Shown here: in pieces, positions 1-64,000 of the stretch
Layout: each line of letters starts with the position of its first letter
How positions within the stretch are numbered: position 1 is the stretch's first letter
DNA from: Oscillospiraceae bacterium
Lineage (GTDB): Bacteria; Bacillota; Clostridia; Oscillospirales; Ruminococcaceae
Assembly (NCBI GenBank): GCA_017518255.1
Contig: JAFWVK010000040.1
Span: 124,001-188,000 of the forward strand
DNA length: 64,000 nucleotides
Reading direction: 5' to 3'
Position numbers and translations under genes: made by a program
The notes under the pieces: generated by a model
What the model saw: only the letters and a program-made list of their open reading frames with translations
Told to the model about the DNA's origin: nothing
The model's database searches: none

Positions 1-2275
1 GATGCTTGGATTTGCTGAGAATCTTTCCGCTTCCGTCAAGAACATAGAAATAGTACTCGCCTGCTTCGGAAGGTGTCTTAATCTTGTTTGCCGTTCCGCT
101 GCATTTGGTCATCGTACTGCCGGCTTTGAAGGATGTGGTATTATCCGGTGCAATCCAGACAACCTTGCCGGTTCCGGCTTTGCGGATCGGGAGAACGGTT
201 TCGCCCTTGGTTGCACAGCTTGCCGGGAAAATGTAGTTCGCATCGCTGACCATATTCTCCGGCATGATGCTCTTGAACTCATCCTGCAAGCCGGAATGCA
301 GACAGATTTCATACTGTCTCTGCGGCCAGACTGCATCGGAAACGACAATCGGTGCATCAATATCGCTGTACGGCGGATTTGCGCCCATTTTATTAACAGT
401 CGCATACGTTCTCTTTATAGTCAGATGATGTTTCTGACCGTAGTCTTCGCAGTTGATTGTATAGGTAACATTCTTGTCGATATCGAGAACATTGTCCATT
501 TCCTCGATGTATGTCGTACCCTCGTCATTGTGCAGACCGTAGGTCGGTGCGCCCATTCTTCCGGCAGGGATGCCGTCCACATAGTTTTCGTTGATAACGG
601 TACCGGGCATCTGACCGATCGTATAGATGCCGCCGCTGTCGTGCAGGCGGTTCAGGCAGTTAATCACACGGTTATAGCAGATCATATTATCGCGGCAGGT
701 AGTGGAATCCTGGAAATTACACCAGCCCCAGCCGAGATGAATTCCGTTATATGCGGTCTTCTCAACCTGATTGCGAAGCACCTTGACGGAATCTGCAAAG
801 TACACCGTGACGGCAGCACAGCCGCCGAAACCGGGAACCACGCTGATATCATAAAGCAGATTATCGCTGACGGTATCGTTCTTGCAGACGCCCTCCACAC
901 CGACAGGGAATTTCTCACGCGGAGAATTTGCTGCATCACCGATATAAATGTGCTGAGGATGTCCGATTGTGATACCGGATGATGTGATATCTGTAATATA
1001 GTTGCCGGAAATATTGCTGTTCACAACATCGTTAGTCATCGAAATGCCGTCGGCACCGGTATGCTTGATGACATTTCCGGTGAAGTTGATGGAATCACTG
1101 CTCGTCACATGAATCATTGCGGGCAGCGTATCAACCATCTCATATTTCTTGGTGTGCCAGTTGGAATCTGCAAACGCAGTATAAGTCTGTGCAGCCTGAC
1201 AGGTTGTTTTGCCGTGTGAGCCTGCAACATCGGTCAGATTATAATCAGTATGTGCAAAGGTCAGACCGCTGAAGGTCAGATTTCTGACGCGGTTTGAAGT
1301 CGATTCGCCGGCGATCACGACAAGCTGATCCGCAACCGGCGCTTCTACATCGGCATCAGACATATTCTCCCAGTCGAAAGGATAATAATACAGCTTATGT
1401 TCTGTCTTATCAAAGAAGAACTCGCCGGGAGAATCCACAAAGCTGAATGCATTAAAGACTGTATGCCAGCCGCTGCATGAAAAGCCTGCGCCCCAGCCCG
1501 GCGTCTGTGCAATCGCACCGTATGGCTGCTGGAACAAGACAACCAGAGTACCGTTCTCGTAGCGCACATCACGCGAGCATACAATATTTTCATTCCATGT
1601 TGTGCCGTTGACAATTTCGAGATCATCCGTATTGGAGGTAATCTTCGGTACATCTCCGGCATTGTATTTTACACCGTCGTCTTTTTTGCCGGAATCCCAT
1701 GCCCAGCTTGCCTGTCCGGCAGTAATAGAGTAAGAACCGTAACCGCCCTGCGCACCGACGCCGACACTGCCCATATTGGCACGGTGATCGTTGACGTAAA
1801 GGTTGCGCAGCTTGTAATCACGGTCGAGCGAAGCAACATAGAGCCTGTCGTTATACTTTGACCAGCCGGTCACCTGCTTTGCACCGGAGAAAACCGGTTT
1901 CTCATCTTCATATGCCTGATAGACAATCCGGCAGCCGTCCGGCGCGGAATCGCGCGTATCAAATGTGACTGCCTCTGTCATCCGGTAGGTTCCGCCGCGG
2001 AAATAAACATTGATATCGCCGGTCATGCTTCCCTTGATCTTCCGGACTGCATCTCTTGCGCCGGCAAGTGTTTTCAGCGGAGCGGCAAGTGTTCCGGCAT
2101 TGCTGTCATCGCCGTCCGGCGAGACATAAATTTCCGCAAAGACCGATGCAGCTTTCGCCTGAAGCATCAGTGATGCAGGAAACTGTGAGGATGTTGCTGT
2201 CAGCAGCAGGCTGCATAAGACAGCAGAGCTCCGGCTGAACGTACTGTGCCGGAAAAGGCGCCGTTTCTGTTTCAT
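1..2275 (-). CDS. Secreted right-handed parallel beta-helix protein, GH141-like (3' end beyond window)
   Basis: The frame stays open from the ATG at 2275 to the left edge, giving 758 residues without a stop. A GGGGGA ribosome site lies about 9 nt before this ATG. Residues 1 to about 45 form a basic, hydrophobic signal peptide. The mature part opens with IYVSPDGDDSNAGT and then LKTLAGARDAVRKIKG and INVYFRGGTYRM. This is the usual start of glycoside-hydrolase-like parallel beta-helix proteins such as GH141. Many short Asn/Gly/Val strands follow (for example NFTGNVIKHTGADGISM). The substrate is probably a plant cell-wall polysaccharide (family inference). The C-terminus, where a dockerin could sit, is outside the window. 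Other beta-helix families (PL or CE) are possible. Confidence 0.8.
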   Translation of the reverse strand, partial: MKQKRRLFRHSTFSRSSAVLCSLLLTATSSQFPASLMLQAKAASVFAEIYVSPDGDDSNAGTLAAPLKTLAGARDAVRKIKGSMTGDINVYFRGGTYRMTEAVTFDTRDSAPDGCRIVYQAYEDEKPVFSGAKQVTGWSKYNDRLYVASLDRDYKLRNLYVNDHRANMGSVGVGAQGGYGSYSITAGQASWAWDSGKKDDGVKYNAGDVPKITSNTDDLEIVNGTTWNENIVCSRDVRYENGTLVVLFQQPYGAIAQTPGWGAGFSCSGWHTVFNAFSFVDSPGEFFFDKTEHKLYYYPFDWENMSDADVEAPVADQLVVIAGESTSNRVRNLTFSGLTFAHTDYNLTDVAGSHGKTTCQAAQTYTAFADSNWHTKKYEMVDTLPAMIHVTSSDSINFTGNVIKHTGADGISMTNDVVNSNISGNYITDITSSGITIGHPQHIYIGDAANSPREKFPVGVEGVCKNDTVSDNLLYDISVVPGFGGCAAVTVYFADSVKVLRNQVEKTAYNGIHLGWGWCNFQDSTTCRDNMICYNRVINCLNRLHDSGGIYTIGQMPGTVINENYVDGIPAGRMGAPTYGLHNDEGTTYIEEMDNVLDIDKNVTYTINCEDYGQKHHLTIKRTYATVNKMGANPPYSDIDAPIVVSDAVWPQRQYEICLHSGLQDEFKSIMPENMVSDANYIFPASCATKGETVLPIRKAGTGKVVWIAPDNTTSFKAGSTMTKCSGTANKIKTPSEAGEYYFYVLDGSGKILSKSKH

Positions 2276-2484
2276 TCTGAATTTCCCCCATTCTAGTGAT
2301 AGATAAGCGGTTTTCATTTGTTTCCGTCATACTGTACGGAATGAATTTCTCTCTCACTCAGAATACATTTATTCCCCGGCGCAATATGCTTCTTTTTCTT
2401 TCTCATATTTTTTTAATGCGCACGGTTCTATGAAACAAATAAAGCAGTACAAGATCACACTCCCGTCTGTAATATATTTCCTTT

Positions 2485-2513
2485 ATTATACTATAACCTT
2501 TTCAAAAATTCAA
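2485..2513 (-). promoter_or_regulatory. Promoter of the beta-helix gene
   Basis: On the minus strand TTGAAT (2508-2513), a 17-nt spacer and TATAAT (2485-2490). It leaves an untranslated leader of about 200 nt before the ATG at 2275. The leader contains a small inverted repeat, TTCCGT/ACGGAA, near 2327-2345. Confidence 0.6.
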
Positions 2514-2561
2514 GCATTTTCAAAAATGTTTTCAATCATCAACCACAGGTTTGCTGAATCA

Positions 2562-2900
2562 TCACCCGAATCGGGCGTCAATCAGCGGATGATCCCAAAA
2601 AATTTTTGCCTGATGCTTTTCTGCAATCCGATCGGCACGTTCGCGAAGCGTCAGCAGCATTCCCTGCTCCCGTTTTCCGGAACGTCTGCCGCGTGCTTCA
2701 TAGAGGACCTCAGAAAATGCAGCATCATATGTAATCCGGAAATCGGTCGGATCCTCATACGGAAAGAACGAAACCGTCAGCGTATAGCGGATTTCTCCTC
2801 CCCCGGAGGAAGAAGTCAGCATGACAGCGGCTCCGCGTCGGCGAACATCTGAAAAAACTGCATCTGCTCCGAAATACTGCTGATACACATCAATATCCAT
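2562..2900 (-). CDS. Small hypothetical protein (112 aa)
   Basis: The start at 2900 was chosen because AAAGGAGC lies directly upstream (CAT at 2898-2900 on the plus strand); an in-frame ATG at 2936 has no such site. The product has an N-terminal MDIDVYQQYFG. A likely antiparallel beta segment follows (GGEIRYTLTVSFFPYEDPTDFRITYD). It ends in a basic helix (ARGRRSGKREQGMLLTLRERADRIAEKHQ). There is no signal peptide or membrane segment, so it should be cytoplasmic. I do not recognise the family. It has its own promoter just upstream and stands alone between the beta-helix gene and the divergent DUF1653 gene. Confidence 0.6.
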   Translation of the reverse strand: MDIDVYQQYFGADAVFSDVRRRGAAVMLTSSSGGGEIRYTLTVSFFPYEDPTDFRITYDAAFSEVLYEARGRRSGKREQGMLLTLRERADRIAEKHQAKIFWDHPLIDARFG

Positions 2901-2934
2901 ATGAATGCTCCTTTTCTGAATCATTTCTTCATCC

Positions 2935-2963
2935 ATTATATCATATTACGGCAAAAACCGCAA
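2935..2963 (-). promoter_or_regulatory. Promoter of the 112-aa protein gene
   Basis: Minus-strand TTGCGG (2958-2963), 17-nt spacer, TATAAT (2935-2940), about 30 nt before the start codon at 2900. Confidence 0.6.
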
Positions 2964-3065
2964 TGGGAGCAGGAGAAAAAGATTCACCGGAAATCTTATG
3001 GCGGCTGTCACGACTCCGCGCACTGATCGGTTATATCATATGATACAGGAAAAATCAATACACAT

Positions 3066-3094
3066 TTGACAGAAACATTCAGATAATGTATAAT
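3066..3094 (+). promoter_or_regulatory. Perfect consensus sigma-A promoter
   Basis: TTGACA (3066-3071), exactly 17 nt, TATAAT (3089-3094). It drives the small DUF1653 gene that starts at 3126. Confidence 0.85.
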
Positions 3095-3125
3095 GAAAGA
3101 TACAAAACCGAAAGGAGACTTCTTT

Positions 3126-3350
3126 ATGACATTTGAAGAAGCAGCAGCCTGCATTTCCGCAGGAAAATACCGGCATTACAAAGGGAACGAATATGAGGTA
3201 ATCGGCATCGCCCGTCACTCCGAAACACTGGAGCCAATGGTTGTTTACCGAGCGCTCTACGGCGAGGGCGGAATCTGGGTACGGCCGGCAGAAATGTGGA
3301 ATCAGACTGTCGGCAGCGGAAAGACTCTGCGCTTTACAAAAATCGACTGA
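3126..3350 (+). CDS. DUF1653 family protein (74 aa)
   Basis: The ATG at 3126 follows AAAGGAG by about 9 nt. A further upstream in-frame ATG at 3093 overlaps the promoter -10 box and is unlikely. The core YRHYKGNEYEVIGIARHSE, followed by MVVYRALYGEGGIWVRP and EMWNQTV, matches the DUF1653 family closely. That family is a small beta-rich domain of unknown biochemical role, often encoded as a stand-alone gene. No signal peptide is present. It is monocistronic, with a perfect consensus promoter. Confidence 0.88.
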   Translation: MTFEEAAACISAGKYRHYKGNEYEVIGIARHSETLEPMVVYRALYGEGGIWVRPAEMWNQTVGSGKTLRFTKID

Positions 3351-3409
3351 TCTGCATAGGGCAGTCCATGAATTCATACTCTATTTATAAAATATATTCA
3401 TTTTATCCA

Positions 3410-3438
3410 TTGATTTTCAGTATTATTCATGTTATAAT
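3410..3438 (+). promoter_or_regulatory. Promoter of the zinc-ribbon membrane protein gene
   Basis: TTGATT (3410-3415), 17-nt spacer, TATAAT (3433-3438). The start codon is about 75 nt downstream. Confidence 0.6.
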
Positions 3439-3512
3439 CAGATAAAGAAATTAACTGAAATAGTTCTGCATAAAAGCTGAAAAACCAGGACTGATGTTTG
3501 AGAGGTGATACA

Positions 3513-4721
3513 ATGTTCTGTCAGAATTGCGGCAAATCACTCCCGGTACACGCAAAAGTCTGTGCCTTCTGCGGAGAACCAGTACAAAATACAGCAGGAG
3601 AACCTGCCGTTCTTAATCCATCCGAATCAGGGAGCATCATTCCGCAGCCTGCTGCACCGCAAACACCCGTGCAGCAGCCTGTTCAGCCAAGCCCTGCTCC
3701 GCAGCAGCCCGTTCAGCCAAGCCCTGCCCCGCAGCAGCCTGTTCAGCCAAGCCCTGCCCCGCAGCAGCCCGTTCAGCCAACCCCTGCCCCGCAGCAGCCT
3801 TACCCTTCTCAGCAAAATTCACCGCAGTATCAGCAGGTTCGTCCGGCGGCATATCCGTCTGAACAACCTGCCCAAAAATCAAACACTGCGCTGATCATTA
3901 TCATTATCCTGCTGACACTGCTGGTTCTGGCGGGTGCTTTTCTGCTGTTCATCAAGCCGGGCTATCTCCTGCACGGAGAAAGTGAAGATGACGGAAGCAG
4001 CCGGATCAATACAGATCAGCCGGAAAACGGTACTACAACAACTGCGCTGACCGATACGACACTGTTTACCGGCAGCACATTGAACTCCGCTGACAGCACT
4101 TCTTCCTATTCCGCATTCACCTCGTCCTCTTCATCTACATCATCTACGTCAACAACCGCACAGACATCATCTGCCGCTCAGGCAACCGCCACAAATCCGG
4201 GCACAAAATCGACAAACGAAGAATCCCGCATCGGCGGATACAACAAAGCAATCAGCGATGCATGGGCTGCCTCGACCGATGAACGGCCGGAATTAAGTGA
4301 ATTCTCATGGTGCTACGGTCAGTACGGACTGATCTACGAACCGCCGACATATGCGGAAATGATTACGGATCCGCAGGGATGGCACGGCGGCTGGAAGGCG
4401 ATGATTATTTATAATCCGACCAACTCCGCAGGTACGTTCACTCGTGAACTTAACAATATTCTGGTAAATATCACCGGTAATTCCGCCGTTGTCACAATCG
4501 ACTGGTATCTCATGATACCGGCTCAATCCGAATATGAAAACGAAGAAGATATGCCGGATACGGAATTCACAGGCTATGCAAATCAGAAAGGCGTTTTTGT
4601 TACAGGCTCGGCAGATATTTCCATTACCTCTTTCTGGAATGCAAACGGCAAACAGTACGCCCTCGGCACCGTCAAAACTGCGGACGGAATTGAAGCGTAC
4701 CTTGCAATGGTCAGACCGTAA
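3513..4721 (+). CDS. Zinc-ribbon, Pro-rich, single-pass membrane protein (402 aa)
   Basis: The ATG at 3513 follows AGAGGTG. The order is: zinc ribbon with two CxxC knuckles (CQNCG and CAFCG, residues 3-25); a Gln/Pro linker of four 10-residue repeats (QPVQPSPAPQ type, about 50-95); one membrane helix (ALIIIIILLTLLVLAGAFLLF, about 125-147); a Ser/Thr-rich stretch; and a C-terminal beta-rich domain of about 150 residues with WYLMIPAQ. By the positive-inside rule the zinc ribbon is cytoplasmic and the C-terminal domain outside. The family is not identified. The architecture resembles the kinase and FHA proteins at 44-50 kb, which also start with Cys-knuckle ribbons and carry Gln/Pro repeats, but no kinase domain is present. 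Confidence 0.85.
   Translation: MFCQNCGKSLPVHAKVCAFCGEPVQNTAGEPAVLNPSESGSIIPQPAAPQTPVQQPVQPSPAPQQPVQPSPAPQQPVQPSPAPQQPVQPTPAPQQPYPSQQNSPQYQQVRPAAYPSEQPAQKSNTALIIIIILLTLLVLAGAFLLFIKPGYLLHGESEDDGSSRINTDQPENGTTTTALTDTTLFTGSTLNSADSTSSYSAFTSSSSSTSSTSTTAQTSSAAQATATNPGTKSTNEESRIGGYNKAISDAWAASTDERPELSEFSWCYGQYGLIYEPPTYAEMITDPQGWHGGWKAMIIYNPTNSAGTFTRELNNILVNITGNSAVVTIDWYLMIPAQSEYENEEDMPDTEFTGYANQKGVFVTGSADISITSFWNANGKQYALGTVKTADGIEAYLAMVRP
3671..3800 (+). repeat. 30-bp tandem repeat inside the zinc-ribbon protein gene
   Basis: Four nearly identical 30-bp units (3671-3700, 3701-3730, 3731-3760, 3761-3790) and a 10-bp partial fifth. They encode the decapeptide linker QPVQPSPAPQ. The near identity at the DNA level suggests recent slippage or unequal exchange. 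Confidence 0.9.
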
Positions 4722-4751
4722 CAGACAGGTAATTCCCAAAAACTGAAATAC

Positions 4752-4789
4752 ACAGCTCCGAAGCAGTTCTGTGATTGTTTCGGGGCTGT
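4752..4789 (+). terminator. Probable terminator after the zinc-ribbon protein gene
   Basis: An 11-bp inverted repeat (4752-4762 / 4779-4789, one mismatch) is followed by a T-rich stretch (TTATTCTTT). It begins 30 nt after the stop codon. Confidence 0.55.
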
Positions 4790-4820
4790 CTTATTCTTTA
4801 GACAATGCAGCAAAAAACGC

Positions 4821-4849
4821 TTGACAAACAACATGGAATGTGCTATAAT
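4821..4849 (+). promoter_or_regulatory. tRNA-Val promoter
   Basis: TTGACA (4821-4826), 17 nt, TATAAT (4844-4849). The tRNA begins 15 nt after the -10 box. Confidence 0.85.
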
Positions 4850-4864
4850 ATATGAGTGAGTTTC

Positions 4865-4941
<77 letters not shown>

Positions 4942-4945
4942 TCAA

Positions 4946-4979
4946 AAAAGTCCTGAATGCAGCAGCATTCAGGACTTTT
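4946..4979. terminator. Bidirectional terminator between tRNA-Val and rarA
   Basis: A perfect 15-bp stem (4946-4960 / 4965-4979) with the loop AGCA. A-rich and T-rich flanks on both sides give U-tracts in both directions. It can end tRNA-Val transcripts and the leftward rarA transcript. Confidence 0.85.
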
Positions 4980-4995
4980 CTGTATCTATTGATTT

Positions 4996-6255
4996 CTATT
5001 TTTTGATATTATCCCAGTAAGCCTTAGCAGCAAGCTCCGCTTTATTCTCACCGGGATTGTAATAGACACGATCTTTCAGCGTATCGGGCAGATACTGCTG
5101 CCGCACCCAGTGATTCGGATAATCATGCGGATAGAGATAATGCTGACCCCTGACCGCGGCATCTGCACCGTCAAAATGAACATTTTGCAGCGCGCGCGGG
5201 AAATCCCCGGAAAGCCCTGCACGCACATCGGAAAGCGCCGCAGCAATTGCAAGATAGCCGCTGTTTGATTTCGGCGCCGTTGCGAGCAGAATAACCGCAT
5301 CGGCAAGCGGCAGACGAGCCTCCGGCATTCCGAGCTGCAATGCCGTATCAACGGCAGCCTTCACAACCGGTATCGCCATCGGATATGCAAGACCGATATC
5401 CTCCGAAGCAATACAGAGCAACCGCCGGCACAGCGGAAGCAGATCGCCTGCCTCCATCAGTCTTGCAGCATAGTGCAGCGCAGCGTTTTCATCAGAACCG
5501 CGGATGGATTTGTGCAGCGCGGAAAGCAGATCATAATGCTGGTCGCCGTCCTTGTCGTAGCGCATATTGCTCCGCTGCGTCAGTGCAGTCACGGCATCCA
5601 TTGTGATATAAAGACCGTCCTCCTGTTTTTCCGCCGAAAGGACAGAAAGCTCCACGGTATTGACTGCTTTCCGGACATCTCCGCCGCATCCGGCAGCAAT
5701 ATAATCAATGACCTCATCCGGATAGTGAATCACAACGCCCTGTTCATCCTGCAAAAAACGGTATGCACGGACAACAGCAGGTTTCATCTGCTCCTTTGTC
5801 ACAGGCTTGAATTCAAACACGGTCGAGCGGCTGATGATTGCATTGAACACCGCAAAATACGGATTTTCCGTTGTCGATGCAATCAGAGTCACACTGCCGT
5901 TCTCAATATATTCGAGCAGACTCTGCTGCTGCTTTTTATTCAGATACTGAATTTCATCCAGATAGAGCAGGATTCCGTTCGCACCAAAAAGCGAGCCGCT
6001 TTCCTGAAGAATATCACGGATATCTCCGACCGAGGCGGTCGTGCCGTTAAGCTTATGCAAAAGGAGATCCGACCGTTCCGCAATCATGCGCGCAAGCGTC
6101 GTCTTTCCGACGCCGGACGGACCGTAAAAAATCATGTTCGGGATTTTCCCGGATTCGATGATCCGCCGCATCGGTCTGCCCGGTGCAAACAGATGCGGCT
6201 GCCCGACCATATCATCCAGATTGTTCGGCCGAAGCCGTTCAGCAAGGGGTGTCAT
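4996..6255 (-). CDS. rarA: Replication-associated recombination protein A (RarA/MgsA-type AAA+ ATPase)
   Basis: The start at 6255 follows GGAGG by about 10 nt and gives MTPLAERLRPNNLDDMVGQ, the standard RarA beginning. The longer open frame up to 6423 overlaps the upstream gene and is not used. Walker A is GPSGVGKTT (45-53), Walker B LLYLDEIQ (97-103), sensor-type ASTTENPYF follows, and the C-terminal tetramerisation region (KAYWDNIKK) is intact. The length of 419 aa is normal. The enzyme acts at stalled replication forks (known for the family). It is the last gene of the minus-strand block and starts 17 nt after the NAGPA gene, so it may be cotranscribed with unrelated secreted proteins. Confidence 0.95.
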   Translation of the reverse strand: MTPLAERLRPNNLDDMVGQPHLFAPGRPMRRIIESGKIPNMIFYGPSGVGKTTLARMIAERSDLLLHKLNGTTASVGDIRDILQESGSLFGANGILLYLDEIQYLNKKQQQSLLEYIENGSVTLIASTTENPYFAVFNAIISRSTVFEFKPVTKEQMKPAVVRAYRFLQDEQGVVIHYPDEVIDYIAAGCGGDVRKAVNTVELSVLSAEKQEDGLYITMDAVTALTQRSNMRYDKDGDQHYDLLSALHKSIRGSDENAALHYAARLMEAGDLLPLCRRLLCIASEDIGLAYPMAIPVVKAAVDTALQLGMPEARLPLADAVILLATAPKSNSGYLAIAAALSDVRAGLSGDFPRALQNVHFDGADAAVRGQHYLYPHDYPNHWVRQQYLPDTLKDRVYYNPGENKAELAAKAYWDNIKK

Positions 6256-6271
6256 TTTCTCAGATCCTCCG

Positions 6272-7495
6272 TCAGCTTTCAGGAGCCGGTTCAGTATCGG
6301 AATTCTGCTGCTGTGCGAGGAATGCTGCCGCAGCAGTATCGAACGGAATCTGCGACAGCTCGCAGATATAGAGGATGTCGCTGGATTTTCTGCCGCTCCA
6401 TGCAGGGCGGTTGACTTCGGCATCCATAAAGGTAATCACGGAACTGCTTCCGCCGTCAAGATTGTATGCTTCGCTGACACCGAGATCATAAAACAGCTTT
6501 GCAAAGTCATCCAGTACAATACCGGCGGAATAGCCTTTCTGTCTCCCCTCAACCTGCACAAACACATAATGCCCCGGCTCATAATATCCGACTCCGCTGC
6601 GCGGATGCAGCTGAGCAAGCTGTCCCTTCATGCCGGAGACGAGCACGCCGTCCTTGACAAGACCCGGTGCAAAGGCGGATGTCTGCCAGATGTTTGCTTT
6701 CTGTTCCTCTGTCAGCTTCCGGTACTGCGCATCCGTCAGGACATCCATCACGCCGTCCTTATACAGCACACAGACTTCTTTTTTATAGGTACTCGGATCC
6801 TCGCGGTACATTACGCCGTTCCGGTAGGTAATCCCGTTTGTCCGGTGCGCAACATAGTCGCAGTTGATTGCAAATATTGCATTATTTGCTTTTGCCATGT
6901 CCAGAACCTCTTCCGTAATTGCATTCGACGGAAGCGTGTACTGACCGCCTGCGAAGCCGCCGCGGAAGGAATGCAGATCGCGCAGATAAACATCCGCGAC
7001 AAAATAAACAAGCGTATGATCTACATAAAAATCTGCATCGGGTATTTCCTGCGCAAGATAATTCAGGAGCCGGTTCACATCATCCCATGCAAGCGAACCG
7101 TCCTCGGTAATATCCGCATTCTGAATGCCGGTCTCCGTGCAGGATAGCGTGCCGTCCTCTGCAAGCAGTCTGCAAAGGGAAACAGCATCATGCATGTCAA
7201 CCAGACCGTTTTCATCCACATCGCCGGTCATCCGGTCAAAGCGGTGTTCGGTAATGGAAATATTGATGTCGTGGCTCTGATAACTGCGGTCCGTAACGGT
7301 TACGGTATCATCCTTGGAGAATTTTTCCGGAAAGCGGTATGCAAAACCGGAAATATCATATCCGTCCGCATTGTATATAGGTTCCGGTCCGTTTTCCGGC
7401 GCCAGAACGGTATCTGCGGAAGCAGGCTGCGCAAACAGCATACAGCCCGACACTGCGGCAGCAAGCCCTGCCGACCAGATTTTTTTCATATTCAT
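6272..7495 (-). CDS. Secreted dockerin + phosphodiester glycosidase (NAGPA) domain protein, copy 1
   Basis: The start at 7495 follows GGGGGC by 6 nt. A signal peptide (1-27, ending QPASA) is followed by a short beta segment. Next comes a type I dockerin (about 91-150) with GDVDENGLVDMHDAVSL and ADITEDGSLAWDDVNRLL, two EF-hand-like calcium loops. The NAGPA domain (about 164-385) contains AINCDY, TSAFAPGLVKDGV, HPRSGVGYYEPGHYVFVQVEGRQ and the hallmark NLDGGSSS. NAGPA-family enzymes remove GlcNAc phosphodiester caps or act on exopolysaccharide. The substrate here is unknown. The dockerin sits between the signal peptide and the catalytic domain, not at the C-terminus. Its closest relative is the neighbouring gene upstream (7526-8728), 30 nt away. 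Confidence 0.88.
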   Translation of the reverse strand: MNMKKIWSAGLAAAVSGCMLFAQPASADTVLAPENGPEPIYNADGYDISGFAYRFPEKFSKDDTVTVTDRSYQSHDINISITEHRFDRMTGDVDENGLVDMHDAVSLCRLLAEDGTLSCTETGIQNADITEDGSLAWDDVNRLLNYLAQEIPDADFYVDHTLVYFVADVYLRDLHSFRGGFAGGQYTLPSNAITEEVLDMAKANNAIFAINCDYVAHRTNGITYRNGVMYREDPSTYKKEVCVLYKDGVMDVLTDAQYRKLTEEQKANIWQTSAFAPGLVKDGVLVSGMKGQLAQLHPRSGVGYYEPGHYVFVQVEGRQKGYSAGIVLDDFAKLFYDLGVSEAYNLDGGSSSVITFMDAEVNRPAWSGRKSSDILYICELSQIPFDTAAAAFLAQQQNSDTEPAPES

Positions 7496-7525
7496 CGAAA
7501 TGCCCCCGAATCTGACAAACAAATC

Positions 7526-8728
7526 TTACGGTTCCGCAGAAGCCGCTGACTCCGCAGCCAGTTTTTCATACCATGCCGCTGCGGCAGTATCCTCCGGAAT
7601 TTCATCCAGATTACAAATATACAGAATATCGCTGTTGTTTCTGCCGCCGGAAGATCCCGTTTTGATGCCGGAGGGGTGATTATAGGTCTGTCCCATAAAC
7701 ACGATCTCGGAGGAACTTCCGCCGTCCATATTATATGCCTCCTGCACACCCAGACCGTACATAATTTCAGCAAACTGCTCCACGGACACGCCGTCAGAAT
7801 ATCCGGGCTGTCTGCCGTCAACCTGCACAAAGCAATAATGCCCCGGCTCATAGTACCCGATGCCGCTGCGCGGATGCAGCTCCACATAAGTCGATCCTCT
7901 GAAACCGGTCATCTGAACGCCGTCCTTAACAAGACCGGGTGCAAATGCGGTTGTCTGCCAGATTTCCGCTTTTTCTTCCTCAGTCAGATTCCGGTACTCC
8001 GCATCAGTCAGCACATCCATGACGCCGTTTTTATAAATCACGGCAACCTCCGCGCGCTTGGTTTCGCGGTACATCACACCGTTCCGGAAGGTAATGCCGT
8101 TGGCGCGGATCTCACAGTAATCGCAGTTAATCGCAAAAAGAGCATTGTTATCGCTCGCCATTTTTTTAATGGATTCCAGCTGCGCGCTGCCCTTTTCGGG
8201 GAATGTCCCCTTTGCGAATGCACCGCGGAGCGAACGGATATCACGGATATAAATATCTGCGACATGGTAGGTAATCGTCGGATTGGTGAAAAAGTCAACC
8301 GAAAGCAGGGAGCCGTCGAGATAATCGAGCAAAAGCATCAGATCCTGCGCTGAAATCAGATCATCGTTATTGCAGTCTGCATTCAGGATACCGTCCGCAC
8401 CGAACGTATACTCTGACTGTTCGGAAAGGAGTTTGCATAACAGAACGGCATCGTTGATATCCACATTCAGACTTTCGTTGACATCACCGTTCAGTCTGCC
8501 GATAAAATGCCTGGACATCTGAATATTGACATCATGACTTTTATAGCTGTCCGCTGTGACAATCACGGTGTCATCCGCAGAGAATTTATCCGGAAACTTT
8601 GATGCAAAATCCCCGGATTCCGACTCTGCTGACTGTTCCGCAGACACACTTAACACAGATTCCGCAGCACTGAACGGCATACAGAACAATGCAGCTGCAC
8701 AGCATATACACAGCTTCCTCCAATGCAT
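7526..8728 (-). CDS. Secreted dockerin + phosphodiester glycosidase (NAGPA) domain protein, copy 2
   Basis: The start at 8728 follows AAAGGA by 9 nt. The layout matches the downstream copy: signal peptide (1-about 29), a segment with FPDKFSADDTVIV, a dockerin (about 81-139, GDVNESLNVDINDAVLL and ADCNNDDLISAQDL), then the NAGPA domain with AINCDY, TTAFAPGLVKDGV, HPRSGIGYYEPGHYCFVQVDGRQ and NMDGGSSSEI. The two proteins are clear tandem paralogues, diverged most in the dockerin. The gene lies 87 nt downstream of a GH9 cellulase and a strong hairpin. Together they suggest a locus for surface-complex proteins. The dockerin implies cohesin binding; the sugar substrate is not known. Confidence 0.88.
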   Translation of the reverse strand: MHWRKLCICCAAALFCMPFSAAESVLSVSAEQSAESESGDFASKFPDKFSADDTVIVTADSYKSHDVNIQMSRHFIGRLNGDVNESLNVDINDAVLLCKLLSEQSEYTFGADGILNADCNNDDLISAQDLMLLLDYLDGSLLSVDFFTNPTITYHVADIYIRDIRSLRGAFAKGTFPEKGSAQLESIKKMASDNNALFAINCDYCEIRANGITFRNGVMYRETKRAEVAVIYKNGVMDVLTDAEYRNLTEEEKAEIWQTTAFAPGLVKDGVQMTGFRGSTYVELHPRSGIGYYEPGHYCFVQVDGRQPGYSDGVSVEQFAEIMYGLGVQEAYNMDGGSSSEIVFMGQTYNHPSGIKTGSSGGRNNSDILYICNLDEIPEDTAAAAWYEKLAAESAASAEP

Positions 8729-8764
8729 AAAAACCAATCCTTTCCGAAAACCAGCGTACAAGTA

Positions 8765-8802
8765 TTCAGACAGTGTCCTCATTCAAGGGAACACTGTCTG
8801 AA
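8765..8802. terminator. Perfect 12-bp inverted repeat between GH9 and NAGPA copy 2
   Basis: TTCAGACAGTGT (8765-8776) and its exact complement (8791-8802) enclose a 14-nt loop, 12 nt after the GH9 stop. There is no strong U-tract on the minus strand. It may act as an mRNA-end stabiliser or partial terminator, or as an operator for the next gene. Confidence 0.5.
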
Positions 8803-8814
8803 CTACTCTAAATG

Positions 8815-11529
8815 TTATTTTCCGAGCTCGCTGCTTTTTGCAAGTCCAGCCAGGAACCTGAGAAGCAGTATCAGGTCGGAGTTATTGATTGAGCCGTCTT
8901 TCTTACAGTCGGCATTCAGCTTGCCCTGCTCTGTGACGCCGCACTTGATATCTTCGGAAGCGACTCTGGCGAGCAGTACGGCATCCAGAACGTCAACCGT
9001 ACCGTTGCAGTCCACGTCACCGTATTTGACAGCAGAAGACGGTTGATCGTCAGGCTCCTGTTTATTGGTCTTAGCTGTGTTTCCGTCGGGATCTACACCC
9101 CAGACCTGTTCGCCTTCCACATACATCGTAATGAGGTCAAATTCTTCCGGTGCAGCGTTCAGAGAAACGCCCTTTTCCTCTGCGGAAGCCATGCCCTGAC
9201 GGCTGTAATCATTGGACGGATCCCAGATAAACTCATAATCCGCATTCTGAACCTGATCCATGATTGCGAACTGATATGCCATCTTTCCGTAGAACTTGTA
9301 GTCAGACCATGTAAACTCAACGTAGCAGTCGCCTTCATCGTTCACCTGAACGACCTCATAGGTAACCTTGTGCTCGCCGTTGGAGTCAGATGCCATCATG
9401 TCGTAGTCCGGACGAATCTGAATATCCTCAAACTTTCCGCCCTGTTCAAGAATTTCGGAAATGTTGAAGTAGTAGCGGATCTTAATCTCGTCAAGATAAC
9501 GCGGCGGACGGGTTGTCTGATTCGTGAATTCGATCAGAACCTGTGTTGCCATTTCGTCTTCCTGACCGACTGCCGCTTTCAGAGTGAATTCCTGAAGTTC
9601 TTCTGCTGTCTTGTAGTCTGCTTCCTTGATCGGGAAAACCTCGTCATTATGCATATCCTCCGTACCGAAGAAGTGATACAGACCTGCACAGGCGCCGACG
9701 GCTGCGGCATTGTAGTCAACCGCAACTTCGTTATAAACATAGTCTTTGGTGATATCGCGGTGCCAGTCGCCGGCATCGGGTCCGCCGACCAGTGCGCCCC
9801 AGAGAATATGCACCTGATCCGCCGGATGATCCATATTCAGATCCTGAGAGCCATGCGATGCGCGGTGATGCGGATGCGAAGCTGCTGTCGGGGACCAGCC
9901 GACGATATACGGGCGGTTCATCGGGTTTTTGCCCATAATGTATTCCATCTGTCCCTCTGCCCACTTTGCAAAGCGCAGCGGATCCTCGTTCTTTTCGTGG
10001 TTCTCCGCTTCCTTTGCGTAAACAAGGCAGCAGAGCTCGCCGGCGGTGTTGTAACGTGCGGAGCCGTATTCGTTCAGCATGGAGAAGCCGGCAGGAGTCT
10101 TTTTCAGGAAGTCGGTCGCCTCCGGTTTTTCCGGCTGTGTATCCCACTCAAACTCCTTATTCCAGATCGTATCGACCAGACCCGGATCGAGGTGGGTGAT
10201 GCCAGACCAGTACTCGCAGTTCCAGCGGAAGATGTACCAGTCGCGCTCCAGATTGGTGACCGGCGCGAGCTTTGCGAACACGCCGCCCCAGACAGTATCC
10301 CAGCAGTGAACCCAGATGTTGTTCCAGCAGTTGTTGGTATCCTTCATGATTCTTCTTAACCAGCCGGTATACGGGTGACCGCCGTTGTCGAACTCGACGG
10401 ACTCATCAACCTGAATGATCGGCGTAATATACTTCTCGTAGGATTTCTCGTTGCGGACAGAAATATCGCCGTCACAGTCGCAGTAATACAGCCAGACAGC
10501 CGCCCACGAAATCTCATCGTAGTCGTAGCTGGATTCGTAGAAGCCGCCGTCATAGCCGCGGGTCAGAACAGTCAGTCCTTCATCTTCTTCATGCGAATTC
10601 ACTGCCATTTCGTACAGATCTTTCGCACCCTTCAGGCACTTCTTCGCATAATCCGGATCGGTGTCCTTAAAGTTCAGGTAGCTGATTGCAAGAGCAGCGG
10701 AAGCACCGGCACACATATCGGATGCGCGGGAATCCTTCTGCTTTGCCTTTGCCTTTGCCTCGTTGGATTCGGTATCCGAGACACCGGAAGCGTCAAAGTG
10801 AATCACGTTTTCCTCGGTGCAGAGATAGGCAGGTCTTGCAAAGTCGAGCAGATGCTCACCCTGCAAATCCGGCGTAAGCCAGTAGTTGTGGTCAATGTTG
10901 CCCTCACCGACCTGATAGCAATATGCCAGCAGCTTGCCGTCCTTGTCATAGAACAGGGCTTTCAGGTAGAAATCGGTGAACGCACGCAGAATCCGCTCCA
11001 TATGCTCGGCATTGCCGGTATTTTCATACGCATCGCGGAATTCGTAATAACCCCAGCCCAGAGTAGACGCTGCATAGGAGCCAGGGAGGCCGAATTTCAC
11101 ATGGTCGCCGGCATCGTGCATACCGCCCTCAAGGTCGAGGCAGCCGTCTCCGTCCGGATCAAGCTCATCCCTGTGCTCCTCAATCCAGTCATTCGGCAGG
11201 TTAATGCCCTTAAAGTCCGCGCCGTACTGTTTCAGCGGAATATGTGCGTCTTCCATATGGCAGTCACCGCGCCATTCCAGCAGCCCAGTACTCTTGCCGC
11301 ACTTGTTTGCATCGTAGAAGCTCAGTGTGTACTGCATACCTCTTGCGAAGTCAACAGTGACATCGTCGTAGGAGAACGTAGACGGATCAGGGAACACCTT
11401 ATCCTTGTCATCGACCTTTCCCGGATCCTCTCCGGCTGTTGCTGCTGCCTGCATCATCATGCTTCCCGTCATCAGAACAGAAAGGCCGATGCACAGTCCG
11501 GTTTGAAGAATTTTCTTTGCTCGCTTCAT
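8815..11529 (-). CDS. Cellulosomal GH9 endoglucanase with CBM3c and C-terminal dockerin (904 aa)
   Basis: A ribosome site AAAGGGGCG precedes the ATG. The signal peptide covers about 1-32. The GH9 (alpha/alpha)6 domain spans about 55-640, with the nucleophile/base motif DAGDH (139-143), GWGYYEF, the HHRASHGS histidine motif and the acid-bearing NEVAVDYNAA near its end. A CBM3c-like beta-sandwich follows (about 650-800; RYYFNISEIL, IWDPSNDYS). The type I dockerin is at about 834-904 (GDVDCNGTVDVLDAVLLAR, ADCKKDGSINNSDLILLL). GH9-CBM3c enzymes are usually processive endoglucanases of cellulosomes. Export is by Sec and assembly by cohesin binding. A second GH9-CBM3c-dockerin gene at 37.4-40.0 kb has a nearly identical dockerin. 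Confidence 0.96.
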   Translation of the reverse strand: MKRAKKILQTGLCIGLSVLMTGSMMMQAAATAGEDPGKVDDKDKVFPDPSTFSYDDVTVDFARGMQYTLSFYDANKCGKSTGLLEWRGDCHMEDAHIPLKQYGADFKGINLPNDWIEEHRDELDPDGDGCLDLEGGMHDAGDHVKFGLPGSYAASTLGWGYYEFRDAYENTGNAEHMERILRAFTDFYLKALFYDKDGKLLAYCYQVGEGNIDHNYWLTPDLQGEHLLDFARPAYLCTEENVIHFDASGVSDTESNEAKAKAKQKDSRASDMCAGASAALAISYLNFKDTDPDYAKKCLKGAKDLYEMAVNSHEEDEGLTVLTRGYDGGFYESSYDYDEISWAAVWLYYCDCDGDISVRNEKSYEKYITPIIQVDESVEFDNGGHPYTGWLRRIMKDTNNCWNNIWVHCWDTVWGGVFAKLAPVTNLERDWYIFRWNCEYWSGITHLDPGLVDTIWNKEFEWDTQPEKPEATDFLKKTPAGFSMLNEYGSARYNTAGELCCLVYAKEAENHEKNEDPLRFAKWAEGQMEYIMGKNPMNRPYIVGWSPTAASHPHHRASHGSQDLNMDHPADQVHILWGALVGGPDAGDWHRDITKDYVYNEVAVDYNAAAVGACAGLYHFFGTEDMHNDEVFPIKEADYKTAEELQEFTLKAAVGQEDEMATQVLIEFTNQTTRPPRYLDEIKIRYYFNISEILEQGGKFEDIQIRPDYDMMASDSNGEHKVTYEVVQVNDEGDCYVEFTWSDYKFYGKMAYQFAIMDQVQNADYEFIWDPSNDYSRQGMASAEEKGVSLNAAPEEFDLITMYVEGEQVWGVDPDGNTAKTNKQEPDDQPSSAVKYGDVDCNGTVDVLDAVLLARVASEDIKCGVTEQGKLNADCKKDGSINNSDLILLLRFLAGLAKSSELGK

Positions 11530-11639
11530 ACAATCGCCCCTTTACAAATTTTAGTCTTCAAATCCCCTTGAAATAAAGCCAAACACAATTCTTCTTTTTT
11601 CCGTACACGGCATACGTTCATCCCGGCTGCCGTGCATAA

Positions 11640-11649
11640 GAAACGTTTC
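11640..11649. promoter_or_regulatory. LacI/CcpA-type operator candidate upstream of the GH9 gene
   Basis: The palindrome GAAACGTTTC, in the context TTGAAACGTTTCTT on the minus strand, lies about 115 nt before the GH9 start and just beyond the secA stop. LacI-family repressors, including CcpA (cre), bind such CG-centred palindromes. No clear promoter could be assigned in the same gap. Confidence 0.35.
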
Positions 11650-11660
11650 AATACACCCGG

Positions 11661-14405
11661 TTATTTTTTCATCCCGCAGCAGAATTTATATTTTTTTCCG
11701 CTGCCGCAGGGACAAGGTGCATTCGGACCGACCTTTTTCTTCGAGGTCGCCTGCTGGGTAAAGCTGCCGTCACCTGCCCCGGCATTCGGTGCATCCGGCT
11801 TGGCAACCTGTTCGCGCTCCGGAATCTTATTATCCGGCAGCTTAATGGTCAGCAGAATCCGGACCGTATCCTCACGGATTGCATCAACCATTTCATCGAA
11901 CATCTGGAAGCCTTCATAGCGATACTCAACAACCGGGTTCTTCTGGGCATATCCGCGCAGACCCATACCGCGCTTCAGCTCATCCATATCGTCGATATGA
12001 GCCATCCACTTCGTATCGACCACTCTCAGCAGCACGACACGCTCCAGCTCACGCAGTTCATCGTGACCGATCACCTTTTCGCGCATTGCATATACGGCAA
12101 GCGTGCGATCCGTCAGCATCTTAATGATTTCGCTGCGCTCGGTTTTATTAACCTGCTCGTCATCCCAGTCAAAATCCTCCGGAACGGTAATCCAGTCCAT
12201 GAAGTATTCACGCAGACCGACCAGGTTCCAGCTGGATTTATCCAGCTCATCCGGCAGATAACGGCAGACCTCGCCGCTGATGAGTTCCTTAATCATGTCG
12301 GTAATGTATGCGTGGAGATCCTTGCCGTCCAGCACCTGTGCGCGCTGTCCGTAGATAATCTCTCTCTGCGCATTCATTACATCGTCGTAATTCAGAACAT
12401 TCTTACGGGTTGCAAAATGCATACCCTCAACCTTTTTCTGACAGGACTCGATGACTCTGGACATCATCTTGCTTTCGAGCGGCGTATTCTCGTCCACATT
12501 CAGTCTCGCCATCATATTTTCGAGGCGGTCTCCCGCGAAAATACGCATCAGGTTATCCTCAACAGAGAGGAAGAAGCGGCTCTCGCCCTCATCACCCTGA
12601 CGGCCGGAACGTCCGCGAAGCTGGTTGTCAATCCGGCGGGATTCATGACGCTCTGTACCGAGAATAAACAGACCGCCCGCCTTTTTGACATCAATTGCCT
12701 TTTCCTTTACCTCTTCATTATACTTGTCATACAGAGAGCGGTAAACCTCTCTTGCTGCAAGGATTTCCTCATCCTCGGTATCGGCATAGCCGACAGCCTC
12801 CGTGATAATCTCCTCCGGAATCTCGCGCTTGCGCATTTCCGCTTTCGCGAGGAATTCCGCATTACCGCCTAGCATGATATCGGTACCGCGTCCTGCCATG
12901 TTCGTCGCAATGGTAACGGCGCCGAGCTTACCGGCCTGCGCAACAATTTCCGCTTCCTTTGCGTGATACTTCGCGTTGAGAACCTCGTGCTTGATGCCGC
13001 GGCGCTTCAGCATATCCGAAAGGCGCTCGGACTTGTCAATCGAAACAGTACCGACCAGAACCGGTTGTCCCTTCTTGTTGCATTCCACAATCTGGTCAAT
13101 AATCGCCGCATATTTTGCCTTTTCGGTACGGTATACATAGTCCGGCTGATCAATGCGGATAACCGGTCTGTTCGTCGGGATGGAAATGACGTCGAGCTTA
13201 TAGATCTCGCGGAATTCGTCCTCTTCGGTCATTGCCGTACCGGTCATACCGGAAAGCTTTTTATAAAGGCGGAAATAGTTCTGGAATGTAATCGTCGCAA
13301 GTGTCTTGGATTCATGCTTGACCTTAACGCCTTCTTTTGCTTCAATCGCCTGATGCAGACCCTCGTTATAGCGTCTGCCCATCATCAGACGTCCGGTATT
13401 TTCATCAACAATGATGATTTCGTCATCTTTGACAACATAATCGGTATCAAGATGCATGATGCCGTGTGCTTTCAGCGCCTGATTCACATGATGCAGCAGC
13501 GTCATATTCTCAACATCCATGAGATTATCCACATGGAAATACTGTTCTGCCTTTTTCACGCCGCGGCGGGTAATTGTCGCAGTTTTCGCTTTCTCGTCGA
13601 TAATGTAATCGGCATCCTCGTAAGCTTCGTCCTGATCCTCCTTATCATCCGTCTCGACGACGGTGATCGGCGTCAGGGTACGTGCAAAGCGATCCGCCTG
13701 TTCATAAAGCTCGGTAGACTTATCGCCTCTGCCGGAGATAATCAGCGGCGTTCTGGCTTCGTCAATGAGAATGGAGTCCACCTCGTCCACGATTGCAAAA
13801 TTCGGCTCGCGCTGCACGCGGTCTCTTTTATAAGTAACCATATTGTCACGCAGATAATCAAAGCCCATTTCATTGTTGGTACCGTAGGTAACATCGCAGT
13901 TATAAGCTTCTCTGCGCTGATCGTTGTTCAGATCGTGAATGATGCATCCGACGGTCAGACCGAGGAAACGGAGCACCTTTCCCATTTCATCCGACTGTGT
14001 TTTCGCAAGGTAATCGTTGACCGTAACAACATGCACGCCCTGCCCTGCCAGACCGTTCAGATACGAAGCAACACAGGCAACCAGTGTTTTACCTTCACCG
14101 GTTTTCATTTCGGCGATTCTGCCCTGATGCAGAACAATCGCACCGATAATCTGAACCGGGAACGGCTTTTTTCCGAGAATACGGTCGGCAGCCTCACGGA
14201 CAGTCGCAAGCGCCTCAACCATAATATCATCAAGAGTTTCGCCGTTTTCAAGACGCTCCTTGAATTCCTTGGTCTTTGCTTTCAGTGCTGTATCGGAAAG
14301 TCCCTGATACTCCTCATCCAGCTCAAGAACCTTCTTTTTGATCGGTTCGATTTTTGCAAGTTCCTTCTCACTGTACGAACCGAAAATTCTGTCGAATAAT
14401 CCCAT
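11661..14405 (-). CDS. secA: Preprotein translocase ATPase SecA
   Basis: The start at 14405 (MGLFDRIFGSYSEKELAKI) follows AAAGGCGG. The Walker A-like MKTGEGKT, HVVTVNDYLA, the DEVDSILIDEARTPLIISG helicase motif and AGRGTDIMLGG are all present. The C-terminal zinc-binding tail reads CPCGSGKKYKFCCG. The length of 914 aa is normal for Firmicutes SecA1. It powers Sec export of unfolded proteins through SecYEG, including the dockerin proteins encoded nearby. It has its own promoter at 14486-14514. Confidence 0.98.
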   Translation of the reverse strand: MGLFDRIFGSYSEKELAKIEPIKKKVLELDEEYQGLSDTALKAKTKEFKERLENGETLDDIMVEALATVREAADRILGKKPFPVQIIGAIVLHQGRIAEMKTGEGKTLVACVASYLNGLAGQGVHVVTVNDYLAKTQSDEMGKVLRFLGLTVGCIIHDLNNDQRREAYNCDVTYGTNNEMGFDYLRDNMVTYKRDRVQREPNFAIVDEVDSILIDEARTPLIISGRGDKSTELYEQADRFARTLTPITVVETDDKEDQDEAYEDADYIIDEKAKTATITRRGVKKAEQYFHVDNLMDVENMTLLHHVNQALKAHGIMHLDTDYVVKDDEIIIVDENTGRLMMGRRYNEGLHQAIEAKEGVKVKHESKTLATITFQNYFRLYKKLSGMTGTAMTEEDEFREIYKLDVISIPTNRPVIRIDQPDYVYRTEKAKYAAIIDQIVECNKKGQPVLVGTVSIDKSERLSDMLKRRGIKHEVLNAKYHAKEAEIVAQAGKLGAVTIATNMAGRGTDIMLGGNAEFLAKAEMRKREIPEEIITEAVGYADTEDEEILAAREVYRSLYDKYNEEVKEKAIDVKKAGGLFILGTERHESRRIDNQLRGRSGRQGDEGESRFFLSVEDNLMRIFAGDRLENMMARLNVDENTPLESKMMSRVIESCQKKVEGMHFATRKNVLNYDDVMNAQREIIYGQRAQVLDGKDLHAYITDMIKELISGEVCRYLPDELDKSSWNLVGLREYFMDWITVPEDFDWDDEQVNKTERSEIIKMLTDRTLAVYAMREKVIGHDELRELERVVLLRVVDTKWMAHIDDMDELKRGMGLRGYAQKNPVVEYRYEGFQMFDEMVDAIREDTVRILLTIKLPDNKIPEREQVAKPDAPNAGAGDGSFTQQATSKKKVGPNAPCPCGSGKKYKFCCGMKK

Positions 14406-14485
14406 TATATAACCGCCTTTATCTTTACTTGGCAATGACACAGTCACGGAACGACAGCCCTATCTGTGTGATTCCATACTCTTTC

Positions 14486-14514
14486 AGTTTACTATATCTT
14501 GCGCAATTTGTCAA
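14486..14514 (-). promoter_or_regulatory. secA promoter
   Basis: Minus-strand TTGACA (14509-14514), 17 nt, TAAACT (14486-14491). Confidence 0.75.
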
Positions 14515-14546
14515 TAGTATTCCGGAAAAAAAGCAGAAAACTGCGC

Positions 14547-15533
14547 TTACGATTCTTCCGGCTCGTCCGTTTCGGGTTCTTCCGCCTCATCATGCAGCCA
14601 TGATTCAATCAGATATTTCGGACGCGCTTTGGTTTCCAGATAGATTTTGCCGATATACTCGCCGATGATTCCGATAGCGAGAAGCTGAAGCCCGCCGATC
14701 GCCCAGATGGAAAAGACCGTGGAAGTCCAGCCGGCGACCGTATGGCCGGTAATATGCCGGATCAGAGAATAGAGCAGAATCAGGAAGCTCGTGAAAAAGA
14801 TCCCGATGCCGATTGAAGTAATCAGGCGGATCGGCTTGACCGAGAGCGACGTAATGCCCTGTGCCGCAAAAGAAATCATTTTGCGCAGCGGATACTTTGA
14901 TTCACCGGCGAAACGCTCGCCGCGTTCGTAGTATACCTCTGCGGTCGGATAGCCGATCATCGGAACCATGCCGCGCAGGAACAGGTTGACCTCACGGAAT
15001 TCGGAAAGCCCCTCCAGCGCCCTGCGGCTCATCAGTCTGTAATCCGCATGATCCTCGACCATTTCGACGCCCATGCGCTTCATCAGCTTATAAAAGCTGC
15101 GTGCGGTTGTCCGTTTGAAGAAGGTGTCGGTATCCCGCTGACTGCGGACACCGTACACAATGTCGGTTCCCTCCTCAAAATACTGAATCATCTCGTCGAT
15201 TGCTTCTATATCGTCCTGCAAATCCGCATCGAGAGAAATCGCGGCATCACAGTGATCCTTTACCTGCATCAGTCCGGCATACAGCGCATTCTGATGTCCC
15301 TCATTCCGGGAAAGCTTCACGCCGTCAAACATCTGCGGCAGCTTCTGATGCAGCTTGGAGATGATTTTCCATGTTCTGTCCTTGGAGCCGTCATCCACAA
15401 ACACCACTCTGCTGTCCTCGGTGATGATGCCGTCTCTTTTCAGCGTCTTCATTTTTCTGTTCAGGCGCTTTGCCGTTTCGGGCAGAACCTCCTCTTCGTT
15501 ATAGCAGGGAACAACAAGATAAACCGTTTTCAA
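14547..15533 (-). CDS. Family 2 glycosyltransferase, GtrB/DPM1-like, membrane-anchored (328 aa)
   Basis: I place the start at the TTG at 15533: ACGGAGGT lies 8 nt upstream, and the protein then begins LKTVYLVVPCYNEEEVLPET, as GT2 proteins do. The GT-A domain includes FVDDGSKDRTW, SLDADLQDD and a YRLMSRRAL region. Two C-terminal membrane helices (about 230-255 and 265-290) follow. This matches the polyprenyl-phosphate glycosyltransferase group (GtrB, YkcC), which loads a sugar onto undecaprenyl phosphate. The acidic tail is rich in Glu. The gene starts 20 nt after murD and shares the galK-murD transcript, suggesting a cell-surface glycan role. Confidence 0.88.
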   Translation of the reverse strand: MKTVYLVVPCYNEEEVLPETAKRLNRKMKTLKRDGIITEDSRVVFVDDGSKDRTWKIISKLHQKLPQMFDGVKLSRNEGHQNALYAGLMQVKDHCDAAISLDADLQDDIEAIDEMIQYFEEGTDIVYGVRSQRDTDTFFKRTTARSFYKLMKRMGVEMVEDHADYRLMSRRALEGLSEFREVNLFLRGMVPMIGYPTAEVYYERGERFAGESKYPLRKMISFAAQGITSLSVKPIRLITSIGIGIFFTSFLILLYSLIRHITGHTVAGWTSTVFSIWAIGGLQLLAIGIIGEYIGKIYLETKARPKYLIESWLHDEAEEPETDEPEES

Positions 15534-15552
15534 AATATGCGACCTCCGTTCG

Positions 15553-16878
15553 TTATTCTTCGGCAAGCTGACGGAAATGCTCACCGCGTTTTTCAAAATT
15601 CCGATAGACATTATAACTTGCCGCTGCCGGTGAAAGCAGACAGATTTTCCCTTTTTGTGTCAGTTTTTTCGCCTGTTTTACAGCTTCCGGCAGACCGTCG
15701 GCATAGGTCAGCCGCGGAAGAAGCGCATCCGGCGCTTCGCGGTAAATCCGTTTGCCGGAATCCGACATCAGGATGATATGCGGAACCGGAGATGTCACAA
15801 GATAATCCAGAAGAGGCTGATAAGAAATGCCTCTGTCCATACCGCCGATCAGCACGGTATCGGTATCCGGAAGACTGCTCAGTGCCTGAATACAGGTCTC
15901 GCACGCAGTGGAAATCGAGTCGTCGTACCAGCGGATTCCGTGAAAGGTTCCGATCGGGGAAAGCCTGTGCGGAAGCGGCTGAAAGCTCTGTATTCCGCGC
16001 AGAATATCGGCATCGAAAACACCCATCCGTTTCGCAAGCGCATATACGACAGCGCAGTTATATCGGTTATGAACGCCTGTCAGTGCCATGTCATCCGGCA
16101 GTCTGAGCGTTTCACCGCGGTAAAAAACAGTATTTCCGTGCAGCAGCGAAACATCCGCCTCCGGGTTATCCATTTCAAGGCGGAGAATTTGCGCACGGCA
16201 GTCTCCCGGAACAGGAAGCCCTTTCTGACCGCAGATCAGAATATCTCCCTCCTGCTGATTCCGGTAGATATTCTCCTTGCAGTAAGCGTAGTATTCAAAT
16301 GTTCCGTAATGGTCGAGATGTTCCTCATACAAATTCAGGAACACCGCCGTTTTCGGGGAAACATGGTTATATTCAAGCTGATGCACGCCTGTTTCCATGA
16401 CAATCACGGTTTCCGGCGTAATCTGTTCATAGAGATCCGCAGTCGGAATGCCGATATTCCCGCCGAGAACCGATGGAACTCCCGCAGTTTGCAGAACATG
16501 GTAAAGCAGAGCGGAGGTTGTGGACTTGCCCTTTGTACCGGTAATGCCGATGCACTGGCTGCGGTATGCAGAGAGGAAAAGCTCTGTCAGAGAGGTCACG
16601 AGGCATCTGAGCTGACCGGGTTTATGCCCTTCCGTCAGAACAATTCCGGGACTTTTGAACACAATATCGTACTGTGCCATTGCATCCTGATAATCTTCGC
16701 CGATATGCAGTTCTGCACATTCCGGCGCATCGCTGACCGGATTGGCGTCGGCGATGCCGAGCGCGGCAAATCCGCTAATCTGCATCAGCCGTCTGCAAAG
16801 CGCCCTGCCCTCTCTGCCGTAGCCAAGCAGCAGCACGCGCTTCCCTTCCGTTTCCGCTTTCAGTTGCTTTAAGAGCAT
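15553..16878 (-). CDS. murD: UDP-N-acetylmuramoylalanine--D-glutamate ligase (MurD)
   Basis: The 441-aa product has three Mur-ligase domains: an N-terminal Rossmann part with LLLGYGREGRA (16-26), an ATP-binding core with GITGTKGKSTTS (111-122), and a C-terminal domain with WYDDSIST and LIGGMDRGISYQPL. Mur ligases usually have GTNGK[ST]; the Asn is Lys here, and the C-terminal DSxAT-type motif reads DSIST. It is therefore a divergent MurD or MurD-like ligase, still expected to add D-Glu to UDP-MurNAc-Ala in the cytoplasm. The ATG overlaps the galK 3' end by 10 bp, which points to translational coupling. Confidence 0.85.
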   Translation of the reverse strand: MLLKQLKAETEGKRVLLLGYGREGRALCRRLMQISGFAALGIADANPVSDAPECAELHIGEDYQDAMAQYDIVFKSPGIVLTEGHKPGQLRCLVTSLTELFLSAYRSQCIGITGTKGKSTTSALLYHVLQTAGVPSVLGGNIGIPTADLYEQITPETVIVMETGVHQLEYNHVSPKTAVFLNLYEEHLDHYGTFEYYAYCKENIYRNQQEGDILICGQKGLPVPGDCRAQILRLEMDNPEADVSLLHGNTVFYRGETLRLPDDMALTGVHNRYNCAVVYALAKRMGVFDADILRGIQSFQPLPHRLSPIGTFHGIRWYDDSISTACETCIQALSSLPDTDTVLIGGMDRGISYQPLLDYLVTSPVPHIILMSDSGKRIYREAPDALLPRLTYADGLPEAVKQAKKLTQKGKICLLSPAAASYNVYRNFEKRGEHFRQLAEE

Positions 16879-18185
16879 ACTGTCTCTCCTTCCCAGAGCG
16901 CACAGGCTCCGCAGTTGCGGATCCGAAGCACCTGACAGGCACCCGCCCCGAACACGGCATCCGCCTGCCGCCGGAAATCTTCCGCACAGCCGGCAGGTAC
17001 ATAAGCCTGAACGGTTCCGGCAAAGCCGCCGCCGTGAACGCGGAATGCACCCGAACCGTCAAGCAGCTTCTCACAGAGCGCCAGTGCAACGGCAACCGCC
17101 TGCCGATTCGTGCTTCCGGCTGCAAAAATATTCTGAAGGGCACAAGTAGATGACCTTCCCGACTCCGAAACCAGTGCGAGATAATCGGAAAAACGTCCCT
17201 CCCGCAGCGCTTCAGCCTGCTTCCGTACCCGTTTGTTTTCGCTGTAAAAATGCACGGCACGGAGAACCGCACGGTCACCGCACCGGCTCCGCAGCCGGGA
17301 AATCCCGCTCCAGAAAAGCTCCTCGTCGGTATCCCGCAGTACTTCGCAGCCAAGTTCCGCCGCAACCGTCTTCATCTCCGCAGGTACCGCCGCATATTCT
17401 TCTGTCAAATCAGCATGATCGGCTCCGGAATCAATGATACAGAGCACATATCCCTCCGCAGGAAGATTCAGGTCAAGCTGCTCCCACTTCGGGTTCTGCG
17501 GATCGGCAAAATCAATTGCGGTCACGCCGCCGAGGGCACACGCCATCTGATCCATCAGACCGCAGGGCTTTCCGAAGTAAACATTTTCCGCATACTGCGC
17601 AATCATTGCAAGCTCAGCGGGTGAAAACGCGCCGCCTGCAAAGAAATCGCTGCAAATTGTTCCGATCATCACCTCGAAGGCGGCGGAAGACGAAAGGCCG
17701 CTCCCTTTCTGCACATCTGAAATCATATAAGCGCAGAATCCGCCCGGCCGGTATCCGAGTTCCGCAAATCTTGCAGCTGTCCCGCGCAGGAGCGAAGCAG
17801 AGGTTCCCGCCTCGCCGTCATGAATTTCGAGGTCATCTGCCGGAAGAACAGTCTCCGGATACCCCTCTGACTGAATCCGCATCATTCCGTCATCTGTCCT
17901 TGCGGCAACCGCGATGATATCCAGACTGATCCCGCCTGCCAGCACGCAGCCGTGCTGATGATCGGTATGATTGCCGCCGAGTTCCGTTCTGCCGGAAACC
18001 GAAAAAACGCGAACCGGCTGTTCGCCGTATTTTACGGTAAATGCATCAACCGCAGAGAGAATCCGCCGGCGGTACGGCTCGGTCTGTTCCGTTTCAATGC
18101 TGTATATCCTTTTCAGCACGGCATCAAACACCCCGGAACATAACCGGTCTTTCAGCTCATCCGGCATCAGAAAAGCATTCTCCAT
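16869..18185 (-). CDS. galK: Galactokinase
   Basis: The start at 18185 follows AGGAG by 7 nt. GHMP-kinase motif 1 reads SGRTELGGNHTDHQHG (64-79), the form common in clostridial galactokinases. Motif 2 is QKGSGLSSSAAF (159-170) and motif 3 VHGGGFAGT. The length of 438 aa is slightly above the E. coli enzyme. It phosphorylates galactose to galactose-1-phosphate in the Leloir pathway. It is unusual that the downstream partners are murD and a polyprenyl GT2 rather than galT or galE. It has its own promoter at 18218-18246. Confidence 0.95.
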   Translation of the reverse strand: MENAFLMPDELKDRLCSGVFDAVLKRIYSIETEQTEPYRRRILSAVDAFTVKYGEQPVRVFSVSGRTELGGNHTDHQHGCVLAGGISLDIIAVAARTDDGMMRIQSEGYPETVLPADDLEIHDGEAGTSASLLRGTAARFAELGYRPGGFCAYMISDVQKGSGLSSSAAFEVMIGTICSDFFAGGAFSPAELAMIAQYAENVYFGKPCGLMDQMACALGGVTAIDFADPQNPKWEQLDLNLPAEGYVLCIIDSGADHADLTEEYAAVPAEMKTVAAELGCEVLRDTDEELFWSGISRLRSRCGDRAVLRAVHFYSENKRVRKQAEALREGRFSDYLALVSESGRSSTCALQNIFAAGSTNRQAVAVALALCEKLLDGSGAFRVHGGGFAGTVQAYVPAGCAEDFRRQADAVFGAGACQVLRIRNCGACALWEGETVCS

Positions 18186-18217
18186 GCAGACTTCTCCTAT
18201 CATACAAGAATACTTCT

Positions 18218-18246
18218 ATTATAGCGAATCCGAAAGAAAAACGCAA
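18218..18246 (-). promoter_or_regulatory. Promoter of galK-murD-GT2
   Basis: Minus-strand TTGCGT (18241-18246), 17 nt, TATAAT (18218-18223), about 33 nt before the galK ATG. Confidence 0.7.
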
Positions 18247-18301
18247 GCGCTGAGAACCGTTTTATAAGTTTGACCAAAAATCCTGCGGATAAACGCAAAA
18301 A

Positions 18302-18333
18302 TGCTGTATATCCGTAAAAACGGATATACAGCA
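18302..18333 (-). terminator. Terminator of the CE2-type esterase gene
   Basis: A perfect 14-bp stem (18302-18315 / 18320-18333) with a 4-nt loop, followed on the minus strand by TTTTTGCG. It lies 13 nt after the stop. Confidence 0.85.
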
Positions 18334-18345
18334 CAATTCCGCAGT

Positions 18346-19548
18346 TCACCAGTTCAGCCACTCCCGGATATAAGCACTGAGCTTATCCGATGCCTTTTCA
18401 TAAGTAGCGGCAGAGGGGTGCCAGTCTACGGCAAGACCGTCTTTATCCGACTGCATATCAAAACGCAGTGCGGCAATATTCCTGTCTCCGGTCTCCTGCT
18501 GATAATTGAGAACCGCAAGGTCAATTGCATCGCAGAGCGTTGTACCCATAATGCCCAGCGAGCAGAGAATCGGCGCATCCGGATTTTTCTCCCGGATCTG
18601 CTTCAGGAAATCAACATATGCAGCAGCAAACTTCTTCATTTTTTCCGTATCCGTTCCGGTATAGGAGGAGTCGTTTGTGCCCAGATTGATGACGATCAGG
18701 TCAGGCAGTCTGGAGAAATCCCATTTGTCGTCCTGAATCTTTCCGCCTTCGGGCAGCGCGGCATACGAATGTCCGCAGAGTTCATAGTAAGGCGGAACAA
18801 GATCTCTGTTATTCAGAGAGCCTCCGGAAGTATAACCGGAGAGAATGCCGTGGCCGCTGTAACAGACAAGACTGTAATCGGTTCCGAGCTTTTCCGCCGT
18901 GCGAACGGCATACGCCTTTGTTGCATCTTCATTTGCCGTCTGGAATCTGTCAACATTGTATTCGCCGTCCACACCGTAACCGCAGGTAATGGAATCGCCG
19001 ATAAATTCAATCAGATGCTCCTTCGGTTCGGCAGGAATCAGGCTTTTATCGCCGTGATCTTTATAAACCTCTTTCGGAACCGTAACCGTCAGATTGCCGA
19101 TGCCGAGCGCAGACTGTGCAGATTCAGACAACTTGACAATCCGGACAGAACAGGCATCCGCAGCCGCTCCGGGATTTGAAATTTTCAGTGTACGCTCCGC
19201 TTCCGTCAGCTGATCCGTTTCAGTGCGGCTGCCGTTCACATAAACCGCATAACGTGCTGCCGTATCGGCACCGCCTGAATAGGAAGAATCCGCTTTCAGC
19301 TCTGCCGCGCACTCCGTACCGTAAAAGAGAAAATCAATTCCGCTGCCCGAAAGGGAGCACCAGAGCGTATTGCTTTCGGAATGATATGCCGTTCTGCCGA
19401 CAGGCAGTCCCGACTGCGGCGAATAAACCTGTATGCGGTTTCCGGCGGCATCGGTGCTGACATCCTTTTTCCTGCCGCACGCCGTGAATACAATAGAAGC
19501 AGCTGCCAGCAAGGCAATCGTTCCGCAGATGAGAAAGCGTTTTTTCAT
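18346..19548 (-). CDS. Lipoprotein SGNH carbohydrate esterase, CE2-like (400 aa)
   Basis: The start at 19548 follows GGAGG by about 9 nt. A lipoprotein signal (1-24) ends in FTAC, with Cys24 the likely lipidated residue. An N-terminal jelly-roll-like region (about 40-160) precedes an SGNH domain with FIGDSITCGYG (nucleophile Ser186), NLGTNDSS and VDWHPS (His377). This two-domain order is that of CE2 acetyl-xylan or acetyl-glucomannan esterases. It would remove acetyl groups from hemicellulose at the cell surface. It lies just downstream of tRNA-Pro; no separate promoter is evident in the short gap, so read-through is possible. Confidence 0.85.
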   Translation of the reverse strand: MKKRFLICGTIALLAAASIVFTACGRKKDVSTDAAGNRIQVYSPQSGLPVGRTAYHSESNTLWCSLSGSGIDFLFYGTECAAELKADSSYSGGADTAARYAVYVNGSRTETDQLTEAERTLKISNPGAAADACSVRIVKLSESAQSALGIGNLTVTVPKEVYKDHGDKSLIPAEPKEHLIEFIGDSITCGYGVDGEYNVDRFQTANEDATKAYAVRTAEKLGTDYSLVCYSGHGILSGYTSGGSLNNRDLVPPYYELCGHSYAALPEGGKIQDDKWDFSRLPDLIVINLGTNDSSYTGTDTEKMKKFAAAYVDFLKQIREKNPDAPILCSLGIMGTTLCDAIDLAVLNYQQETGDRNIAALRFDMQSDKDGLAVDWHPSAATYEKASDKLSAYIREWLNW

Positions 19549-19600
19549 CGGATAATTCCTCCATGCATTCCGTAATTTTACTTCCGGACATCTTAATAAA

Positions 19601-19638
19601 AAGCACCGCAATACGAATGTATCGTAAACACGGTGCTT
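19601..19638 (-). terminator. Terminator-like hairpin after tRNA-Pro
   Basis: Stem AAGCACCG/CGGTGCTT (19601-19608 / 19631-19638) with an inner TACGA/TCGTA stem, followed on the minus strand by TTTTTATT. Confidence 0.75.
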
Positions 19639-19646
19639 CTCTGAAA

Positions 19647-19719
19647 TCGGAGTGACAGGATTTGAACCTGCGGCATCCTGCTCCCAAAGCAGGCGCGCTA
19701 CCAACTGCGCTACACCCCG
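19647..19719 (-). tRNA. tRNA-Pro (anticodon TGG)
   Basis: Reading the minus strand, the acceptor CGGGGTG pairs with CACTCCG. The anticodon stem CCTGC/GCAGG closes the loop TTTGGGA with TGG. The T loop is GGTTCAAATCC. No CCA is encoded, unlike the tRNA-Val at 4.9 kb. Confidence 0.95.
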
Positions 19720-19729
19720 ATGTGAACCT

Positions 19730-19758
19730 ATTCTATCACGTTTTACCGTCTTTGTCAA
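19730..19758 (-). promoter_or_regulatory. tRNA-Pro promoter
   Basis: Minus-strand TTGACA (19753-19758), 17 nt, TAGAAT (19730-19735). Confidence 0.8.
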
Positions 19759-19853
19759 GTACGGAAACAGTACACTGCAAATAATACTGATAGTTAAACT
19801 CTCGATAAATGCAACAGAGCGTACATCATGCACAGAAAAATTCATGTTAACCA

Positions 19854-19882
19854 TTGACATTTATAGTGAAATATGCTATAAT
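19854..19882 (+). promoter_or_regulatory. Promoter of hpt and probably the ABC transporter genes
   Basis: TTGACA (19854-19859), 17 nt, TATAAT (19877-19882), about 57 nt before the hpt start. Confidence 0.8.
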
Positions 19883-19939
19883 AATTTTGTCTGGGGCAAC
19901 AGCATTCCGATTGCCGAAAATGACGAAAGGATATGTGAA

Positions 19940-20512
19940 ATGCAAATGAATGAGCAGTTTACGATTCTGAAATCCGGTGCAGAAGTCCGCAGCCGCATCC
20001 GGGAGCTTGCAGCAGAAATTTCCGCCGATTATGCCGGCATTACAGCTGAAAGCCCGCTGCTTTTGCTCTGTACGCTCTCCGGTGCCGTTTTCTTTTCAGC
20101 GGATCTTGTCCGCGAACTGACTGTCCCGTGTGAAATCAATTTTCTGAAGGTGCATTCCTATCAGGGAATCCGCCCTGCCGGTTCACCGATTTTTGATCTC
20201 GGCGAAAACATTGACGTGCGCGGAAGACATGTCCTGATCGTGGAAGATATTGTGGATACCGGTCAGACGATGCACACTGTCATGCAGAATTTTACCGACA
20301 AGGGTGCCGCAGACATCAGAATCTGCACAATGCTCGATAAACCCTCGCGCAGATATCCTCAGCTGAAAGATCTGGTAATTCCCGACTATACCGGCTTTGA
20401 AATCGAAGATCTGTTTGTCATCGGCTGGGGACTGGACTATAACCAAAAATATCGCCTGCTTCCGGATATCATGGTCTATCACCCGGAGGCGGAAAACGGA
20501 AAGGAACAGTAA
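19940..20512 (+). CDS. hpt: Hypoxanthine phosphoribosyltransferase
   Basis: The ATG at 19940 follows AAAGGA (another ATG lies two codons later). The 190-aa product has the type I PRTase PRPP-binding loop VLIVEDIVDTGQTM, an upstream flexible-loop region and a C-terminal FVIGWGLDYNQKYR, typical of HPRT. It salvages hypoxanthine or guanine to IMP or GMP in the cytoplasm. The next gene begins 3 nt after its stop, so hpt is cotranscribed with an ABC exporter. Confidence 0.95.
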   Translation: MQMNEQFTILKSGAEVRSRIRELAAEISADYAGITAESPLLLLCTLSGAVFFSADLVRELTVPCEINFLKVHSYQGIRPAGSPIFDLGENIDVRGRHVLIVEDIVDTGQTMHTVMQNFTDKGAADIRICTMLDKPSRRYPQLKDLVIPDYTGFEIEDLFVIGWGLDYNQKYRLLPDIMVYHPEAENGKEQ

Positions 20513-20515
20513 AAC

Positions 20516-21217
20516 GTGGCATTCGTAACACTCACAAATGTATGTAAAACTTACAGATCGGATGAAATCTCCGTGTGTGCGGCAGATCATATCAGCTTTG
20601 AAATCGAAAAGGGTGAATTTGTCGTAATCGTCGGACCTTCCGGTGCCGGAAAAACAACCGTACTGAATCTGCTCGGAGGAATGGATCAGTGCGATGCCGG
20701 CGAAATCACGGTTGACGGAAAGCGGATTGACGGCTTTACCGCCCGTGAACTGACACAGTACCGCCGGGAAGATATCGGATTCGTCTTTCAGTTCTACAAT
20801 CTTGTGCAGAATCTGACGGCGCAGGAAAATATTGAACTGGCAGCCGATATCAGCAAAGCGGCGGTTTCTCCCGCAGAAATGCTGAACAAGGTGGGACTGG
20901 ATGACAGAGCTGCACATTTTCCCTCTCAGCTCTCCGGCGGCGAGCAGCAGCGTGTCTCAATTGCGCGCGCACTGGTCAAACAGCCCAAGCTTTTGCTCTG
21001 CGACGAGCCAACGGGTGCTCTGGACTACACAACCGGCAAGACGGTCCTTCAGCTTTTGCAGGACTGCTGCCGGAACGACGGCATGACCGTTGTCGTGATT
21101 ACCCATAACCGCGCTCTGATTCCGGCGGCTGACAGAGTCATTGAACTCCGCGGCGGAAAAGTATCGGATATCATCATGCAGAACGAACCGGTTCCGGTTT
21201 CGGAGATTGAATGGTGA
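20516..21217 (+). CDS. ABC transporter ATP-binding protein (MacB/LolD type)
   Basis: It starts with GTG at 20516, with AAAGGAA upstream inside the end of hpt. Walker A is GPSGAGKTT (40-48), the Q-loop lies in [21 protein letters not shown], the signature is LSGGEQQRV (139-147), Walker B is [12 protein letters not shown] (159-170) and the H-loop is VVITHN. The 233-aa length and the [15 protein letters not shown] region are typical of FtsE/LolD/MacB ATPases. It must work with the FtsX-type permease 28 nt downstream. Confidence 0.94.
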
Positions 21218-21245
21218 CAGCGGAACGAGAGGAGGCGGTTCACCC

Positions 21246-24200
21246 GTGTCAAAAACAAACCGTACCCTGCTGCGCAATACATTCCGCACGGCATTCCGGT
21301 CAAAAGAGCGGTTTCTTGCCCTGTTCGGCATCATTGCAATCAGTACCGGATTCTTTGCCGGACTGAAAGTCACCAGCGATGATATGAAGGCTTCTGCGGA
21401 ACAGTATTACCGCGAAACCCGTCTCATGGATCTGCATCTCAAATCCAATGTCGGATTCTGTGAAGACGATTTGCACGCCATCGCGGAGCGTCCCGAAATC
21501 GCGCAGCTTTACGGAGGATATTCGGAAATTGACTGCCTGAAAGTCTCAGAGCAGACATCCGATGAAATTGTTCATATTTTCAGCATTCCAGAAAATGCGG
21601 CGAAAGCCGGCAATCAGATCAATCTTCCCGTTGTTACGGAAGGCAGACTGCCCGAAAAGCCGGATGAATGCCTGATTGAAGTCAACACGCCCGATGTGTT
21701 TCATATCGGGGACAAGCTGACAATTAAAACCGTTGATCCCGAAAGCAGCATCCTTTCGGAAACGGAATTCACGGCAGTCGGAAAAGCGGACTGGTCCATG
21801 TTTACCGATTTCCAGCGCGGTACCACAACCGTCGGAAACGGAATCGTAGATTCCTATTTGCTGGTTCCCGCATCCGCTTTTTCTTCGGAAGTCTATACCG
21901 ACGTTTTCCTGACACTGACGAAAACAGCGGAAACCGACAGCTATTCCGGACGCTACCGCAAAATCATTGCGGAAGAAACCGATTCCCTTTTGCAGAGTGT
22001 TCCCGCGCTTTCCGCCGCACGCGCCGAACAGATCCGGCAGGATACCGAGGAAGAGCTCAAAGAATCCCGCTCCGAGCTGGACAGCGGATGGATGAGCTAT
22101 GAGAAAGCCTCCAAGGAGCTTGAACAGAAGCTTTCCGAAGGCAAAAAAACAGCTGCGCAGCTAAAACTGGAACTGGATTCTGCGAAAGCAGAACTGGATA
22201 AGGCAAAAGCTGCGTATGAAGAACATGAAAAGGATTATCTGGAGCAGAAGGAAAGCTTTGACAGACAGGAAAAAACAGTTACCGCAAAGGAGCAGGCGGC
22301 AAACGGCACAATCGACCGCATGAACGAACAGATTGAGCAGATCGACCGGCTGAGCGGAATCCTGAGCGGATACCGGCACAGCAGCATCACCGCTCCTTTT
22401 ACGGACGATATTCAGAGCATGATCGACCAGATGAAGCCGTTCGATTCGGAGGAATTTGATTTAACCGGCTCGCTGACCGAATTCTTTCAGGCACCGGTCC
22501 GATCCGATGAAAAAGAAAACCTTGAGGTCGTAATCAGAAATTATCTGGTTAAATGCAAGTCAGAGCTGCAAACTCAAATCAGAGAAGCAGAGGACAACCT
22601 GAGCAAGGATTCCTACGGCAGAAATGCACTCGAAGCCTTCCGCCACACGATTACGTTCAAAGAAGAAATACTTGCTTCCGAAAAAGAAACACTCGATGCG
22701 CAGGAAGAAGCATATTCGGCTGCGGAAAAAACCTATCAGGATACACAGCAGGAGATTGATACGCTGGACCGCGAAAAACGGGAGTCCCTGCTGCAAACCA
22801 AGCTGATGCTTGAAGAAGGAGAGCTTGCATACACAGCAACCGCCGCACAGCTTGAATCTGTCTCCGACAGCATTAAGTGGTATGTGCTGGACCGCAATGC
22901 CAACCCCGGCTGGAGCAGCTATGAGCAGGATGCGGAACGGGTAGACCGCATCGCACGGATCTTTCCGGCATTCTTCCTGCTGGTTGCAGCACTGGTCTGC
23001 CTGACAACCATGACGAGAATGGTTGAAGAACAGCGGACGGAAATCGGCACATGCAAAGCGCTGGGCTATTCCGTTCCGACCGTTTCCGGACAGTTTCTGC
23101 TCTATGCGGTTCTCACGAGCGTTCTCGGAACCGCAGCAGGTACCGCAGTCGGTTTTCAGGTATTCCCGCGGGTCATCTTCACCTGCTACAAGATTATGTA
23201 TCACTATCCGGAGATTTCCTGCCCGTATCACTGGGGATATGCACTCGGCTGCCTCGCCGCTGCTCTCCTCTGCACCGGCGTCTCCGCGATGCTGGCATGT
23301 TACACCACACTGCACGAATCGCCCGCATCTCTCATGCGGCCAAGACCGCCGAAAAAAGGAAAGCGGATTCTGCTGGAAAGATGGACGGGGCTCTGGTCAA
23401 AATTCAGGTTCCGCGTAAAAATCACACTGCGGAATATCTTCCGCTACCGCAGCAGATTCCTGATGACCGTCATCGGCATCTGCGGTTGCACCGCACTGCT
23501 GCTCACCGGCTTCGGACTGTACCATTCCGTTTCTTTGATTGTCGATTTACAGTACGGAGAGGTTTTTACATACGATGCTTTCGGTCTGTATAATGAAAAT
23601 GCCGAACAGTCCGGCATCCTGAATCAGACGCTTTCGGAAAGCGAATGGGTCACGGAATATCAGTACGGGCTTACCAAAACTGCAACCGCAAAAGTCGGCA
23701 GCAAAAGCTATGAAGTAACCGTCACGGTTCCGGAAAAACCGGAGGATTTCTCAAAGTTCATCAATCTCCGGAACCGGAAAACACACGAAGCCTGTACGCT
23801 GGACGACAACAGCATTATCATAAACGAAAAGCTTGCAGAGCTTCTGGATATCGAGACCGGCGGTTCCCTGGAACTGTCGGACGCTTCGCAGGCTGTCCGC
23901 GTCAAAGCCGTCATGGAAAATTACGCCTTTAACCGCGTTTTCATGACACCAGCTCTCTATGAGAAGCTGTTCGGAGAATACCGCACAAATTGTTTCTATG
24001 CCAATCTGAAGAGCGGCACCGACGAGAATGCTTTTGCAGAAACCGTTTTGCAGGACGATACTGTTCAGCGGCTGGAGTTTACATCAAACAGCGGGAACAG
24101 CTTCCGCAAGCTTGTCCGAGCGCTGGGATATGTCGTCATTCTGGTTATAGTATCCTCCGGTCTGCTGGCATTCGCTGTTCTGTATAACCTCGCAAATATC

Positions 24201-24524
24201 AATATCATCGAACGGAAACGCGAGCTTGCCACAATCAAGGTGCTCGGATACTATGACAGAGAAGTTTATTCTTATATTTTCCGCGAAAACATTGTATCAT
24301 CCGTCTGCGGCATGGTCTGCGGACTGATTGCCGGCATTTTCCTCTGCCGCTATGTTGTCAAAACAGCAGAGGTGGATGTGGTAATGTTTGCACCGGATAT
24401 CCCGTGGTATTGCTTCGCATGTGCCGCAGCCGTTACAATCGGCTTTACCCTCTTAATCAATCTGATCCTGAGACGCAGGCTCAGAAATATTGACATGGCA
24501 GGCTCCCTCAAAGCGGTCGAATAA
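21246..24524 (+). CDS. FtsX-type ABC permease with a large extracytoplasmic coiled coil (1092 aa)
   Basis: I use the GTG at 21246 because GAGGAGG precedes it and the protein then opens SKTNRTLLRNTFRTAFRSKERF, ahead of the first membrane helix. A MacB-like periplasmic domain follows. Residues about 260-570 are highly charged and Glu/Lys/Gln-rich, predicted to form long coiled coils. A first FtsX unit of three helices (about 590-725) is followed by another MacB-like domain and a second FtsX unit (about 960-1090). This double-FtsX form is known in Firmicutes exporters of unknown substrate. The downstream dockerin-CAP gene is a candidate partner. Confidence 0.9.
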   Translation: MSKTNRTLLRNTFRTAFRSKERFLALFGIIAISTGFFAGLKVTSDDMKASAEQYYRETRLMDLHLKSNVGFCEDDLHAIAERPEIAQLYGGYSEIDCLKVSEQTSDEIVHIFSIPENAAKAGNQINLPVVTEGRLPEKPDECLIEVNTPDVFHIGDKLTIKTVDPESSILSETEFTAVGKADWSMFTDFQRGTTTVGNGIVDSYLLVPASAFSSEVYTDVFLTLTKTAETDSYSGRYRKIIAEETDSLLQSVPALSAARAEQIRQDTEEELKESRSELDSGWMSYEKASKELEQKLSEGKKTAAQLKLELDSAKAELDKAKAAYEEHEKDYLEQKESFDRQEKTVTAKEQAANGTIDRMNEQIEQIDRLSGILSGYRHSSITAPFTDDIQSMIDQMKPFDSEEFDLTGSLTEFFQAPVRSDEKENLEVVIRNYLVKCKSELQTQIREAEDNLSKDSYGRNALEAFRHTITFKEEILASEKETLDAQEEAYSAAEKTYQDTQQEIDTLDREKRESLLQTKLMLEEGELAYTATAAQLESVSDSIKWYVLDRNANPGWSSYEQDAERVDRIARIFPAFFLLVAALVCLTTMTRMVEEQRTEIGTCKALGYSVPTVSGQFLLYAVLTSVLGTAAGTAVGFQVFPRVIFTCYKIMYHYPEISCPYHWGYALGCLAAALLCTGVSAMLACYTTLHESPASLMRPRPPKKGKRILLERWTGLWSKFRFRVKITLRNIFRYRSRFLMTVIGICGCTALLLTGFGLYHSVSLIVDLQYGEVFTYDAFGLYNENAEQSGILNQTLSESEWVTEYQYGLTKTATAKVGSKSYEVTVTVPEKPEDFSKFINLRNRKTHEACTLDDNSIIINEKLAELLDIETGGSLELSDASQAVRVKAVMENYAFNRVFMTPALYEKLFGEYRTNCFYANLKSGTDENAFAETVLQDDTVQRLEFTSNSGNSFRKLVRALGYVVILVIVSSGLLAFAVLYNLANINIIERKRELATIKVLGYYDREVYSYIFRENIVSSVCGMVCGLIAGIFLCRYVVKTAEVDVVMFAPDIPWYCFACAAAVTIGFTLLINLILRRRLRNIDMAGSLKAVE

Positions 24525-24561
24525 CCGAATGACAGAAACCGGAACCGAAAGGGGTGTTAGT

Positions 24562-25749
24562 ATGAAACGGAAACGGTTCCAGAAATACGCATTATGTGCT
24601 GCCGCAGTTTTCCTCGGCGGCATGGCAGCCCGGTCTGTCATGACTGCCGCCCAAAAAACCGCCGCGGTCAAAATCTATCCCGGAGATCTCACGCTGGACA
24701 GTGCAGTCGATATCAAGGACGGCGTGATGCTTGCCCGTGTCTGCGCAGAAGATACTTCGCTTGAGATCACTGACAAAAGCAAGCTGAATGCAGACGTTGA
24801 CCGGAACGGAACAGTCTCCTTTCATGACCTGACACATTTGCTCCGTCAGCTTGCAGGCTTTCTGCCGATGCCGCAGCCGATCAAATACCCCGAAGAAACA
24901 ACCGCTGAAACGACCGCAGCAACTACTACACTCACGGAAACAACCGTTACAACAACAGAAACTACGGTAACTGATGAAACTTCCACAACGCCCGGTCAGA
25001 GCGGTTCCTCCGATCTGACCGTGGATTCCAGAGCCTATCCGCTGGATGTTTCGATGTCGGTGCTGACCGGAGCCAAAGAACCGAATGAAATGCTGACCGT
25101 GCAGTATCAGTCCTGCAACATGACATTTGCCGTCTATTCGGACGATCCTGCCAATACGCTGATCGCGATTTCCGCAAATGATCTGCTGATCGGTTATTAC
25201 GCATTCGGCAGCACCTATACCGCGCCGGAAGGCTACCAGATCGTCGAATATATTGACAAGCAAACCGAAGGCGAAGGAACGCTGTACGCGGTTCTGGTCA
25301 TCAAAAACGGCTACTCTATCCGGTTCAATTATGTCGCAGACAAAAACAATTTCAGCGTTCTTTCTAAGCTCAATTATTACGGTGTCAACGGAATCCGCGC
25401 AATCAACGGGCTTCCGCCGTACCAGTGGGATGAGGAACTCGCCAAGGTCGCATTGGCTCACAGCCGGGAAATGGCGGATCACGATTTCTTTGAACATAAC
25501 AGTCTGGACGGCAGCAAATTCTCTGCCCGCCTGACCAATGCAGGAATTGACTGGTCCGGATGCGCTGAGAACATTGACTGCGGCTATACCGATCCGTTCG
25601 CCGCTCTGAACGGCTGGTACAATTCCGAATCCGGTCACAGAAAAAATCTGCTGAATCCCGGATTTGAGTATATCGGCGTCGGGTTCGCTTACAATGCGGA
25701 TTCCCACTACGGATATTACGGTACACAGGATTTCTATAAAGGTTGGTAA
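24562..25749 (+). CDS. Secreted dockerin + CAP/SCP domain protein (395 aa)
   Basis: The ATG at 24562 follows AAAGGGGTG. The signal or anchor segment (1-about 33) is followed by a type I dockerin (about 40-100: GDLTLDSAVDIKDGVMLAR and ADVDRNGTVSFHDLTHLL). A Thr-rich linker covers about 110-145. Next is a beta-rich segment resembling the CAP-associated N-terminal domain (about 160-260). The CAP domain (about 270-395) includes HSREMADHDFFEHNS, CAENIDCGY and GWYNSESGHRKNLL, with two conserved His and Glu in place. CAP proteins act outside the cell; the function in bacteria is uncertain. The dockerin suggests attachment to the cellulosome scaffold. It starts 37 nt after the ABC permease. Confidence 0.9.
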   Translation: MKRKRFQKYALCAAAVFLGGMAARSVMTAAQKTAAVKIYPGDLTLDSAVDIKDGVMLARVCAEDTSLEITDKSKLNADVDRNGTVSFHDLTHLLRQLAGFLPMPQPIKYPEETTAETTAATTTLTETTVTTTETTVTDETSTTPGQSGSSDLTVDSRAYPLDVSMSVLTGAKEPNEMLTVQYQSCNMTFAVYSDDPANTLIAISANDLLIGYYAFGSTYTAPEGYQIVEYIDKQTEGEGTLYAVLVIKNGYSIRFNYVADKNNFSVLSKLNYYGVNGIRAINGLPPYQWDEELAKVALAHSREMADHDFFEHNSLDGSKFSARLTNAGIDWSGCAENIDCGYTDPFAALNGWYNSESGHRKNLLNPGFEYIGVGFAYNADSHYGYYGTQDFYKGW

Positions 25750-25792
25750 TGTATAATATTCGTTTATATAAGCAATTTTGTGTATATTATGC

Positions 25793-25815
25793 ATGAATAT
25801 TTCCGGATTATTCAT
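25793..25815. promoter_or_regulatory. Palindrome upstream of the arg operon promoter
   Basis: ATGAATA (25793-25799) and TATTCAT (25809-25815) flank a 9-nt centre containing TCCGGA. A run of Ts follows. It could be an ArgR-type operator, since half-sites resemble TGAAT/ATTCA, but the spacing differs from the usual 18-bp ARG box. It could also be a weak terminator of the CAP gene. Confidence 0.4.
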
Positions 25816-25832
25816 TTTTCAGGCTTTTTCGC

Positions 25833-25860
25833 TTGACAAATTTTCAAATCGGTGTATAAT
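25833..25860 (+). promoter_or_regulatory. Promoter of the arginine operon
   Basis: TTGACA (25833-25838), 16-nt spacer, TATAAT (25855-25860), about 53 nt before the argG ATG. Confidence 0.8.
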
Positions 25861-25913
25861 GATATCGTATCTTACAGGCTGCAAGCCTGATTCAGAAAGG
25901 AAGAACATTTATC

Positions 25914-27146
25914 ATGGCAGAAACTAAAATTCCGAAGAAAATCGTACTGGCATACTCCGGCGGTCTGGATACCTCTATTATCATCCCGTGGCTGAAGGAA
26001 ACCTATCCGGGCTGTGAAGTCATCGCAGTTTCCGGCGATGTCGGACAGGGAACCGAGCTGGACGGTCTGGAGGAAAAGGCGCTGAAAACCGGTGCTTCCA
26101 AGCTGTATATCGAAGATCTGACGGATGAATTCATTACTGATTATGTCTTTCCGACTGTCAAAGCCGGTGCCGTCTACGAAGGAAAATACCTCCTCGGCAC
26201 ATCCTTTGCAAGACCGATTATCGCAAAGAGAATTGCGGAAATCGCCATGAAAGAGGGCGCAGATGCAATCTGCCACGGCTGCACAGGCAAAGGCAATGAC
26301 CAGGTTCGGTTTGAGCTGACAATCAAAGCTTTCTGCCCGGATATGAAAATTATCGCCCCGTGGCGCATCTGGGATATCAAATCCCGCGATGAGGAAATCG
26401 ACTACGCAGAGGCACACAACATTCCTCTGAAAATTTCCCGCGAAACCAACTATTCCAAGGATAAAAACCTCTGGCACATCTCCCATGAAGGTCTCGATCT
26501 CGAAGATCCGGCAAATGAGCCGCAGTACAATAAGCCCGGCTTCCTGGAGCTCGGTGTCTCTCCGGAGCAGGCTCCCGATCAGCCGACTTATGTGACCATC
26601 GACTTTGAAAAGGGCGTTCCGGTCGCCGTGGACGGCGTAAAAATGAAGGGCAGCGATATTGTACGGAAGCTCAATGAGCTCGGCGGAAAGAACGGCATCG
26701 GCATCACCGATATCGTCGAAAACCGTCTGGTCGGCATGAAGAGCCGCGGCGTCTATGAAACCCCCGGCGGTACCATCCTCTACTATGCACATGCTGCACT
26801 GGAAACCATCACACTTGACAAGCAGACTGCAAGAGTCAAGGAACAGCTCTCTCATCAGTATGCAGACCTTGTATACAACGGTCAGTGGTTCACTCCGCTG
26901 CGTGAAGCACTTGACGCATTCGTTGACAGCACACAGCAGAACGTCAACGGTACCGTCAAGCTGAAGCTCTACAAGGGCAATATCATTACCGCTGGGCTTA
27001 CTTCACCCGACACCCTCTATGATGAGGAGGTCGCTACATTTGATGAGGACGATGTCTACGATCAGAAGGATTCCGCAGGATTCATCAATCTGTACGGTCT
27101 CCCGATCAAGGTCAGAGCGAAACTCAACCAGAAGCGCGGCAAGTAA
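25914..27146 (+). CDS. argG: Argininosuccinate synthase
   Basis: The ATG follows AAAGGAAG. The ATP pyrophosphatase loop is [10 protein letters not shown] (12-21), then [14 protein letters not shown] and [15 protein letters not shown] match ArgG. The length of 410 aa is normal. It joins citrulline and aspartate with ATP. It is the first gene of an operon covering all steps from glutamate to arginine except acetyl-CoA-only ArgA, which the bifunctional ArgJ can replace. A terminator-like hairpin lies between this gene and argH. Confidence 0.98.
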
Positions 27147-27162
27147 TCCGATCACCAATTCA

Positions 27163-27200
27163 GACAGAACGGGCGGCTTTCGCAGGTCGCCCTCTCTGTT
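27163..27200 (+). terminator. Terminator-like hairpin between argG and argH
   Basis: GACAGA...GGGCG (27163-27175) pairs with CGCCC..TCTGT (27188-27199), followed by TTTTT. It lies 17 nt after the argG stop, so it may partly uncouple argG from argHCJBDF expression. Confidence 0.6.
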
Positions 27201-27282
27201 TTTCACACGCGGCGCATAATGCCGGAGAATAAAAAGGCACTGTGCGGAAAATTGTACGGCAGATAACGAAAGGATACTGATT

Positions 27283-28668
27283 ATGGCAAAAATGTGGGCA
27301 GGCAGATTTTCAAAAGAGGTCGATGAAACAGTCAATGCGTTCAATTCCTCGATCTCCTTTGACGGCAGAATGTACCGGCAGGATATCCGCGGCAGCATCG
27401 CACACGCAACCATGCTCTCTGACTGCGGTATCATTCCGCAAGATGATGCACAGAAAATTATTGCCGGACTGAAAGGCATTCTCGCAGATCTCGATTCCGG
27501 CGAGCTGCTGATGGACCCGACCGCGGAAGACATCCATATGTTTGTCGAGGCAGAACTGACCAAGCGAATCGGAGATGCCGGAAAACGGCTGCATACCGCC
27601 CGTTCCCGGAACGATCAGGTTGCATTGGATGTCCGTCTGATTCTGCGCGATGAGATTGCAGAGATCCGGAAGCTGCTCCATGCACTGCTCCGGACACTGG
27701 TAAAGATCGCGGAACAGCACACGGAAACAATCATGCCGGGCTATACGCACTTGCAGCGCGCGCAGCCCGTTACGCTCGCACATCATCTTCTGGCTTATGT
27801 CTGGATGCTGCTGCGCGACGACGGCAGACTGACCGATACCGTGAAACGCATGAATTACTGCCCGCTCGGTGCCGGCGCTCTTGCCGGTACTACCTACCCG
27901 ATCAACCGGAAACAAACTGCGGAACTGCTCGGCTTTACTGCGCCGGTTCCGAATTCTCTGGATGCCGTTTCCGACCGTGATTTCTGTGCCGAGCTTGCCA
28001 ATGCGCTCTCTCTGCTGATGGTGCATCTTTCCCGCTTCTCGGAGGAGATCATTCTATGGTGCTCGTGGGAATTCAAGTTCATCGAGCTGGACGACGCTTA
28101 TGCGACCGGCTCCTCGATCATGCCGCAGAAAAAGAATCCGGATGTCACCGAGCTGATCCGCGGCAAGACCGGCAGAGTGATCGGCGACCTGACAACTTTG
28201 CTTTCGATGCTGAAAGGACTTCCGCTTGCATACAATAAGGATATGCAGGAGGACAAGGAAGCAATCTTCGACGCGATTGACCAGGCAAAACTCTGCCTGA
28301 AAACATTTGACCCGATGCTCGCTACGATGCGCGTCAACAAAGATCGCATGAGAGCTGCTGCCGCACAGGGCTTCATCAACGCAACAGACTGCGCGGACTA
28401 TCTCGTGAAAAAGGGACTCCCCTTCCGCGATGCGTATAAAATTACCGGAACACTCGTCGCAAAGTGCATTTCCGATCATCTGACACTGGAAACTCTTTCG
28501 CTTGCCGCATACAAAGAGGCATCCGAACTGTTTGATTCGGACATATATCAGGCTATTGCGCTGGAAACCTGTCTGAACGGCAGAATTTCCGAAGGCGGTC
28601 CGTCTGCTTCCGCCGTTCGGGAGCAGCTTGCCGCAGCAAAGGCTGCAATTGAGGAACTCTGTATATGA
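27283..28668 (+). CDS. argH: Argininosuccinate lyase
   Basis: The ATG follows GAAAGGA. The 461-aa protein begins MAKMWAGRFSKEVDETVNAFN. It contains DIHMFVEAELTKRIG, TARSRNDQVALD and the fumarase/aspartase signature GSSIMPQKKNPD, all diagnostic of ArgH. It cleaves argininosuccinate to arginine and fumarate. Its TGA overlaps the ATG of a small membrane protein gene (ATGA). Confidence 0.98.
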   Translation: MAKMWAGRFSKEVDETVNAFNSSISFDGRMYRQDIRGSIAHATMLSDCGIIPQDDAQKIIAGLKGILADLDSGELLMDPTAEDIHMFVEAELTKRIGDAGKRLHTARSRNDQVALDVRLILRDEIAEIRKLLHALLRTLVKIAEQHTETIMPGYTHLQRAQPVTLAHHLLAYVWMLLRDDGRLTDTVKRMNYCPLGAGALAGTTYPINRKQTAELLGFTAPVPNSLDAVSDRDFCAELANALSLLMVHLSRFSEEIILWCSWEFKFIELDDAYATGSSIMPQKKNPDVTELIRGKTGRVIGDLTTLLSMLKGLPLAYNKDMQEDKEAIFDAIDQAKLCLKTFDPMLATMRVNKDRMRAAAAQGFINATDCADYLVKKGLPFRDAYKITGTLVAKCISDHLTLETLSLAAYKEASELFDSDIYQAIALETCLNGRISEGGPSASAVREQLAAAKAAIEELCI

Positions 28669-28892
28669 AATATATATATATGTTCGTGGTATGCTTTGTT
28701 GCATTCCTGATCTGGCTTGCCGGCATTCTGATTATGCTGTTCAAATTCGAGGGAATCTCATGGACAACGGTACGCATCTGGTCGGCTGTCATATTTATCG
28801 CGGCATGTGTATGGAACTGCGTCCATTTCTACCGCAAGGAAAAGAAGGAACGGGAGGAAGAAGAAAATGAAAACTACAAAGGTGTATATTGA
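28665..28892 (+). CDS. Small two-helix membrane protein inside the arg operon (75 aa)
   Basis: The ATG at 28665 overlaps the argH stop (ATGA), and the 3' end overlaps argC by 26 bp, which is typical of translational coupling. Two hydrophobic helices (about 3-26, YMFVVCFVAFLIWLAGILIM, and about 35-52, VRIWSAVIFIAACVWNCV) are followed by a charged tail (YRKEKKEREEEENENYK). I do not recognise the family. Its position suggests a membrane role linked to arginine metabolism or transport, but this is inference. The argC ribosome site GGGAGGA lies inside its 3' part. Confidence 0.7.
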   Translation: MKYIYMFVVCFVAFLIWLAGILIMLFKFEGISWTTVRIWSAVIFIAACVWNCVHFYRKEKKEREEEENENYKGVY

Positions 28893-29817
28893 CGGGCAGG
28901 CAGGTACAACCGGCCTGAAACTGTTTGACAGAATCAAAAACAGACCGGATATCGAACTGCTGACCATCGCGCCGGAAAAGCACCGTGACAATGACGAACG
29001 TGCGCGGCTCATCAATGCATCCGACATTACCTTCCTCTGTCTGCCGGACGCGGCTTCGATCGAAGCGGTTTCCTTTGTCAGCAATCCGGATACCAGAATC
29101 ATTGATGCCTCTACGGCTCACAGAACCAATCCGGACTGGGCATACGGTTTTCCGGAGCTTTCCCCGGAACACCGCGAAAAAATCCGGACAGCCTCCCGCG
29201 TTGCAGTTCCCGGATGCTATGCCTCCGGATTTGCCGCTCTGGTTTATCCGATGGTTCAGAGCGGTATGATGCCGGCTGATTATCCGGTTACCTGTCATGC
29301 GGTTTCCGGTTACAGCGGTGCAGGCAAAAATGCAATTGCGGTTTATGAGTCCGATGAAAAACCGGAGGACTTCAACAGCCCGCGGCAGTATGCGCTCGGT
29401 CTGAAGCACAAGCATCTGCCGGAAATGCAGAAAATCTCCGGTCTGACCTATCCGCCGGTGTTTAATCCGCTCGTATGCGATTATTATGCCGGAATGGTCG
29501 TTTCGGTTCCGCTGCACCGCCGCCTGCTGAACGGCACACCTTCCGCCGAGGAAATCCACGCTATGTTCACAAAACACTATGCCGGCGAACAGTTTGTGAA
29601 GGTTCGTGCATTGCAGGGCGCCGATGTGCTGGAAAACGGATTTCTGCCCGCAAATACGCTCGCCGGAACCAATCTGCTGGAAGTCTTTGTCTGCGGCAAT
29701 GAGGAACAGATTCTGCTCGCTGCAAGACTTGACAACCTCGGCAAAGGCGCTTCCGGCGCCGCACTCCAGTGCTTTAATATCATGACCGGAGCTCCGGAGG
29801 AGACCGGACTAATCTGA
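28867..29817 (+). CDS. argC: N-acetyl-gamma-glutamyl-phosphate reductase, type 2
   Basis: The start at 28867 follows GGGAGGA by about 10 nt and gives KVYIDGQAGTTGLKLFDR. The GQAGTTGL fingerprint replaces the GATGYTG of the common type 1 enzymes, and the 316-aa length fits type 2. The catalytic Cys is in VPGCYASGF (Cys117), and HKHLPEM is present. It reduces N-acetylglutamyl phosphate with NADPH. It works between ArgB and ArgD. Confidence 0.95.
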   Translation: MKTTKVYIDGQAGTTGLKLFDRIKNRPDIELLTIAPEKHRDNDERARLINASDITFLCLPDAASIEAVSFVSNPDTRIIDASTAHRTNPDWAYGFPELSPEHREKIRTASRVAVPGCYASGFAALVYPMVQSGMMPADYPVTCHAVSGYSGAGKNAIAVYESDEKPEDFNSPRQYALGLKHKHLPEMQKISGLTYPPVFNPLVCDYYAGMVVSVPLHRRLLNGTPSAEEIHAMFTKHYAGEQFVKVRALQGADVLENGFLPANTLAGTNLLEVFVCGNEEQILLAARLDNLGKGASGAALQCFNIMTGAPEETGLI

Positions 29818-29836
29818 AAATAAGGAGAAAAACAGG

Positions 29837-31144
29837 ATGAAGCTACAGAGCTTTCCGGATTATAAATTTGTAGAAGGCGGTGTCTGTGCCGCACGCGGTT
29901 TCCGCGCAAACGGCGTCTGCTGCGGACTCAGGCATCAGGCACTCCCGACTGACGGCATTTCGGAGCAGAATCTTGCCGCAAATGCCGCGGCACATGACGA
30001 TTCGGCACCGAAAAAGAATGATCTGGCAATGATTGTTGCTGACCGGAAATGTGCCGCAGCCGCCGTATATACACAGAACAAGGTCAAGGGCGCGCCGATT
30101 CTGGTGACCAAAGAGCATCTGAAGGACGGTTATGCAAAAGCTGTCATCGTTAATTCCGTGAATGCCAACACCTGCAATGCAGACGGCGAAAAGAAAGCAA
30201 GAGCCATGTGTGCGCTGGCTGCACAGGCTCTGAATATCAGCAAGGAGGATGTCATCGTCGCCTCAACCGGTGTCATCGGACAGATTCTCCCGATTGAACC
30301 GATCGCGAATGCGATTCCGGAACTTGTTGACGGTCTTTCCGCACGCGGAAATACCGAAGCTATGCACGCGATTATGACGACCGATACCCATGAAAAGGAG
30401 ATTGCCGTTTCCTTCCGTGCAGGCAAAAAAATCTGCCGCCTCGGCGGAATGCTCAAGGGCAGCGGCATGATTCACCCCAATATGGCAACGACACTGACCT
30501 TTTTAACAACAGACTGCGCAATCTCGCCGGAAATGCTGCAAATGGCACTGTCCGATGTTGTCCGCGTCACGCTGAACCGCGTATCCGTGGACGGCGATCA
30601 GTCCACAAACGATATGGTCTGTATTCTGGCATCCGGACTTGCCGACAACACACAGATTACATGTGAAAATCAGGATTATGCCGCGTTCAGAGGCGCCCTG
30701 TATACCGTCATGCTCAACCTTGCAAGAATGTGCGCAGCGGACGGAGAAGGCGCAACCAAGCTGATTGAATGTGTCGTTTCCGGTGCCGACAGCGAGGATA
30801 TTGCGGAAACTGTTGCAAAAAGTGTCATCGAATCCAGCCTCTTTAAGGCAGCAATGTTCGGCGCAGACGCAAACTGGGGCAGAATTGCCTGCGCAATGGG
30901 ATATGCGGACTGCGACTTCGATATCTCGAAAGTCAGTGTCGATCTGGCATCGGAAAAGGGCAGAATCGCCGTTGCAAGAAACGGCTTCGGTGTTCCGTTC
31001 TCCGAGGAGGAAGCAAAGGAAATTCTGCTGGAGGATGAAATTCAGGTGCTGATCTGCCTGAACAGCGGCGATGCATCCGCTATTGCATGGGGCTGCGACC
31101 TGACCTACGATTATGTTAAAATCAACGGCGATTACAGAAGCTGA
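29837..31144 (+). CDS. argJ: Bifunctional ornithine acetyltransferase / N-acetylglutamate synthase
   Basis: The ATG follows AAGGAG by about 10 nt. The GGVCAARGF opening, NSVNANTCNAD and the self-cleavage motif GSGMIHPNMATTL are present. Cleavage should occur before Thr218, giving alpha and beta chains. The beta-chain motif NRVSVDGDQSTND is intact. The length of 435 aa exceeds the usual 390-410 because of about 25 extra residues (about 33-58) between the first beta strand and KKNDLAMIV. It recycles the acetyl group from N-acetylornithine to glutamate. Confidence 0.97.
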   Translation: MKLQSFPDYKFVEGGVCAARGFRANGVCCGLRHQALPTDGISEQNLAANAAAHDDSAPKKNDLAMIVADRKCAAAAVYTQNKVKGAPILVTKEHLKDGYAKAVIVNSVNANTCNADGEKKARAMCALAAQALNISKEDVIVASTGVIGQILPIEPIANAIPELVDGLSARGNTEAMHAIMTTDTHEKEIAVSFRAGKKICRLGGMLKGSGMIHPNMATTLTFLTTDCAISPEMLQMALSDVVRVTLNRVSVDGDQSTNDMVCILASGLADNTQITCENQDYAAFRGALYTVMLNLARMCAADGEGATKLIECVVSGADSEDIAETVAKSVIESSLFKAAMFGADANWGRIACAMGYADCDFDISKVSVDLASEKGRIAVARNGFGVPFSEEEAKEILLEDEIQVLICLNSGDASAIAWGCDLTYDYVKINGDYRS

Positions 31145-31161
31145 GAAAAGGAGTATCTGAA

Positions 31162-32052
31162 ATGTTACAGAAAATGGAACTTCCCGAAAACATCTCAAAC
31201 CAGATCCGTTCTCAGGTTTTGATTGACGCGCTGCCGTATATCCAGAGATACAATCAGAAAATCATTGTTGTCAAATACGGCGGAAATGCCATGACAAACG
31301 AAGCACTGAAAGAAGCAGTCATGAGCGATATCGTCCTGCTTTCACTGGTCGGCATCCGTGTGGTTCTGGTTCACGGCGGCGGCCCTGAAATCAGTGATAT
31401 GCTGCACCGCCTTAACATTGAGAGCAAGTTCATCGGCGGACTCCGCTATACCGATGCGGAAACAGCAGATGTTGTCCGCATGGTACTCGCAGGCAAGGTC
31501 AATAAGGAGCTTGTTTCGCATCTGACCAGACATTCCGGTCAGGCAATCGGTCTGAGCGGCATCGACGGCGCTCTGCTTCAGGCGAAAAAGAAAGAATCCA
31601 AGCCCGATCTCGGCCTTGTCGGTGAGATTACCGCCGTCAATACCAAGCCGATTCTGACTGCACTGGACAACGGATATGTTCCGGTCATTGCAACAGTTGC
31701 CTGCGGTCCGGACGGTCAGGTTTACAATGTCAATGCAGACACTGCTGCCGCTGCAATTGCTTCCGCACTCGGCGCAGAAAACCTGATTCTGATGACGGAT
31801 ATCGCCGGTCTGCTCCGCGATAAGGATGATCCCTCTACACTGATTCCTTCGGTCAACATCAGCGAGGTGCAGAACCTGAAGCGGCAGGGCATCATTTCCG
31901 GCGGCATGATTCCGAAAATCGACTGCTGCGTAGAAGCAATCCGACGCGGCGTCAAAAAAGCCGTAATCATAGACGGCAGAGTTCCGCACTCCATTCTCGT
32001 GGAGATTTGCAGCAATGAAGGCGTCGGAACACAGTTCCTGAGCGTATACTAA
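31162..32052 (+). CDS. argB: Acetylglutamate kinase
   Basis: AAAGGAG precedes the ATG by about 9 nt. The 296-aa amino-acid-kinase-family protein has VVKYGGNAM, LVHGGGPEIS, KFIGGLRYTD, NVNADTAAAAIA and LLRDKDDPSTL. The N-terminal helix (LQKMELPENISNQIRSQVL) resembles that of arginine-sensitive hexameric enzymes, so feedback control by arginine is plausible. It phosphorylates N-acetylglutamate. Confidence 0.98.
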   Translation: MLQKMELPENISNQIRSQVLIDALPYIQRYNQKIIVVKYGGNAMTNEALKEAVMSDIVLLSLVGIRVVLVHGGGPEISDMLHRLNIESKFIGGLRYTDAETADVVRMVLAGKVNKELVSHLTRHSGQAIGLSGIDGALLQAKKKESKPDLGLVGEITAVNTKPILTALDNGYVPVIATVACGPDGQVYNVNADTAAAAIASALGAENLILMTDIAGLLRDKDDPSTLIPSVNISEVQNLKRQGIISGGMIPKIDCCVEAIRRGVKKAVIIDGRVPHSILVEICSNEGVGTQFLSVY

Positions 32053-32071
32053 AAAACAAAGAGGAGAAAAA

Positions 32072-33238
32072 ATGAACACGATTCAGAAAACCGATCAGTG
32101 CATGATGAATGCGTTCGGCAGAATTCCGCTCGTTGAGGCACAGGGAAAAAACTGCACATGCACGGATGAAAACGGAAAAACATACATTGACATGGGCAGC
32201 GGCATCGGCTGCAATGTGCTCGGCTGGTGCAACGATGCATGGACGGAAGCTGTTTGCGGTCAGGTCAGAAAACTCCAGCACGCTTGTAATTACTATTACA
32301 CACAGCCGCAGGCGGAGTTTGCCGAAAAGCTCTGCGCCGTCACCGGCTTTTCCAAGATATTCCTCGGCAATTCCGGCGCGGAGGCAAATGAATGCGCAAT
32401 CAAAGTTGCGCGGAAATACAGCTCGGACAAATACGGCAAAAACCGCGGAACAATCATCACACTGGTCAACAGCTTCCACGGCAGAACGATGGAAACCCTC
32501 GCCGCAACCGGTCAGGAGGTCTTTCATCAGTATTTCTACCCGTTCCCGACCGGATTTGCATTTGCAAAGGCAAATGATCTCGATGACCTGAAATCCAAGC
32601 TTGACGGCACGGTTTGTGCAATCATGATCGAGATGATTCAGGGAGAAGGCGGCGTCTGCGCACTGGACAAAGATTATGTGCAGGCAATCGCAAAGATCTG
32701 CGAGGAACAGGATATTCTGCTGATTGCGGACGAAGTGCAGACCGGCTGCGGCAGAACCGGAACCTTCCTTGCACAGGAGCAGTTCGGTGTCAAAGCCAAT
32801 ATCACAACACTGGCAAAAGCAATCGGCGGCGGTCTGCCGATCGGCGTCTGTATGGCAGATGAAAAATGTGCGTATGTCATCACACCCGGCACGCACGGCT
32901 CGACATTCGGCGGAAATCCGGTTGTCTGTGCGGGCGGATGTGCCGTTCTCGATCAGATTACCGCACCGGGATTTCTTGATTCCGTCAAAGAAAAAGCTGC
33001 ATATCTCCGCGGAGAGCTGGAAAAGATTCCGGAGATTGCAGGGCTTTCCGGCATCGGCATGATGATCGGAATTACCCTGAAAACCAAAGATGCACATGAT
33101 GTGATGCTGGCAGCAAACGATGCAGGTCTGCTGGTTCTGACCGCAAAAGAGAAGCTCCGCCTCCTCCCGCCGCTCACAATTACCAAAGAAGAAATGGATG
33201 CAGGACTGAAGATTCTTCGCTCTGTACTCGAAGCCTGA
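32072..33238 (+). CDS. argD: Acetylornithine aminotransferase
   Basis: GAGGAG precedes the ATG. The fold-type I PLP enzyme (388 aa) has GSGIGCNVLG, NSGAEANECAIK, FHGRTMETL, the LIADEVQTGCGRTG motif, and the PLP-lysine region TTLAKAIGGGLPIG, followed by HGSTFGGNPV. It converts N-acetylglutamate semialdehyde to N-acetylornithine. It lies 20 nt after argB and 22 nt before argF. Confidence 0.97.
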   Translation: MNTIQKTDQCMMNAFGRIPLVEAQGKNCTCTDENGKTYIDMGSGIGCNVLGWCNDAWTEAVCGQVRKLQHACNYYYTQPQAEFAEKLCAVTGFSKIFLGNSGAEANECAIKVARKYSSDKYGKNRGTIITLVNSFHGRTMETLAATGQEVFHQYFYPFPTGFAFAKANDLDDLKSKLDGTVCAIMIEMIQGEGGVCALDKDYVQAIAKICEEQDILLIADEVQTGCGRTGTFLAQEQFGVKANITTLAKAIGGGLPIGVCMADEKCAYVITPGTHGSTFGGNPVVCAGGCAVLDQITAPGFLDSVKEKAAYLRGELEKIPEIAGLSGIGMMIGITLKTKDAHDVMLAANDAGLLVLTAKEKLRLLPPLTITKEEMDAGLKILRSVLEA

Positions 33239-33260
33239 TACACGGAAAGGATAGAATGAT

Positions 33261-34163
33261 ATGAAACATTTACTGAAAATGCTTGACCTTTCAGAAGCAG
33301 AAATCACAGATCTGCTCAATCTGGCAGATCAGCTGAAATATGAGCGGAAGCACAATATCCCGCATCCGCATCTCGCCGGAAAAACGCTCGGCATGATTTT
33401 CCAGAAAGCCTCCACCCGTACCCGCGTTTCCTTTGAAACCGGCATGACCCAGCTCGGCGGATATCCGCTGTTCCTCTCTGCAAACGATATGCAGATCGGA
33501 AGGGGCGAGCCCGTTCAGGATACTGCACGCGTTCTCTCGCGCTATCTGGACGGCATCATGATCCGTACCTTTGCGCAGCAGGAGGTCGAGGATCTTGCCA
33601 AATACGGCAGCATCCCGATCATCAACGGTCTGACCGATTTCTGTCACCCCTGTCAGGTACTGGCTGACCTGATGACCATTCGCGAATATAAGGGCAGCTT
33701 CACCGGACTGAAAATGTGCTACATCGGTGACGGAAACAATATGGCTAATTCCCTGATTGTCGGCGGTCTGAAAGTCGGCATGGAGGTTTCGGTCGCCTGC
33801 CCGAAGGATTATCAGCCGGACGCAAAGGTTCTGGAATTTGCAAAAGAAAACGGCGGCTTTACGATGACCGACCAGCCGGTTCTTGCGGCTGAGAACGCCG
33901 ATGTCATCTTCACGGATGTCTGGGCTTCTATGGGTCAGGAAGGTGAAGCCGAAAAGCGCAAAATTGCATTCGCCGGCTATCAGGTCAATGACGAAGTAAT
34001 GGCTGCCGCACATGCTGACTGCATGGTGCAGCACTGCCTGCCCGCACACCGCGGCGAAGAGATTACGGCAGAAGTGTTTGAAGCACATGCCAACGAAATT
34101 TTCGATGAAGCAGAAAACCGTCTCCATGCACAGAAGGCTGTTATGGTCAAGGTCATGGGCTGA
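33261..34163 (+). CDS. argF: Ornithine carbamoyltransferase
   Basis: GAAAGGATAG precedes the ATG. The carbamoyl-phosphate motif is STRTRVSFE (51-59), then DGIMIRTF, HPCQVLADLMTI and the ornithine-binding HCLPAHRGEE (258-267). The length of 300 aa is typical. It forms citrulline from ornithine and carbamoyl phosphate. It is the last gene of the arg operon, which ends in a strong hairpin terminator 18 nt downstream. Confidence 0.97.
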   Translation: MKHLLKMLDLSEAEITDLLNLADQLKYERKHNIPHPHLAGKTLGMIFQKASTRTRVSFETGMTQLGGYPLFLSANDMQIGRGEPVQDTARVLSRYLDGIMIRTFAQQEVEDLAKYGSIPIINGLTDFCHPCQVLADLMTIREYKGSFTGLKMCYIGDGNNMANSLIVGGLKVGMEVSVACPKDYQPDAKVLEFAKENGGFTMTDQPVLAAENADVIFTDVWASMGQEGEAEKRKIAFAGYQVNDEVMAAAHADCMVQHCLPAHRGEEITAEVFEAHANEIFDEAENRLHAQKAVMVKVMG

Positions 34164-34180
34164 TTTCATTTTTCAAAACA

Positions 34181-34220
34181 ACAAAGCCGCTGTACCGGGC
34201 AAACGATACAGCGGCTTTGT
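34181..34220 (+). terminator. arg operon terminator
   Basis: A perfect 14-bp stem (34181-34194 / 34207-34220) with a 12-nt loop, followed by TTTATAG. Its central 34 bp (34184-34217) recur exactly at 34475-34508. Confidence 0.85.
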
Positions 34221-34470
34221 TTATAGAGAAACTCGCGCAGCGCATTATAAAAGTTTTGATCCAACTTTTTCAAAAGTTGGCGGGTATCCAGAGGGTGGAA
34301 CCCTCTGGTCGATGCCCGCAGGCAGCGAAATTCCCTGCCATAAAGAGCTCCGCAAGGGTGAATCGTGCAAAACGATCCGGTGGATCGTTTTGCCGAGAGG
34401 GGCGCCCTGCGATAGAGGGCGTCCCTAAGCGAATTGCTCTGCAATTCGCAAAACTACATTTATCTACAAG
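34221..34470. repeat. Hairpin-dense non-coding element between argF and rqcH
   Basis: About 250 bp with at least five inverted repeats in tandem: 34261-34269/34272-34280 (9 bp); 34288-34296/34300-34308 (9 bp) nested in an outer GCGGG/CCCGC stem (34280-34319); 34367-34378/34382-34393 (12 bp, 3-nt loop); a GC-rich stem near 34399-34425; and 34429-34437/34441-34449 (9 bp, 3-nt loop). No convincing gene is present. The pattern suggests an interspersed structured repeat or a non-coding RNA. Confidence 0.7.
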
Positions 34471-34472
34471 CT

Positions 34473-34511
34473 GAAAGCCGCTGTACCGGGCAAACGATAC
34501 AGCGGCTTCTG
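34473..34511 (-). terminator. rqcH terminator
   Basis: The stem AAGCCGCTGTA (34475-34485) / TACAGCGGCTT (34498-34508) lies just after the rqcH stop. Its core is identical to that of the arg operon terminator. Confidence 0.75.
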
Positions 34512-34513
34512 TG

Positions 34514-36268
34514 TTATTCAGTTCTCAGCTTCTGCACAAGCTCCGCATCAGGTGTTATAAATGCAGTCTGATAATTTGTATAAATCACCATTCCGGGCTT
34601 TGCGCCCGCGGGCTTTTTCACAAATTTTGCAGGGCAGTAATCAACCCGGACCTGTGCCGAATCTCTGCCCTTACTGAAATATGCCGCAAGCATTGCCGCC
34701 TCCTCTACGGTTCGGTCAGGCGGTGTTTTTCCGGCGGTGACCAGAATGACATGCGCACCGTGAACAGCCTGCGTGTGCAGCCAGATATCCGTTTTTTCGG
34801 CAAATTTCAAAGTCAGCTGATCGTTCTGCCTGTTGTTTCTGCCGACATAAATATCAAAGCCGTCTGAGGAAAGGAAATGAATCGGCTGCATCGGCTTCGG
34901 CGGCTTTTCTTTGCTTTTTCCGGCACGCAGATATCCCTGCTCAACCAGTTCCAGACGGAGCTGTGCAATGTCGGCATCGCATTCCGCTCTGGTCAGCGCC
35001 TCGAAAATACTGTCGATGTATTCTGCTTCCTGCTCCCCTTTTTCAATCAGTCCGGTCAGCTTTTTCCGAGCAGTGCAGGCTTTGCGGTATTTTTTATAAT
35101 ACTGCTGCGCATTTTGTGCCGGCGTCAGACGGACATCCAGCGGAATCGTGACAGTGGGGACATCCTCCTGATAGAAGTCTTCAGCGGTAAAACAGGAATC
35201 GCCGCGCTGAATGCGGTACAGATTGGCAGAGATCAGATCGCCCCGCCGCCGGTTTTCCTCCATATCCTCACAGTCCAGAAGTTCCTGACGCTGGTTGGCA
35301 ATACGCTTGTTGATGCGTTCGGAGGTATTTGCCAGAAACCGGAACAGATCGTTTGCACGCTGCCGCAGCCGGTTATTCCGGTCACGCTGTTCATAAAAAA
35401 CATCCAGCGTTTTGCCGGCAGAGTCATATTCCGCCGAAATCATCAGCGAACCGTACTGCGAAATCCGGATAAACGAAAAATCCTTCAGGGTGCCTTCCTT
35501 CGTGCGCAGAGTGCTGTAAATCCGCTTTCCGGGGTCACGCAGTGCAGCCTGTGTCTGATGTACGGCAAACAGAAACCGGCTTTGCTGATCGTCATTCAGC
35601 GGCATTTTGACAGGCTCGCCCTTTCCGGTAAAAAATTCCCATTCGCGGGCGACAATCGGGGAAATGCCTTCAAAGATCCGGATCATCGCTTTGGAGAAGG
35701 TCATATTTTCTGTCCCGGCAAGCATCCGAAGAATCTCCGCATCATCGGTATCTGTCAGGCAGATTCGCGGTTCCCTCGGCGGCGGCGCATATTCCAGCGC
35801 CGGAAGGACAAGTCGAACACGGGAGATTTCCTCATCAACCCGGCGCAGGCTGTCTACAATTTTTCCGTACTCATTTACAAGAATGACATTAGAGAATTTG
35901 CCCATGATCTCGCAGACCAGTGTCAGAACTACGGAATCGCCCATTTCGTTATTGGCTCGGATTTTCAGCCGGAGAATGCGTTCCAGCCCGTCCTGCTCAA
36001 CAGCTTCGAGTTTTCCGCCGCTCAGATGCTTGCGAAGCAGCATACAAAACATCGGCGGTTTCGGCGGGTTTTCAGGTGTCCGGTCCGTGATATGAATGCG
36101 TGCTGCATCTGCGGAAACAGAAAACAACACCTTCACCGTGCCGGTTCTGCCGCGGAAAGAGATCACCAGCTCATCGCGGAGAGGCTGATAAATCCGGTCA
36201 ATCCGGCTGCCGGTCAGCGGTTCGAGTTCACCTTTGATACAGTGCAAAAATGCTCCGTCCAGTGCCAT
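34514..36268 (-). CDS. rqcH: Ribosome-associated quality control protein RqcH (NFACT family)
   Basis: AAAGGA lies about 8 nt before the ATG. The N-terminal NFACT-N domain (MALDGAFLHCIKGELEPLTGSRIDRIYQP) is followed by NSNEYG-like contacts, helical coiled-coil arms (about 380-450) and the NFACT-R region with DIYVGRNNRQNDQLT and TDIWLHTQAVHGAHVIL. The length of 584 aa is normal. RqcH (formerly FbpA, fibronectin-binding) binds stalled 50S subunits and adds C-terminal alanine tails. The gene is convergent to argF. Confidence 0.95.
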   Translation of the reverse strand: MALDGAFLHCIKGELEPLTGSRIDRIYQPLRDELVISFRGRTGTVKVLFSVSADAARIHITDRTPENPPKPPMFCMLLRKHLSGGKLEAVEQDGLERILRLKIRANNEMGDSVVLTLVCEIMGKFSNVILVNEYGKIVDSLRRVDEEISRVRLVLPALEYAPPPREPRICLTDTDDAEILRMLAGTENMTFSKAMIRIFEGISPIVAREWEFFTGKGEPVKMPLNDDQQSRFLFAVHQTQAALRDPGKRIYSTLRTKEGTLKDFSFIRISQYGSLMISAEYDSAGKTLDVFYEQRDRNNRLRQRANDLFRFLANTSERINKRIANQRQELLDCEDMEENRRRGDLISANLYRIQRGDSCFTAEDFYQEDVPTVTIPLDVRLTPAQNAQQYYKKYRKACTARKKLTGLIEKGEQEAEYIDSIFEALTRAECDADIAQLRLELVEQGYLRAGKSKEKPPKPMQPIHFLSSDGFDIYVGRNNRQNDQLTLKFAEKTDIWLHTQAVHGAHVILVTAGKTPPDRTVEEAAMLAAYFSKGRDSAQVRVDYCPAKFVKKPAGAKPGMVIYTNYQTAFITPDAELVQKLRTE

Positions 36269-36292
36269 GAATTATCCTTTCTTTCCGTATCA

Positions 36293-37360
36293 TTATTTCA
36301 GATAACCTGCAAATGACGCAAATTCGCCCTGAATCATGCCGGCTGCAAGGTTTTGGAACGGAATCGTCTGATGCTCCAGTTCCGGAAGAATCAACTGCAC
36401 ATTCTGCTGAAGATTGCTGTCAACCATTGCGACACAGGTGCAGAGCCGGCTCAGCCGCAGCATTTCGGATTCCGCTTCCGGCTGCATCATCCAGTTGATA
36501 TCCGGTATGCCGATCTCACAGGAGACCAGTTCCACGCCGTAAAGCGTGCGGAGAATTTTCAGCAGAAGCGAAGCTTCGTAGATATCCGGCGTATCTCCGC
36601 TGACAGTCATTCCCCAGCCATCCGGCTGCGGAATGCCGTCGCTCAGACAAAGACGGATACTGAAAAAGACATTTTCGGTCGTCATTTTCATAGCAGTATA
36701 GCAATCGCGGACAAATCTGCTGCGGTCATCAAAATCGCCGCCGAATTTGCCTTCGCGGTGATATGCGGAAAGGCTTTCTCCGAAGAGATTCCGTCCGCAG
36801 ACATTCAGCGCAATTCCGGAAGCTCCTGCCTGCTCAGCAGATGCGGCAGCTTCTCCGCAGGCAATGACAAGCCTTGTCAGATCAAGATCCGTCAGAAGCG
36901 GCGCATCGCTGATCAGCGTCGGAGAGCATTCCGCTGCGGCAGGAACGATTGCTTTATGTCCGGCATGATCGAGCAGTGCGATGATGACCGGAGCCGAGCC
37001 GTGCGCCTGAACGGAGGCATCTCTGATTGCCGCACAAAGGGCTGAAAATGCACCGGTATTGCTCTTTGACAGAATCATCTGTCCGATTCCGGCTCTTGCA
37101 TCTGCATTGAGCGCAGCAGGCTCCAGATACAAAATACCGTATTCCTTTTCGCGGACAGCTTTCAGATAGCGTGCGGTCGTTTCCGCAGTCGGCGCGCCGT
37201 TTTCATCTGCATCAAAATGTACGCGCATTTGCAGAACCGCTCTGTTTTTCAGCGTAACACCGTGCAGATCGGCAGATGTTTGCAACGCATCAGTCTCCGG
37301 AATCACCGGCAGAAACAGCCCTGCTGCTGATGCTTTCACTCTGATTTCCTGAATATCCAT
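36293..37360 (-). CDS. Divergent old yellow enzyme-like TIM-barrel protein (355 aa)
   Basis: GAAAGGAG lies about 9 nt before the ATG. The N-terminal LHGVTLKNRAVLQMRVH and GAPTAETTARYLKAVREKEYGILYLEP resemble NADH:flavin oxidoreductases. GKFGGDFDDRSRFVRDCYTAMK matches the conserved EYGGSxENRxRF region. The HGAHGYLLxQF active-site segment before it is replaced by NVCGRNLFGESLSA, so the catalytic His/Asn pair of classic members is not evident. It may be an FMN protein with altered chemistry or a non-catalytic relative. It starts 24 nt before rqcH and is probably cotranscribed. Confidence 0.75.
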   Translation of the reverse strand: MDIQEIRVKASAAGLFLPVIPETDALQTSADLHGVTLKNRAVLQMRVHFDADENGAPTAETTARYLKAVREKEYGILYLEPAALNADARAGIGQMILSKSNTGAFSALCAAIRDASVQAHGSAPVIIALLDHAGHKAIVPAAAECSPTLISDAPLLTDLDLTRLVIACGEAAASAEQAGASGIALNVCGRNLFGESLSAYHREGKFGGDFDDRSRFVRDCYTAMKMTTENVFFSIRLCLSDGIPQPDGWGMTVSGDTPDIYEASLLLKILRTLYGVELVSCEIGIPDINWMMQPEAESEMLRLSRLCTCVAMVDSNLQQNVQLILPELEHQTIPFQNLAAGMIQGEFASFAGYLK

Positions 37361-37389
37361 GCTGATACACTCCTTTCAGATAATGAAAT

Positions 37390-37422
37390 GCCTGCTGCCG
37401 GCATTCCTTGCCGGCAGCAGGC
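37390..37422 (-). terminator. Terminator of the second GH9 gene
   Basis: A perfect 13-bp GC-rich stem (37390-37402 / 37410-37422), 7-nt loop, followed on the minus strand by ATTTCATTA. It lies 12 nt after the stop. Confidence 0.8.
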
Positions 37423-37434
37423 AACCGTTCCGAA

Positions 37435-39963
37435 TCAGTTCTTAAATAATTTGATTCCTGCAAGATGCTTCAGAAGTGCAATCAGATCGCTTGTTGTGAT
37501 TTTGCCGTCATCGTTGCACTCCGCATTGATCTTGCCCTGTTCCGTTACGCCGCATTTGGTATCTTCTGCTGCGACACGCGCAAGCAGTACGGCATCCAGA
37601 ACATCGACTTTCTTGTCGCAGTCTACATCGCCGCGCATTCTTTGCGTGTTTTCAGGATTTGTAGTGGTAGTTGTGGTCTCAGTATCGGGTTTTGTATCTG
37701 TTTCCGGAACAGTGCCGTCAGGCTCAATGCCGCCGACCAGCACACCGCCGTCATAAACACAAAGATTCTCGCTCAGCGTCTCGGGCGGATCGCTCACAGC
37801 GAAAAAGTCCGTATCCTTTCCAAGTTTCAGCGTCTGATAGCTCCAGTCATTGGTCGGATCCCACTGATAGAACACCCATTTGTTTGTCTCAGAATCGGTA
37901 TAGCCCTTTCCGTAGAATCCTACCTTGAACTGGTATTTCTTTCCGGAGTTCGCAAAGGTACAGTCATTCCACTTGATTTCAACATAATAGATGTTGTCCA
38001 TCTTATCCCATTTTTTCGGTGCGCTGATCTCAGAGGAAGCACCCTTGATTTCAACAGATGCCTGATCGTAGAGCATCTCGCCTTTCACTATGCTCGGATC
38101 GCCGATTTCAGATGCATCGTAGTAATATCTGACTGTAATATCCTTTGAAGGCTTTGCAAGACCGGAATAGACCTTGAGAGAAACCTTTGTTGCGCCGGAG
38201 CCGTCGCTGCTCTTATCCTCGACACCAATTGCTTCAACCCAGTAGCCGGTGCCGTTCTGCTCGTCTTCGCTGCTCTGCTCGACAGGCGGGAAGTCCTCAG
38301 TTATTTTCATATCCGGTGTGCCGTAATACTGATACATTGCGGCGCAGGCACCTACGAATGCCGCATTGTAGTCAATCGTCACTTCATTCTCGCGCCAGTC
38401 ATTTGTGCTGTCGCTGTGTGCATCGTCGCTGTCCGGACCGCCTGCGAGCGCGCCCCAGAGCGTGTGCTTCTGCTTACGGGGATCCTCAGCCATTGTGAGA
38501 CCGGAGGCTGCACGGTGATGCGGGTTCATGACAGAATACGTGTCATCATAACCGCACAGGAACACTCTTTTGCCGTGCTCGCCGTTTCTGCCTGCAAGAA
38601 CTGTCTGTTCTGCGGTTTCTTTATAGGTAATATCGTTGTCACCGAGAATATAGTCGATCTGATGCTTGCCGAATTCGCTCCACTCACTCGGCTTTCCGTC
38701 GTTGTGATATTTGTCATAAACGGCACAGCAGAGTGCAAATGCAGACGCATAGCGGCAGCTTCCCCATACGTCGATGAAGACCAGACCCTGCGGGGTCGTC
38801 TTTGCCTTGTATGTGCTCAGCATCTTGCCGACGCAGTCATTGTCCCAGAAATCATCAAACACATACTCGTTTTTACCCTGAGCCTTTCTGATCTTGTTTA
38901 CCATATCAAGCTCCGGATGCTCCTGATTGATTGCAGCCCAGAGGATTGAGGCGCCGCTCCACATATCGTTCCAGCAGTATACCCAGCCGGAGGCGGCATA
39001 GTAATCGAAGATTTCATATGCGTAATCGAATACGGAGGCATCGCCGGTCGCTCTGTAAAGCCATGCGGCAGCCCAGCAGTAGTCATCCTCCCACTTGCTT
39101 GACTGATAGAACCGTCCGGGGCCGTCTCCGTTATCGGAGAGCTCCTTTTCATTGGTATTGGCGAAATCCCAGAGAGCCAGTGCATAGTCAAGGCACTTTG
39201 CAGCATATTCCGGATCATCGTCCTTGAAATTGAGATAGTTGATTGCAAGGGAAGCACACGCAGATACAACATAATCGGTCTGCGGCTTCTCGGCGGTCAG
39301 GAAGTAAGCCGGGCGCACCATCGTGTCAACCTCCGGTGCCTCCCAGACAGCATGGTCAATACCGCCTTCACCGACCTGATAGCAGTGCGCGATGACCGTT
39401 CCGTTTTTGTCGCGGAAGGTACACTTCATCAGATAATCGTTGAAGTAGCGGAGAATTGTTTCAATGTGGTCGTCCTGACCGAGCGTGACATAGGCATCAC
39501 GGAATTCATAGTAACCCCAGCCGAGTGTAGCGGCAGCATAGTTTTCCGGCATACCGAATTCGACATGGTCACCGGCGTCATGCATACCGCCCGCAACGTC
39601 AATGGTTCCGTCGCCGTCGGGATCAAGGACGTCCTTGTACTTGTCCATGAACTCCTGCGAGAGATTGGTACCGCCGCCCTCTTCCGTATTGCCGTCCCAA
39701 GGTACCATCGGGACATGCGCGTCATAGGTGTGGCAGTCATCGCGGTAGGAAAGACGTGTGTTCTCGCCGACTTCCGTTCCGCACATATTGGCATCGTAAA
39801 AATAGATGGAATACTGCAGTGCTTTCGCATAATTAAACTCATCTGCCGAATCGCCGGCAGCAGTCACCTGCAGCGGGACGGTGCACGGCAGAGCCGCGGC
39901 GGATGTTACCGCTGCGAGCAAGACAGCCGCTGTTCTGCGGCAAGTCTTCCGAATCAAATCCAT
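37435..39963 (-). CDS. Cellulosomal GH9 endoglucanase with CBM3c and C-terminal dockerin (842 aa)
   Basis: GAGGAGG lies about 8 nt before the ATG. The signal peptide is about 1-36 (ending VTAAG). The GH9 domain (about 43-560) has DAGDH (129-133), GWGYYEF, a HHRAASG motif and NEVTIDYNAAFVGACA. The CBM3c-like module (about 590-735) has RYYYDASEIGDPS and WDPTNDWSYQ. A Thr-rich linker (TETTTTTT) leads to the dockerin (about 775-842, GDVDCDKKVDVLDAVLLAR, AECNDDGKITTSDLIALL). It differs from the 8.8-kb GH9 in many loops but has a nearly identical dockerin pattern (VTEQGKINA). The role is extracellular cellulose hydrolysis in a cellulosome. Confidence 0.96.
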   Translation of the reverse strand: MDLIRKTCRRTAAVLLAAVTSAAALPCTVPLQVTAAGDSADEFNYAKALQYSIYFYDANMCGTEVGENTRLSYRDDCHTYDAHVPMVPWDGNTEEGGGTNLSQEFMDKYKDVLDPDGDGTIDVAGGMHDAGDHVEFGMPENYAAATLGWGYYEFRDAYVTLGQDDHIETILRYFNDYLMKCTFRDKNGTVIAHCYQVGEGGIDHAVWEAPEVDTMVRPAYFLTAEKPQTDYVVSACASLAINYLNFKDDDPEYAAKCLDYALALWDFANTNEKELSDNGDGPGRFYQSSKWEDDYCWAAAWLYRATGDASVFDYAYEIFDYYAASGWVYCWNDMWSGASILWAAINQEHPELDMVNKIRKAQGKNEYVFDDFWDNDCVGKMLSTYKAKTTPQGLVFIDVWGSCRYASAFALCCAVYDKYHNDGKPSEWSEFGKHQIDYILGDNDITYKETAEQTVLAGRNGEHGKRVFLCGYDDTYSVMNPHHRAASGLTMAEDPRKQKHTLWGALAGGPDSDDAHSDSTNDWRENEVTIDYNAAFVGACAAMYQYYGTPDMKITEDFPPVEQSSEDEQNGTGYWVEAIGVEDKSSDGSGATKVSLKVYSGLAKPSKDITVRYYYDASEIGDPSIVKGEMLYDQASVEIKGASSEISAPKKWDKMDNIYYVEIKWNDCTFANSGKKYQFKVGFYGKGYTDSETNKWVFYQWDPTNDWSYQTLKLGKDTDFFAVSDPPETLSENLCVYDGGVLVGGIEPDGTVPETDTKPDTETTTTTTNPENTQRMRGDVDCDKKVDVLDAVLLARVAAEDTKCGVTEQGKINAECNDDGKITTSDLIALLKHLAGIKLFKN

Positions 39964-40013
39964 AAAAACCCCTCCTCATATCTGTGTGCCGATTTTTGGC
40001 ACTATATATAATC

Positions 40014-40042
40014 AGTATAGCACACTTCTTTCAAAAAAGCAA
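40014..40042 (-). promoter_or_regulatory. Promoter of the second GH9 gene
   Basis: Minus-strand TTGCTT (40037-40042), 17 nt, TATACT (40014-40019). A small leader hairpin GTGCC/GGCAC (39986-39990 / 39998-40002) lies between it and the ribosome site. Confidence 0.7.
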
Positions 40043-40112
40043 GCGGTTCATGCAGATTTTGACAGGAAAAAGAATAAAAAAACATATCTCCGGTGCATCC
40101 GGCAGCAGTTTA

Positions 40113-40141
40113 TTGACAAACCAAACGGCGTGTGGTATAAT
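40113..40141 (+). promoter_or_regulatory. Promoter of the zinc-ribbon / ispDF block
   Basis: TTGACA (40113-40118), 17 nt, TATAAT (40136-40141), about 33 nt before the start codon. Confidence 0.85.
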
Positions 40142-40173
40142 GAGCTAAATATCAGATTACGGAGGTACGCGAT

Positions 40174-40986
40174 ATGGCTATTTTTGATAACTTCAGAGCT
40201 TCTGTCTCCAAGACGATGCGGCAGGCATCCGACAGCGCAAAAATATATGCAGACAAATCCAGACTGAAAAAAGAGATTGCGGCAATGGAACATGACCTGA
40301 ATGTATGCTACAGAGATCTCGGCGAGACATTCTACCGGGAGAACAAGGACAATCCGGATGCCCCCTATCAGGAGATCATCCGGAATATTTCGCAGATTCA
40401 GGCATCTGCTGCGGAGCGGCAGAGAGAACTGAATCTGCTGCTCGGCATGCAGCTTTGTCCGGAATGCGGCGCCCCGGTTGCAGTCACCGCACGCTTCTGC
40501 TCTGCCTGCGGTGCAAAGGCGCCGGAGCTTCCCGAACCGGTCGTTCCGCAGGCTGTCTGCCAGATCTGCGGGCAGCCGGTCGATCCGGAAGGCGTATTCT
40601 GCTCCAACTGCGGGAACCGGCTGAATGCTTCGGGAGCGGCTGTTTCTCCCTTTGCCGCGCAAAAGCCCGCTTTGCCCGTAAATACGCCCGAAAAGCCGGC
40701 TCAGCCGGATGAACCGGCAGAGGATAACACTGCGAAACCGGACAATGAGCCGGAAATGATTGATGTTCCGCCCTCCGAGCTGAAGGATGCTGCGGATGAA
40801 ATCAATGAACGGAGCGATGAACCGGAAAAGAAAACCGATGACTCTCCGAAACAGAATCAGGACGATATCACACCGAAGGAACCGGCTCAGGCGCCTGCCA
40901 TGGTCTGCCCGAACTGCGGAGAACCGCTTGCACCGGATGCACTGTTCTGTGCCTGCTGCGGAAATATGGTTCCCGGATTAGAGTGA
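40174..40986 (+). CDS. Coiled-coil protein with three zinc ribbons (270 aa)
   Basis: ACGGAGG lies about 9 nt before the ATG. The N-terminal helical part (about 1-90) includes LKKEIAAMEHDLNVCYRDLGETFY, followed by three zinc ribbons of the CPxCG...CxxCG type: CPECG/CSACG (about 94-112), CQICG/CSNCG (about 129-149) and CPNCG/CACCG (about 245-265). An acidic Pro/Glu-rich linker separates the last two. There is no signal or membrane segment. The family is common in Ruminococcaceae, but its function is not known. It probably shares its transcript with ispD, which starts 7 nt after its stop. Confidence 0.85.
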   Translation: MAIFDNFRASVSKTMRQASDSAKIYADKSRLKKEIAAMEHDLNVCYRDLGETFYRENKDNPDAPYQEIIRNISQIQASAAERQRELNLLLGMQLCPECGAPVAVTARFCSACGAKAPELPEPVVPQAVCQICGQPVDPEGVFCSNCGNRLNASGAAVSPFAAQKPALPVNTPEKPAQPDEPAEDNTAKPDNEPEMIDVPPSELKDAADEINERSDEPEKKTDDSPKQNQDDITPKEPAQAPAMVCPNCGEPLAPDALFCACCGNMVPGLE

Positions 40987-40992
40987 TTTGAC

Positions 40993-41730
40993 GTGGTGAC
41001 GGGAAGAGATACTGCTGCCCTGCTGGTCTGTGCCGGAAGTGCCTCCAGAATGGGCGGCATCAATAAAATTCTGCATCCGCTCGGAGGGAGCACGGTTTTG
41101 CAGCATGTGCTTTCTGCATTCTGCAAATGTAACAGCATTGCGGAGATTGTGATTGTTGCAAAAGCTGCGGATCTCCCTGCATTTCAGGCTATTCTGTCCG
41201 CAGAGAAACCGGCACTTCCGGTTCATCTGACTGCCGGCGGTGCAACACGGCAGGAAAGTGTCCGGAACGGTTTTCGGCTCATTCCGGTTTCCTGCAATTA
41301 TGTTGCAATCCATGACGGTGCGCGGCCGCTGATTCGTCCGGCGGACATCGAACAGGTCATTTCGGTTGCCCGGAAAAGCGGCGCCGCAACACTCGGTGTT
41401 CCGGTGAAAGATACAATCAAATCCGTGAAAAACGGAATCATCACCGGTACGCCCGACCGCTCTGTACTCTATCAGACGCAGACCCCGCAGGTGTTTGCAC
41501 GTGAACTCTATGAACAGGCAATGCAGCTTGCCGCAGAGCAGGAAAAGGACTACACCGACGACTGTCAGCTGGTCGAAGCGCTGGGCAGAACGGTCACGAT
41601 GACAGCCGGCGCCTATTCCAATCTGAAGCTGACCACACCGGAGGATTTTGCAATCGCAGAGGCACTTTTGCAGCTGCAATCAGAGGAGGAACGGAATCAT
41701 GGCGAATTTCAGAATCGGACACGGCTATGA
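40993..41730 (+). CDS. ispD: 2-C-methyl-D-erythritol 4-phosphate cytidylyltransferase
   Basis: It begins with GTG at 40993 (a second GTG follows at 40996), with only a weak ribosome site, so translation may be coupled to the gene before it. The nucleotide-binding [33 protein letters not shown] and TQTPQVF motifs, with KLTTPEDF near the C-terminus, are diagnostic. It makes CDP-methylerythritol in the MEP isoprenoid pathway. It overlaps ispF by 32 bp. Confidence 0.96.
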
Positions 41731-42226
41731 TGTTCACCGGCTGACGGAGAACCGGAAGCTTATCATCGGCGGCACGGAGATTCCGCACAGACTTGGGCTG
41801 CTCGGTCATTCCGATGCCGATGTTCTGACCCATGCCGTGATGGATGCAATGCTCGGCGCACTGGCACTCGGCGATATCGGACAGCATTTTCCGGACACAG
41901 ACCCAAAGTATGCCGGTGCAGACAGCATTCGCCTGATGCGGCATGTCAATGCGCTGATCCAGAAGCAGGGCTGGCAAATCGGCAATCTCGATGCGACGAT
42001 TCTGGCACAGGCGCCCAAGCTCGCGCCCTACATCCCGCAGATGCGGAAAAAATATGCGGAGGTTCTGGGATGTGACCTCAATCAAATCAGCATTAAGGCA
42101 ACCACGGAGGAAAAACTTGGTTTTACCGGTCAGGAACAGGGCATCGCGGCGCACTGCGTCGTGCTGCTGGAGCGGATTCCCGCGCCGTTTGCGAGAAAGC
42201 CGGTCGGAAAAATCATTCCGCTGTAA
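41699..42226 (+). CDS. ispF: 2-C-methyl-D-erythritol 2,4-cyclodiphosphate synthase
   Basis: The ATG at 41699 follows GAGGAGG and lies inside the 3' end of ispD. The metal site is [10 protein letters not shown] (Asp11, His13), and [19 protein letters not shown] follows. [22 protein letters not shown] and the [11 protein letters not shown]-like [11 protein letters not shown] are present. The length of 175 aa includes about 15 extra C-terminal residues. It follows IspD in the MEP pathway; IspE is not in this window. Confidence 0.97.
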
Positions 42227-42265
42227 GCGCTGCAAGATAAATGAATTGTTTTTTCGAGGTGCCTT

Positions 42266-43354
42266 ATGAATACCGGCTTTTGGACAGCGCTTGCAATTGC
42301 GGTTTGTTTTCCGGTTCTGTTCCTGACAGCGTTCAGAATCAGAAAAAAACCTGATCTCAGCACAAAGTCTCTTGTTGCATCACTGAACGGCCTCAGAGGG
42401 TTGTTCGCGGCAGAAATCCTGATCGGTCATGCAACGATGCAGTCCGGCTTCGGGCTGCCGCTGGACGCATACGAGAAATTTCTCTTTGCATCGGTCGGAT
42501 TTTTCTTTTTTGTTTCGGCTTTTTCCATGATGCAATCTCTGAAAAGCAGACAATCTTACTTTAACGGATATTGGAGAAAGATTCTGTTTCTCATCACAGC
42601 GGCGCTGATTTCGTTTTTCTATGACTGCATCATTGCCGGCATTACCGGCACATTTGACAACTACCGTTCCGGCGGCGTGTTGCCGGTTGTCTTTCTGAAA
42701 CGGACCAATTGGTTTATCTGGGAACTGCTGATTTTTTATCTTGCCTTTTATCTATGCTACCGGACATATCACAAAAAAAAGCGGCGAGTTCTGCGCTGTG
42801 CGGCGCTGTTTGCTGTCGCCCTTGCCGTAATGACAACCGCCTACTGCCTGAACACCATCAGTGCGTGGTATATCAGCACAGTCGCATTTCCGGTCGGAAT
42901 TCTGCTTTCGGAATACTGTGAAGCAGGAAAGGATAAACTCTTTTCCGGAAAAGGCGTTCTGATCTGCGTGCTGCTCGCAGGAACCGGTCTGGTCAGCATT
43001 GCGCCTTTGCCTTACGGAGACAGCTATTTGTTTGCGGTTATCCTGCATAATGTGTTTGTTTCAGGAGCAGTGACCGCCGTTCTGCTTTTTTCGGCATTTC
43101 TGCGGAAAAGAGAAAAACCTGCGGTCATTTACCGTTTTCTGGAAACACATTCTCTTGCCCTGTATCTCAGCCAGTTTATTTTTATGAGAATCTCCGATTG
43201 CTTCGGCTTCGGGATCTTCCGCAGAATGATTACGGTGGTTTGCGGTAGCATCGCATCGTCTGTCTTATTGCAGCCGGTATATGACAAAGTAAAGCAGATT
43301 ACAAAAAAACAAAGCAGCCGTCCTCCTGTGCTTTCCGGAAACGAAAAGCAGTGA
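42266..43354 (+). CDS. Acyltransferase-3-like membrane protein (362 aa)
   Basis: CGAGGTG lies about 7 nt before the ATG. About ten membrane helices are evident. The pattern RGLFAAEILIGHAT (about 44-57) resembles the RxLAxxxVxxxH motif of acyltransferase family 3, with the catalytic-type His at the end. A later LALYLSQFIFMR resembles the family's C-terminal helix. It probably O-acetylates a cell-surface glycan, but the specificity is unknown. It overlaps nothing and shares direction with ispDF and the following gene. Confidence 0.75.
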   Translation: MNTGFWTALAIAVCFPVLFLTAFRIRKKPDLSTKSLVASLNGLRGLFAAEILIGHATMQSGFGLPLDAYEKFLFASVGFFFFVSAFSMMQSLKSRQSYFNGYWRKILFLITAALISFFYDCIIAGITGTFDNYRSGGVLPVVFLKRTNWFIWELLIFYLAFYLCYRTYHKKKRRVLRCAALFAVALAVMTTAYCLNTISAWYISTVAFPVGILLSEYCEAGKDKLFSGKGVLICVLLAGTGLVSIAPLPYGDSYLFAVILHNVFVSGAVTAVLLFSAFLRKREKPAVIYRFLETHSLALYLSQFIFMRISDCFGFGIFRRMITVVCGSIASSVLLQPVYDKVKQITKKQSSRPPVLSGNEKQ

Positions 43355-43404
43355 GAACGGTTGATGCGGACTCTATTCCGAACGTGACAGGAGGGATCAG
43401 TCAT

Positions 43405-44031
43405 TTGGCTTTTGACTACAAGAAAGAGTACAGGGAATTCTACCTGCCCCCGCGTAAGCCGTCAATCCTGACCGTGCCGCCGATGAACTATATTGCAGTG
43501 CGGGGCAAAGGAGACCCCAATGCTGAGGACGGCGAATATAAACAGGCGGTCGGAATACTCTACGGGATTGCGTTTACCATCAAAATGAGTAAAAAGGGCA
43601 GCAGAAAAATCGAGGGTTACTTTGATTATGTGGTTCCGCCGCTGGAAGGATTCTGGCAGCAGGAAGGGATGACCGGAATCGACTATGCACATAAGGAGAA
43701 TTTCAGTTGGATTTCTCTGATCCGGCTGCCGGATTTCGTCAAGGAAGCGGATTTTGCATGGGCAGTTGCAGAGGCGGAAAAGAAGAAAAAAGCTGATTTT
43801 TCAAAAGCCGAGTTTCTGCGCTGCAATGAAGGTTTGTGCGTACAGTGTATGCATATCGGCTCTTATGACGACGAGCCTGCGACCGTTCGCGCTATGCACG
43901 CATTTGCAATGCAGAACGGTTTTTCACCCGATTTCTCCGAAACGAGACTGCATCATGAAATCTATCTTTCTGACCCTCGAAAAACTGCGCCGGAAATGCT
44001 GAAAACTGTTATCCGTCATCCGATCAGATAA
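43405..44031 (+). CDS. GyrI-like small-molecule-binding protein (208 aa)
   Basis: I place the start at the TTG at 43405, because AGGAGG lies about 10 nt upstream and the family usually begins MAFDYKKEYREFY. An upstream GTG at 43351 overlaps the preceding stop. YLPPRKPSILTVPPMNYIAVRGKGDPN, QAVGILYGIAFTIKMSKKG and the C-terminal HHEIYLSDPRK are typical of the GyrI-like (SOUL/YtfQ-type) family that binds hydrophobic compounds, often linked to multidrug regulators. No DNA-binding domain is present. It is followed by a bidirectional terminator. Confidence 0.88.
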   Translation: MAFDYKKEYREFYLPPRKPSILTVPPMNYIAVRGKGDPNAEDGEYKQAVGILYGIAFTIKMSKKGSRKIEGYFDYVVPPLEGFWQQEGMTGIDYAHKENFSWISLIRLPDFVKEADFAWAVAEAEKKKKADFSKAEFLRCNEGLCVQCMHIGSYDDEPATVRAMHAFAMQNGFSPDFSETRLHHEIYLSDPRKTAPEMLKTVIRHPIR

Positions 44032-44072
44032 GGACTGCATCTATTCAGAAAGATGCAGCATCTTCCAATAAA

Positions 44073-44103
44073 AGAAAGCAGGGAAACTACATCCCTGCTT
44101 TCT
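44073..44103. terminator. Bidirectional terminator between the GyrI-like gene and the T7SS operon
   Basis: A perfect 11-bp stem (44073-44083 / 44093-44103) with a 9-nt loop. TTTTTT follows on the plus strand and TTTTATT on the minus strand. Confidence 0.85.
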
Positions 44104-44133
44104 TTTTTGCACTGAAGCACCGTATGAAAAGGA

Positions 44134-46842
44134 TCATTCGGTCATTTCGGTGAGTTCCTTGTGTTCTTCCCCTTCCACTTCGATGAGGCAGATTTTCTGG
44201 ATTTCGCTGCTGCTGACCGTGACCAGAACAAGGCCCGGTTTGACGGCACGGAATTTGAACGTATACGCCTGCGGATCAGCCTCGGTTTCCTGAATAATAC
44301 CTTCTTCCGAGCATTCATAGGTAATCTCGCCTGCATAATCCGGCTCTTTCCATTCGATCTGAAGGACAAATTCCTCACCGGGCTGAAGCAGAATGCTCTC
44401 CGGAGTGACAGAAAAATCCCGCGGGTCATCTGCAATATCATAGATATCTGAGAGGATATCGCTGCTTTCGTCCGTTTGTTCCGTATCTTCGGAAAGCAGG
44501 ACTGTAATCAGCTTTCCTTTTTCGGCATGGATTCCCTTGCACGGCGTCTGAGCAGTGACAATACCGTTTTCGCATTTGAACTCGTCGCTGATATACACCG
44601 CCATACTGAAGCCGGCAGCCTCAATCGCTTTCTTTGCATCCTCCGATTTCATTCCGGTGACATCCGGAATTTCACCGAGTGTCCCGTCAGAATTGACGGT
44701 CACGAGAACAGCCGTGCCCTGACTGACTTCCTTTCCGGCTGCAATGCTCTGTGCGAGAATTTCACCTTCCGGCTTCGAGGAATCGGCAGCATATTCGATT
44801 CTGGGCGAGAGACTGCTGTCCGTAAGCAGAGTGACTGCATCGGCATACTGTTTTCCGACGAGCTCCGGCACGGTACAAAGCTTTTTTCCTTTGCTGACGG
44901 TCAGCGTAACCTGTGTGCCGGATTCCGTATGCGAACCGGCTTCCGGCTGCTGTGCTGCAATCAGACCGACGGCGCAGTCCGTATAATCCTCCTGATATAC
45001 CGCAGTCAGACCGTAAATCGCAAGGACGGATTCAGCCTTATCCTGATTCAGCAATATAACATTCGGAACAATGACATCCTCGTTTGCAGTTGTAACCTCA
45101 ACAGCAATTGCATCCGCAGTGTTCTGAACGGTATCGGCAGGCGGATACTGATTGACGATTGTGCCCTCCGGCTTGCTACTGTCATGAACACGCTTTGCTA
45201 TTTTGACCGGTGTACCGGTTCTCTCTGCTTCCGAAAGGAATTGCTCATAGGTCTGCCCGACATGGCTTTCGATTGTTGTTTCATGATCCTCAAGTGTGTC
45301 GCCGGGATCGCGTCCGAGCGATACGGTCAGCTCCAGCGCGGAACCGGTCCGAACCTCCGTATACGGATCAATGTTCTGACGGATGACACAGCCAGCCTCA
45401 ACCGAACGGCTGTATTCCTGAGTTTCGGTGCATTTCAGACCGAGCTTGTCTGCTGTATCCGAACAAAATCCGGCATCCATCCCGATGAAATTCGGCATGG
45501 TAATCAGTTCGCTTCTAACGCTGACAACGACACCGACAACGGATTTCTTCGCGGTAAAGCTCCCGCCCGCAAGATTCTGCGAAAGCACCGTATCCGGTTC
45601 AAGGCTGTCATCCGTCTGCTTGCCGATAATACTCATCAGAAGCTCTGACTCTGTAAGCTGCTGCTCGGCATCCCGCAGATTCAGACGTGCCAGATCGGGA
45701 ACAATTGTCATATCGCTCTGCAAGTTGCTGACTGTTTTCGGCTTGGACGATTTCCGGAGATGCAATGCAAGGATGACACCGCCGGCAACCAGAAGCACAC
45801 AGGTCAGCGGAATAAGAATTTTCGCCCAGAGCGGCATTCCCCTGTTTTTCTTTGTTCTGAGCTGAACCTTTTTCACGCCGCTCAGTTCTTTGATAAAAGT
45901 CTCCATGTCCGGCGTGCGGAATTCGCTGCTGATAAAAGATGCATTCCGCATGGCGGCTGTCTTGTCAGACGACATTCTGACGCGGTAGGAGCCGAGTGCC
46001 TTCAGCTTATCCTTTTTGTGTTTGTCATAATATGCTGTCCGCGCATCCGGCTCAGGCAGCGGAACGCCCATCATCATATGCATAATCATCGCCGCGGAGA
46101 ACACATCATTTGCGGGCAGCAGCTCAGGAGAATCCGGTGATTTCAGGCGTTCCGGCGGAAAGAATTTCCGTTTTTCCTTCTGATTGATATCCGTCTGATC
46201 GTCGGTCACATTATACAGGATATTCTCCAGATACGAATTCAGAAACAGAGTTCCGTCATCCAGAATCAGCAGATCAAAGACAGAAAATCCGCCGATGACA
46301 AAACCGCTTTCATGGAGTGTGTCAATCGAACGCAGCAGCGGCAGAAAAAGCTTTTCTGTTTCCTCCGGAGAAATCTTCCCCTGCTCCCTGATATAATCCG
46401 CGAGTGATTTTCCCTTTACATATTCGGTAATGATGTAAGCAGTTCCGTTTTTTTCAAAAGACTCATACACTGCGCTGACATTCTCCGGCAGATGCTGCTC
46501 GGCAAGGAGCTGCGCCTTTTTCTGGAGAATCTCCATGTATTTGTAGAATTCCTTTTCCTTGAGCGGCGTAATCTTCGTATCGCCGATGCTGCGCTCAGAA
46601 AAACGGACAGGGCTGTATTCGTAAATGCTGACCTTTTTTGACGTCAGTGCATCCCAGCCGATATATTTGACGAACCAGCCGTCTATATTCAGCGGCATTC
46701 CGACGATATAGCGGTCTGCAAGCACGATGCCCGGCTCCATGCATCTGGCATTATCCGGCATCGTTCCTTCCGTAAATCCGCATTCCGGACAGATGTTTAA
46801 GCCGTCATCATACTGTGTCATACACTTCATACAGAATTTCAT
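44134..46842 (-). CDS. Membrane pseudokinase with zinc ribbon and PASTA repeats (902 aa), EssB-like layout
   Basis: The N-terminus is a zinc ribbon (CMKC and CPECG, residues 4-22). A Ser/Thr-kinase-like domain follows (about 43-320), but its catalytic motifs are gone. The glycine-rich loop reads NIDGWFVKYIG, the VAIK lysine is Tyr74 (VSIY), HRD is IGG (183-185), and DFG is NSY (202-204). A membrane helix lies at about 338-362. The outside part holds a series of PASTA-like repeats (about 380-790, with PNFIGM, PNVILL, PELVGK and PDVTGM starts) and a C-terminal Ig-like segment. Known T7SS EssB has a cytoplasmic pseudokinase, one membrane helix and an outer part, so this could be its equivalent (inference). 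It is the last gene of the T7SS operon, 39 nt after the active kinase gene. Confidence 0.88.
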   Translation of the reverse strand: MKFCMKCMTQYDDGLNICPECGFTEGTMPDNARCMEPGIVLADRYIVGMPLNIDGWFVKYIGWDALTSKKVSIYEYSPVRFSERSIGDTKITPLKEKEFYKYMEILQKKAQLLAEQHLPENVSAVYESFEKNGTAYIITEYVKGKSLADYIREQGKISPEETEKLFLPLLRSIDTLHESGFVIGGFSVFDLLILDDGTLFLNSYLENILYNVTDDQTDINQKEKRKFFPPERLKSPDSPELLPANDVFSAAMIMHMMMGVPLPEPDARTAYYDKHKKDKLKALGSYRVRMSSDKTAAMRNASFISSEFRTPDMETFIKELSGVKKVQLRTKKNRGMPLWAKILIPLTCVLLVAGGVILALHLRKSSKPKTVSNLQSDMTIVPDLARLNLRDAEQQLTESELLMSIIGKQTDDSLEPDTVLSQNLAGGSFTAKKSVVGVVVSVRSELITMPNFIGMDAGFCSDTADKLGLKCTETQEYSRSVEAGCVIRQNIDPYTEVRTGSALELTVSLGRDPGDTLEDHETTIESHVGQTYEQFLSEAERTGTPVKIAKRVHDSSKPEGTIVNQYPPADTVQNTADAIAVEVTTANEDVIVPNVILLNQDKAESVLAIYGLTAVYQEDYTDCAVGLIAAQQPEAGSHTESGTQVTLTVSKGKKLCTVPELVGKQYADAVTLLTDSSLSPRIEYAADSSKPEGEILAQSIAAGKEVSQGTAVLVTVNSDGTLGEIPDVTGMKSEDAKKAIEAAGFSMAVYISDEFKCENGIVTAQTPCKGIHAEKGKLITVLLSEDTEQTDESSDILSDIYDIADDPRDFSVTPESILLQPGEEFVLQIEWKEPDYAGEITYECSEEGIIQETEADPQAYTFKFRAVKPGLVLVTVSSSEIQKICLIEVEGEEHKELTEMTE

Positions 46843-46881
46843 ACGGTTCTCCTTGTCTGCAAGCGTCCTGCGAACGCAGCA

Positions 46882-48936
46882 TCAGTTTTCAAAAAAGCCT
46901 TCCTCGACCATTTTTTCCTCATAAGCCATAGTCTTACTGATATAGCGCTGACTGAAACTCGGTCCGTCATCGGTTTCCTGCATATAAATCTCGAACAGAC
47001 AGTCCCTATCTTTCAATGCCCAGCGGATATCCTGTCCTTCCTCATAATATGGCTCACCGAACTGACTGACCGCCTGATTCCGGACATCTTCATTGAATTT
47101 GCTGCCCTGTTCAAACTGAATCATATACAGCGTATCCTCGACAAAATACAGGTCAACCGAATCAAAATAATCCTCACCGTACACGCCCAGATCAATCGGA
47201 ACCAGCATGACGGTCTGCCCGTCCTTCCAGCCGCTGTACTCATTGGTCACATACAGTGTACCCGAGCCGAACAAAAGCTGAAGCGAGGGCCTTGTCATGC
47301 TGAATACGGCAGAATTGATTTTCAGCAGACCGTCATTCACCGAAAAATTACCGCCAAGCTCCGGATAGATGATATGCATATGCGGATCATCGGAGTTGCC
47401 GCTTTCGCTGTCCGTCTGAGAAGCATCGGTCTGTGAGGAAGAATCGGCATTTTGCGAGGATGCGTCAGCATCTGTCACGGACGGCGGTTCTGTTTCGCTG
47501 CCGGAATCGGCAGCGGACACAGAAGACGAAGCCGCCGGACGTTCAGGACTGTCCCTGTGCAGGAAGAAAAACAAGCCGGTACCTGCTGCAAGCAGAACAG
47601 CCGCTGCTGCTGCGGATGCAATAATCAGCGGCTTTTTACTTTTTTCCGCAGGTTCCTCCGGCTTCACGTCTTCGGCAGATGCCTCTGCCTGCTCCTGCTT
47701 TCTGAACAGCGGCTCAGCCGGTTCGGCAGAGGCAGGAATATACGCAGACAGTCTGCGGTCACGGGCTTTCTCTGCTTTCCCGGATGACGCACTGTCCGGA
47801 GCAGAGGAATCCGCAGCCTGATGAACCGGCGCTACGGTGCTTTCATCCTCCTCATATGTACCTCTGGGAATATATTCCGAAAGCCGCACATCGGAGCGCT
47901 TGGCGGAAGCGCCTTTCGGTTTTTCCGTGCGCAGGGGCTTTTCTGTTTTCGGCGCATCATCGCTGAAATCAATTTCAAAATCCGGAACCTGTGCCAGCTC
48001 CGCAAAGAGCTGGTCAATCGACTGAATCCGGTCCTCAGCTCTGACGGCAAGACCGTGACGCAGAAACGCATCAAATTCCGGCGAAGCATCAAAGCCCAGT
48101 TCTGATGGCATTTTCAGGCTGTCATCAAAGACACGGTCCGTCGCATCAGGTGGGATTGTTCCGGTGATGCACTTGTAAACGGTCGCACAAATCGCATAAA
48201 TATCCGTCCATGCGCCCTGTTTCCCGTGCCGGCGGTACTGCTCCATCGGAGCGTAGCCGTGTTTCAGGATGACTGACAGACTTTTTTCGTCTGCAAATTC
48301 CCGTGCCGCACCGAAGTCAAGCAGTTTGACCTCTTCATCGACCAGCATAATATTATCGGGACTGATATCTCTGTGAATCAGATTCTTTTCGTGTATCTTT
48401 TTGAGCGAACGGAACACAGGCATCAGCAGGCAGATCGTATTATAGCTGGAAATCGTGCCGACCTGCTTTAAGTATTCTTTGAGCGTAATGCCGTCAAGGT
48501 ACTCCATGACGATGTAAACTGTATGGTTTTCCTCAAAAAAATCCTTGACAGAAACAATACCCGGCTCATTTGCGAATTTTGCAAGTGTTCTTGCTTCATG
48601 CAGAAAATTCTCACGGCTTTTGGAGAACAGCTCAACAGCCGCATCCGCGCTGATGCTCTGCACATCGTTAGAAACGGTATTGTTGCGGTTGACCATGCCG
48701 GAGGGATAGAATTCCTTGATTGCAACGCGCATTTGCAGCAGAGTATCAAGCCCGATATAGGTGATGCCGAAGCCGCCCTCGCCGAGAACACCGCCGACAA
48801 GATATCTGTGATTCAGCATCGCGCCGCGGGAGAGTGTATGCGAGGGAGAAGCGTATGCTGAAGGATCCTTTCCGCAGACCGGGCATTGCGTGCAATCCGC
48901 AGGGATCTCATTCATACAGTAGGGACAGTAATTCAT
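46882..48936 (-). CDS. Transmembrane Ser/Thr protein kinase with zinc ribbon (684 aa)
   Basis: The start at 48936 follows AGAGGA. An N-terminal zinc ribbon (CPYC and CPVCG, residues 4-22) leads to a full kinase domain (about 44-315): G-loop LGEGGFGITY (51-60), VAIK Lys74, HRD (188-190, RDISPDN) and DFG (207-209). A disordered linker with RLSEYIP (351-357) and RLSAYIP (395-401) precedes the membrane helix (about 435-459). The outer C-terminal domain (about 525-684) is beta-rich. It should phosphorylate T7SS proteins such as the FHA protein. It is encoded between the FHA gene and the pseudokinase. Confidence 0.94.
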   Translation of the reverse strand: MNYCPYCMNEIPADCTQCPVCGKDPSAYASPSHTLSRGAMLNHRYLVGGVLGEGGFGITYIGLDTLLQMRVAIKEFYPSGMVNRNNTVSNDVQSISADAAVELFSKSRENFLHEARTLAKFANEPGIVSVKDFFEENHTVYIVMEYLDGITLKEYLKQVGTISSYNTICLLMPVFRSLKKIHEKNLIHRDISPDNIMLVDEEVKLLDFGAAREFADEKSLSVILKHGYAPMEQYRRHGKQGAWTDIYAICATVYKCITGTIPPDATDRVFDDSLKMPSELGFDASPEFDAFLRHGLAVRAEDRIQSIDQLFAELAQVPDFEIDFSDDAPKTEKPLRTEKPKGASAKRSDVRLSEYIPRGTYEEDESTVAPVHQAADSSAPDSASSGKAEKARDRRLSAYIPASAEPAEPLFRKQEQAEASAEDVKPEEPAEKSKKPLIIASAAAAAVLLAAGTGLFFFLHRDSPERPAASSSVSAADSGSETEPPSVTDADASSQNADSSSQTDASQTDSESGNSDDPHMHIIYPELGGNFSVNDGLLKINSAVFSMTRPSLQLLFGSGTLYVTNEYSGWKDGQTVMLVPIDLGVYGEDYFDSVDLYFVEDTLYMIQFEQGSKFNEDVRNQAVSQFGEPYYEEGQDIRWALKDRDCLFEIYMQETDDGPSFSQRYISKTMAYEEKMVEEGFFEN

Positions 48937-48969
48937 GTTTTTTCCTCTTTCCCGATCAGATTCCATGCG

Positions 48970-49875
48970 TTACCAGGAAAACTGTTCGCTGCAAAGCGGG
49001 ATAAAGAGCAGTTCTGTCTCGCCGAGCATAATTCTGTCATAGATTTTCAGCTCAGCGGGCATCAGCAGCATCTGTCTGTTGACATAGATAAACGTCTTGC
49101 TGTCGGTGCTTTGAAGGAAGAATTTTTTATTGAGCGGGTCATACAGCAGTACAGCCTGAGCGCCGCGCGAAACGGTCTTGTCTCCGTGAAGGTCAATCGT
49201 CACAGGATGCTCGGCATCGGAGCGTCCGATGGTGCTTTTGGTATCGGTAACGGCAAAGACCTTTCCCTTGATGTTTGCAGAAACAGCAACAAGCCAGCCG
49301 AGTATCAGATCGTCAGCCAGCTCATCAAATATGATCTGTGTCGCACCCTCATCATCCCGCTGCGAAGCGGCTTTCTCTTTTGCATCCTCAAGATTGCCGG
49401 TGAAATTGACCTCACTGATATAGGATGTCAGCGAAGGCTCCTGCGCAGGCTGTACCGGCTGAACGGGAACAGGCTCCGGTGCAGGCTGCTCTGCCTGTAC
49501 GGCATCAGCAGTTATTCTCGGATGACCGCAGCGCATACAGAAATTTCCGACAACAACTGTTCCGCATACACATCTCCATGCACCGTCAGAAACCGGTTCA
49601 GACTCCGCCTGCGGTGCGGCAGCGGGTTCCGGCAGCGGTGCGGCAGCGGGTTCCGGCTGCGGTGCGGCAACAGGCTCCGGCTGCGGTGCGGCAACAGGCT
49701 CCGGCTGCGGTGCAGCAACAGGCTCCGGCTGCGGTGCGGCAACAGGCTCCGGCTGCGGTGCGGCAATCGTTACGGGCTGCGGCGCTTGCTGTTCTGCAAG
49801 CGCTGCGCAGTGCGGGCACTGCGGATACTTATCCGCATCATAATAATGCATATTGGGACAACGCTTCAGTTTCAT
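48970..49875 (-). CDS. FHA-domain protein with Cys-knuckle ribbons and Pro repeats (301 aa)
   Basis: CPNM and CPHC (residues 6-23) form one half-ribbon, and a CVCG/CMRCG ribbon lies at about 102-117. Between them is a PEPVAAPQ octapeptide repeat. A short segment SLTSYIS (148-154) resembles the RLSxYIP repeats of the kinase. DDEGATQIIF (174-183) recalls the TxxE-like phospho-Thr tails of FHA regulators. The FHA domain (about 195-301) has STIGRSD, TVSRGAQA and YVNRQ. FHA domains bind phospho-threonine, so this protein is a likely reader of the neighbouring kinase. The ATG overlaps the stop of the upstream PP2C gene (4 bp). Confidence 0.9.
   Translation of the reverse strand: MKLKRCPNMHYYDADKYPQCPHCAALAEQQAPQPVTIAAPQPEPVAAPQPEPVAAPQPEPVAAPQPEPVAAPQPEPAAAPLPEPAAAPQAESEPVSDGAWRCVCGTVVVGNFCMRCGHPRITADAVQAEQPAPEPVPVQPVQPAQEPSLTSYISEVNFTGNLEDAKEKAASQRDDEGATQIIFDELADDLILGWLVAVSANIKGKVFAVTDTKSTIGRSDAEHPVTIDLHGDKTVSRGAQAVLLYDPLNKKFFLQSTDSKTFIYVNRQMLLMPAELKIYDRIMLGETELLFIPLCSEQFSW
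49616..49759. repeat. 24-bp tandem repeat inside the FHA gene
   Basis: Six units of 24 bp (49616-49759); four of them (from 49664) are almost identical. They encode the octapeptide repeat PEPVAAPQ. Confidence 0.9.
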
Positions 49876-50606
49876 TTCTGTTCCTCCGTATCATATCTGA
49901 TTACTGCAACGGTCGTATTATCAGCCGCACCCTCCGACTGTCTGACTGCATGAATCAGGCAGTCTGCCGCTACATCGGCCCGGGTATGCGTCCGCAGAAT
50001 ATCTGCGATCTGTTCATCCCCGATTTTCTTGTAAAGTCCGTCGGTTGTCAGCAGGAGCACATCGTTCTGCTCCAGCAGCAGCGGCTGCATACTGACATCG
50101 ACAATATCAATACCGTTCATGCCGAAATAGCTGGCAAGACGGCTCCCCTTCCGCTGTTCAGCCTGATAGGTTGCCGCATCAATCAGATTCTTTTTCAGGC
50201 GCAGTCCGATGACATACGCATAATCGTGATCTGTTGTAATCTGTTTCAGTCTGCCGTTCCGGTAAATATACAGTCTGCTGTCACCGACCGAAAGCCAGTA
50301 CAGCGAATGGCCGCTGATATAAACCGTCACGGCAGTCGTGCCGCAGCGCTCCCCGAATTCCTCATAGATTTCCCGGTCAATCCGTTCGGCTGCATCCACG
50401 ATAAACGCGGGATAGCTGCCGGTAAACCCTTCTTTGAAGGCTTCGATAAAGCGTGAAACGCAGAGCCGTGAGGAAGCACCGCCGTCGGCGCGGCTCCCGA
50501 CACCGTCACAGACCGCTGCAAAAAGCCCCTGCTCCGTCTCGCAGAATTCTGCGGCATCCTCCTGATAGGTTCTTGTTCCGATGAAGCTGCGTATCTCGCA
50601 AAGCAT
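49872..50606 (-). CDS. PP2C-family protein phosphatase, copy A (244 aa)
   Basis: I use the ATG at 50606 because AAAGGAG lies 8 nt upstream; a GTG at 50615 also overlaps the previous stop. The motifs are YQEDAAEF (metal Asp), AVCDGVGSRADGG, LSVGDSRLYIY, LTTDGLYKKI and ADNTTVAVI, all expected for a Mn/Mg-dependent Ser/Thr phosphatase. There is no membrane segment. It would remove phosphate from targets of the neighbouring kinase. It overlaps the FHA gene by 4 bp. Confidence 0.93.
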   Translation of the reverse strand: MLCEIRSFIGTRTYQEDAAEFCETEQGLFAAVCDGVGSRADGGASSRLCVSRFIEAFKEGFTGSYPAFIVDAAERIDREIYEEFGERCGTTAVTVYISGHSLYWLSVGDSRLYIYRNGRLKQITTDHDYAYVIGLRLKKNLIDAATYQAEQRKGSRLASYFGMNGIDIVDVSMQPLLLEQNDVLLLTTDGLYKKIGDEQIADILRTHTRADVAADCLIHAVRQSEGAADNTTVAVIRYDTEEQK

Positions 50607-50611
50607 GGTTC

Positions 50612-51340
50612 TCACTCCTTTACGGTAACGGCAACGGCTGTCAGATTATCCGCTCTGTCCGTGCGTGTTCTCTGCACGGCAAGCGCAGAAAGTGCGGAGA
50701 GCCATGCCTTAGCGCCCTTTGCAGCCTGCAGAGTGTACTCCATGTCAGACTCCGTAACCGGCTCCCAGAAGCCGTCAGTGCAAAGCAGAAAGGCATCTCC
50801 GGCGCAGATTTCAAACTCAGATTTCGCAATGCGCTGTGCCTCGGTATCATCGCCGAGTGCATGGAGCAGTCTGTTCCGGTCGGGGTGAAAGCGGATTTCC
50901 TCCTCGCGGATCTCACCGGTCATATAGAGAATCTGCGGCAGACTGTGGTCGGCGGTCCGGCTCAGCAGCTTCCCGTTCCGGAAGCGGTAAAGCCGTGAAT
51001 CGCCGATATGCAGGGAAATGCCGCGGTTTCCTTCCAGACACAGCAGAACAGCAGTTGTTTTCATGTGCTTCATGCGCAGATCGGCAGTCTGCGCCGCAAG
51101 GACAGCAGCCTGCGCCCGTTCCAACACATCCGAAGCAAATGCATCCAGACCGGAGCTGCAAAGAAAGTACTGTCTGACGGCATCGACAGCGGTCTGCGCG
51201 GCGATATCGCCCATGCCGTGACCGCCGAGACCGTCACAAACGATGAAGCAGAATCTGTCTCCGCTGACCGCAAAACCGGCTCTGTCCTCGTTGACAGATC
51301 TGCTTCCCTGATCCGTAAAAATACTGTGCTCAATCTTCAT
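50612..51340 (-). CDS. PP2C-family protein phosphatase, copy B (242 aa)
   Basis: I use the ATG at 51340 (MKIEHSIFTDQGSRSVNEDRAGF), the usual PP2C opening; an in-frame GTG at 51355 directly follows the upstream stop. No strong ribosome site is visible, so translation is likely coupled to the WXG100 gene before it. The motifs are VNEDR, IVCDGLGGHGMG, LHIGDSRLYRF, LCTDGFWEP and ADNLTAVAV. It is distinct from copy A in sequence. Two phosphatases for one kinase is unusual. Confidence 0.92.
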   Translation of the reverse strand: MKIEHSIFTDQGSRSVNEDRAGFAVSGDRFCFIVCDGLGGHGMGDIAAQTAVDAVRQYFLCSSGLDAFASDVLERAQAAVLAAQTADLRMKHMKTTAVLLCLEGNRGISLHIGDSRLYRFRNGKLLSRTADHSLPQILYMTGEIREEEIRFHPDRNRLLHALGDDTEAQRIAKSEFEICAGDAFLLCTDGFWEPVTESDMEYTLQAAKGAKAWLSALSALAVQRTRTDRADNLTAVAVTVKE

Positions 51341-51355
51341 TTCGGATGCTCGCAC

Positions 51356-51661
51356 TTATTCTGACTGCGGGTCACGGTTGAACTCACCCAGACTCTTGTC
51401 ACAGGCATCAATGACCTGCCGGCATTCCGCAACGATGTCATTGAGCGTTTTCAGCAGCTCGGAGATATCACCCAGATTGGACCGGATGCCTTTTGCATCC
51501 TTGACGAAAGTATCGGCAGCTTTGCCCTCCCAGTTTCGGTTGACGGTTTCGACAATAACATCATATTGCCAGAGCAAAGTAGCCAGTCTGGAGTTTTTTA
51601 CACCCAGTAAATACAGGGCTCTGTCGATTTCCTTGGTATTGATGCAAACATATTCGCTCAT
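51356..51661 (-). CDS. WXG100-family protein, EssC-adjacent (101 aa)
   Basis: AGGTG lies about 8 nt before the ATG. The 101-aa helical protein has the hairpin motif WEG at about 44-46 (NRNWEGKAADTFVKD), flanked by two long amphipathic helices. This is the ESAT-6/WXG100 fold and size, the standard T7SS substrate. It lies 11 nt after the second EssC gene. Confidence 0.9.
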   Translation of the reverse strand: MSEYVCINTKEIDRALYLLGVKNSRLATLLWQYDVIVETVNRNWEGKAADTFVKDAKGIRSNLGDISELLKTLNDIVAECRQVIDACDKSLGEFNRDPQSE

Positions 51662-51672
51662 TTCTGTTCACC

Positions 51673-53226
51673 TCATGCCTTGATAAATTTCATCTTTTTC
51701 AGTTCATCCGCCTCAATGTCGAAGTAGAAGCCGTCGCCGATCTCGCAGCGTGCAAACTCATTTTTCAGCTCCTTCGGGTCCATTTCCCCGAATACCGAGC
51801 GGCTGCCTCTGTCCGAAACGAATTCGGCGATATTATCGAGCAGAAACGCGACCGAAATGCTGTTGTTGAGCGAGGATTCCGTATCTCTGTCGTTGTTGCT
51901 GATCTTTCTGACATCGGAATAGATGAACCAGTATTTCTTTTCCTCCGCAACGGCTGTCATCTTCGGGAACACGTTTTTGAGGAGCTGCGCGCCGCTGCTC
52001 TGGAACAGCAGCTTGCTTTGCAGCACAAACACCGTTCCGGGCGTATTCTGCGGAACAAAGTCCCTGTTGATTACGCCGCGCTCCATTTTTGCCGCATAGC
52101 CGTTTTTGTCAAGATAGTCGTATACCTCCTCCAGTGTCGTGAGGTAAACGCAGTTTTTCGGTGACTGATTATACAGATCGGCGAGCTGCCTTCTGCCGTC
52201 ATCGAAGAATACAATACGGTATTCCGGATGATTCTTCCGGATAAACTGCACAAGCAGCGTCAGGAGATTGGTTTTGCCGAATTTCTTTTTTCCGTAGATG
52301 GCGATTGCATGTGCTTCATGCATATTGAGTGTAATGGGCAGATGGTCGTAGTAATCCAGCCCGACGACCGGACAGTCCGCACCGGTATCCGCATCGAAGC
52401 TGCCGGAGAGATAATCAAAGAAGTTTTCCTCCGTCAGATCGCCGTCAAACGCTTTGATTTTCTCCGTAGCGGTCGGAAAACCGCGCAGTGCTTCAATGAA
52501 CATCGGGAGATCCTGTTTTTCATCGCGGAACGGCAGGAAGAACTGAAATTCCCGCGGACTGCCGTTGACCAGCGTGATGCCTCTGCCGGGATTCTTCATC
52601 GGCTCTTTGATGCGGATGCCGAAAATGTCCATATACTTATCGGAGGAGCCGTCCAATGCGAATTTCCGGCTGAAACTGCCGAGCAGTCTGGTGATGCCGC
52701 CGCTCAGTTCCGATGCGGTAAAGACCAGTGAAAGTCCTTTGGAAAGACCGTCGCGGCAGAATTTGCTCAGATAATCCTGATATGCCTCATAGCGCTCATC
52801 TGCATAGAAGGAATTGAGATTGTCGATAATCAGCAGCAGATGCGCAGGCTTTTCCTCCTCATCGCTGTTCCAGACCTCAAGGAACTGTCTGGACGCGAGC
52901 AGCTTGGTATTCTTCTCCAGTTTGCTTTCGACCGTCTTGAACACACGCCGGACATTTTCCTCATTGGAATTGTCGAAACAGGCTGCGACCGTATTCAGAT
53001 CGCGGTACTGTCCGAGATTACCGCCGAAATCGAGGATAAAAACATCCCGTTCCCGGCTGTCGTCGAGGCTTTCATGCAGCCTGACCAGCAGAGTTTTAAT
53101 CATTGTGGTTTTTCCGCTCGAATGACCGCCGAACACAATGATATTCTCCGCGGCGGGATCGGCATAGAGCACCGGCTGTGTCTGGTCGTCCAGATTATCG
53201 TAGATTCCGATTGCAAGACCGCTCAT
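51673..53226 (-). CDS. EssC C-terminal half: FtsK/SpoIIIE-type ATPase domains D2-D3 (517 aa)
   Basis: Two P-loop domains occur: GGHSSGKTT (33-41) with VFILDFGGNLGQY and LLLIIDNLNSF, and a second, degenerate one with IYGKKKFGKTN (about 310). This order corresponds to the second and third FtsK ATPase modules of the T7SS motor EssC/EccC. The first 4 bp of its reading frame overlap the end of the upstream gene (ATGA), which carries the membrane part and D1. It would act in the cytoplasm as part of the secretion motor and bind WXG100 substrates. Confidence 0.9.
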   Translation of the reverse strand: MSGLAIGIYDNLDDQTQPVLYADPAAENIIVFGGHSSGKTTMIKTLLVRLHESLDDSRERDVFILDFGGNLGQYRDLNTVAACFDNSNEENVRRVFKTVESKLEKNTKLLASRQFLEVWNSDEEEKPAHLLLIIDNLNSFYADERYEAYQDYLSKFCRDGLSKGLSLVFTASELSGGITRLLGSFSRKFALDGSSDKYMDIFGIRIKEPMKNPGRGITLVNGSPREFQFFLPFRDEKQDLPMFIEALRGFPTATEKIKAFDGDLTEENFFDYLSGSFDADTGADCPVVGLDYYDHLPITLNMHEAHAIAIYGKKKFGKTNLLTLLVQFIRKNHPEYRIVFFDDGRRQLADLYNQSPKNCVYLTTLEEVYDYLDKNGYAAKMERGVINRDFVPQNTPGTVFVLQSKLLFQSSGAQLLKNVFPKMTAVAEEKKYWFIYSDVRKISNNDRDTESSLNNSISVAFLLDNIAEFVSDRGSRSVFGEMDPKELKNEFARCEIGDGFYFDIEADELKKMKFIKA

Positions 53227-56200
53227 TCTTCCGCCTCCCTCATAAGCTCAAAACGTCCGTCGCGTTCCTCATAGATACTTCCGCTCTCATAAATGATTCT
53301 GTTCGGAAGCGGCTTTTCAAATATGATATGCACCTTCGGGTAGCGGGACTTGTTGCGGTTATAATATGTTTTTATCGAGCCGACAACGGCATTGAGCTGC
53401 GTTTCGAGCTTACCCTGCGCCTCAAGCTCCTTTTTGCGGCTGATCGCATCCGTATTATCCTTTTCGGAGCGGTAAAATTTGGTATAGCTTCCGGTTTTGG
53501 ATGCTTCCGTAATTTCCGTGGGCAGCTCAAAGTTTTCCTCGGCTACTGCGCCTGCATAGCCGGACTGGAAATACTCAAACTTCGAGCCGGTCCCGACAAG
53601 CAGATAGGCACGGCCGTGACCCGGCATCGAGGGGCTGGCGGCAAGGTCGTTGCCGATCATTTCCTTGGATGCCTGCCGGGTAGCAACCTTCAGGCAAAGG
53701 CGCGATTTCGAATTGACGCGGATATCGTCGGTGATTGCGCCCTCAATATTCTGGGAAATGAGGATTATATGGAAACCGAGGCTTCGTCCGACACGGGCGA
53801 TGGTCGTGATCTCACCGATGAAATCGACGTCGTTGCTTTCGGTCGAAAAGCGCTTCAGCTCCGTAAACTCATCGACGACCAGTACCAGATGCGCAAGGGA
53901 ATTCTCACGCGCCTGTGTTCTGATCTTTGCTTCCTCCTCCTCACTCAGCGGCTCCTTATCCTCGCCGCGCAGCCGGTTGTTAATCTTCTTGATATGGGAA
54001 TCAATATTCCGGCAGGCGCCGATATACTGATTGATGCTGTCCACATACATAGAATTGAACAGAATCTTTCTCCGTTTGATCTCGGAGCGCAGCGCATCCA
54101 GAAAACGCTTGAGCATATATTCCGCACCGGTGCCGTTCTCGTCACCGTCAACGTCCGTGACAGAGCCGACAACATGCGGAAGTGTGCCGATACGCTTGAT
54201 AAATCCGCCGCCCTTCATATCGACGAGCATCAGATTTACCTCATCCGGCCGGAAATACATGCAGAGTCCCAGCAGGTAGGTAATAATGGTTTCAGATTTA
54301 CCCGAACCGGTCGTACCGGCGACGAGCATATGCGGGCCGTCGAAATCTTCATGCAGATCGAGATATGTCAGACCGTTTTCGGTTTTGCCGATCGGTACGG
54401 CAAGTGTTTCGATAATATTGATCCGGTTTTCGCTGTCCCAGAGAGCAGAGATATTCAGCGTATTCTTCGACAAACCGTAGAGTTCAAACAAGCTGACAGC
54501 AGAAGGTACTTTGCCGTTCTGGGAGATTTTGGAGAAACAGAGTGAGGATAGTATTTTGGATGTGTTATAAAGTCTGGCATCCCATTCCGGAGTCATATTG
54601 AAGCTGAATTCGGTGCGGCAGCCCTCATCCTCATACGGAATCAGCTCTGCCGTATGGTCACCGGTAAAGCTGATGACATGGTCGCAGAAAGCGGGAAGAT
54701 GCTCTTTATACATCTTCGGGAAGATGAAGGTAATGCCGAGCTGATTTTGATATTTCTCTGCATTCTCCGGCATTTTAGGCAGATACTGCGCAAAGGCGTG
54801 CTCCTTCATCGCATACTCATGATAGACGATGAACACGATATGCGGGAAATGCACTCCGCCGTTTTCCGCCGCAGCGATGCGCTCCTCCATGATGCTGAGC
54901 ATGGAGCTGAAGGTCGTGCCGGCATTGCCGTAATCAAACACAAACTGTGAGCGGTCAGGGAACAGCTCTCTGAAATGCGGCAGGAACTTGTAGTTTGCAA
55001 TGGCGTTTTCAATCTGATCGGGATTGTCGGTCGGTTCAAACAGCACGACAAACTGCACATCCTCCGGCGACTGATAGAAGCACATATCAAACACCGCACG
55101 CTGAATCAGCCGGTCTGCAAAGACCAGATTCGGCGCGACAATGCCAAGTGCGCCGCAGTTCCGCAGCGAGAACAGCATCGGTGCGCGCTTCATGTACTTG
55201 TATTTCGTGGAAATATAATTCGGAAGATTTGAGAGATAAAAGGTTTCGTCATCCTTATTTTCAAATTCGGGATCATCCGCAATCACGATTTTGACCTTGT
55301 CAAATTTGAGCTGAAAGGAATTCGAGGAAAACATTTCCGCCTGCTTGCTGCCGACAATCTCAAACCGGTTGTGAATCATATCCGAAATACCCAGTCTGAC
55401 AGTCAGAAAATCGGGGTCTGCCTGACATCTGCTGAAAATGTTGCCGCTGACGCCGTACACACTCTTATACGGATTCTTCTCGTCAAACAGCTCATTGACA
55501 TCCGGATACAGCTCACAGAGCTTTTCGGTATCAGCCTGCTGCCGTTCAAGAATTCCGGCGATGGTCTTGTCGATGTAATCCTCATATGTAGAGCGCCAGT
55601 TTGCGAGCGACTGCTTATATTTCTTCTTGCTTCGGAAGAAGTTGATAACAGAGGTGACCATCGTGACAACACTCATCGCGGCACTCAGCAGAACACCGAT
55701 CATCGCGCCGGAGCCGGACCGTCCGGTGCTGATTATCCGTGTGAGAATGGTAACGGAAATCATAATCAGCGTCGGCAGGAGCATGAAAAACAGATTCTGG
55801 TCGTTTTTCTGCGGCGGCGGTGAGGGCGGGATAATCTCAACCGGCGTATCATCAAATTTATAGAGCTGCCGGGTGCTGATATTATAGTGAGGGAATGCAT
55901 TGCTGCTGTCCTGCTCAGAGGGATTGAACGCCGGAATAATTGCAGAGGTATTGATCTCATAGGAGCGATAGGTCTCCCGCGGGTCAAACACCAGTCTGGT
56001 CGAGGAAATAAAGCCGATATCCACAAGGGTACGGGACATATCCTGCTCCGTAATCGGGAATCTGCCGTCCTCGTTCTTATCCTCCGTGAGCGCATTATTA
56101 TAAGTTGTCAGCGTTATCTTGCGGTAGCGTCCGGAAGAGTCGCAGGCGGTACAGCAGACATCGAATATCTGCTTGCATTTGCCGTAGAACGCTTCACCGG

Positions 56201-56342
56201 ATTTTTTGGCAAGGCCGTATTTGATGCCGTCGAGAAGCTGTTTCAGTGTCAGATCGCGCAGAACGATCAGCTCAAAGACCAGACCTTCGCCGCTTTCCGG
56301 ATCAATGAACTGTACGCCGATCAGCAGCTTATTATTCTCCAT
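53223..56342 (-). CDS. essC: EssC N-terminal half: ubiquitin-like domain, membrane helices and FtsK D1 ATPase (1039 aa)
   Basis: The start at 56342 gives MENNKLLIGVQFID; a GTG at 56408 in the same frame is an alternative. The N-terminus (about 1-125) with TLTTYNNALTEDKN and LVDIGFISSTRLVFD looks like a YukD/ubiquitin-like domain instead of the FHA domains of B. subtilis-type EssC. Two membrane helices lie at about 188-245. A middle domain leads to the first FtsK ATPase, with Walker A GTTGSGKSE (676-684), Walker B LVLVVDEFTEL (near 820-830) and the VGRSLGFHIILISQN region. It is the membrane part of the T7SS motor. The remaining ATPase domains are in the next gene. Confidence 0.93.
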   Translation of the reverse strand: MENNKLLIGVQFIDPESGEGLVFELIVLRDLTLKQLLDGIKYGLAKKSGEAFYGKCKQIFDVCCTACDSSGRYRKITLTTYNNALTEDKNEDGRFPITEQDMSRTLVDIGFISSTRLVFDPRETYRSYEINTSAIIPAFNPSEQDSSNAFPHYNISTRQLYKFDDTPVEIIPPSPPPQKNDQNLFFMLLPTLIMISVTILTRIISTGRSGSGAMIGVLLSAAMSVVTMVTSVINFFRSKKKYKQSLANWRSTYEDYIDKTIAGILERQQADTEKLCELYPDVNELFDEKNPYKSVYGVSGNIFSRCQADPDFLTVRLGISDMIHNRFEIVGSKQAEMFSSNSFQLKFDKVKIVIADDPEFENKDDETFYLSNLPNYISTKYKYMKRAPMLFSLRNCGALGIVAPNLVFADRLIQRAVFDMCFYQSPEDVQFVVLFEPTDNPDQIENAIANYKFLPHFRELFPDRSQFVFDYGNAGTTFSSMLSIMEERIAAAENGGVHFPHIVFIVYHEYAMKEHAFAQYLPKMPENAEKYQNQLGITFIFPKMYKEHLPAFCDHVISFTGDHTAELIPYEDEGCRTEFSFNMTPEWDARLYNTSKILSSLCFSKISQNGKVPSAVSLFELYGLSKNTLNISALWDSENRINIIETLAVPIGKTENGLTYLDLHEDFDGPHMLVAGTTGSGKSETIITYLLGLCMYFRPDEVNLMLVDMKGGGFIKRIGTLPHVVGSVTDVDGDENGTGAEYMLKRFLDALRSEIKRRKILFNSMYVDSINQYIGACRNIDSHIKKINNRLRGEDKEPLSEEEEAKIRTQARENSLAHLVLVVDEFTELKRFSTESNDVDFIGEITTIARVGRSLGFHIILISQNIEGAITDDIRVNSKSRLCLKVATRQASKEMIGNDLAASPSMPGHGRAYLLVGTGSKFEYFQSGYAGAVAEENFELPTEITEASKTGSYTKFYRSEKDNTDAISRKKELEAQGKLETQLNAVVGSIKTYYNRNKSRYPKVHIIFEKPLPNRIIYESGSIYEERDGRFELMREAEE

Positions 56343-56456
56343 ATCATCACCACACTTCTGCGTTCCCTTGCAAATCGGCAGAGGGAACAGCAGGTTTTTG
56401 TCCCGCACCGTGAAACCCGGTTTCAGGCGGGATCTGAATATAAATATAAAGATGAT

Positions 56457-56491
56457 GTAGTGACGGCAAACCTGAAATGTGCCGCCACTAC
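56457..56491. other. Hairpin between orf318 and EssC
   Basis: A 12-bp stem (56457-56468 / 56480-56491) with one mismatch, in the only large gap (161 nt) inside the T7SS operon. On the minus strand it is followed by an AT-rich tract (ATCATCTTTATA). It could modulate read-through or processing. Confidence 0.45.
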
Positions 56492-56503
56492 AGTCATCAT
56501 GCG

Positions 56504-57460
56504 TCAGATTTCGCTCTTTGCAGCCGCCAGAATCTCCGACACTGCGCCGGAAAAATCGGGCATTTCGGGTATCGCGGGATAATCCTGTACGGCTGAACTG
56601 CGGATTGCCGGAGCAGGCATCACAGGAATCTGAATGATTTTTGCCTGCACAGGCGTATATTGAATGTTGATTTTGACCTCGCTCGGAGGAGGAAGCAGAA
56701 AACTGCTTTCAGAAATGCACTCCGGCGCGGGAACATCCGGCACCGAAGTATCAGGCAGCTCCGCAGACGGAATCGCAAATACGGAATTATCCACGGATGC
56801 ATCCGGGACACGCACGCGAATGTCGCTCCATGCCGTTTCCGGAATCGCACTGCACTGCGGCGGCTCTGCCGTTTCGACGGGCACGCTGATCCGGATGCTG
56901 TCTGCAAGGCTGACAGACTTTGCGGCATCCGCAAGCACCGGAGCAATAAACACCGTTGATGTTTCCGGAATGATTTCAGCGACAGCAGCACGCATCTGCT
57001 CCGGATCCGACACGGAAAACTCCGGGAAGCAGGCGGCGGTATCCGCATCGGAAATCACCGGAACCGGAATCTCTGCCCGAATCTGCTCAGCTCCGATTTC
57101 AGGAACCAGCGGAATCTCCGGCACTGCGGTATCGAACGGAATCGCATCCACCCGTACAGGCTCGGCGCACAGCACGGTATCCGCGAGCGTGACCTGCGTA
57201 TCCGGCAGATCGCAGCCGATCCCGGCGACTTCAATAACCGGTGTGTCATATGAAAGCTGCGGCTTCTCAATCTCCTTGTCGAGGTACTCATTCTGCCTGA
57301 CGGTCGCCTTATCAACGCGGTCAAATTTGCCTCTGAGGTTGAGCATGACGGAGGTCATCTCATATTCAAGCGTCGCCTTGATTCTGGCGATTTCCTCCTC
57401 GCTGATCTCCCCGAACAGCTGATCCTCTGCATTGATAAGCAAATCGTTTGTTTGTTCCAT
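56504..57460 (-). CDS. T7SS-locus Pro/Val/Ile-rich protein of unknown function (318 aa)
   Basis: GGGAGGTG lies before the ATG at 57460. The N-terminal helix (about 1-70) includes EEEIARIKATLEYEMTSVMLNLRGKFDRVDK. The remaining 240 residues are an unusual string of short Val/Ile-Pro segments (PEIPLVPEIG, EIPVPVIS, FIAPVLAD, RISVPVETAE, VPDVPAPE, IQIPVMPAP), acidic overall with almost no Lys. There is no signal or membrane helix. It probably forms an extended or beta-type filament and may be a scaffold or exported filament of the T7SS. I do not recognise the family. Confidence 0.8.
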   Translation of the reverse strand: MEQTNDLLINAEDQLFGEISEEEIARIKATLEYEMTSVMLNLRGKFDRVDKATVRQNEYLDKEIEKPQLSYDTPVIEVAGIGCDLPDTQVTLADTVLCAEPVRVDAIPFDTAVPEIPLVPEIGAEQIRAEIPVPVISDADTAACFPEFSVSDPEQMRAAVAEIIPETSTVFIAPVLADAAKSVSLADSIRISVPVETAEPPQCSAIPETAWSDIRVRVPDASVDNSVFAIPSAELPDTSVPDVPAPECISESSFLLPPPSEVKINIQYTPVQAKIIQIPVMPAPAIRSSAVQDYPAIPEMPDFSGAVSEILAAAKSEI

Positions 57461-57492
57461 AAGCACCTCCCTGCGGTCAGCTCAGGCAGCCG

Positions 57493-57798
57493 TTATGACA
57501 GGGAAGACGGAATGTTGTCTGCGATCTGCTGATCTGCATTTTCCATCTGGTCGGCATTTGCCTGAAGCAGCGTGCTCAGTGCCGAGAGGATACCCGGAAC
57601 AGTCTCGCTCATGTAGGAGTTTACCGGACCGTTGATAAAGCCGATCATCTTATCCTTGCTGGAGCCTTCCCAGCCGGCAGTTGCATCGAGAAAATCCTTC
57701 TGGAAGGTTGCCGCAGCCTGCTTGTATCTCGCTGCAATATCCTCAACCTGTGATGCAGCCGTTCTCATCTCATCAAACTTAAAAACGATATCAGCCAT
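57493..57798 (-). CDS. WXG100-family protein (101 aa)
   Basis: AAAGGAG lies before the ATG at 57798. It has the central hairpin motif WEG (TAGWEGSSKDKM, about 42-52) between two amphipathic helices, as in ESAT-6/EsxA. The C-terminal helix ends ADNIPSSLS. It is a likely secreted T7SS substrate and lies 32 nt upstream of the Pro-rich gene. Confidence 0.92.
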   Translation of the reverse strand: MADIVFKFDEMRTAASQVEDIAARYKQAAATFQKDFLDATAGWEGSSKDKMIGFINGPVNSYMSETVPGILSALSTLLQANADQMENADQQIADNIPSSLS

Positions 57799-57841
57799 TG
57801 TATTTCGCTCCTTTTTCAGTAATCAGTTGAATGTAGGGTTC

Positions 57842-58171
57842 TTACGAGGATGCCTGCGACGGGTCTCTGTTGATATCACCGAGCTTTGGATCTACGGTAT
57901 CGAGGAGCTGCGACTTAATGCCGTCGAGCATGGAGATGATACCGGCGGTGATCGAGGTACCCGGCTCAGTCAGATTATCAACAAGCACCGGCTTTGCCTT
58001 GTTGTTGAAGAAATCCAGATAGCCTGTGGAAGCGTCACCGATGAATCCGCCAGCGGTGAGGTTGTTGATGAGGGATGTGAGCTCATCAAACAGAGCCTGT
58101 GCCGTTGTGATATAGGTCGAAACACTGTTTTTCGCCTCTGTGATGATCGCATTGGAAAGTATTGATGCCAT
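57842..58171 (-). CDS. WXG100-like helical protein lacking the Trp (109 aa)
   Basis: The start at 58171 (MASILSNAI) follows AAAGGAG by 9 nt. Size and predicted helix-turn-helix match WXG100 proteins, but the turn reads GGFIGDASTGY, with no Trp-x-Gly. The C-terminal end (LGDINRDPSQ) resembles the other WXG100 protein's GEFNRDPQS. It may be a partner of the adjacent WXG100 protein. Confidence 0.75.
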   Translation of the reverse strand: MASILSNAIITEAKNSVSTYITTAQALFDELTSLINNLTAGGFIGDASTGYLDFFNNKAKPVLVDNLTEPGTSITAGIISMLDGIKSQLLDTVDPKLGDINRDPSQASS

Positions 58172-58231
58172 AATCAAATACTCCTTTCAAAAATAAGATG
58201 ATTATTTGTATGTCCCTGCGGACAAAAGGGT

Positions 58232-58573
58232 TCAGTCAAGCTCATCAACGAGCTTCTTGTATTCCTGAAATACAGGTTGGAAATGACTGCATGCGAGTCT
58301 GAGATTCTCCGAAACATGCTCTGCAACATAGTACAGATTTGCATAAGGCTCATAGATCGAATGAAGGAACAAGTTGTTTATTTTCCATCCGGTCGGTGTA
58401 TTCATGCCCTTGATTGCAAAGTCATTAAAAACATCCAGTGTTTCGTGCAGCAGCGCCTTGATATCCTTGAACAACTGATCCATATCCTGGCTGGCTTTTT
58501 TGAGCACTTCCTCATCCAGAACGATATTGTAATTCAGGGAATTAACTGCTGAAATCAGCTCATTTTTTGCCAC
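58232..58573 (-). CDS. Small helical T7SS-locus protein (113 aa)
   Basis: It starts with GTG at 58573, 7 nt after GGGAGGT. It is all-helical, with no clear W-x-G except GWKINN (about 62-67). Two long helices flank this turn, so it could be a distant WXG100-type partner. It lies between the TPR gene and the WXG100-like genes, and its small size suggests a secreted or chaperone role. Confidence 0.75.
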   Translation of the reverse strand: MAKNELISAVNSLNYNIVLDEEVLKKASQDMDQLFKDIKALLHETLDVFNDFAIKGMNTPTGWKINNLFLHSIYEPYANLYYVAEHVSENLRLACSHFQPVFQEYKKLVDELD

Positions 58574-58590
58574 GGTAACACCTCCCGAAT

Positions 58591-60201
58591 TCAGCTCTGC
58601 TCCAGTTCACTGCGGCACTGTGCAATATATTCAAGCGCAGCGGTCTGATCCTCGGATGCCATCAGCTTGGCAAGCTCTTCTGCTTTTTCAAATTTTCCTG
58701 TCTCCGCGAGCATTCTTGTCCGGAAGATCAGTGCATAGCCGGCGTTAGCGTTCTTGCGCAGCATCTCACTGCGGAAAAATGCAAGCCCTTCTTCATAAGC
58801 CTTGTCTGCATCCGCCTGCGTAAAGCCGCCCTGTCCCTTCTTCGCGAGCTGCATAATCGAGAATGCCTCGGAATAGCGCCCGAAGAAGGAATAATACGTG
58901 TTGATTACAGTATCCTTGACGAGCCGTGCATATTCCAGCGCCTTTTCATAGTCCTCTTTGACCGCATAGCAGGAAAGCAGCATGAAATTGATGCGCGCAT
59001 GGAAATTCTGCGCATTTTCGATTTTTGCCTGTTCATTCAGCTCACGGAGCTGATCCTTGTTCGGCAGGCCGAATGCCGCAGGATCAACGCCCTCCGGCAG
59101 CGCATATTCCGAAAACTCATCCGGATATTCTCTGACCGGTCTTCCCTGCTCATCATAGCTGACCGAAGCAAGCTCACCGATGCTTTCGTCAATTTCGCCG
59201 CTTGCAAGTCTGGCACTCATCCGCTCGCGGTCTGCCTGCCGCATGGCGTCAATCTCAGCCTGATCGGGCTTGAAACCGGTGCGCGGTTTTTCGGGCTGCG
59301 TCTCCTGCTGCGGCTTCTCATTCAGCATCTTCAGCAGGTCGATCGCTTCATCCGTCTTTTCCATTGCAATGCACAGTTCAGCCAGTGCAAGAACCAGCTC
59401 ATTCTTGCTTTCGGGCGTACCCTGCGGGCTGACGATAAGCTGACTCATCAAATCATACGCCTTCTGCCGGAAATCGTGATTGACATCAGCACTGCTGCCC
59501 GCTGCGGTCGCATAGAGGTTGGCGCGGCTGACGTCAATGCCGTACTGCGCCTCCTCGCTGTTCACCGCATATTTCTCGGCGTCATTGAGAATCTTCTCAG
59601 CTCTTTCATACTGCTCATTGGCAGCAAGCAGGCTGAAATAGACCATATAGCTTTGCAGCTCGGAGGGAGCCAGATTCACCCATTTCGCAGCGCACTTCTC
59701 GGCATTTTCAAAGTCTTCAATCTGGAGATAAAGCTGGATTTTCTCGGAAAGAATTTCCGGATTCAGCGCAGCCTTGCCGGTTTTATCGGCATCCTCATAT
59801 TTCTGATAATTGATGAGCGCGGATTTATAATCCTGACGGATGCTGCACATCAGCGCCATCTGATAATAAATGCGGGCTGCGACATCATCCGAGCATTTCA
59901 TCGTCTCGGCTTTGGTGTAGTACTCCAGCGCCTTGCCGACGTCGCCGGAAAAGAAATAGGCATTTGCCATATTGAAGACTGCATCGCCGTTTTCGGGGGC
60001 GAGGTCACAGGATTTCTTGAAATATGCATAAGACTCCTGAAATCTGCCGAGACTGACCAGTGCGGCACCGGCTCTGGAAAGAGCAGGCTCATCGTCCGGC
60101 TTTTCCTCAAGCGCTTTGTTGTACCACTTTAACGCTTCCTCGTAGTTTTCGTTGCTGAAAGCGAGATCGGCACTCATCATCGCTTCCTTATAGTTTTCCA
60201 T
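58591..60201 (-). CDS. TPR-repeat protein of the T7SS locus (536 aa)
   Basis: The ATG at 60201 follows AGAGGTG by about 13 nt; TTG codons at 60207 and 60213 in the same frame are alternative starts. At least five tetratricopeptide repeats cover residues about 10-240 (ALKWYNKALEEKPDDEPALSRAG, SYAYFKKSCDLAPENGDAVFNMA, ALEYYTKAE). A second set follows an acidic linker (about 400-530). There is no signal peptide. TPR domains bind proteins, so it may serve as a chaperone or adaptor for the secreted partners. Confidence 0.9.
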   Translation of the reverse strand: MENYKEAMMSADLAFSNENYEEALKWYNKALEEKPDDEPALSRAGAALVSLGRFQESYAYFKKSCDLAPENGDAVFNMANAYFFSGDVGKALEYYTKAETMKCSDDVAARIYYQMALMCSIRQDYKSALINYQKYEDADKTGKAALNPEILSEKIQLYLQIEDFENAEKCAAKWVNLAPSELQSYMVYFSLLAANEQYERAEKILNDAEKYAVNSEEAQYGIDVSRANLYATAAGSSADVNHDFRQKAYDLMSQLIVSPQGTPESKNELVLALAELCIAMEKTDEAIDLLKMLNEKPQQETQPEKPRTGFKPDQAEIDAMRQADRERMSARLASGEIDESIGELASVSYDEQGRPVREYPDEFSEYALPEGVDPAAFGLPNKDQLRELNEQAKIENAQNFHARINFMLLSCYAVKEDYEKALEYARLVKDTVINTYYSFFGRYSEAFSIMQLAKKGQGGFTQADADKAYEEGLAFFRSEMLRKNANAGYALIFRTRMLAETGKFEKAEELAKLMASEDQTAALEYIAQCRSELEQS

Positions 60202-60237
60202 ATTCAAATTCAATCACCTCTTGAATTATTACTGCAT

Positions 60238-62367
60238 TTACCAGAGCTTTCCGACCAGGGACTGTGCTGCCTGCTTTGCATAATCGATGCCCTGATTCAC
60301 CGAGGATGTCACCGCATCCGCATAGTTGCCGCCGATGACGCTGTTGATTGCATCCTTGCCGGTATTGATCGCGCTGCTGACCGAGCTTGTCACGCTCGAT
60401 GCTGCACTGTTGACCGAGCCTGTTACGCTCGAAACCACGCTGTTGACCGAGCCTGTTACGCCCGAAACCACGCTGTTGACCGAGCCTGTTACGCTCGAAA
60501 CCACGCTGTTGACCGAGCCTGTTACGCCGGAAATCGCATTGTTGACAGCGTTCTGTGCACCTGAAGCAATACCGGAGATATCCGAAACAACATTGTTAAT
60601 CGAATTTCCAATGCCGTTTGTGATATCCGAAACACCCGGGAGCTTTGAGAGATCGGGCATCATATCGGATGTAATGATATCGCTGAAATTGAACCCGGAA
60701 ATCTTGTCTGCCAGATCGGTAAGCCCCATGGAATCGGCGATCTGATTCAGACCGTTGTTGAGCATATCCTCCGGCGAACGTGTACCGAAGGCGCTTTCAA
60801 GCGCATCGCCGGCAAGATGCTGTGCGAATTCGGACGGGTTCTTCACGATATCTATGACTTCGCCCAGTCTGTCGATGCCGAAGGTATCCTTTGCCCAGTC
60901 CTGCGCGATGTTGAGCTGATCGGTCACCCAGCCCTTTGCATCGCCGAGCTGATCGCTGACCCACTCCTGCGCATCGCCGAACTGATCCATAACCCAGTCC
61001 TTTGCTTCGCCGAGCTGATCGGAAACCCAGTCCCGTGCCTCGCCGACCTGATCGGTGACCCATTGCTTTCCCTGCTCGTAAGTATCCTTCGCCCATTGAT
61101 AGGCGTCGCCGAACGTATCCTTTGCCCAGCCTTCCGCGTCGCCGAGTGCTGTATTGAGCCAGTCCTTTGCCTCGCCATAGGCATCGGTCACGAAGTGAAC
61201 CGTGTCATTCACTACTTTTCCGAAATCCGTCTGTTCAAAGGCATCCCAGACCTCTCCGAGCGCATCCTTTGCGACACCGACAAGCTGGTCTTCTACAATT
61301 CCAAGCGCGCCGCTTCCTAAGCTGCCGAGCGCATTATCCAAAACGCCGTTCCAGTATTCATCATTGTCCGTAAAGAATCCTGCAAGATCGCCGTCATTGT
61401 CGATCATGTAATTGACCGCATCAGCGGTGACCTTGCCGGCCACACTCGAACCGACATCAACAAGAAGCTGTGCGCCCTGTGCAAGAAGCTCATTTCCGAT
61501 TGAACTGACAAGCGTTCCGCCGAGTGCACCGAGACCGCCGCTCACCGCACCTGAGACAGAGCCGACCAAAAAACTGTCAGCGCCGGAATCAAAGATCTCG
61601 CCGAAACTCTTGCCTTCTGCGATGCCGGTGACAACCGTGACCCCCAGGCTGGTTAGTCCTCCTGTCAGCGCCGCAGTCGCCGCGGCAGCGAAGATCGGCG
61701 CGGCAGCACCGCATGTGACGGCTGACAGGACAAAGCATCCGGCAATGACGATCGCACCGACCACATACTTGATAATAGCCTTGTAGTGATCCTTGATGAA
61801 CTTGCCGATCTCTTTGAAGCCCTTTTTGATCTTGTCAACGACCCATTCGATGCCGTCTTTGATTGCATTGCCGATCTTCTTAAAGAAGTTTCCGACCGCC
61901 TTGACCGCACTTGACAGCGCATCGCAGAACTTCTTCCACCAGCTCTTTTTCTTCGGCGGTTCCGGCGGTTTCAGCCATGGGTACTTCTCGTAAAACTCTT
62001 TGTTTTTGCGATCAAGCCCATAGGAGCAGTTGCAGTCTGCCGCATAAGCCAGCCTGATAAAGCTCGCAAACCTGCTGCTGACTGTTTCGAGCTTTTCGCG
62101 TTTGTGCTCCTCGACAGCCTTGACACGGGTTTCGAGTGATTCGCAGGCCTCCTGCACACGCTTGGTGCATTTGCTGAGATTCGTTTTGTCATAATTATCC
62201 GGCCCGAAGCCGCAGCCGCCGACCGCCGCACACTGCGCAGCGCGGAAGCCGTAAAACACATTCCGCTGTTTTTTCTTCAGCGTTTCGAGCTGTACGGCAA
62301 ATACCATAGCATTCACAACACTGCCGCTATTTTTGGAATGCTTGCCCCCGAAAATCTCTATTCGCAC
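60238..62367 (-). CDS. Large repeat-rich T7SS-locus protein with 11-residue Trp periodicity (709 aa)
   Basis: The GTG at 62367 follows AGGTAGGTG. The N-terminal helical part (about 1-130) contains several Cys residues and ends PWLKPPEPPKKK. Amphipathic Lys-rich helices (about 141-195) and a hydrophobic Ala/Gly-rich stretch (about 198-250, possibly two membrane helices) follow, then a glycine-zipper-like region. Residues 400-499 are nine 11-residue repeats whose tryptophans are exactly 11 apart (403, 414, ... 491). Near the C-terminus are five VTGSVNSVVSS repeats. The N-terminal half resembles the scaffold of T7SS LXG polymorphic toxins, but no toxin domain is visible. It may be exported or may insert in membranes; the function is unknown. 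Confidence 0.85.
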   Translation of the reverse strand: MRIEIFGGKHSKNSGSVVNAMVFAVQLETLKKKQRNVFYGFRAAQCAAVGGCGFGPDNYDKTNLSKCTKRVQEACESLETRVKAVEEHKREKLETVSSRFASFIRLAYAADCNCSYGLDRKNKEFYEKYPWLKPPEPPKKKSWWKKFCDALSSAVKAVGNFFKKIGNAIKDGIEWVVDKIKKGFKEIGKFIKDHYKAIIKYVVGAIVIAGCFVLSAVTCGAAAPIFAAAATAALTGGLTSLGVTVVTGIAEGKSFGEIFDSGADSFLVGSVSGAVSGGLGALGGTLVSSIGNELLAQGAQLLVDVGSSVAGKVTADAVNYMIDNDGDLAGFFTDNDEYWNGVLDNALGSLGSGALGIVEDQLVGVAKDALGEVWDAFEQTDFGKVVNDTVHFVTDAYGEAKDWLNTALGDAEGWAKDTFGDAYQWAKDTYEQGKQWVTDQVGEARDWVSDQLGEAKDWVMDQFGDAQEWVSDQLGDAKGWVTDQLNIAQDWAKDTFGIDRLGEVIDIVKNPSEFAQHLAGDALESAFGTRSPEDMLNNGLNQIADSMGLTDLADKISGFNFSDIITSDMMPDLSKLPGVSDITNGIGNSINNVVSDISGIASGAQNAVNNAISGVTGSVNSVVSSVTGSVNSVVSGVTGSVNSVVSSVTGSVNSAASSVTSSVSSAINTGKDAINSVIGGNYADAVTSSVNQGIDYAKQAAQSLVGKLW
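60376..60540. repeat. 33-bp tandem repeat, Ser/Val-rich segment of the 709-aa gene
   Basis: Five 33-bp units (from 60376, 60409, 60442, 60475 and 60508). The middle three are nearly identical at the DNA level. They encode VTGSVNSVVSS-type undecapeptides. Confidence 0.9.
60871..61170. repeat. Tryptophan-phased 33-bp repeat segment of the 709-aa gene
   Basis: Nine 33-bp units encode xWxxDxxGxAx-type undecapeptides with Trp codons every 33 bp. DNA identity between units is moderate, lower than in the Ser-rich repeats, so this array is probably older. Confidence 0.9.
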
Positions 62368-62401
62368 ATTCTCACCTACCTTCTGATTTCAGTGTAGTAT
62401 G

Positions 62402-62992
62402 TCATTCCTCAATGTATTTTCCGTAGTGTTCCATGTCGAGAGTGGTTGCATCCATGGTTTTGCGGGTATCGGTCATAACATTCATACAGTTCCGCATTTT
62501 GGCTTCCTGCTCCTCGATGTAACTGATCCAGTTCTGCTCAATGCGGCGAGTTTCCTGAATCTGCGCCTCCAAATCATCCCGCTCTGCCTTGAACAGCTCA
62601 ACCGCCCTGGCGGAATGGCTGTTGCTCGGAACACGGTCGGTGTTGAAGATCAGGAACGATCTCGGAAAATTCACGCCGCTACAGGAAACGCATCCGTCCA
62701 ATGCTTCCCATGTATATTTTGCAACACTGTTGGCTTCCTCGATCTTTCTATCCGCATAATCGCCGTCACTGAGCTCCTTGATTGCTTGGCACATACGCTC
62801 TTTCAGCTCATTCAGCCTCCGTTCACTGTCATAGACGCCCTCCAGTACGTTCTTCGTTGACTTCCAGACATCGTAGGCATTTTCATACTCTGATTTAGCG
62901 GCATAGTAGTCCTCGGCAGCCGTGTTGTACCGCGAAACCGCCGAATCATAGTATTCCTGTGCTTCCTCGGGGGTAGGGTTGCTCCAGCTCAC
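62402..62992 (-). CDS. Coiled-coil protein, first gene of the T7SS operon (196 aa)
   Basis: The start is the GTG at 62992, since AGGAAGTG precedes it and the longer open frame upstream runs into the promoter. The protein begins VSWSNPTPEEAQEYYDSAVSRYNTAAEDYYAAKSEYENAYDVWK. It is helical, with long coiled-coil segments (about 10-75 and 130-190) and two Cys (CVSC, about 93-96). Its size and position recall the small helical partner proteins encoded beside LXG toxins. It lies 34 nt before the 709-aa gene. Confidence 0.8.
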   Translation of the reverse strand: MSWSNPTPEEAQEYYDSAVSRYNTAAEDYYAAKSEYENAYDVWKSTKNVLEGVYDSERRLNELKERMCQAIKELSDGDYADRKIEEANSVAKYTWEALDGCVSCSGVNFPRSFLIFNTDRVPSNSHSARAVELFKAERDDLEAQIQETRRIEQNWISYIEEQEAKMRNCMNVMTDTRKTMDATTLDMEHYGKYIEE

Positions 62993-63085
62993 ATTCTCAC
63001 TTCCTTTCCGTTCGGTATAATTTCGCTTCGATTTTTGGAAAATAATACAAAAAGTGATGAAAAAACTATTTTCTCCATTGTGTTT

Positions 63086-63114
63086 ATTATAACAAATAAT
63101 GGGAATTCTGTCAA
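63086..63114 (-). promoter_or_regulatory. T7SS operon promoter
   Basis: Minus-strand TTGACA (63109-63114), 17 nt, TATAAT (63086-63091). About 95 nt of leader precede the first start codon. The stretch 63115-63227 holds no gene. Confidence 0.85.
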
Positions 63115-63227
63115 GTGTTCTACTAAAATCCGATTGAAAAAAGAAAAAATAATGAATATGCACAAATGATAAACAGATTCCACGGTAAAATAAACAAAAC
63201 GTATGTTTTCATCATACATAAATGAAA

Positions 63228-63248
63228 GCCCCGTCACAGCGGCGGGGC
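63228..63248 (-). terminator. Possible terminator of the SpoU methyltransferase gene
   Basis: GCCCCG/CGGGGC (63228-63233 / 63243-63248) is followed on the minus strand by TTTCATTT. A second small stem, CAGCC/GGCTG, lies right after the stop codon. Confidence 0.55.
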
Positions 63249-63286
63249 GCAGGCATTCTGAGTAAATCAGCCGAAAGGCTGCTTTT

Positions 63287-64000
63287 TTATCGGTTTCGCA
63301 GCTCCCAGAAGGCAACTGCGGCTGCGGCAGCAACATTCAGCGAATCAACGCCGTGCAGCATCGGAATGCGGACTGTGTAATCGCAGGCAGCAACCGTCTC
63401 CGCATGAAGCCCCTCCCCTTCCGTACCGAGCACAACCGCCAGCTTTCCGATTCCCTTGAGCCTTTTGTCATCCAGGCTGAGCGAATTTTCATTCAGCGCC
63501 ATTGCCGCGCAGAGATAGCCCTCCGATTGCAGAAGCCGGACGGTGTCCGCCGCATCCGGTTCCTCCGGCAGACTGTACCACGGAATCTGAAAAACGGTTC
63601 CGGTGCTGACCCGCGCCGCCCTGCGGTACAGCGGATCCGTACAGCCCTTTGTCAGCAGAACCGTATCCATTCCGATTGCCGCAGCAGACCGGAAGACCGC
63701 GCCGAGATTGGTCGGGTTTTCGATATTTTCCAGAATCACAACCCGATTGCCGAGCGCGGAAACCGAAAGAGGCTCTGCTTTTTTTCTGCGCATCGCACAG
63801 AGAACACCCCGCGTCAGATGCAGTCCGCGAACCGAATTCAGCGTCCGGTTTTCTGCAAGAAAAACCGGAATCTCCGGAAACTGCGCCGTGATGCGCCGGA
63901 CATTCTCCCGGAAAAACGCGGTGTCAATCAAAAAGGAATACGGCTGATAGCCCGCTTGAACCGCTCGCTCAATGACATTCGGACTTTCTGCGATAAACAG
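63287..64000 (-). CDS. SpoU-family (TrmH) RNA 2'-O-methyltransferase (5' end beyond window)
   Basis: The frame is open to the right edge (238 codons), so the true start lies beyond position 64000. The first visible residues, LFIAESPNVIERAV, are the typical substrate-binding beginning. The SPOUT motifs are VVILENIENPTNLGAVFRSAAA (motif 1), LAVVLGTEGEGL (motif 2) and IPMLHGVDSLNVAAAAAVA (motif 3). It methylates the 2'-OH of a nucleotide in rRNA or tRNA using SAM. The exact target cannot be told. It is unrelated in function to the T7SS operon downstream. Confidence 0.93.
   Translation of the reverse strand: MFIAESPNVIERAVQAGYQPYSFLIDTAFFRENVRRITAQFPEIPVFLAENRTLNSVRGLHLTRGVLCAMRRKKAEPLSVSALGNRVVILENIENPTNLGAVFRSAAAIGMDTVLLTKGCTDPLYRRAARVSTGTVFQIPWYSLPEEPDAADTVRLLQSEGYLCAAMALNENSLSLDDKRLKGIGKLAVVLGTEGEGLHAETVAACDYTVRIPMLHGVDSLNVAAAAAVAFWELRNR

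What the first reader, a model, noticed from the sequence alone, without database searches (positions are those of the whole stretch)
44134..63114. A T7SS (WXG100/EssC) operon merged with a full Ser/Thr phospho-signalling module
One consensus promoter (63086-63114) precedes 15 minus-strand genes with gaps of 0-60 nt and one of 161 nt, ending at a bidirectional terminator. The genes combine WXG100-type proteins and an EssC motor with a kinase, a pseudokinase, an FHA reader and two PP2C phosphatases. No separate EsaA, EssA or EssB homologue is recognisable. This looks like a phospho-regulated T7SS variant.
Basis: partly seen in the sequence, partly recalled or inferred. Interest (0 to 1): 0.85.

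Follow-up and report, generated by a model that had tools for sequence, protein, structure and literature searches.

The report
Kinase-coupled type VII secretion variant
A gut/rumen Ruminococcus-type bacterium carries, in one operon, an unusual protein-export machine (type VII secretion, with its motor split in two and fused to a ubiquitin-like domain) together with a complete kinase-phosphatase-reader control unit that also exists on its own in the same genome, which suggests that these bacteria plug a ready-made switch into their secretion systems.

Summary
In detail: 15 co-directional genes (62,992-44,134, minus strand) run from a perfect sigma-70 promoter to a strong bidirectional terminator. 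[quoted passage not shown] No EssB or EsaA is found in the genome. This split is conserved in 76 of 78 related loci and forms a deep EssC clade with its own core: a TPR protein, four small WXG100-like proteins and a disordered protein. I could not match that core to any published T7SS type (a-j). T7SSs with kinases, phosphatases and FHA proteins were already described in 2024, so the general idea is not new. What is new is the provenance of the control unit: it is not orthologous to the T7SS kinases compared here, matches a free-standing cassette elsewhere in the same genome, and also follows a different, FHA-EssC T7SS in two other genomes. Best reading: a portable phospho-switch replaced the ancestral kinase/envelope-protein module. 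Phospho-control itself is inferred, not shown.

The parts
63086..63114 (-). sigma-70 promoter, TTGACA-17-TATAAT, sole strong promoter of the operon
   Evidence: 12/12; conserved upstream of gene 1 in 12/12 related loci
62402..62992 (-). gene 1 (T1), 196 aa helical protein, likely partner of T2
   Evidence: ORF and GTG start; orthologues in relatives
60238..62367 (-). gene 2 (T2), 709 aa, LXG-like helical N-terminus, hydrophobic segment 202-220, low-complexity C-terminus; candidate secreted substrate
   Evidence: no Pfam family over cut-off
58591..60213 (-). gene 3 (T3), 540 aa TPR protein, core component
58232..58573 (-). gene 4 (T4), 113 aa, WXG100-like size and position, conserved TPAG motif (TPTG in the window copy)
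57842..58177 (-). gene 5 (T5), 111 aa, WXG100-like with F-x-G(D/E)
57493..57798 (-). gene 6 (T6), WXG100 protein (WEG), over Pfam cut-off
56504..57466 (-). gene 7 (T7), 320 aa Pro-rich, probably disordered protein with conserved EYEMT motif near the N-terminus
56451..56498 (-). stable RNA hairpin in the T7-EssC1 gap, positionally conserved but not sequence-conserved
   Evidence: z -5.5; relatives
53223..56342 (-). EssC1, 1039 aa: ubiquitin-like domain (1-124), two TM helices, FtsK-type ATPase D1
51673..53226 (-). EssC2, 517 aa: ATPase domains D2 and D3; ATGA overlap with EssC1
51356..51661 (-). gene 10 (W10), second WXG100 protein (W-x-G)
50612..51355 (-). PP2C phosphatase A, metal-binding motifs intact
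49872..50615 (-). PP2C phosphatase B, metal-binding motifs intact
48970..49875 (-). zinc-ribbon plus FHA protein; GR...SR...N phosphopeptide residues kept
46882..48966 (-). zinc-ribbon Ser/Thr kinase, catalytically intact, one TM (447-465), conserved extracellular domain
44134..46842 (-). PASTA pseudokinase: zinc ribbon, degenerate kinase domain, one TM (342-360), 6 PASTA
44070..44106 (.). bidirectional intrinsic terminator

Best explanation
This is the operon of a T7SS of a previously unnamed architecture. A split ATPase (EssC1 with a built-in EsaB/YukD-like ubiquitin domain, plus EssC2) exports small WXG100-type proteins and an LXG-like partner/substrate pair. Co-transcribed with it is a membrane Ser/Thr signalling cassette. 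The active kinase (STK) senses the envelope through its extracellular domain and the PASTA pseudokinase scaffolds at peptidoglycan. STK phosphorylates threonines in the cassette or machine, the FHA protein docks on these and switches assembly or firing, and two PP2C phosphatases reset it. Shown here: gene content, conservation, catalytic residues, the split, the predicted ubiquitin-like fold, the conserved promoter, and the kinship of the cassette's phosphatases and kinases to a free-standing copy in the same genome and to a copy behind another T7SS type. Inferred: secretion, phospho-control, and the envelope signal.
For: The core TPR-T4-T5-T6-T7-EssC1-EssC2-W10 recurs across Bacillota and Coriobacteriia. 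EssC1/EssC2 is split in 76 of 78 loci and the clade stands apart from all reference EssCs (SH-aLRT 99; quick method, one broken row L022). The N-terminus is modelled as a ubiquitin fold (VIA Z 8.5, rmsd 2.4 over 81 residues). The kinase is intact in the aligned kinase rows and the PASTA kinase degenerate in 13 of 13. PP2C and FHA residues are kept. Phosphatase trees pair A with A' and B with B' of the free-standing cassette (96/97 and 97/92). The kinase tree puts window kinases and cassette kinases on one side and T7SS class C/D kinases, the L044 kinase and PrkC on the other (100/99). The same cassette order lies behind an FHA-EssC/YukD/WXG100 system in G132, and behind another such EssC system in G154.
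Against: No expression, secretion or phosphorylation data. The cassette occurs without T7SS in the same genome (C52) and in G063, so its partner need not be the T7SS. No phosphorylation target is identified. The kinase ectodomain has no convincing fold match. L126 has the core without any recognised kinase in its locus. PASTA-peptidoglycan binding is taken from general knowledge, not tested.
Confidence: 0.62

Rival explanations
1. The cassette is an independent envelope-stress signalling module that merely shares the transcript. It has another target, such as cell-wall synthesis, and does not regulate the T7SS.
For: A free-standing version exists in the same genome and in G063. PASTA kinases usually act on cell-wall growth (general knowledge).
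Against: Genes from EssC2 to FHA are packed with 11, 0, -4 and -4 nt gaps, and similarly tight spacing is seen in relatives. The same five-gene order follows a different T7SS backbone in G132 and G154.
Confidence: 0.2
2. The module is structural. The PASTA pseudokinase replaces EssB (cytoplasmic pseudokinase, one TM, extracellular part) as a fixed subunit that binds EssC, and kinase/phosphatase activity is secondary.
For: EssB-like topology, consistent loss of catalytic residues, no EssB in the genome.
Against: EssC1 has no FHA domain for an EssB-like contact. The counterpart in G063, G132 and G154 keeps an intact kinase. An active kinase and two intact phosphatases are kept beside it.
Confidence: 0.13
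3. It is an ordinary member of a published T7SS subtype (T7SSc, e, f or j).
For: These also combine an EssC-type ATPase, WXG100, kinase, PPM phosphatase and FHA (PMC11217815).
Against: EssC lies outside the reference EssC clade; ubiquitin domain fused to EssC and no FHA on it; no vWA, DUF6382 or giant Ig-like protein in the operon; kinase and phosphatases not grouped with the L044 T7SS set or with class C/D.
Confidence: 0.05

Closest known systems
T7SSc-T7SSj subtypes (Garrett, Higginson and Palmer 2024, PMC11217815), especially T7SSe/T7SSj
   Same: EssC-type ATPase, WXG100 proteins, Ser/Thr kinase with one TM, PPM phosphatase and separate FHA protein in one locus; no EsaA/EssB.
   Different: Here the ATPase is two genes with a fused ubiquitin-like domain; TPR core; two PP2Cs; a zinc-ribbon kinase family and a PASTA pseudokinase instead of TsxD and the giant Ig-like TsxI. 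The paper's main text does not mention split ATPases, PASTA, or Ruminococcus; a TPR domain is mentioned only as the C-terminus of TsjD.
Mycobacterial ESX-1 (T7SSa) with EccCa1/EccCb1
   Same: ATPase split after D1: EssC1 matches EccCa (TIGR03924) and EssC2 matches EccCb (TIGR03925), both below cut-off. That ESX-1 is split this way is general knowledge.
   Different: Ubiquitin-like domain sits on the ATPase rather than on EccD. EccB, EccD and mycosin were not sought.
T7SSb (EsxA-EsaA-EssA-EssB-EsaB-EssC)
   Same: WXG100 proteins, FtsK-type motor, a pseudokinase with one TM.
   Different: No FHA on EssC, no EssB or EsaA in the genome, EssC scores below the TIGR03928 cut-off.
T6SS threonine phosphorylation pathway (PpkA-PppA-Fha; e.g. 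PMC3953482)
   Same: Works alike in outline: transmembrane kinase, PP2C phosphatase and FHA reader encoded with a secretion system.
   Different: Unrelated secretion machine; here two phosphatases and a PASTA pseudokinase are added. Likeness of working is inferred from gene content.

Membership tests
Type VII secretion system (broad) | EccC/EssC-type FtsK-family membrane ATPase | tested here: met
   TIGR03928 E 1.7e-137 (EssC1) and 5.4e-35 (EssC2), FtsK_SpoIIIE over cut-off in both, P-loops intact
Type VII secretion system (broad) | WXG100 protein encoded with it | tested here: met
   57493-57798 36.0 bits vs cut-off 27.3; further W-x-G protein at 51356
T7SSb | EssC equivalog score (TIGR03928 cut-off 778.4) | tested here: not met
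   459.9 and 120.4 bits for the two ORFs; references score 980-1781
T7SSb | FHA domains at the EssC N-terminus | tested here: not met
   no FHA hit; AF2 model of residues 1-175 is ubiquitin-like
T7SSb | EssB and EsaA present | tested here: not met
   best hits 9.9 and 12.6 bits vs cut-offs 229.75 and 122 over the whole genome; one control genome passes each cut-off
T7SSa | EccB, EccD, mycosin | not tested
   not searched
T7SSc | separate TscB ubiquitin-like protein and vWA protein TscE | tested here: not met
   no YukD or VWA hit among the 15 proteins; ubiquitin-like domain is fused to EssC1
T7SSe/T7SSj | FHA-bearing TsxC and giant Ig-like TsxI | tested here: not met
   no FHA on EssC1; no such gene in the operon; the class C giant finds nothing in the genome (a weak negative)
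T7SSe/T7SSj | TsxJ with DUF6382 plus FHA; TsxD kinase orthologue | tested here: not met
   FHA protein has no DUF6382 hit; kinase on the other side of a 100/99 branch from the L044 kinase. L044 stands in for the published set by gene content; named accessions were not available
Stk1/PrkC PASTA kinase (NF033483) | catalytic kinase domain with PASTA repeats, curated cut-off 450 bits | tested here: not met
   244.4 bits; HRD, DFG and VAIK motifs lost in 13 of 13 rows

The most novel reading that the evidence does not exclude
A new T7SS subtype, common in rumen and gut Bacillota and reaching Coriobacteriia, defined by a split ATPase with a built-in ubiquitin-like domain and a TPR/four-small-protein core. 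Its control unit is interchangeable: an ancestral kinase/giant-envelope-protein set was replaced in the Ruminococcus branch by a portable PP2C-PP2C-FHA-kinase-PASTA(pseudo)kinase cassette. The same cassette was independently coupled to an FHA-EssC T7SS and also works alone.
Probability: 0.5. Interest if true: 0.75.

Novelty: new variant of a known kind. Interest (0 to 1): 0.63.

Why it matters
If right, it adds a widespread gut and rumen branch to the T7SS family and shows that T7SS regulation is modular: a complete phospho-switch can be plugged into different T7SS machines. It makes the open question of whether any T7SS is controlled by threonine phosphorylation directly testable in non-pathogenic isolates such as R. 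albus AR67. The same genome carries a free-standing control cassette for comparison.

Tried and rejected
Simple T7SSb: rejected. Ordinary T7SSc/e/j: rejected. Split EssC as a sequencing frameshift or assembly artefact: rejected, 76 of 78 loci are split, mostly with short overlaps or gaps, and only L117 and L126 are fused. FHA domain at the EssC1 N-terminus: not found. Transcript break between WXG100 and EssC genes: no promoter-like site found there in the window or in 12 relatives, but a conserved hairpin exists. Rfam: no hit. Kinase ectodomain fold: AF2 pLDDT 89 but best matches VIA Z 7.6 and Foldseek E 4e-3 to an E. coli YdcD double-wing domain, treated as inconclusive. A search for the class C giant protein in the own genome was empty, a weak negative. 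T2 shows no known toxin domain and no obvious immunity gene. YukD itself did not appear among the listed fold matches, so the ubiquitin-like domain is tied to YukD only by fold class and context.

Full report
OBSERVATION. All 15 minus-strand genes are present, spaced by -4 to 54 nt except one gap of 161 nt. The promoter is a 12/12 consensus match and the 3' end is a 15-bp bidirectional terminator. The single-promoter claim gains weight from conservation: all 12 related loci examined have a TTGACA-17-TATAAT-like site 50-140 nt before gene 1, at 10-12 of 12 matches, always with a 17-nt spacer, and no such site before EssC1. These are sequence patterns, not transcript data.

WHAT THE GENES ARE. 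Pfam and NCBIfam give WXG100, EccC/EssC-type FtsK ATPases, TPR, two PP2Cs, FHA, a protein kinase and a PASTA protein with a weak kinase domain. The motor is two ORFs. EssC1 holds two membrane helices and ATPase D1; EssC2 holds D2 and D3, with all three P-loops intact across relatives. The first 124 residues of EssC1 are predicted to be a ubiquitin-like beta-grasp domain (mean pLDDT 75 over 175 residues; VIA Z 8.5, rmsd 2.4 over 81 residues to the Ddi2 UBL, many other UBLs just below). By context this is the counterpart of EsaB/YukD, which is a separate protein in T7SSb and is fused to the EccD membrane protein in actinobacteria (PMC11217815; PMC1779556). That identification rests on fold class and gene context, not on sequence similarity to YukD.

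RELATED LOCI. A scan of 84,980 species genomes gave 80 loci, mainly Ruminococcus and other Oscillospiraceae and Lachnospiraceae, also Erysipelotrichaceae, Coprobacillaceae and Coriobacteriia. Gene-order analysis shows one core, TPR-T4-T5-T6(WXG100)-T7-EssC1-EssC2-W10(WXG100), followed by a variable block. Where both halves are present EssC is split in 76 of 78 loci. An EssC tree places 53 sampled sequences on one side of a long branch against 21 references, including 8 that exceed the TIGR03928 cut-off (SH-aLRT 99; quick method with long branches, and one reference row, L022, was an evident outlier, probably a wrong-strand translation, so the result is strong but not final).

THE VARIABLE BLOCK. 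In one large branch (class D) it is a kinase, a small membrane protein and a giant Ig-like protein (Pfam), much like the T7SSd/e components D, H/K and I of PMC11217815. In the sister group of the window's branch (class C) a PPM phosphatase and a vWA protein are added. In the window's own branch (classes A and B) it is PP2C(-PP2C)-FHA-kinase-PASTA pseudokinase. The kinase keeps its catalytic motifs in all aligned rows and the PASTA protein has lost them in 13 of 13. PP2C metal ligands and the FHA GR...SR...N residues are kept.

WHERE THE CONTROL UNIT COMES FROM. The same genome holds a second set on contig C52, with no T7SS gene around it: PP2C-A' (42%), FHA, a vWA-FHA protein, kinase, PP2C-B' (34%), FHA (37%), 327-aa protein, kinase (42%), PASTA/LRR pseudokinase (25%). 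In the phosphatase tree, A groups with A' (96/97) and B with B' (97/92), while class C and L044 T7SS phosphatases lie elsewhere. In the kinase tree, window kinases, PASTA pseudokinases and the C52 kinases are on one side of a 100/99 branch, and class C/D kinases, the L044 T7SS kinase and PrkC on the other. Two further genomes, G132 and G154, carry PP2C-A, PP2C-B, FHA, kinase, PASTA kinase in the same order downstream of a different T7SS. In G132 this has a YukD protein, a WXG100 protein (both over the Pfam cut-off) and an FHA-bearing EssC scoring 1144 bits, over the TIGR03928 cut-off. G063 has the five genes with only a weak, FtsK-like EssC match elsewhere. In a concatenated tree the window-type sets form one clade and the G132/G154 sets another, nearer to G063. 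The cassette has therefore been joined to T7SSs at least twice, or joined once and then passed between backbones; either way it is portable. The direction of transfer between free-standing and T7SS-linked forms is not resolved, since the tree is unrooted. In G063, G132 and G154 the last gene still encodes an intact kinase, so the pseudokinase is probably a derived state.

MECHANISM. Best-supported model: STK senses the cell envelope, phosphorylates threonines in the operon's proteins, FHA docks and switches the machine, and PP2C-A and PP2C-B reset it, with the PASTA pseudokinase as a wall-binding scaffold. This is like the T6SS threonine phosphorylation pathway (PMC3953482). The parts are shown; the steps are inferred. 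The main rival is that the cassette is a passenger, and the association with two T7SS backbones argues against it. A second rival, that the pseudokinase is simply an EssB substitute, is not excluded and could be true alongside the main model.

KNOWN OR NEW. Kinase/PPM/FHA-bearing T7SS variants are published (PMC11217815), and further searches found no description of a split ATPase with a fused ubiquitin domain in Bacillota or of a PASTA pseudokinase cassette in a T7SS. The library covers only open-licence papers and that paper's supplements were not readable, so 'unpublished' is likely but not certain. I rate it a new variant of a known kind, close to a new subtype.

SECONDARY FINDING. The T7-EssC1 gap holds a stable hairpin in the window (z -5.5) and in most class A/B relatives with a gap long enough (mean z -3.0 over 9 loci; other gaps average about -1.4 to +0.7 where several loci could be compared), although its sequence differs between loci. 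It separates the WXG100/substrate genes from the machine genes and may set different mRNA levels. This is an inference.

Noticed in passing
window 56451-56498 (-) and the T7-EssC1 gap of L050, L052, L054, L056, L060, L061, L071, L073, L076: A strong RNA hairpin sits between the WXG100/T7 genes and EssC1 in most class A/B loci with divergent sequence; absent or weak in L067 and in loci with very short gaps.
   Followed up: partly
L149 (own genome, contig C52, about 74.9-87.9 kb): Free-standing cassette with two kinases, pseudokinase, two PP2Cs, FHA proteins, a vWA-FHA protein and a preceding 248-aa receiver-like ORF; no T7SS gene seen.
   Followed up: partly
L173 and L175 (G132), L171 and L172 (G154): A different EssC-type T7SS followed by the same five-gene cassette; the last kinase is catalytically intact here.
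   Followed up: yes
L067 22358-23122 and L174 12438-16532: Extra zinc-ribbon kinase genes directly after the PASTA gene, suggesting tandem duplication.
   Followed up: no
L076, first gene from position 2 (-), 929 aa: Divergent gene upstream of the T7SS operon whose product looks like kinase, FHA and ABC-type ATPase in one chain.
   Followed up: no
L077 16730-23138: Tandem array of about five T2-like genes behind the core operon in an Erysipelotrichaceae MAG; next to it a PP2C with a zinc ribbon and TM.
   Followed up: no
window 46885-47394 (-), STK residues 525-694: The kinase's extracellular domain is confidently modelled (pLDDT 89) but has no clear structural relative in the PDB.
   Followed up: partly
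L047 (G143:C10): Another two-ORF EssC (801 and 558 aa) of the L044 type with DUF6382/FHA-like and PP2C fragments nearby; may be an independent split or a broken gene.
   Followed up: no
window 22014-22229 (+): Part of an 1134-aa frame scores 17 bits to WXG100, below the cut-off; probably chance.
   Followed up: no
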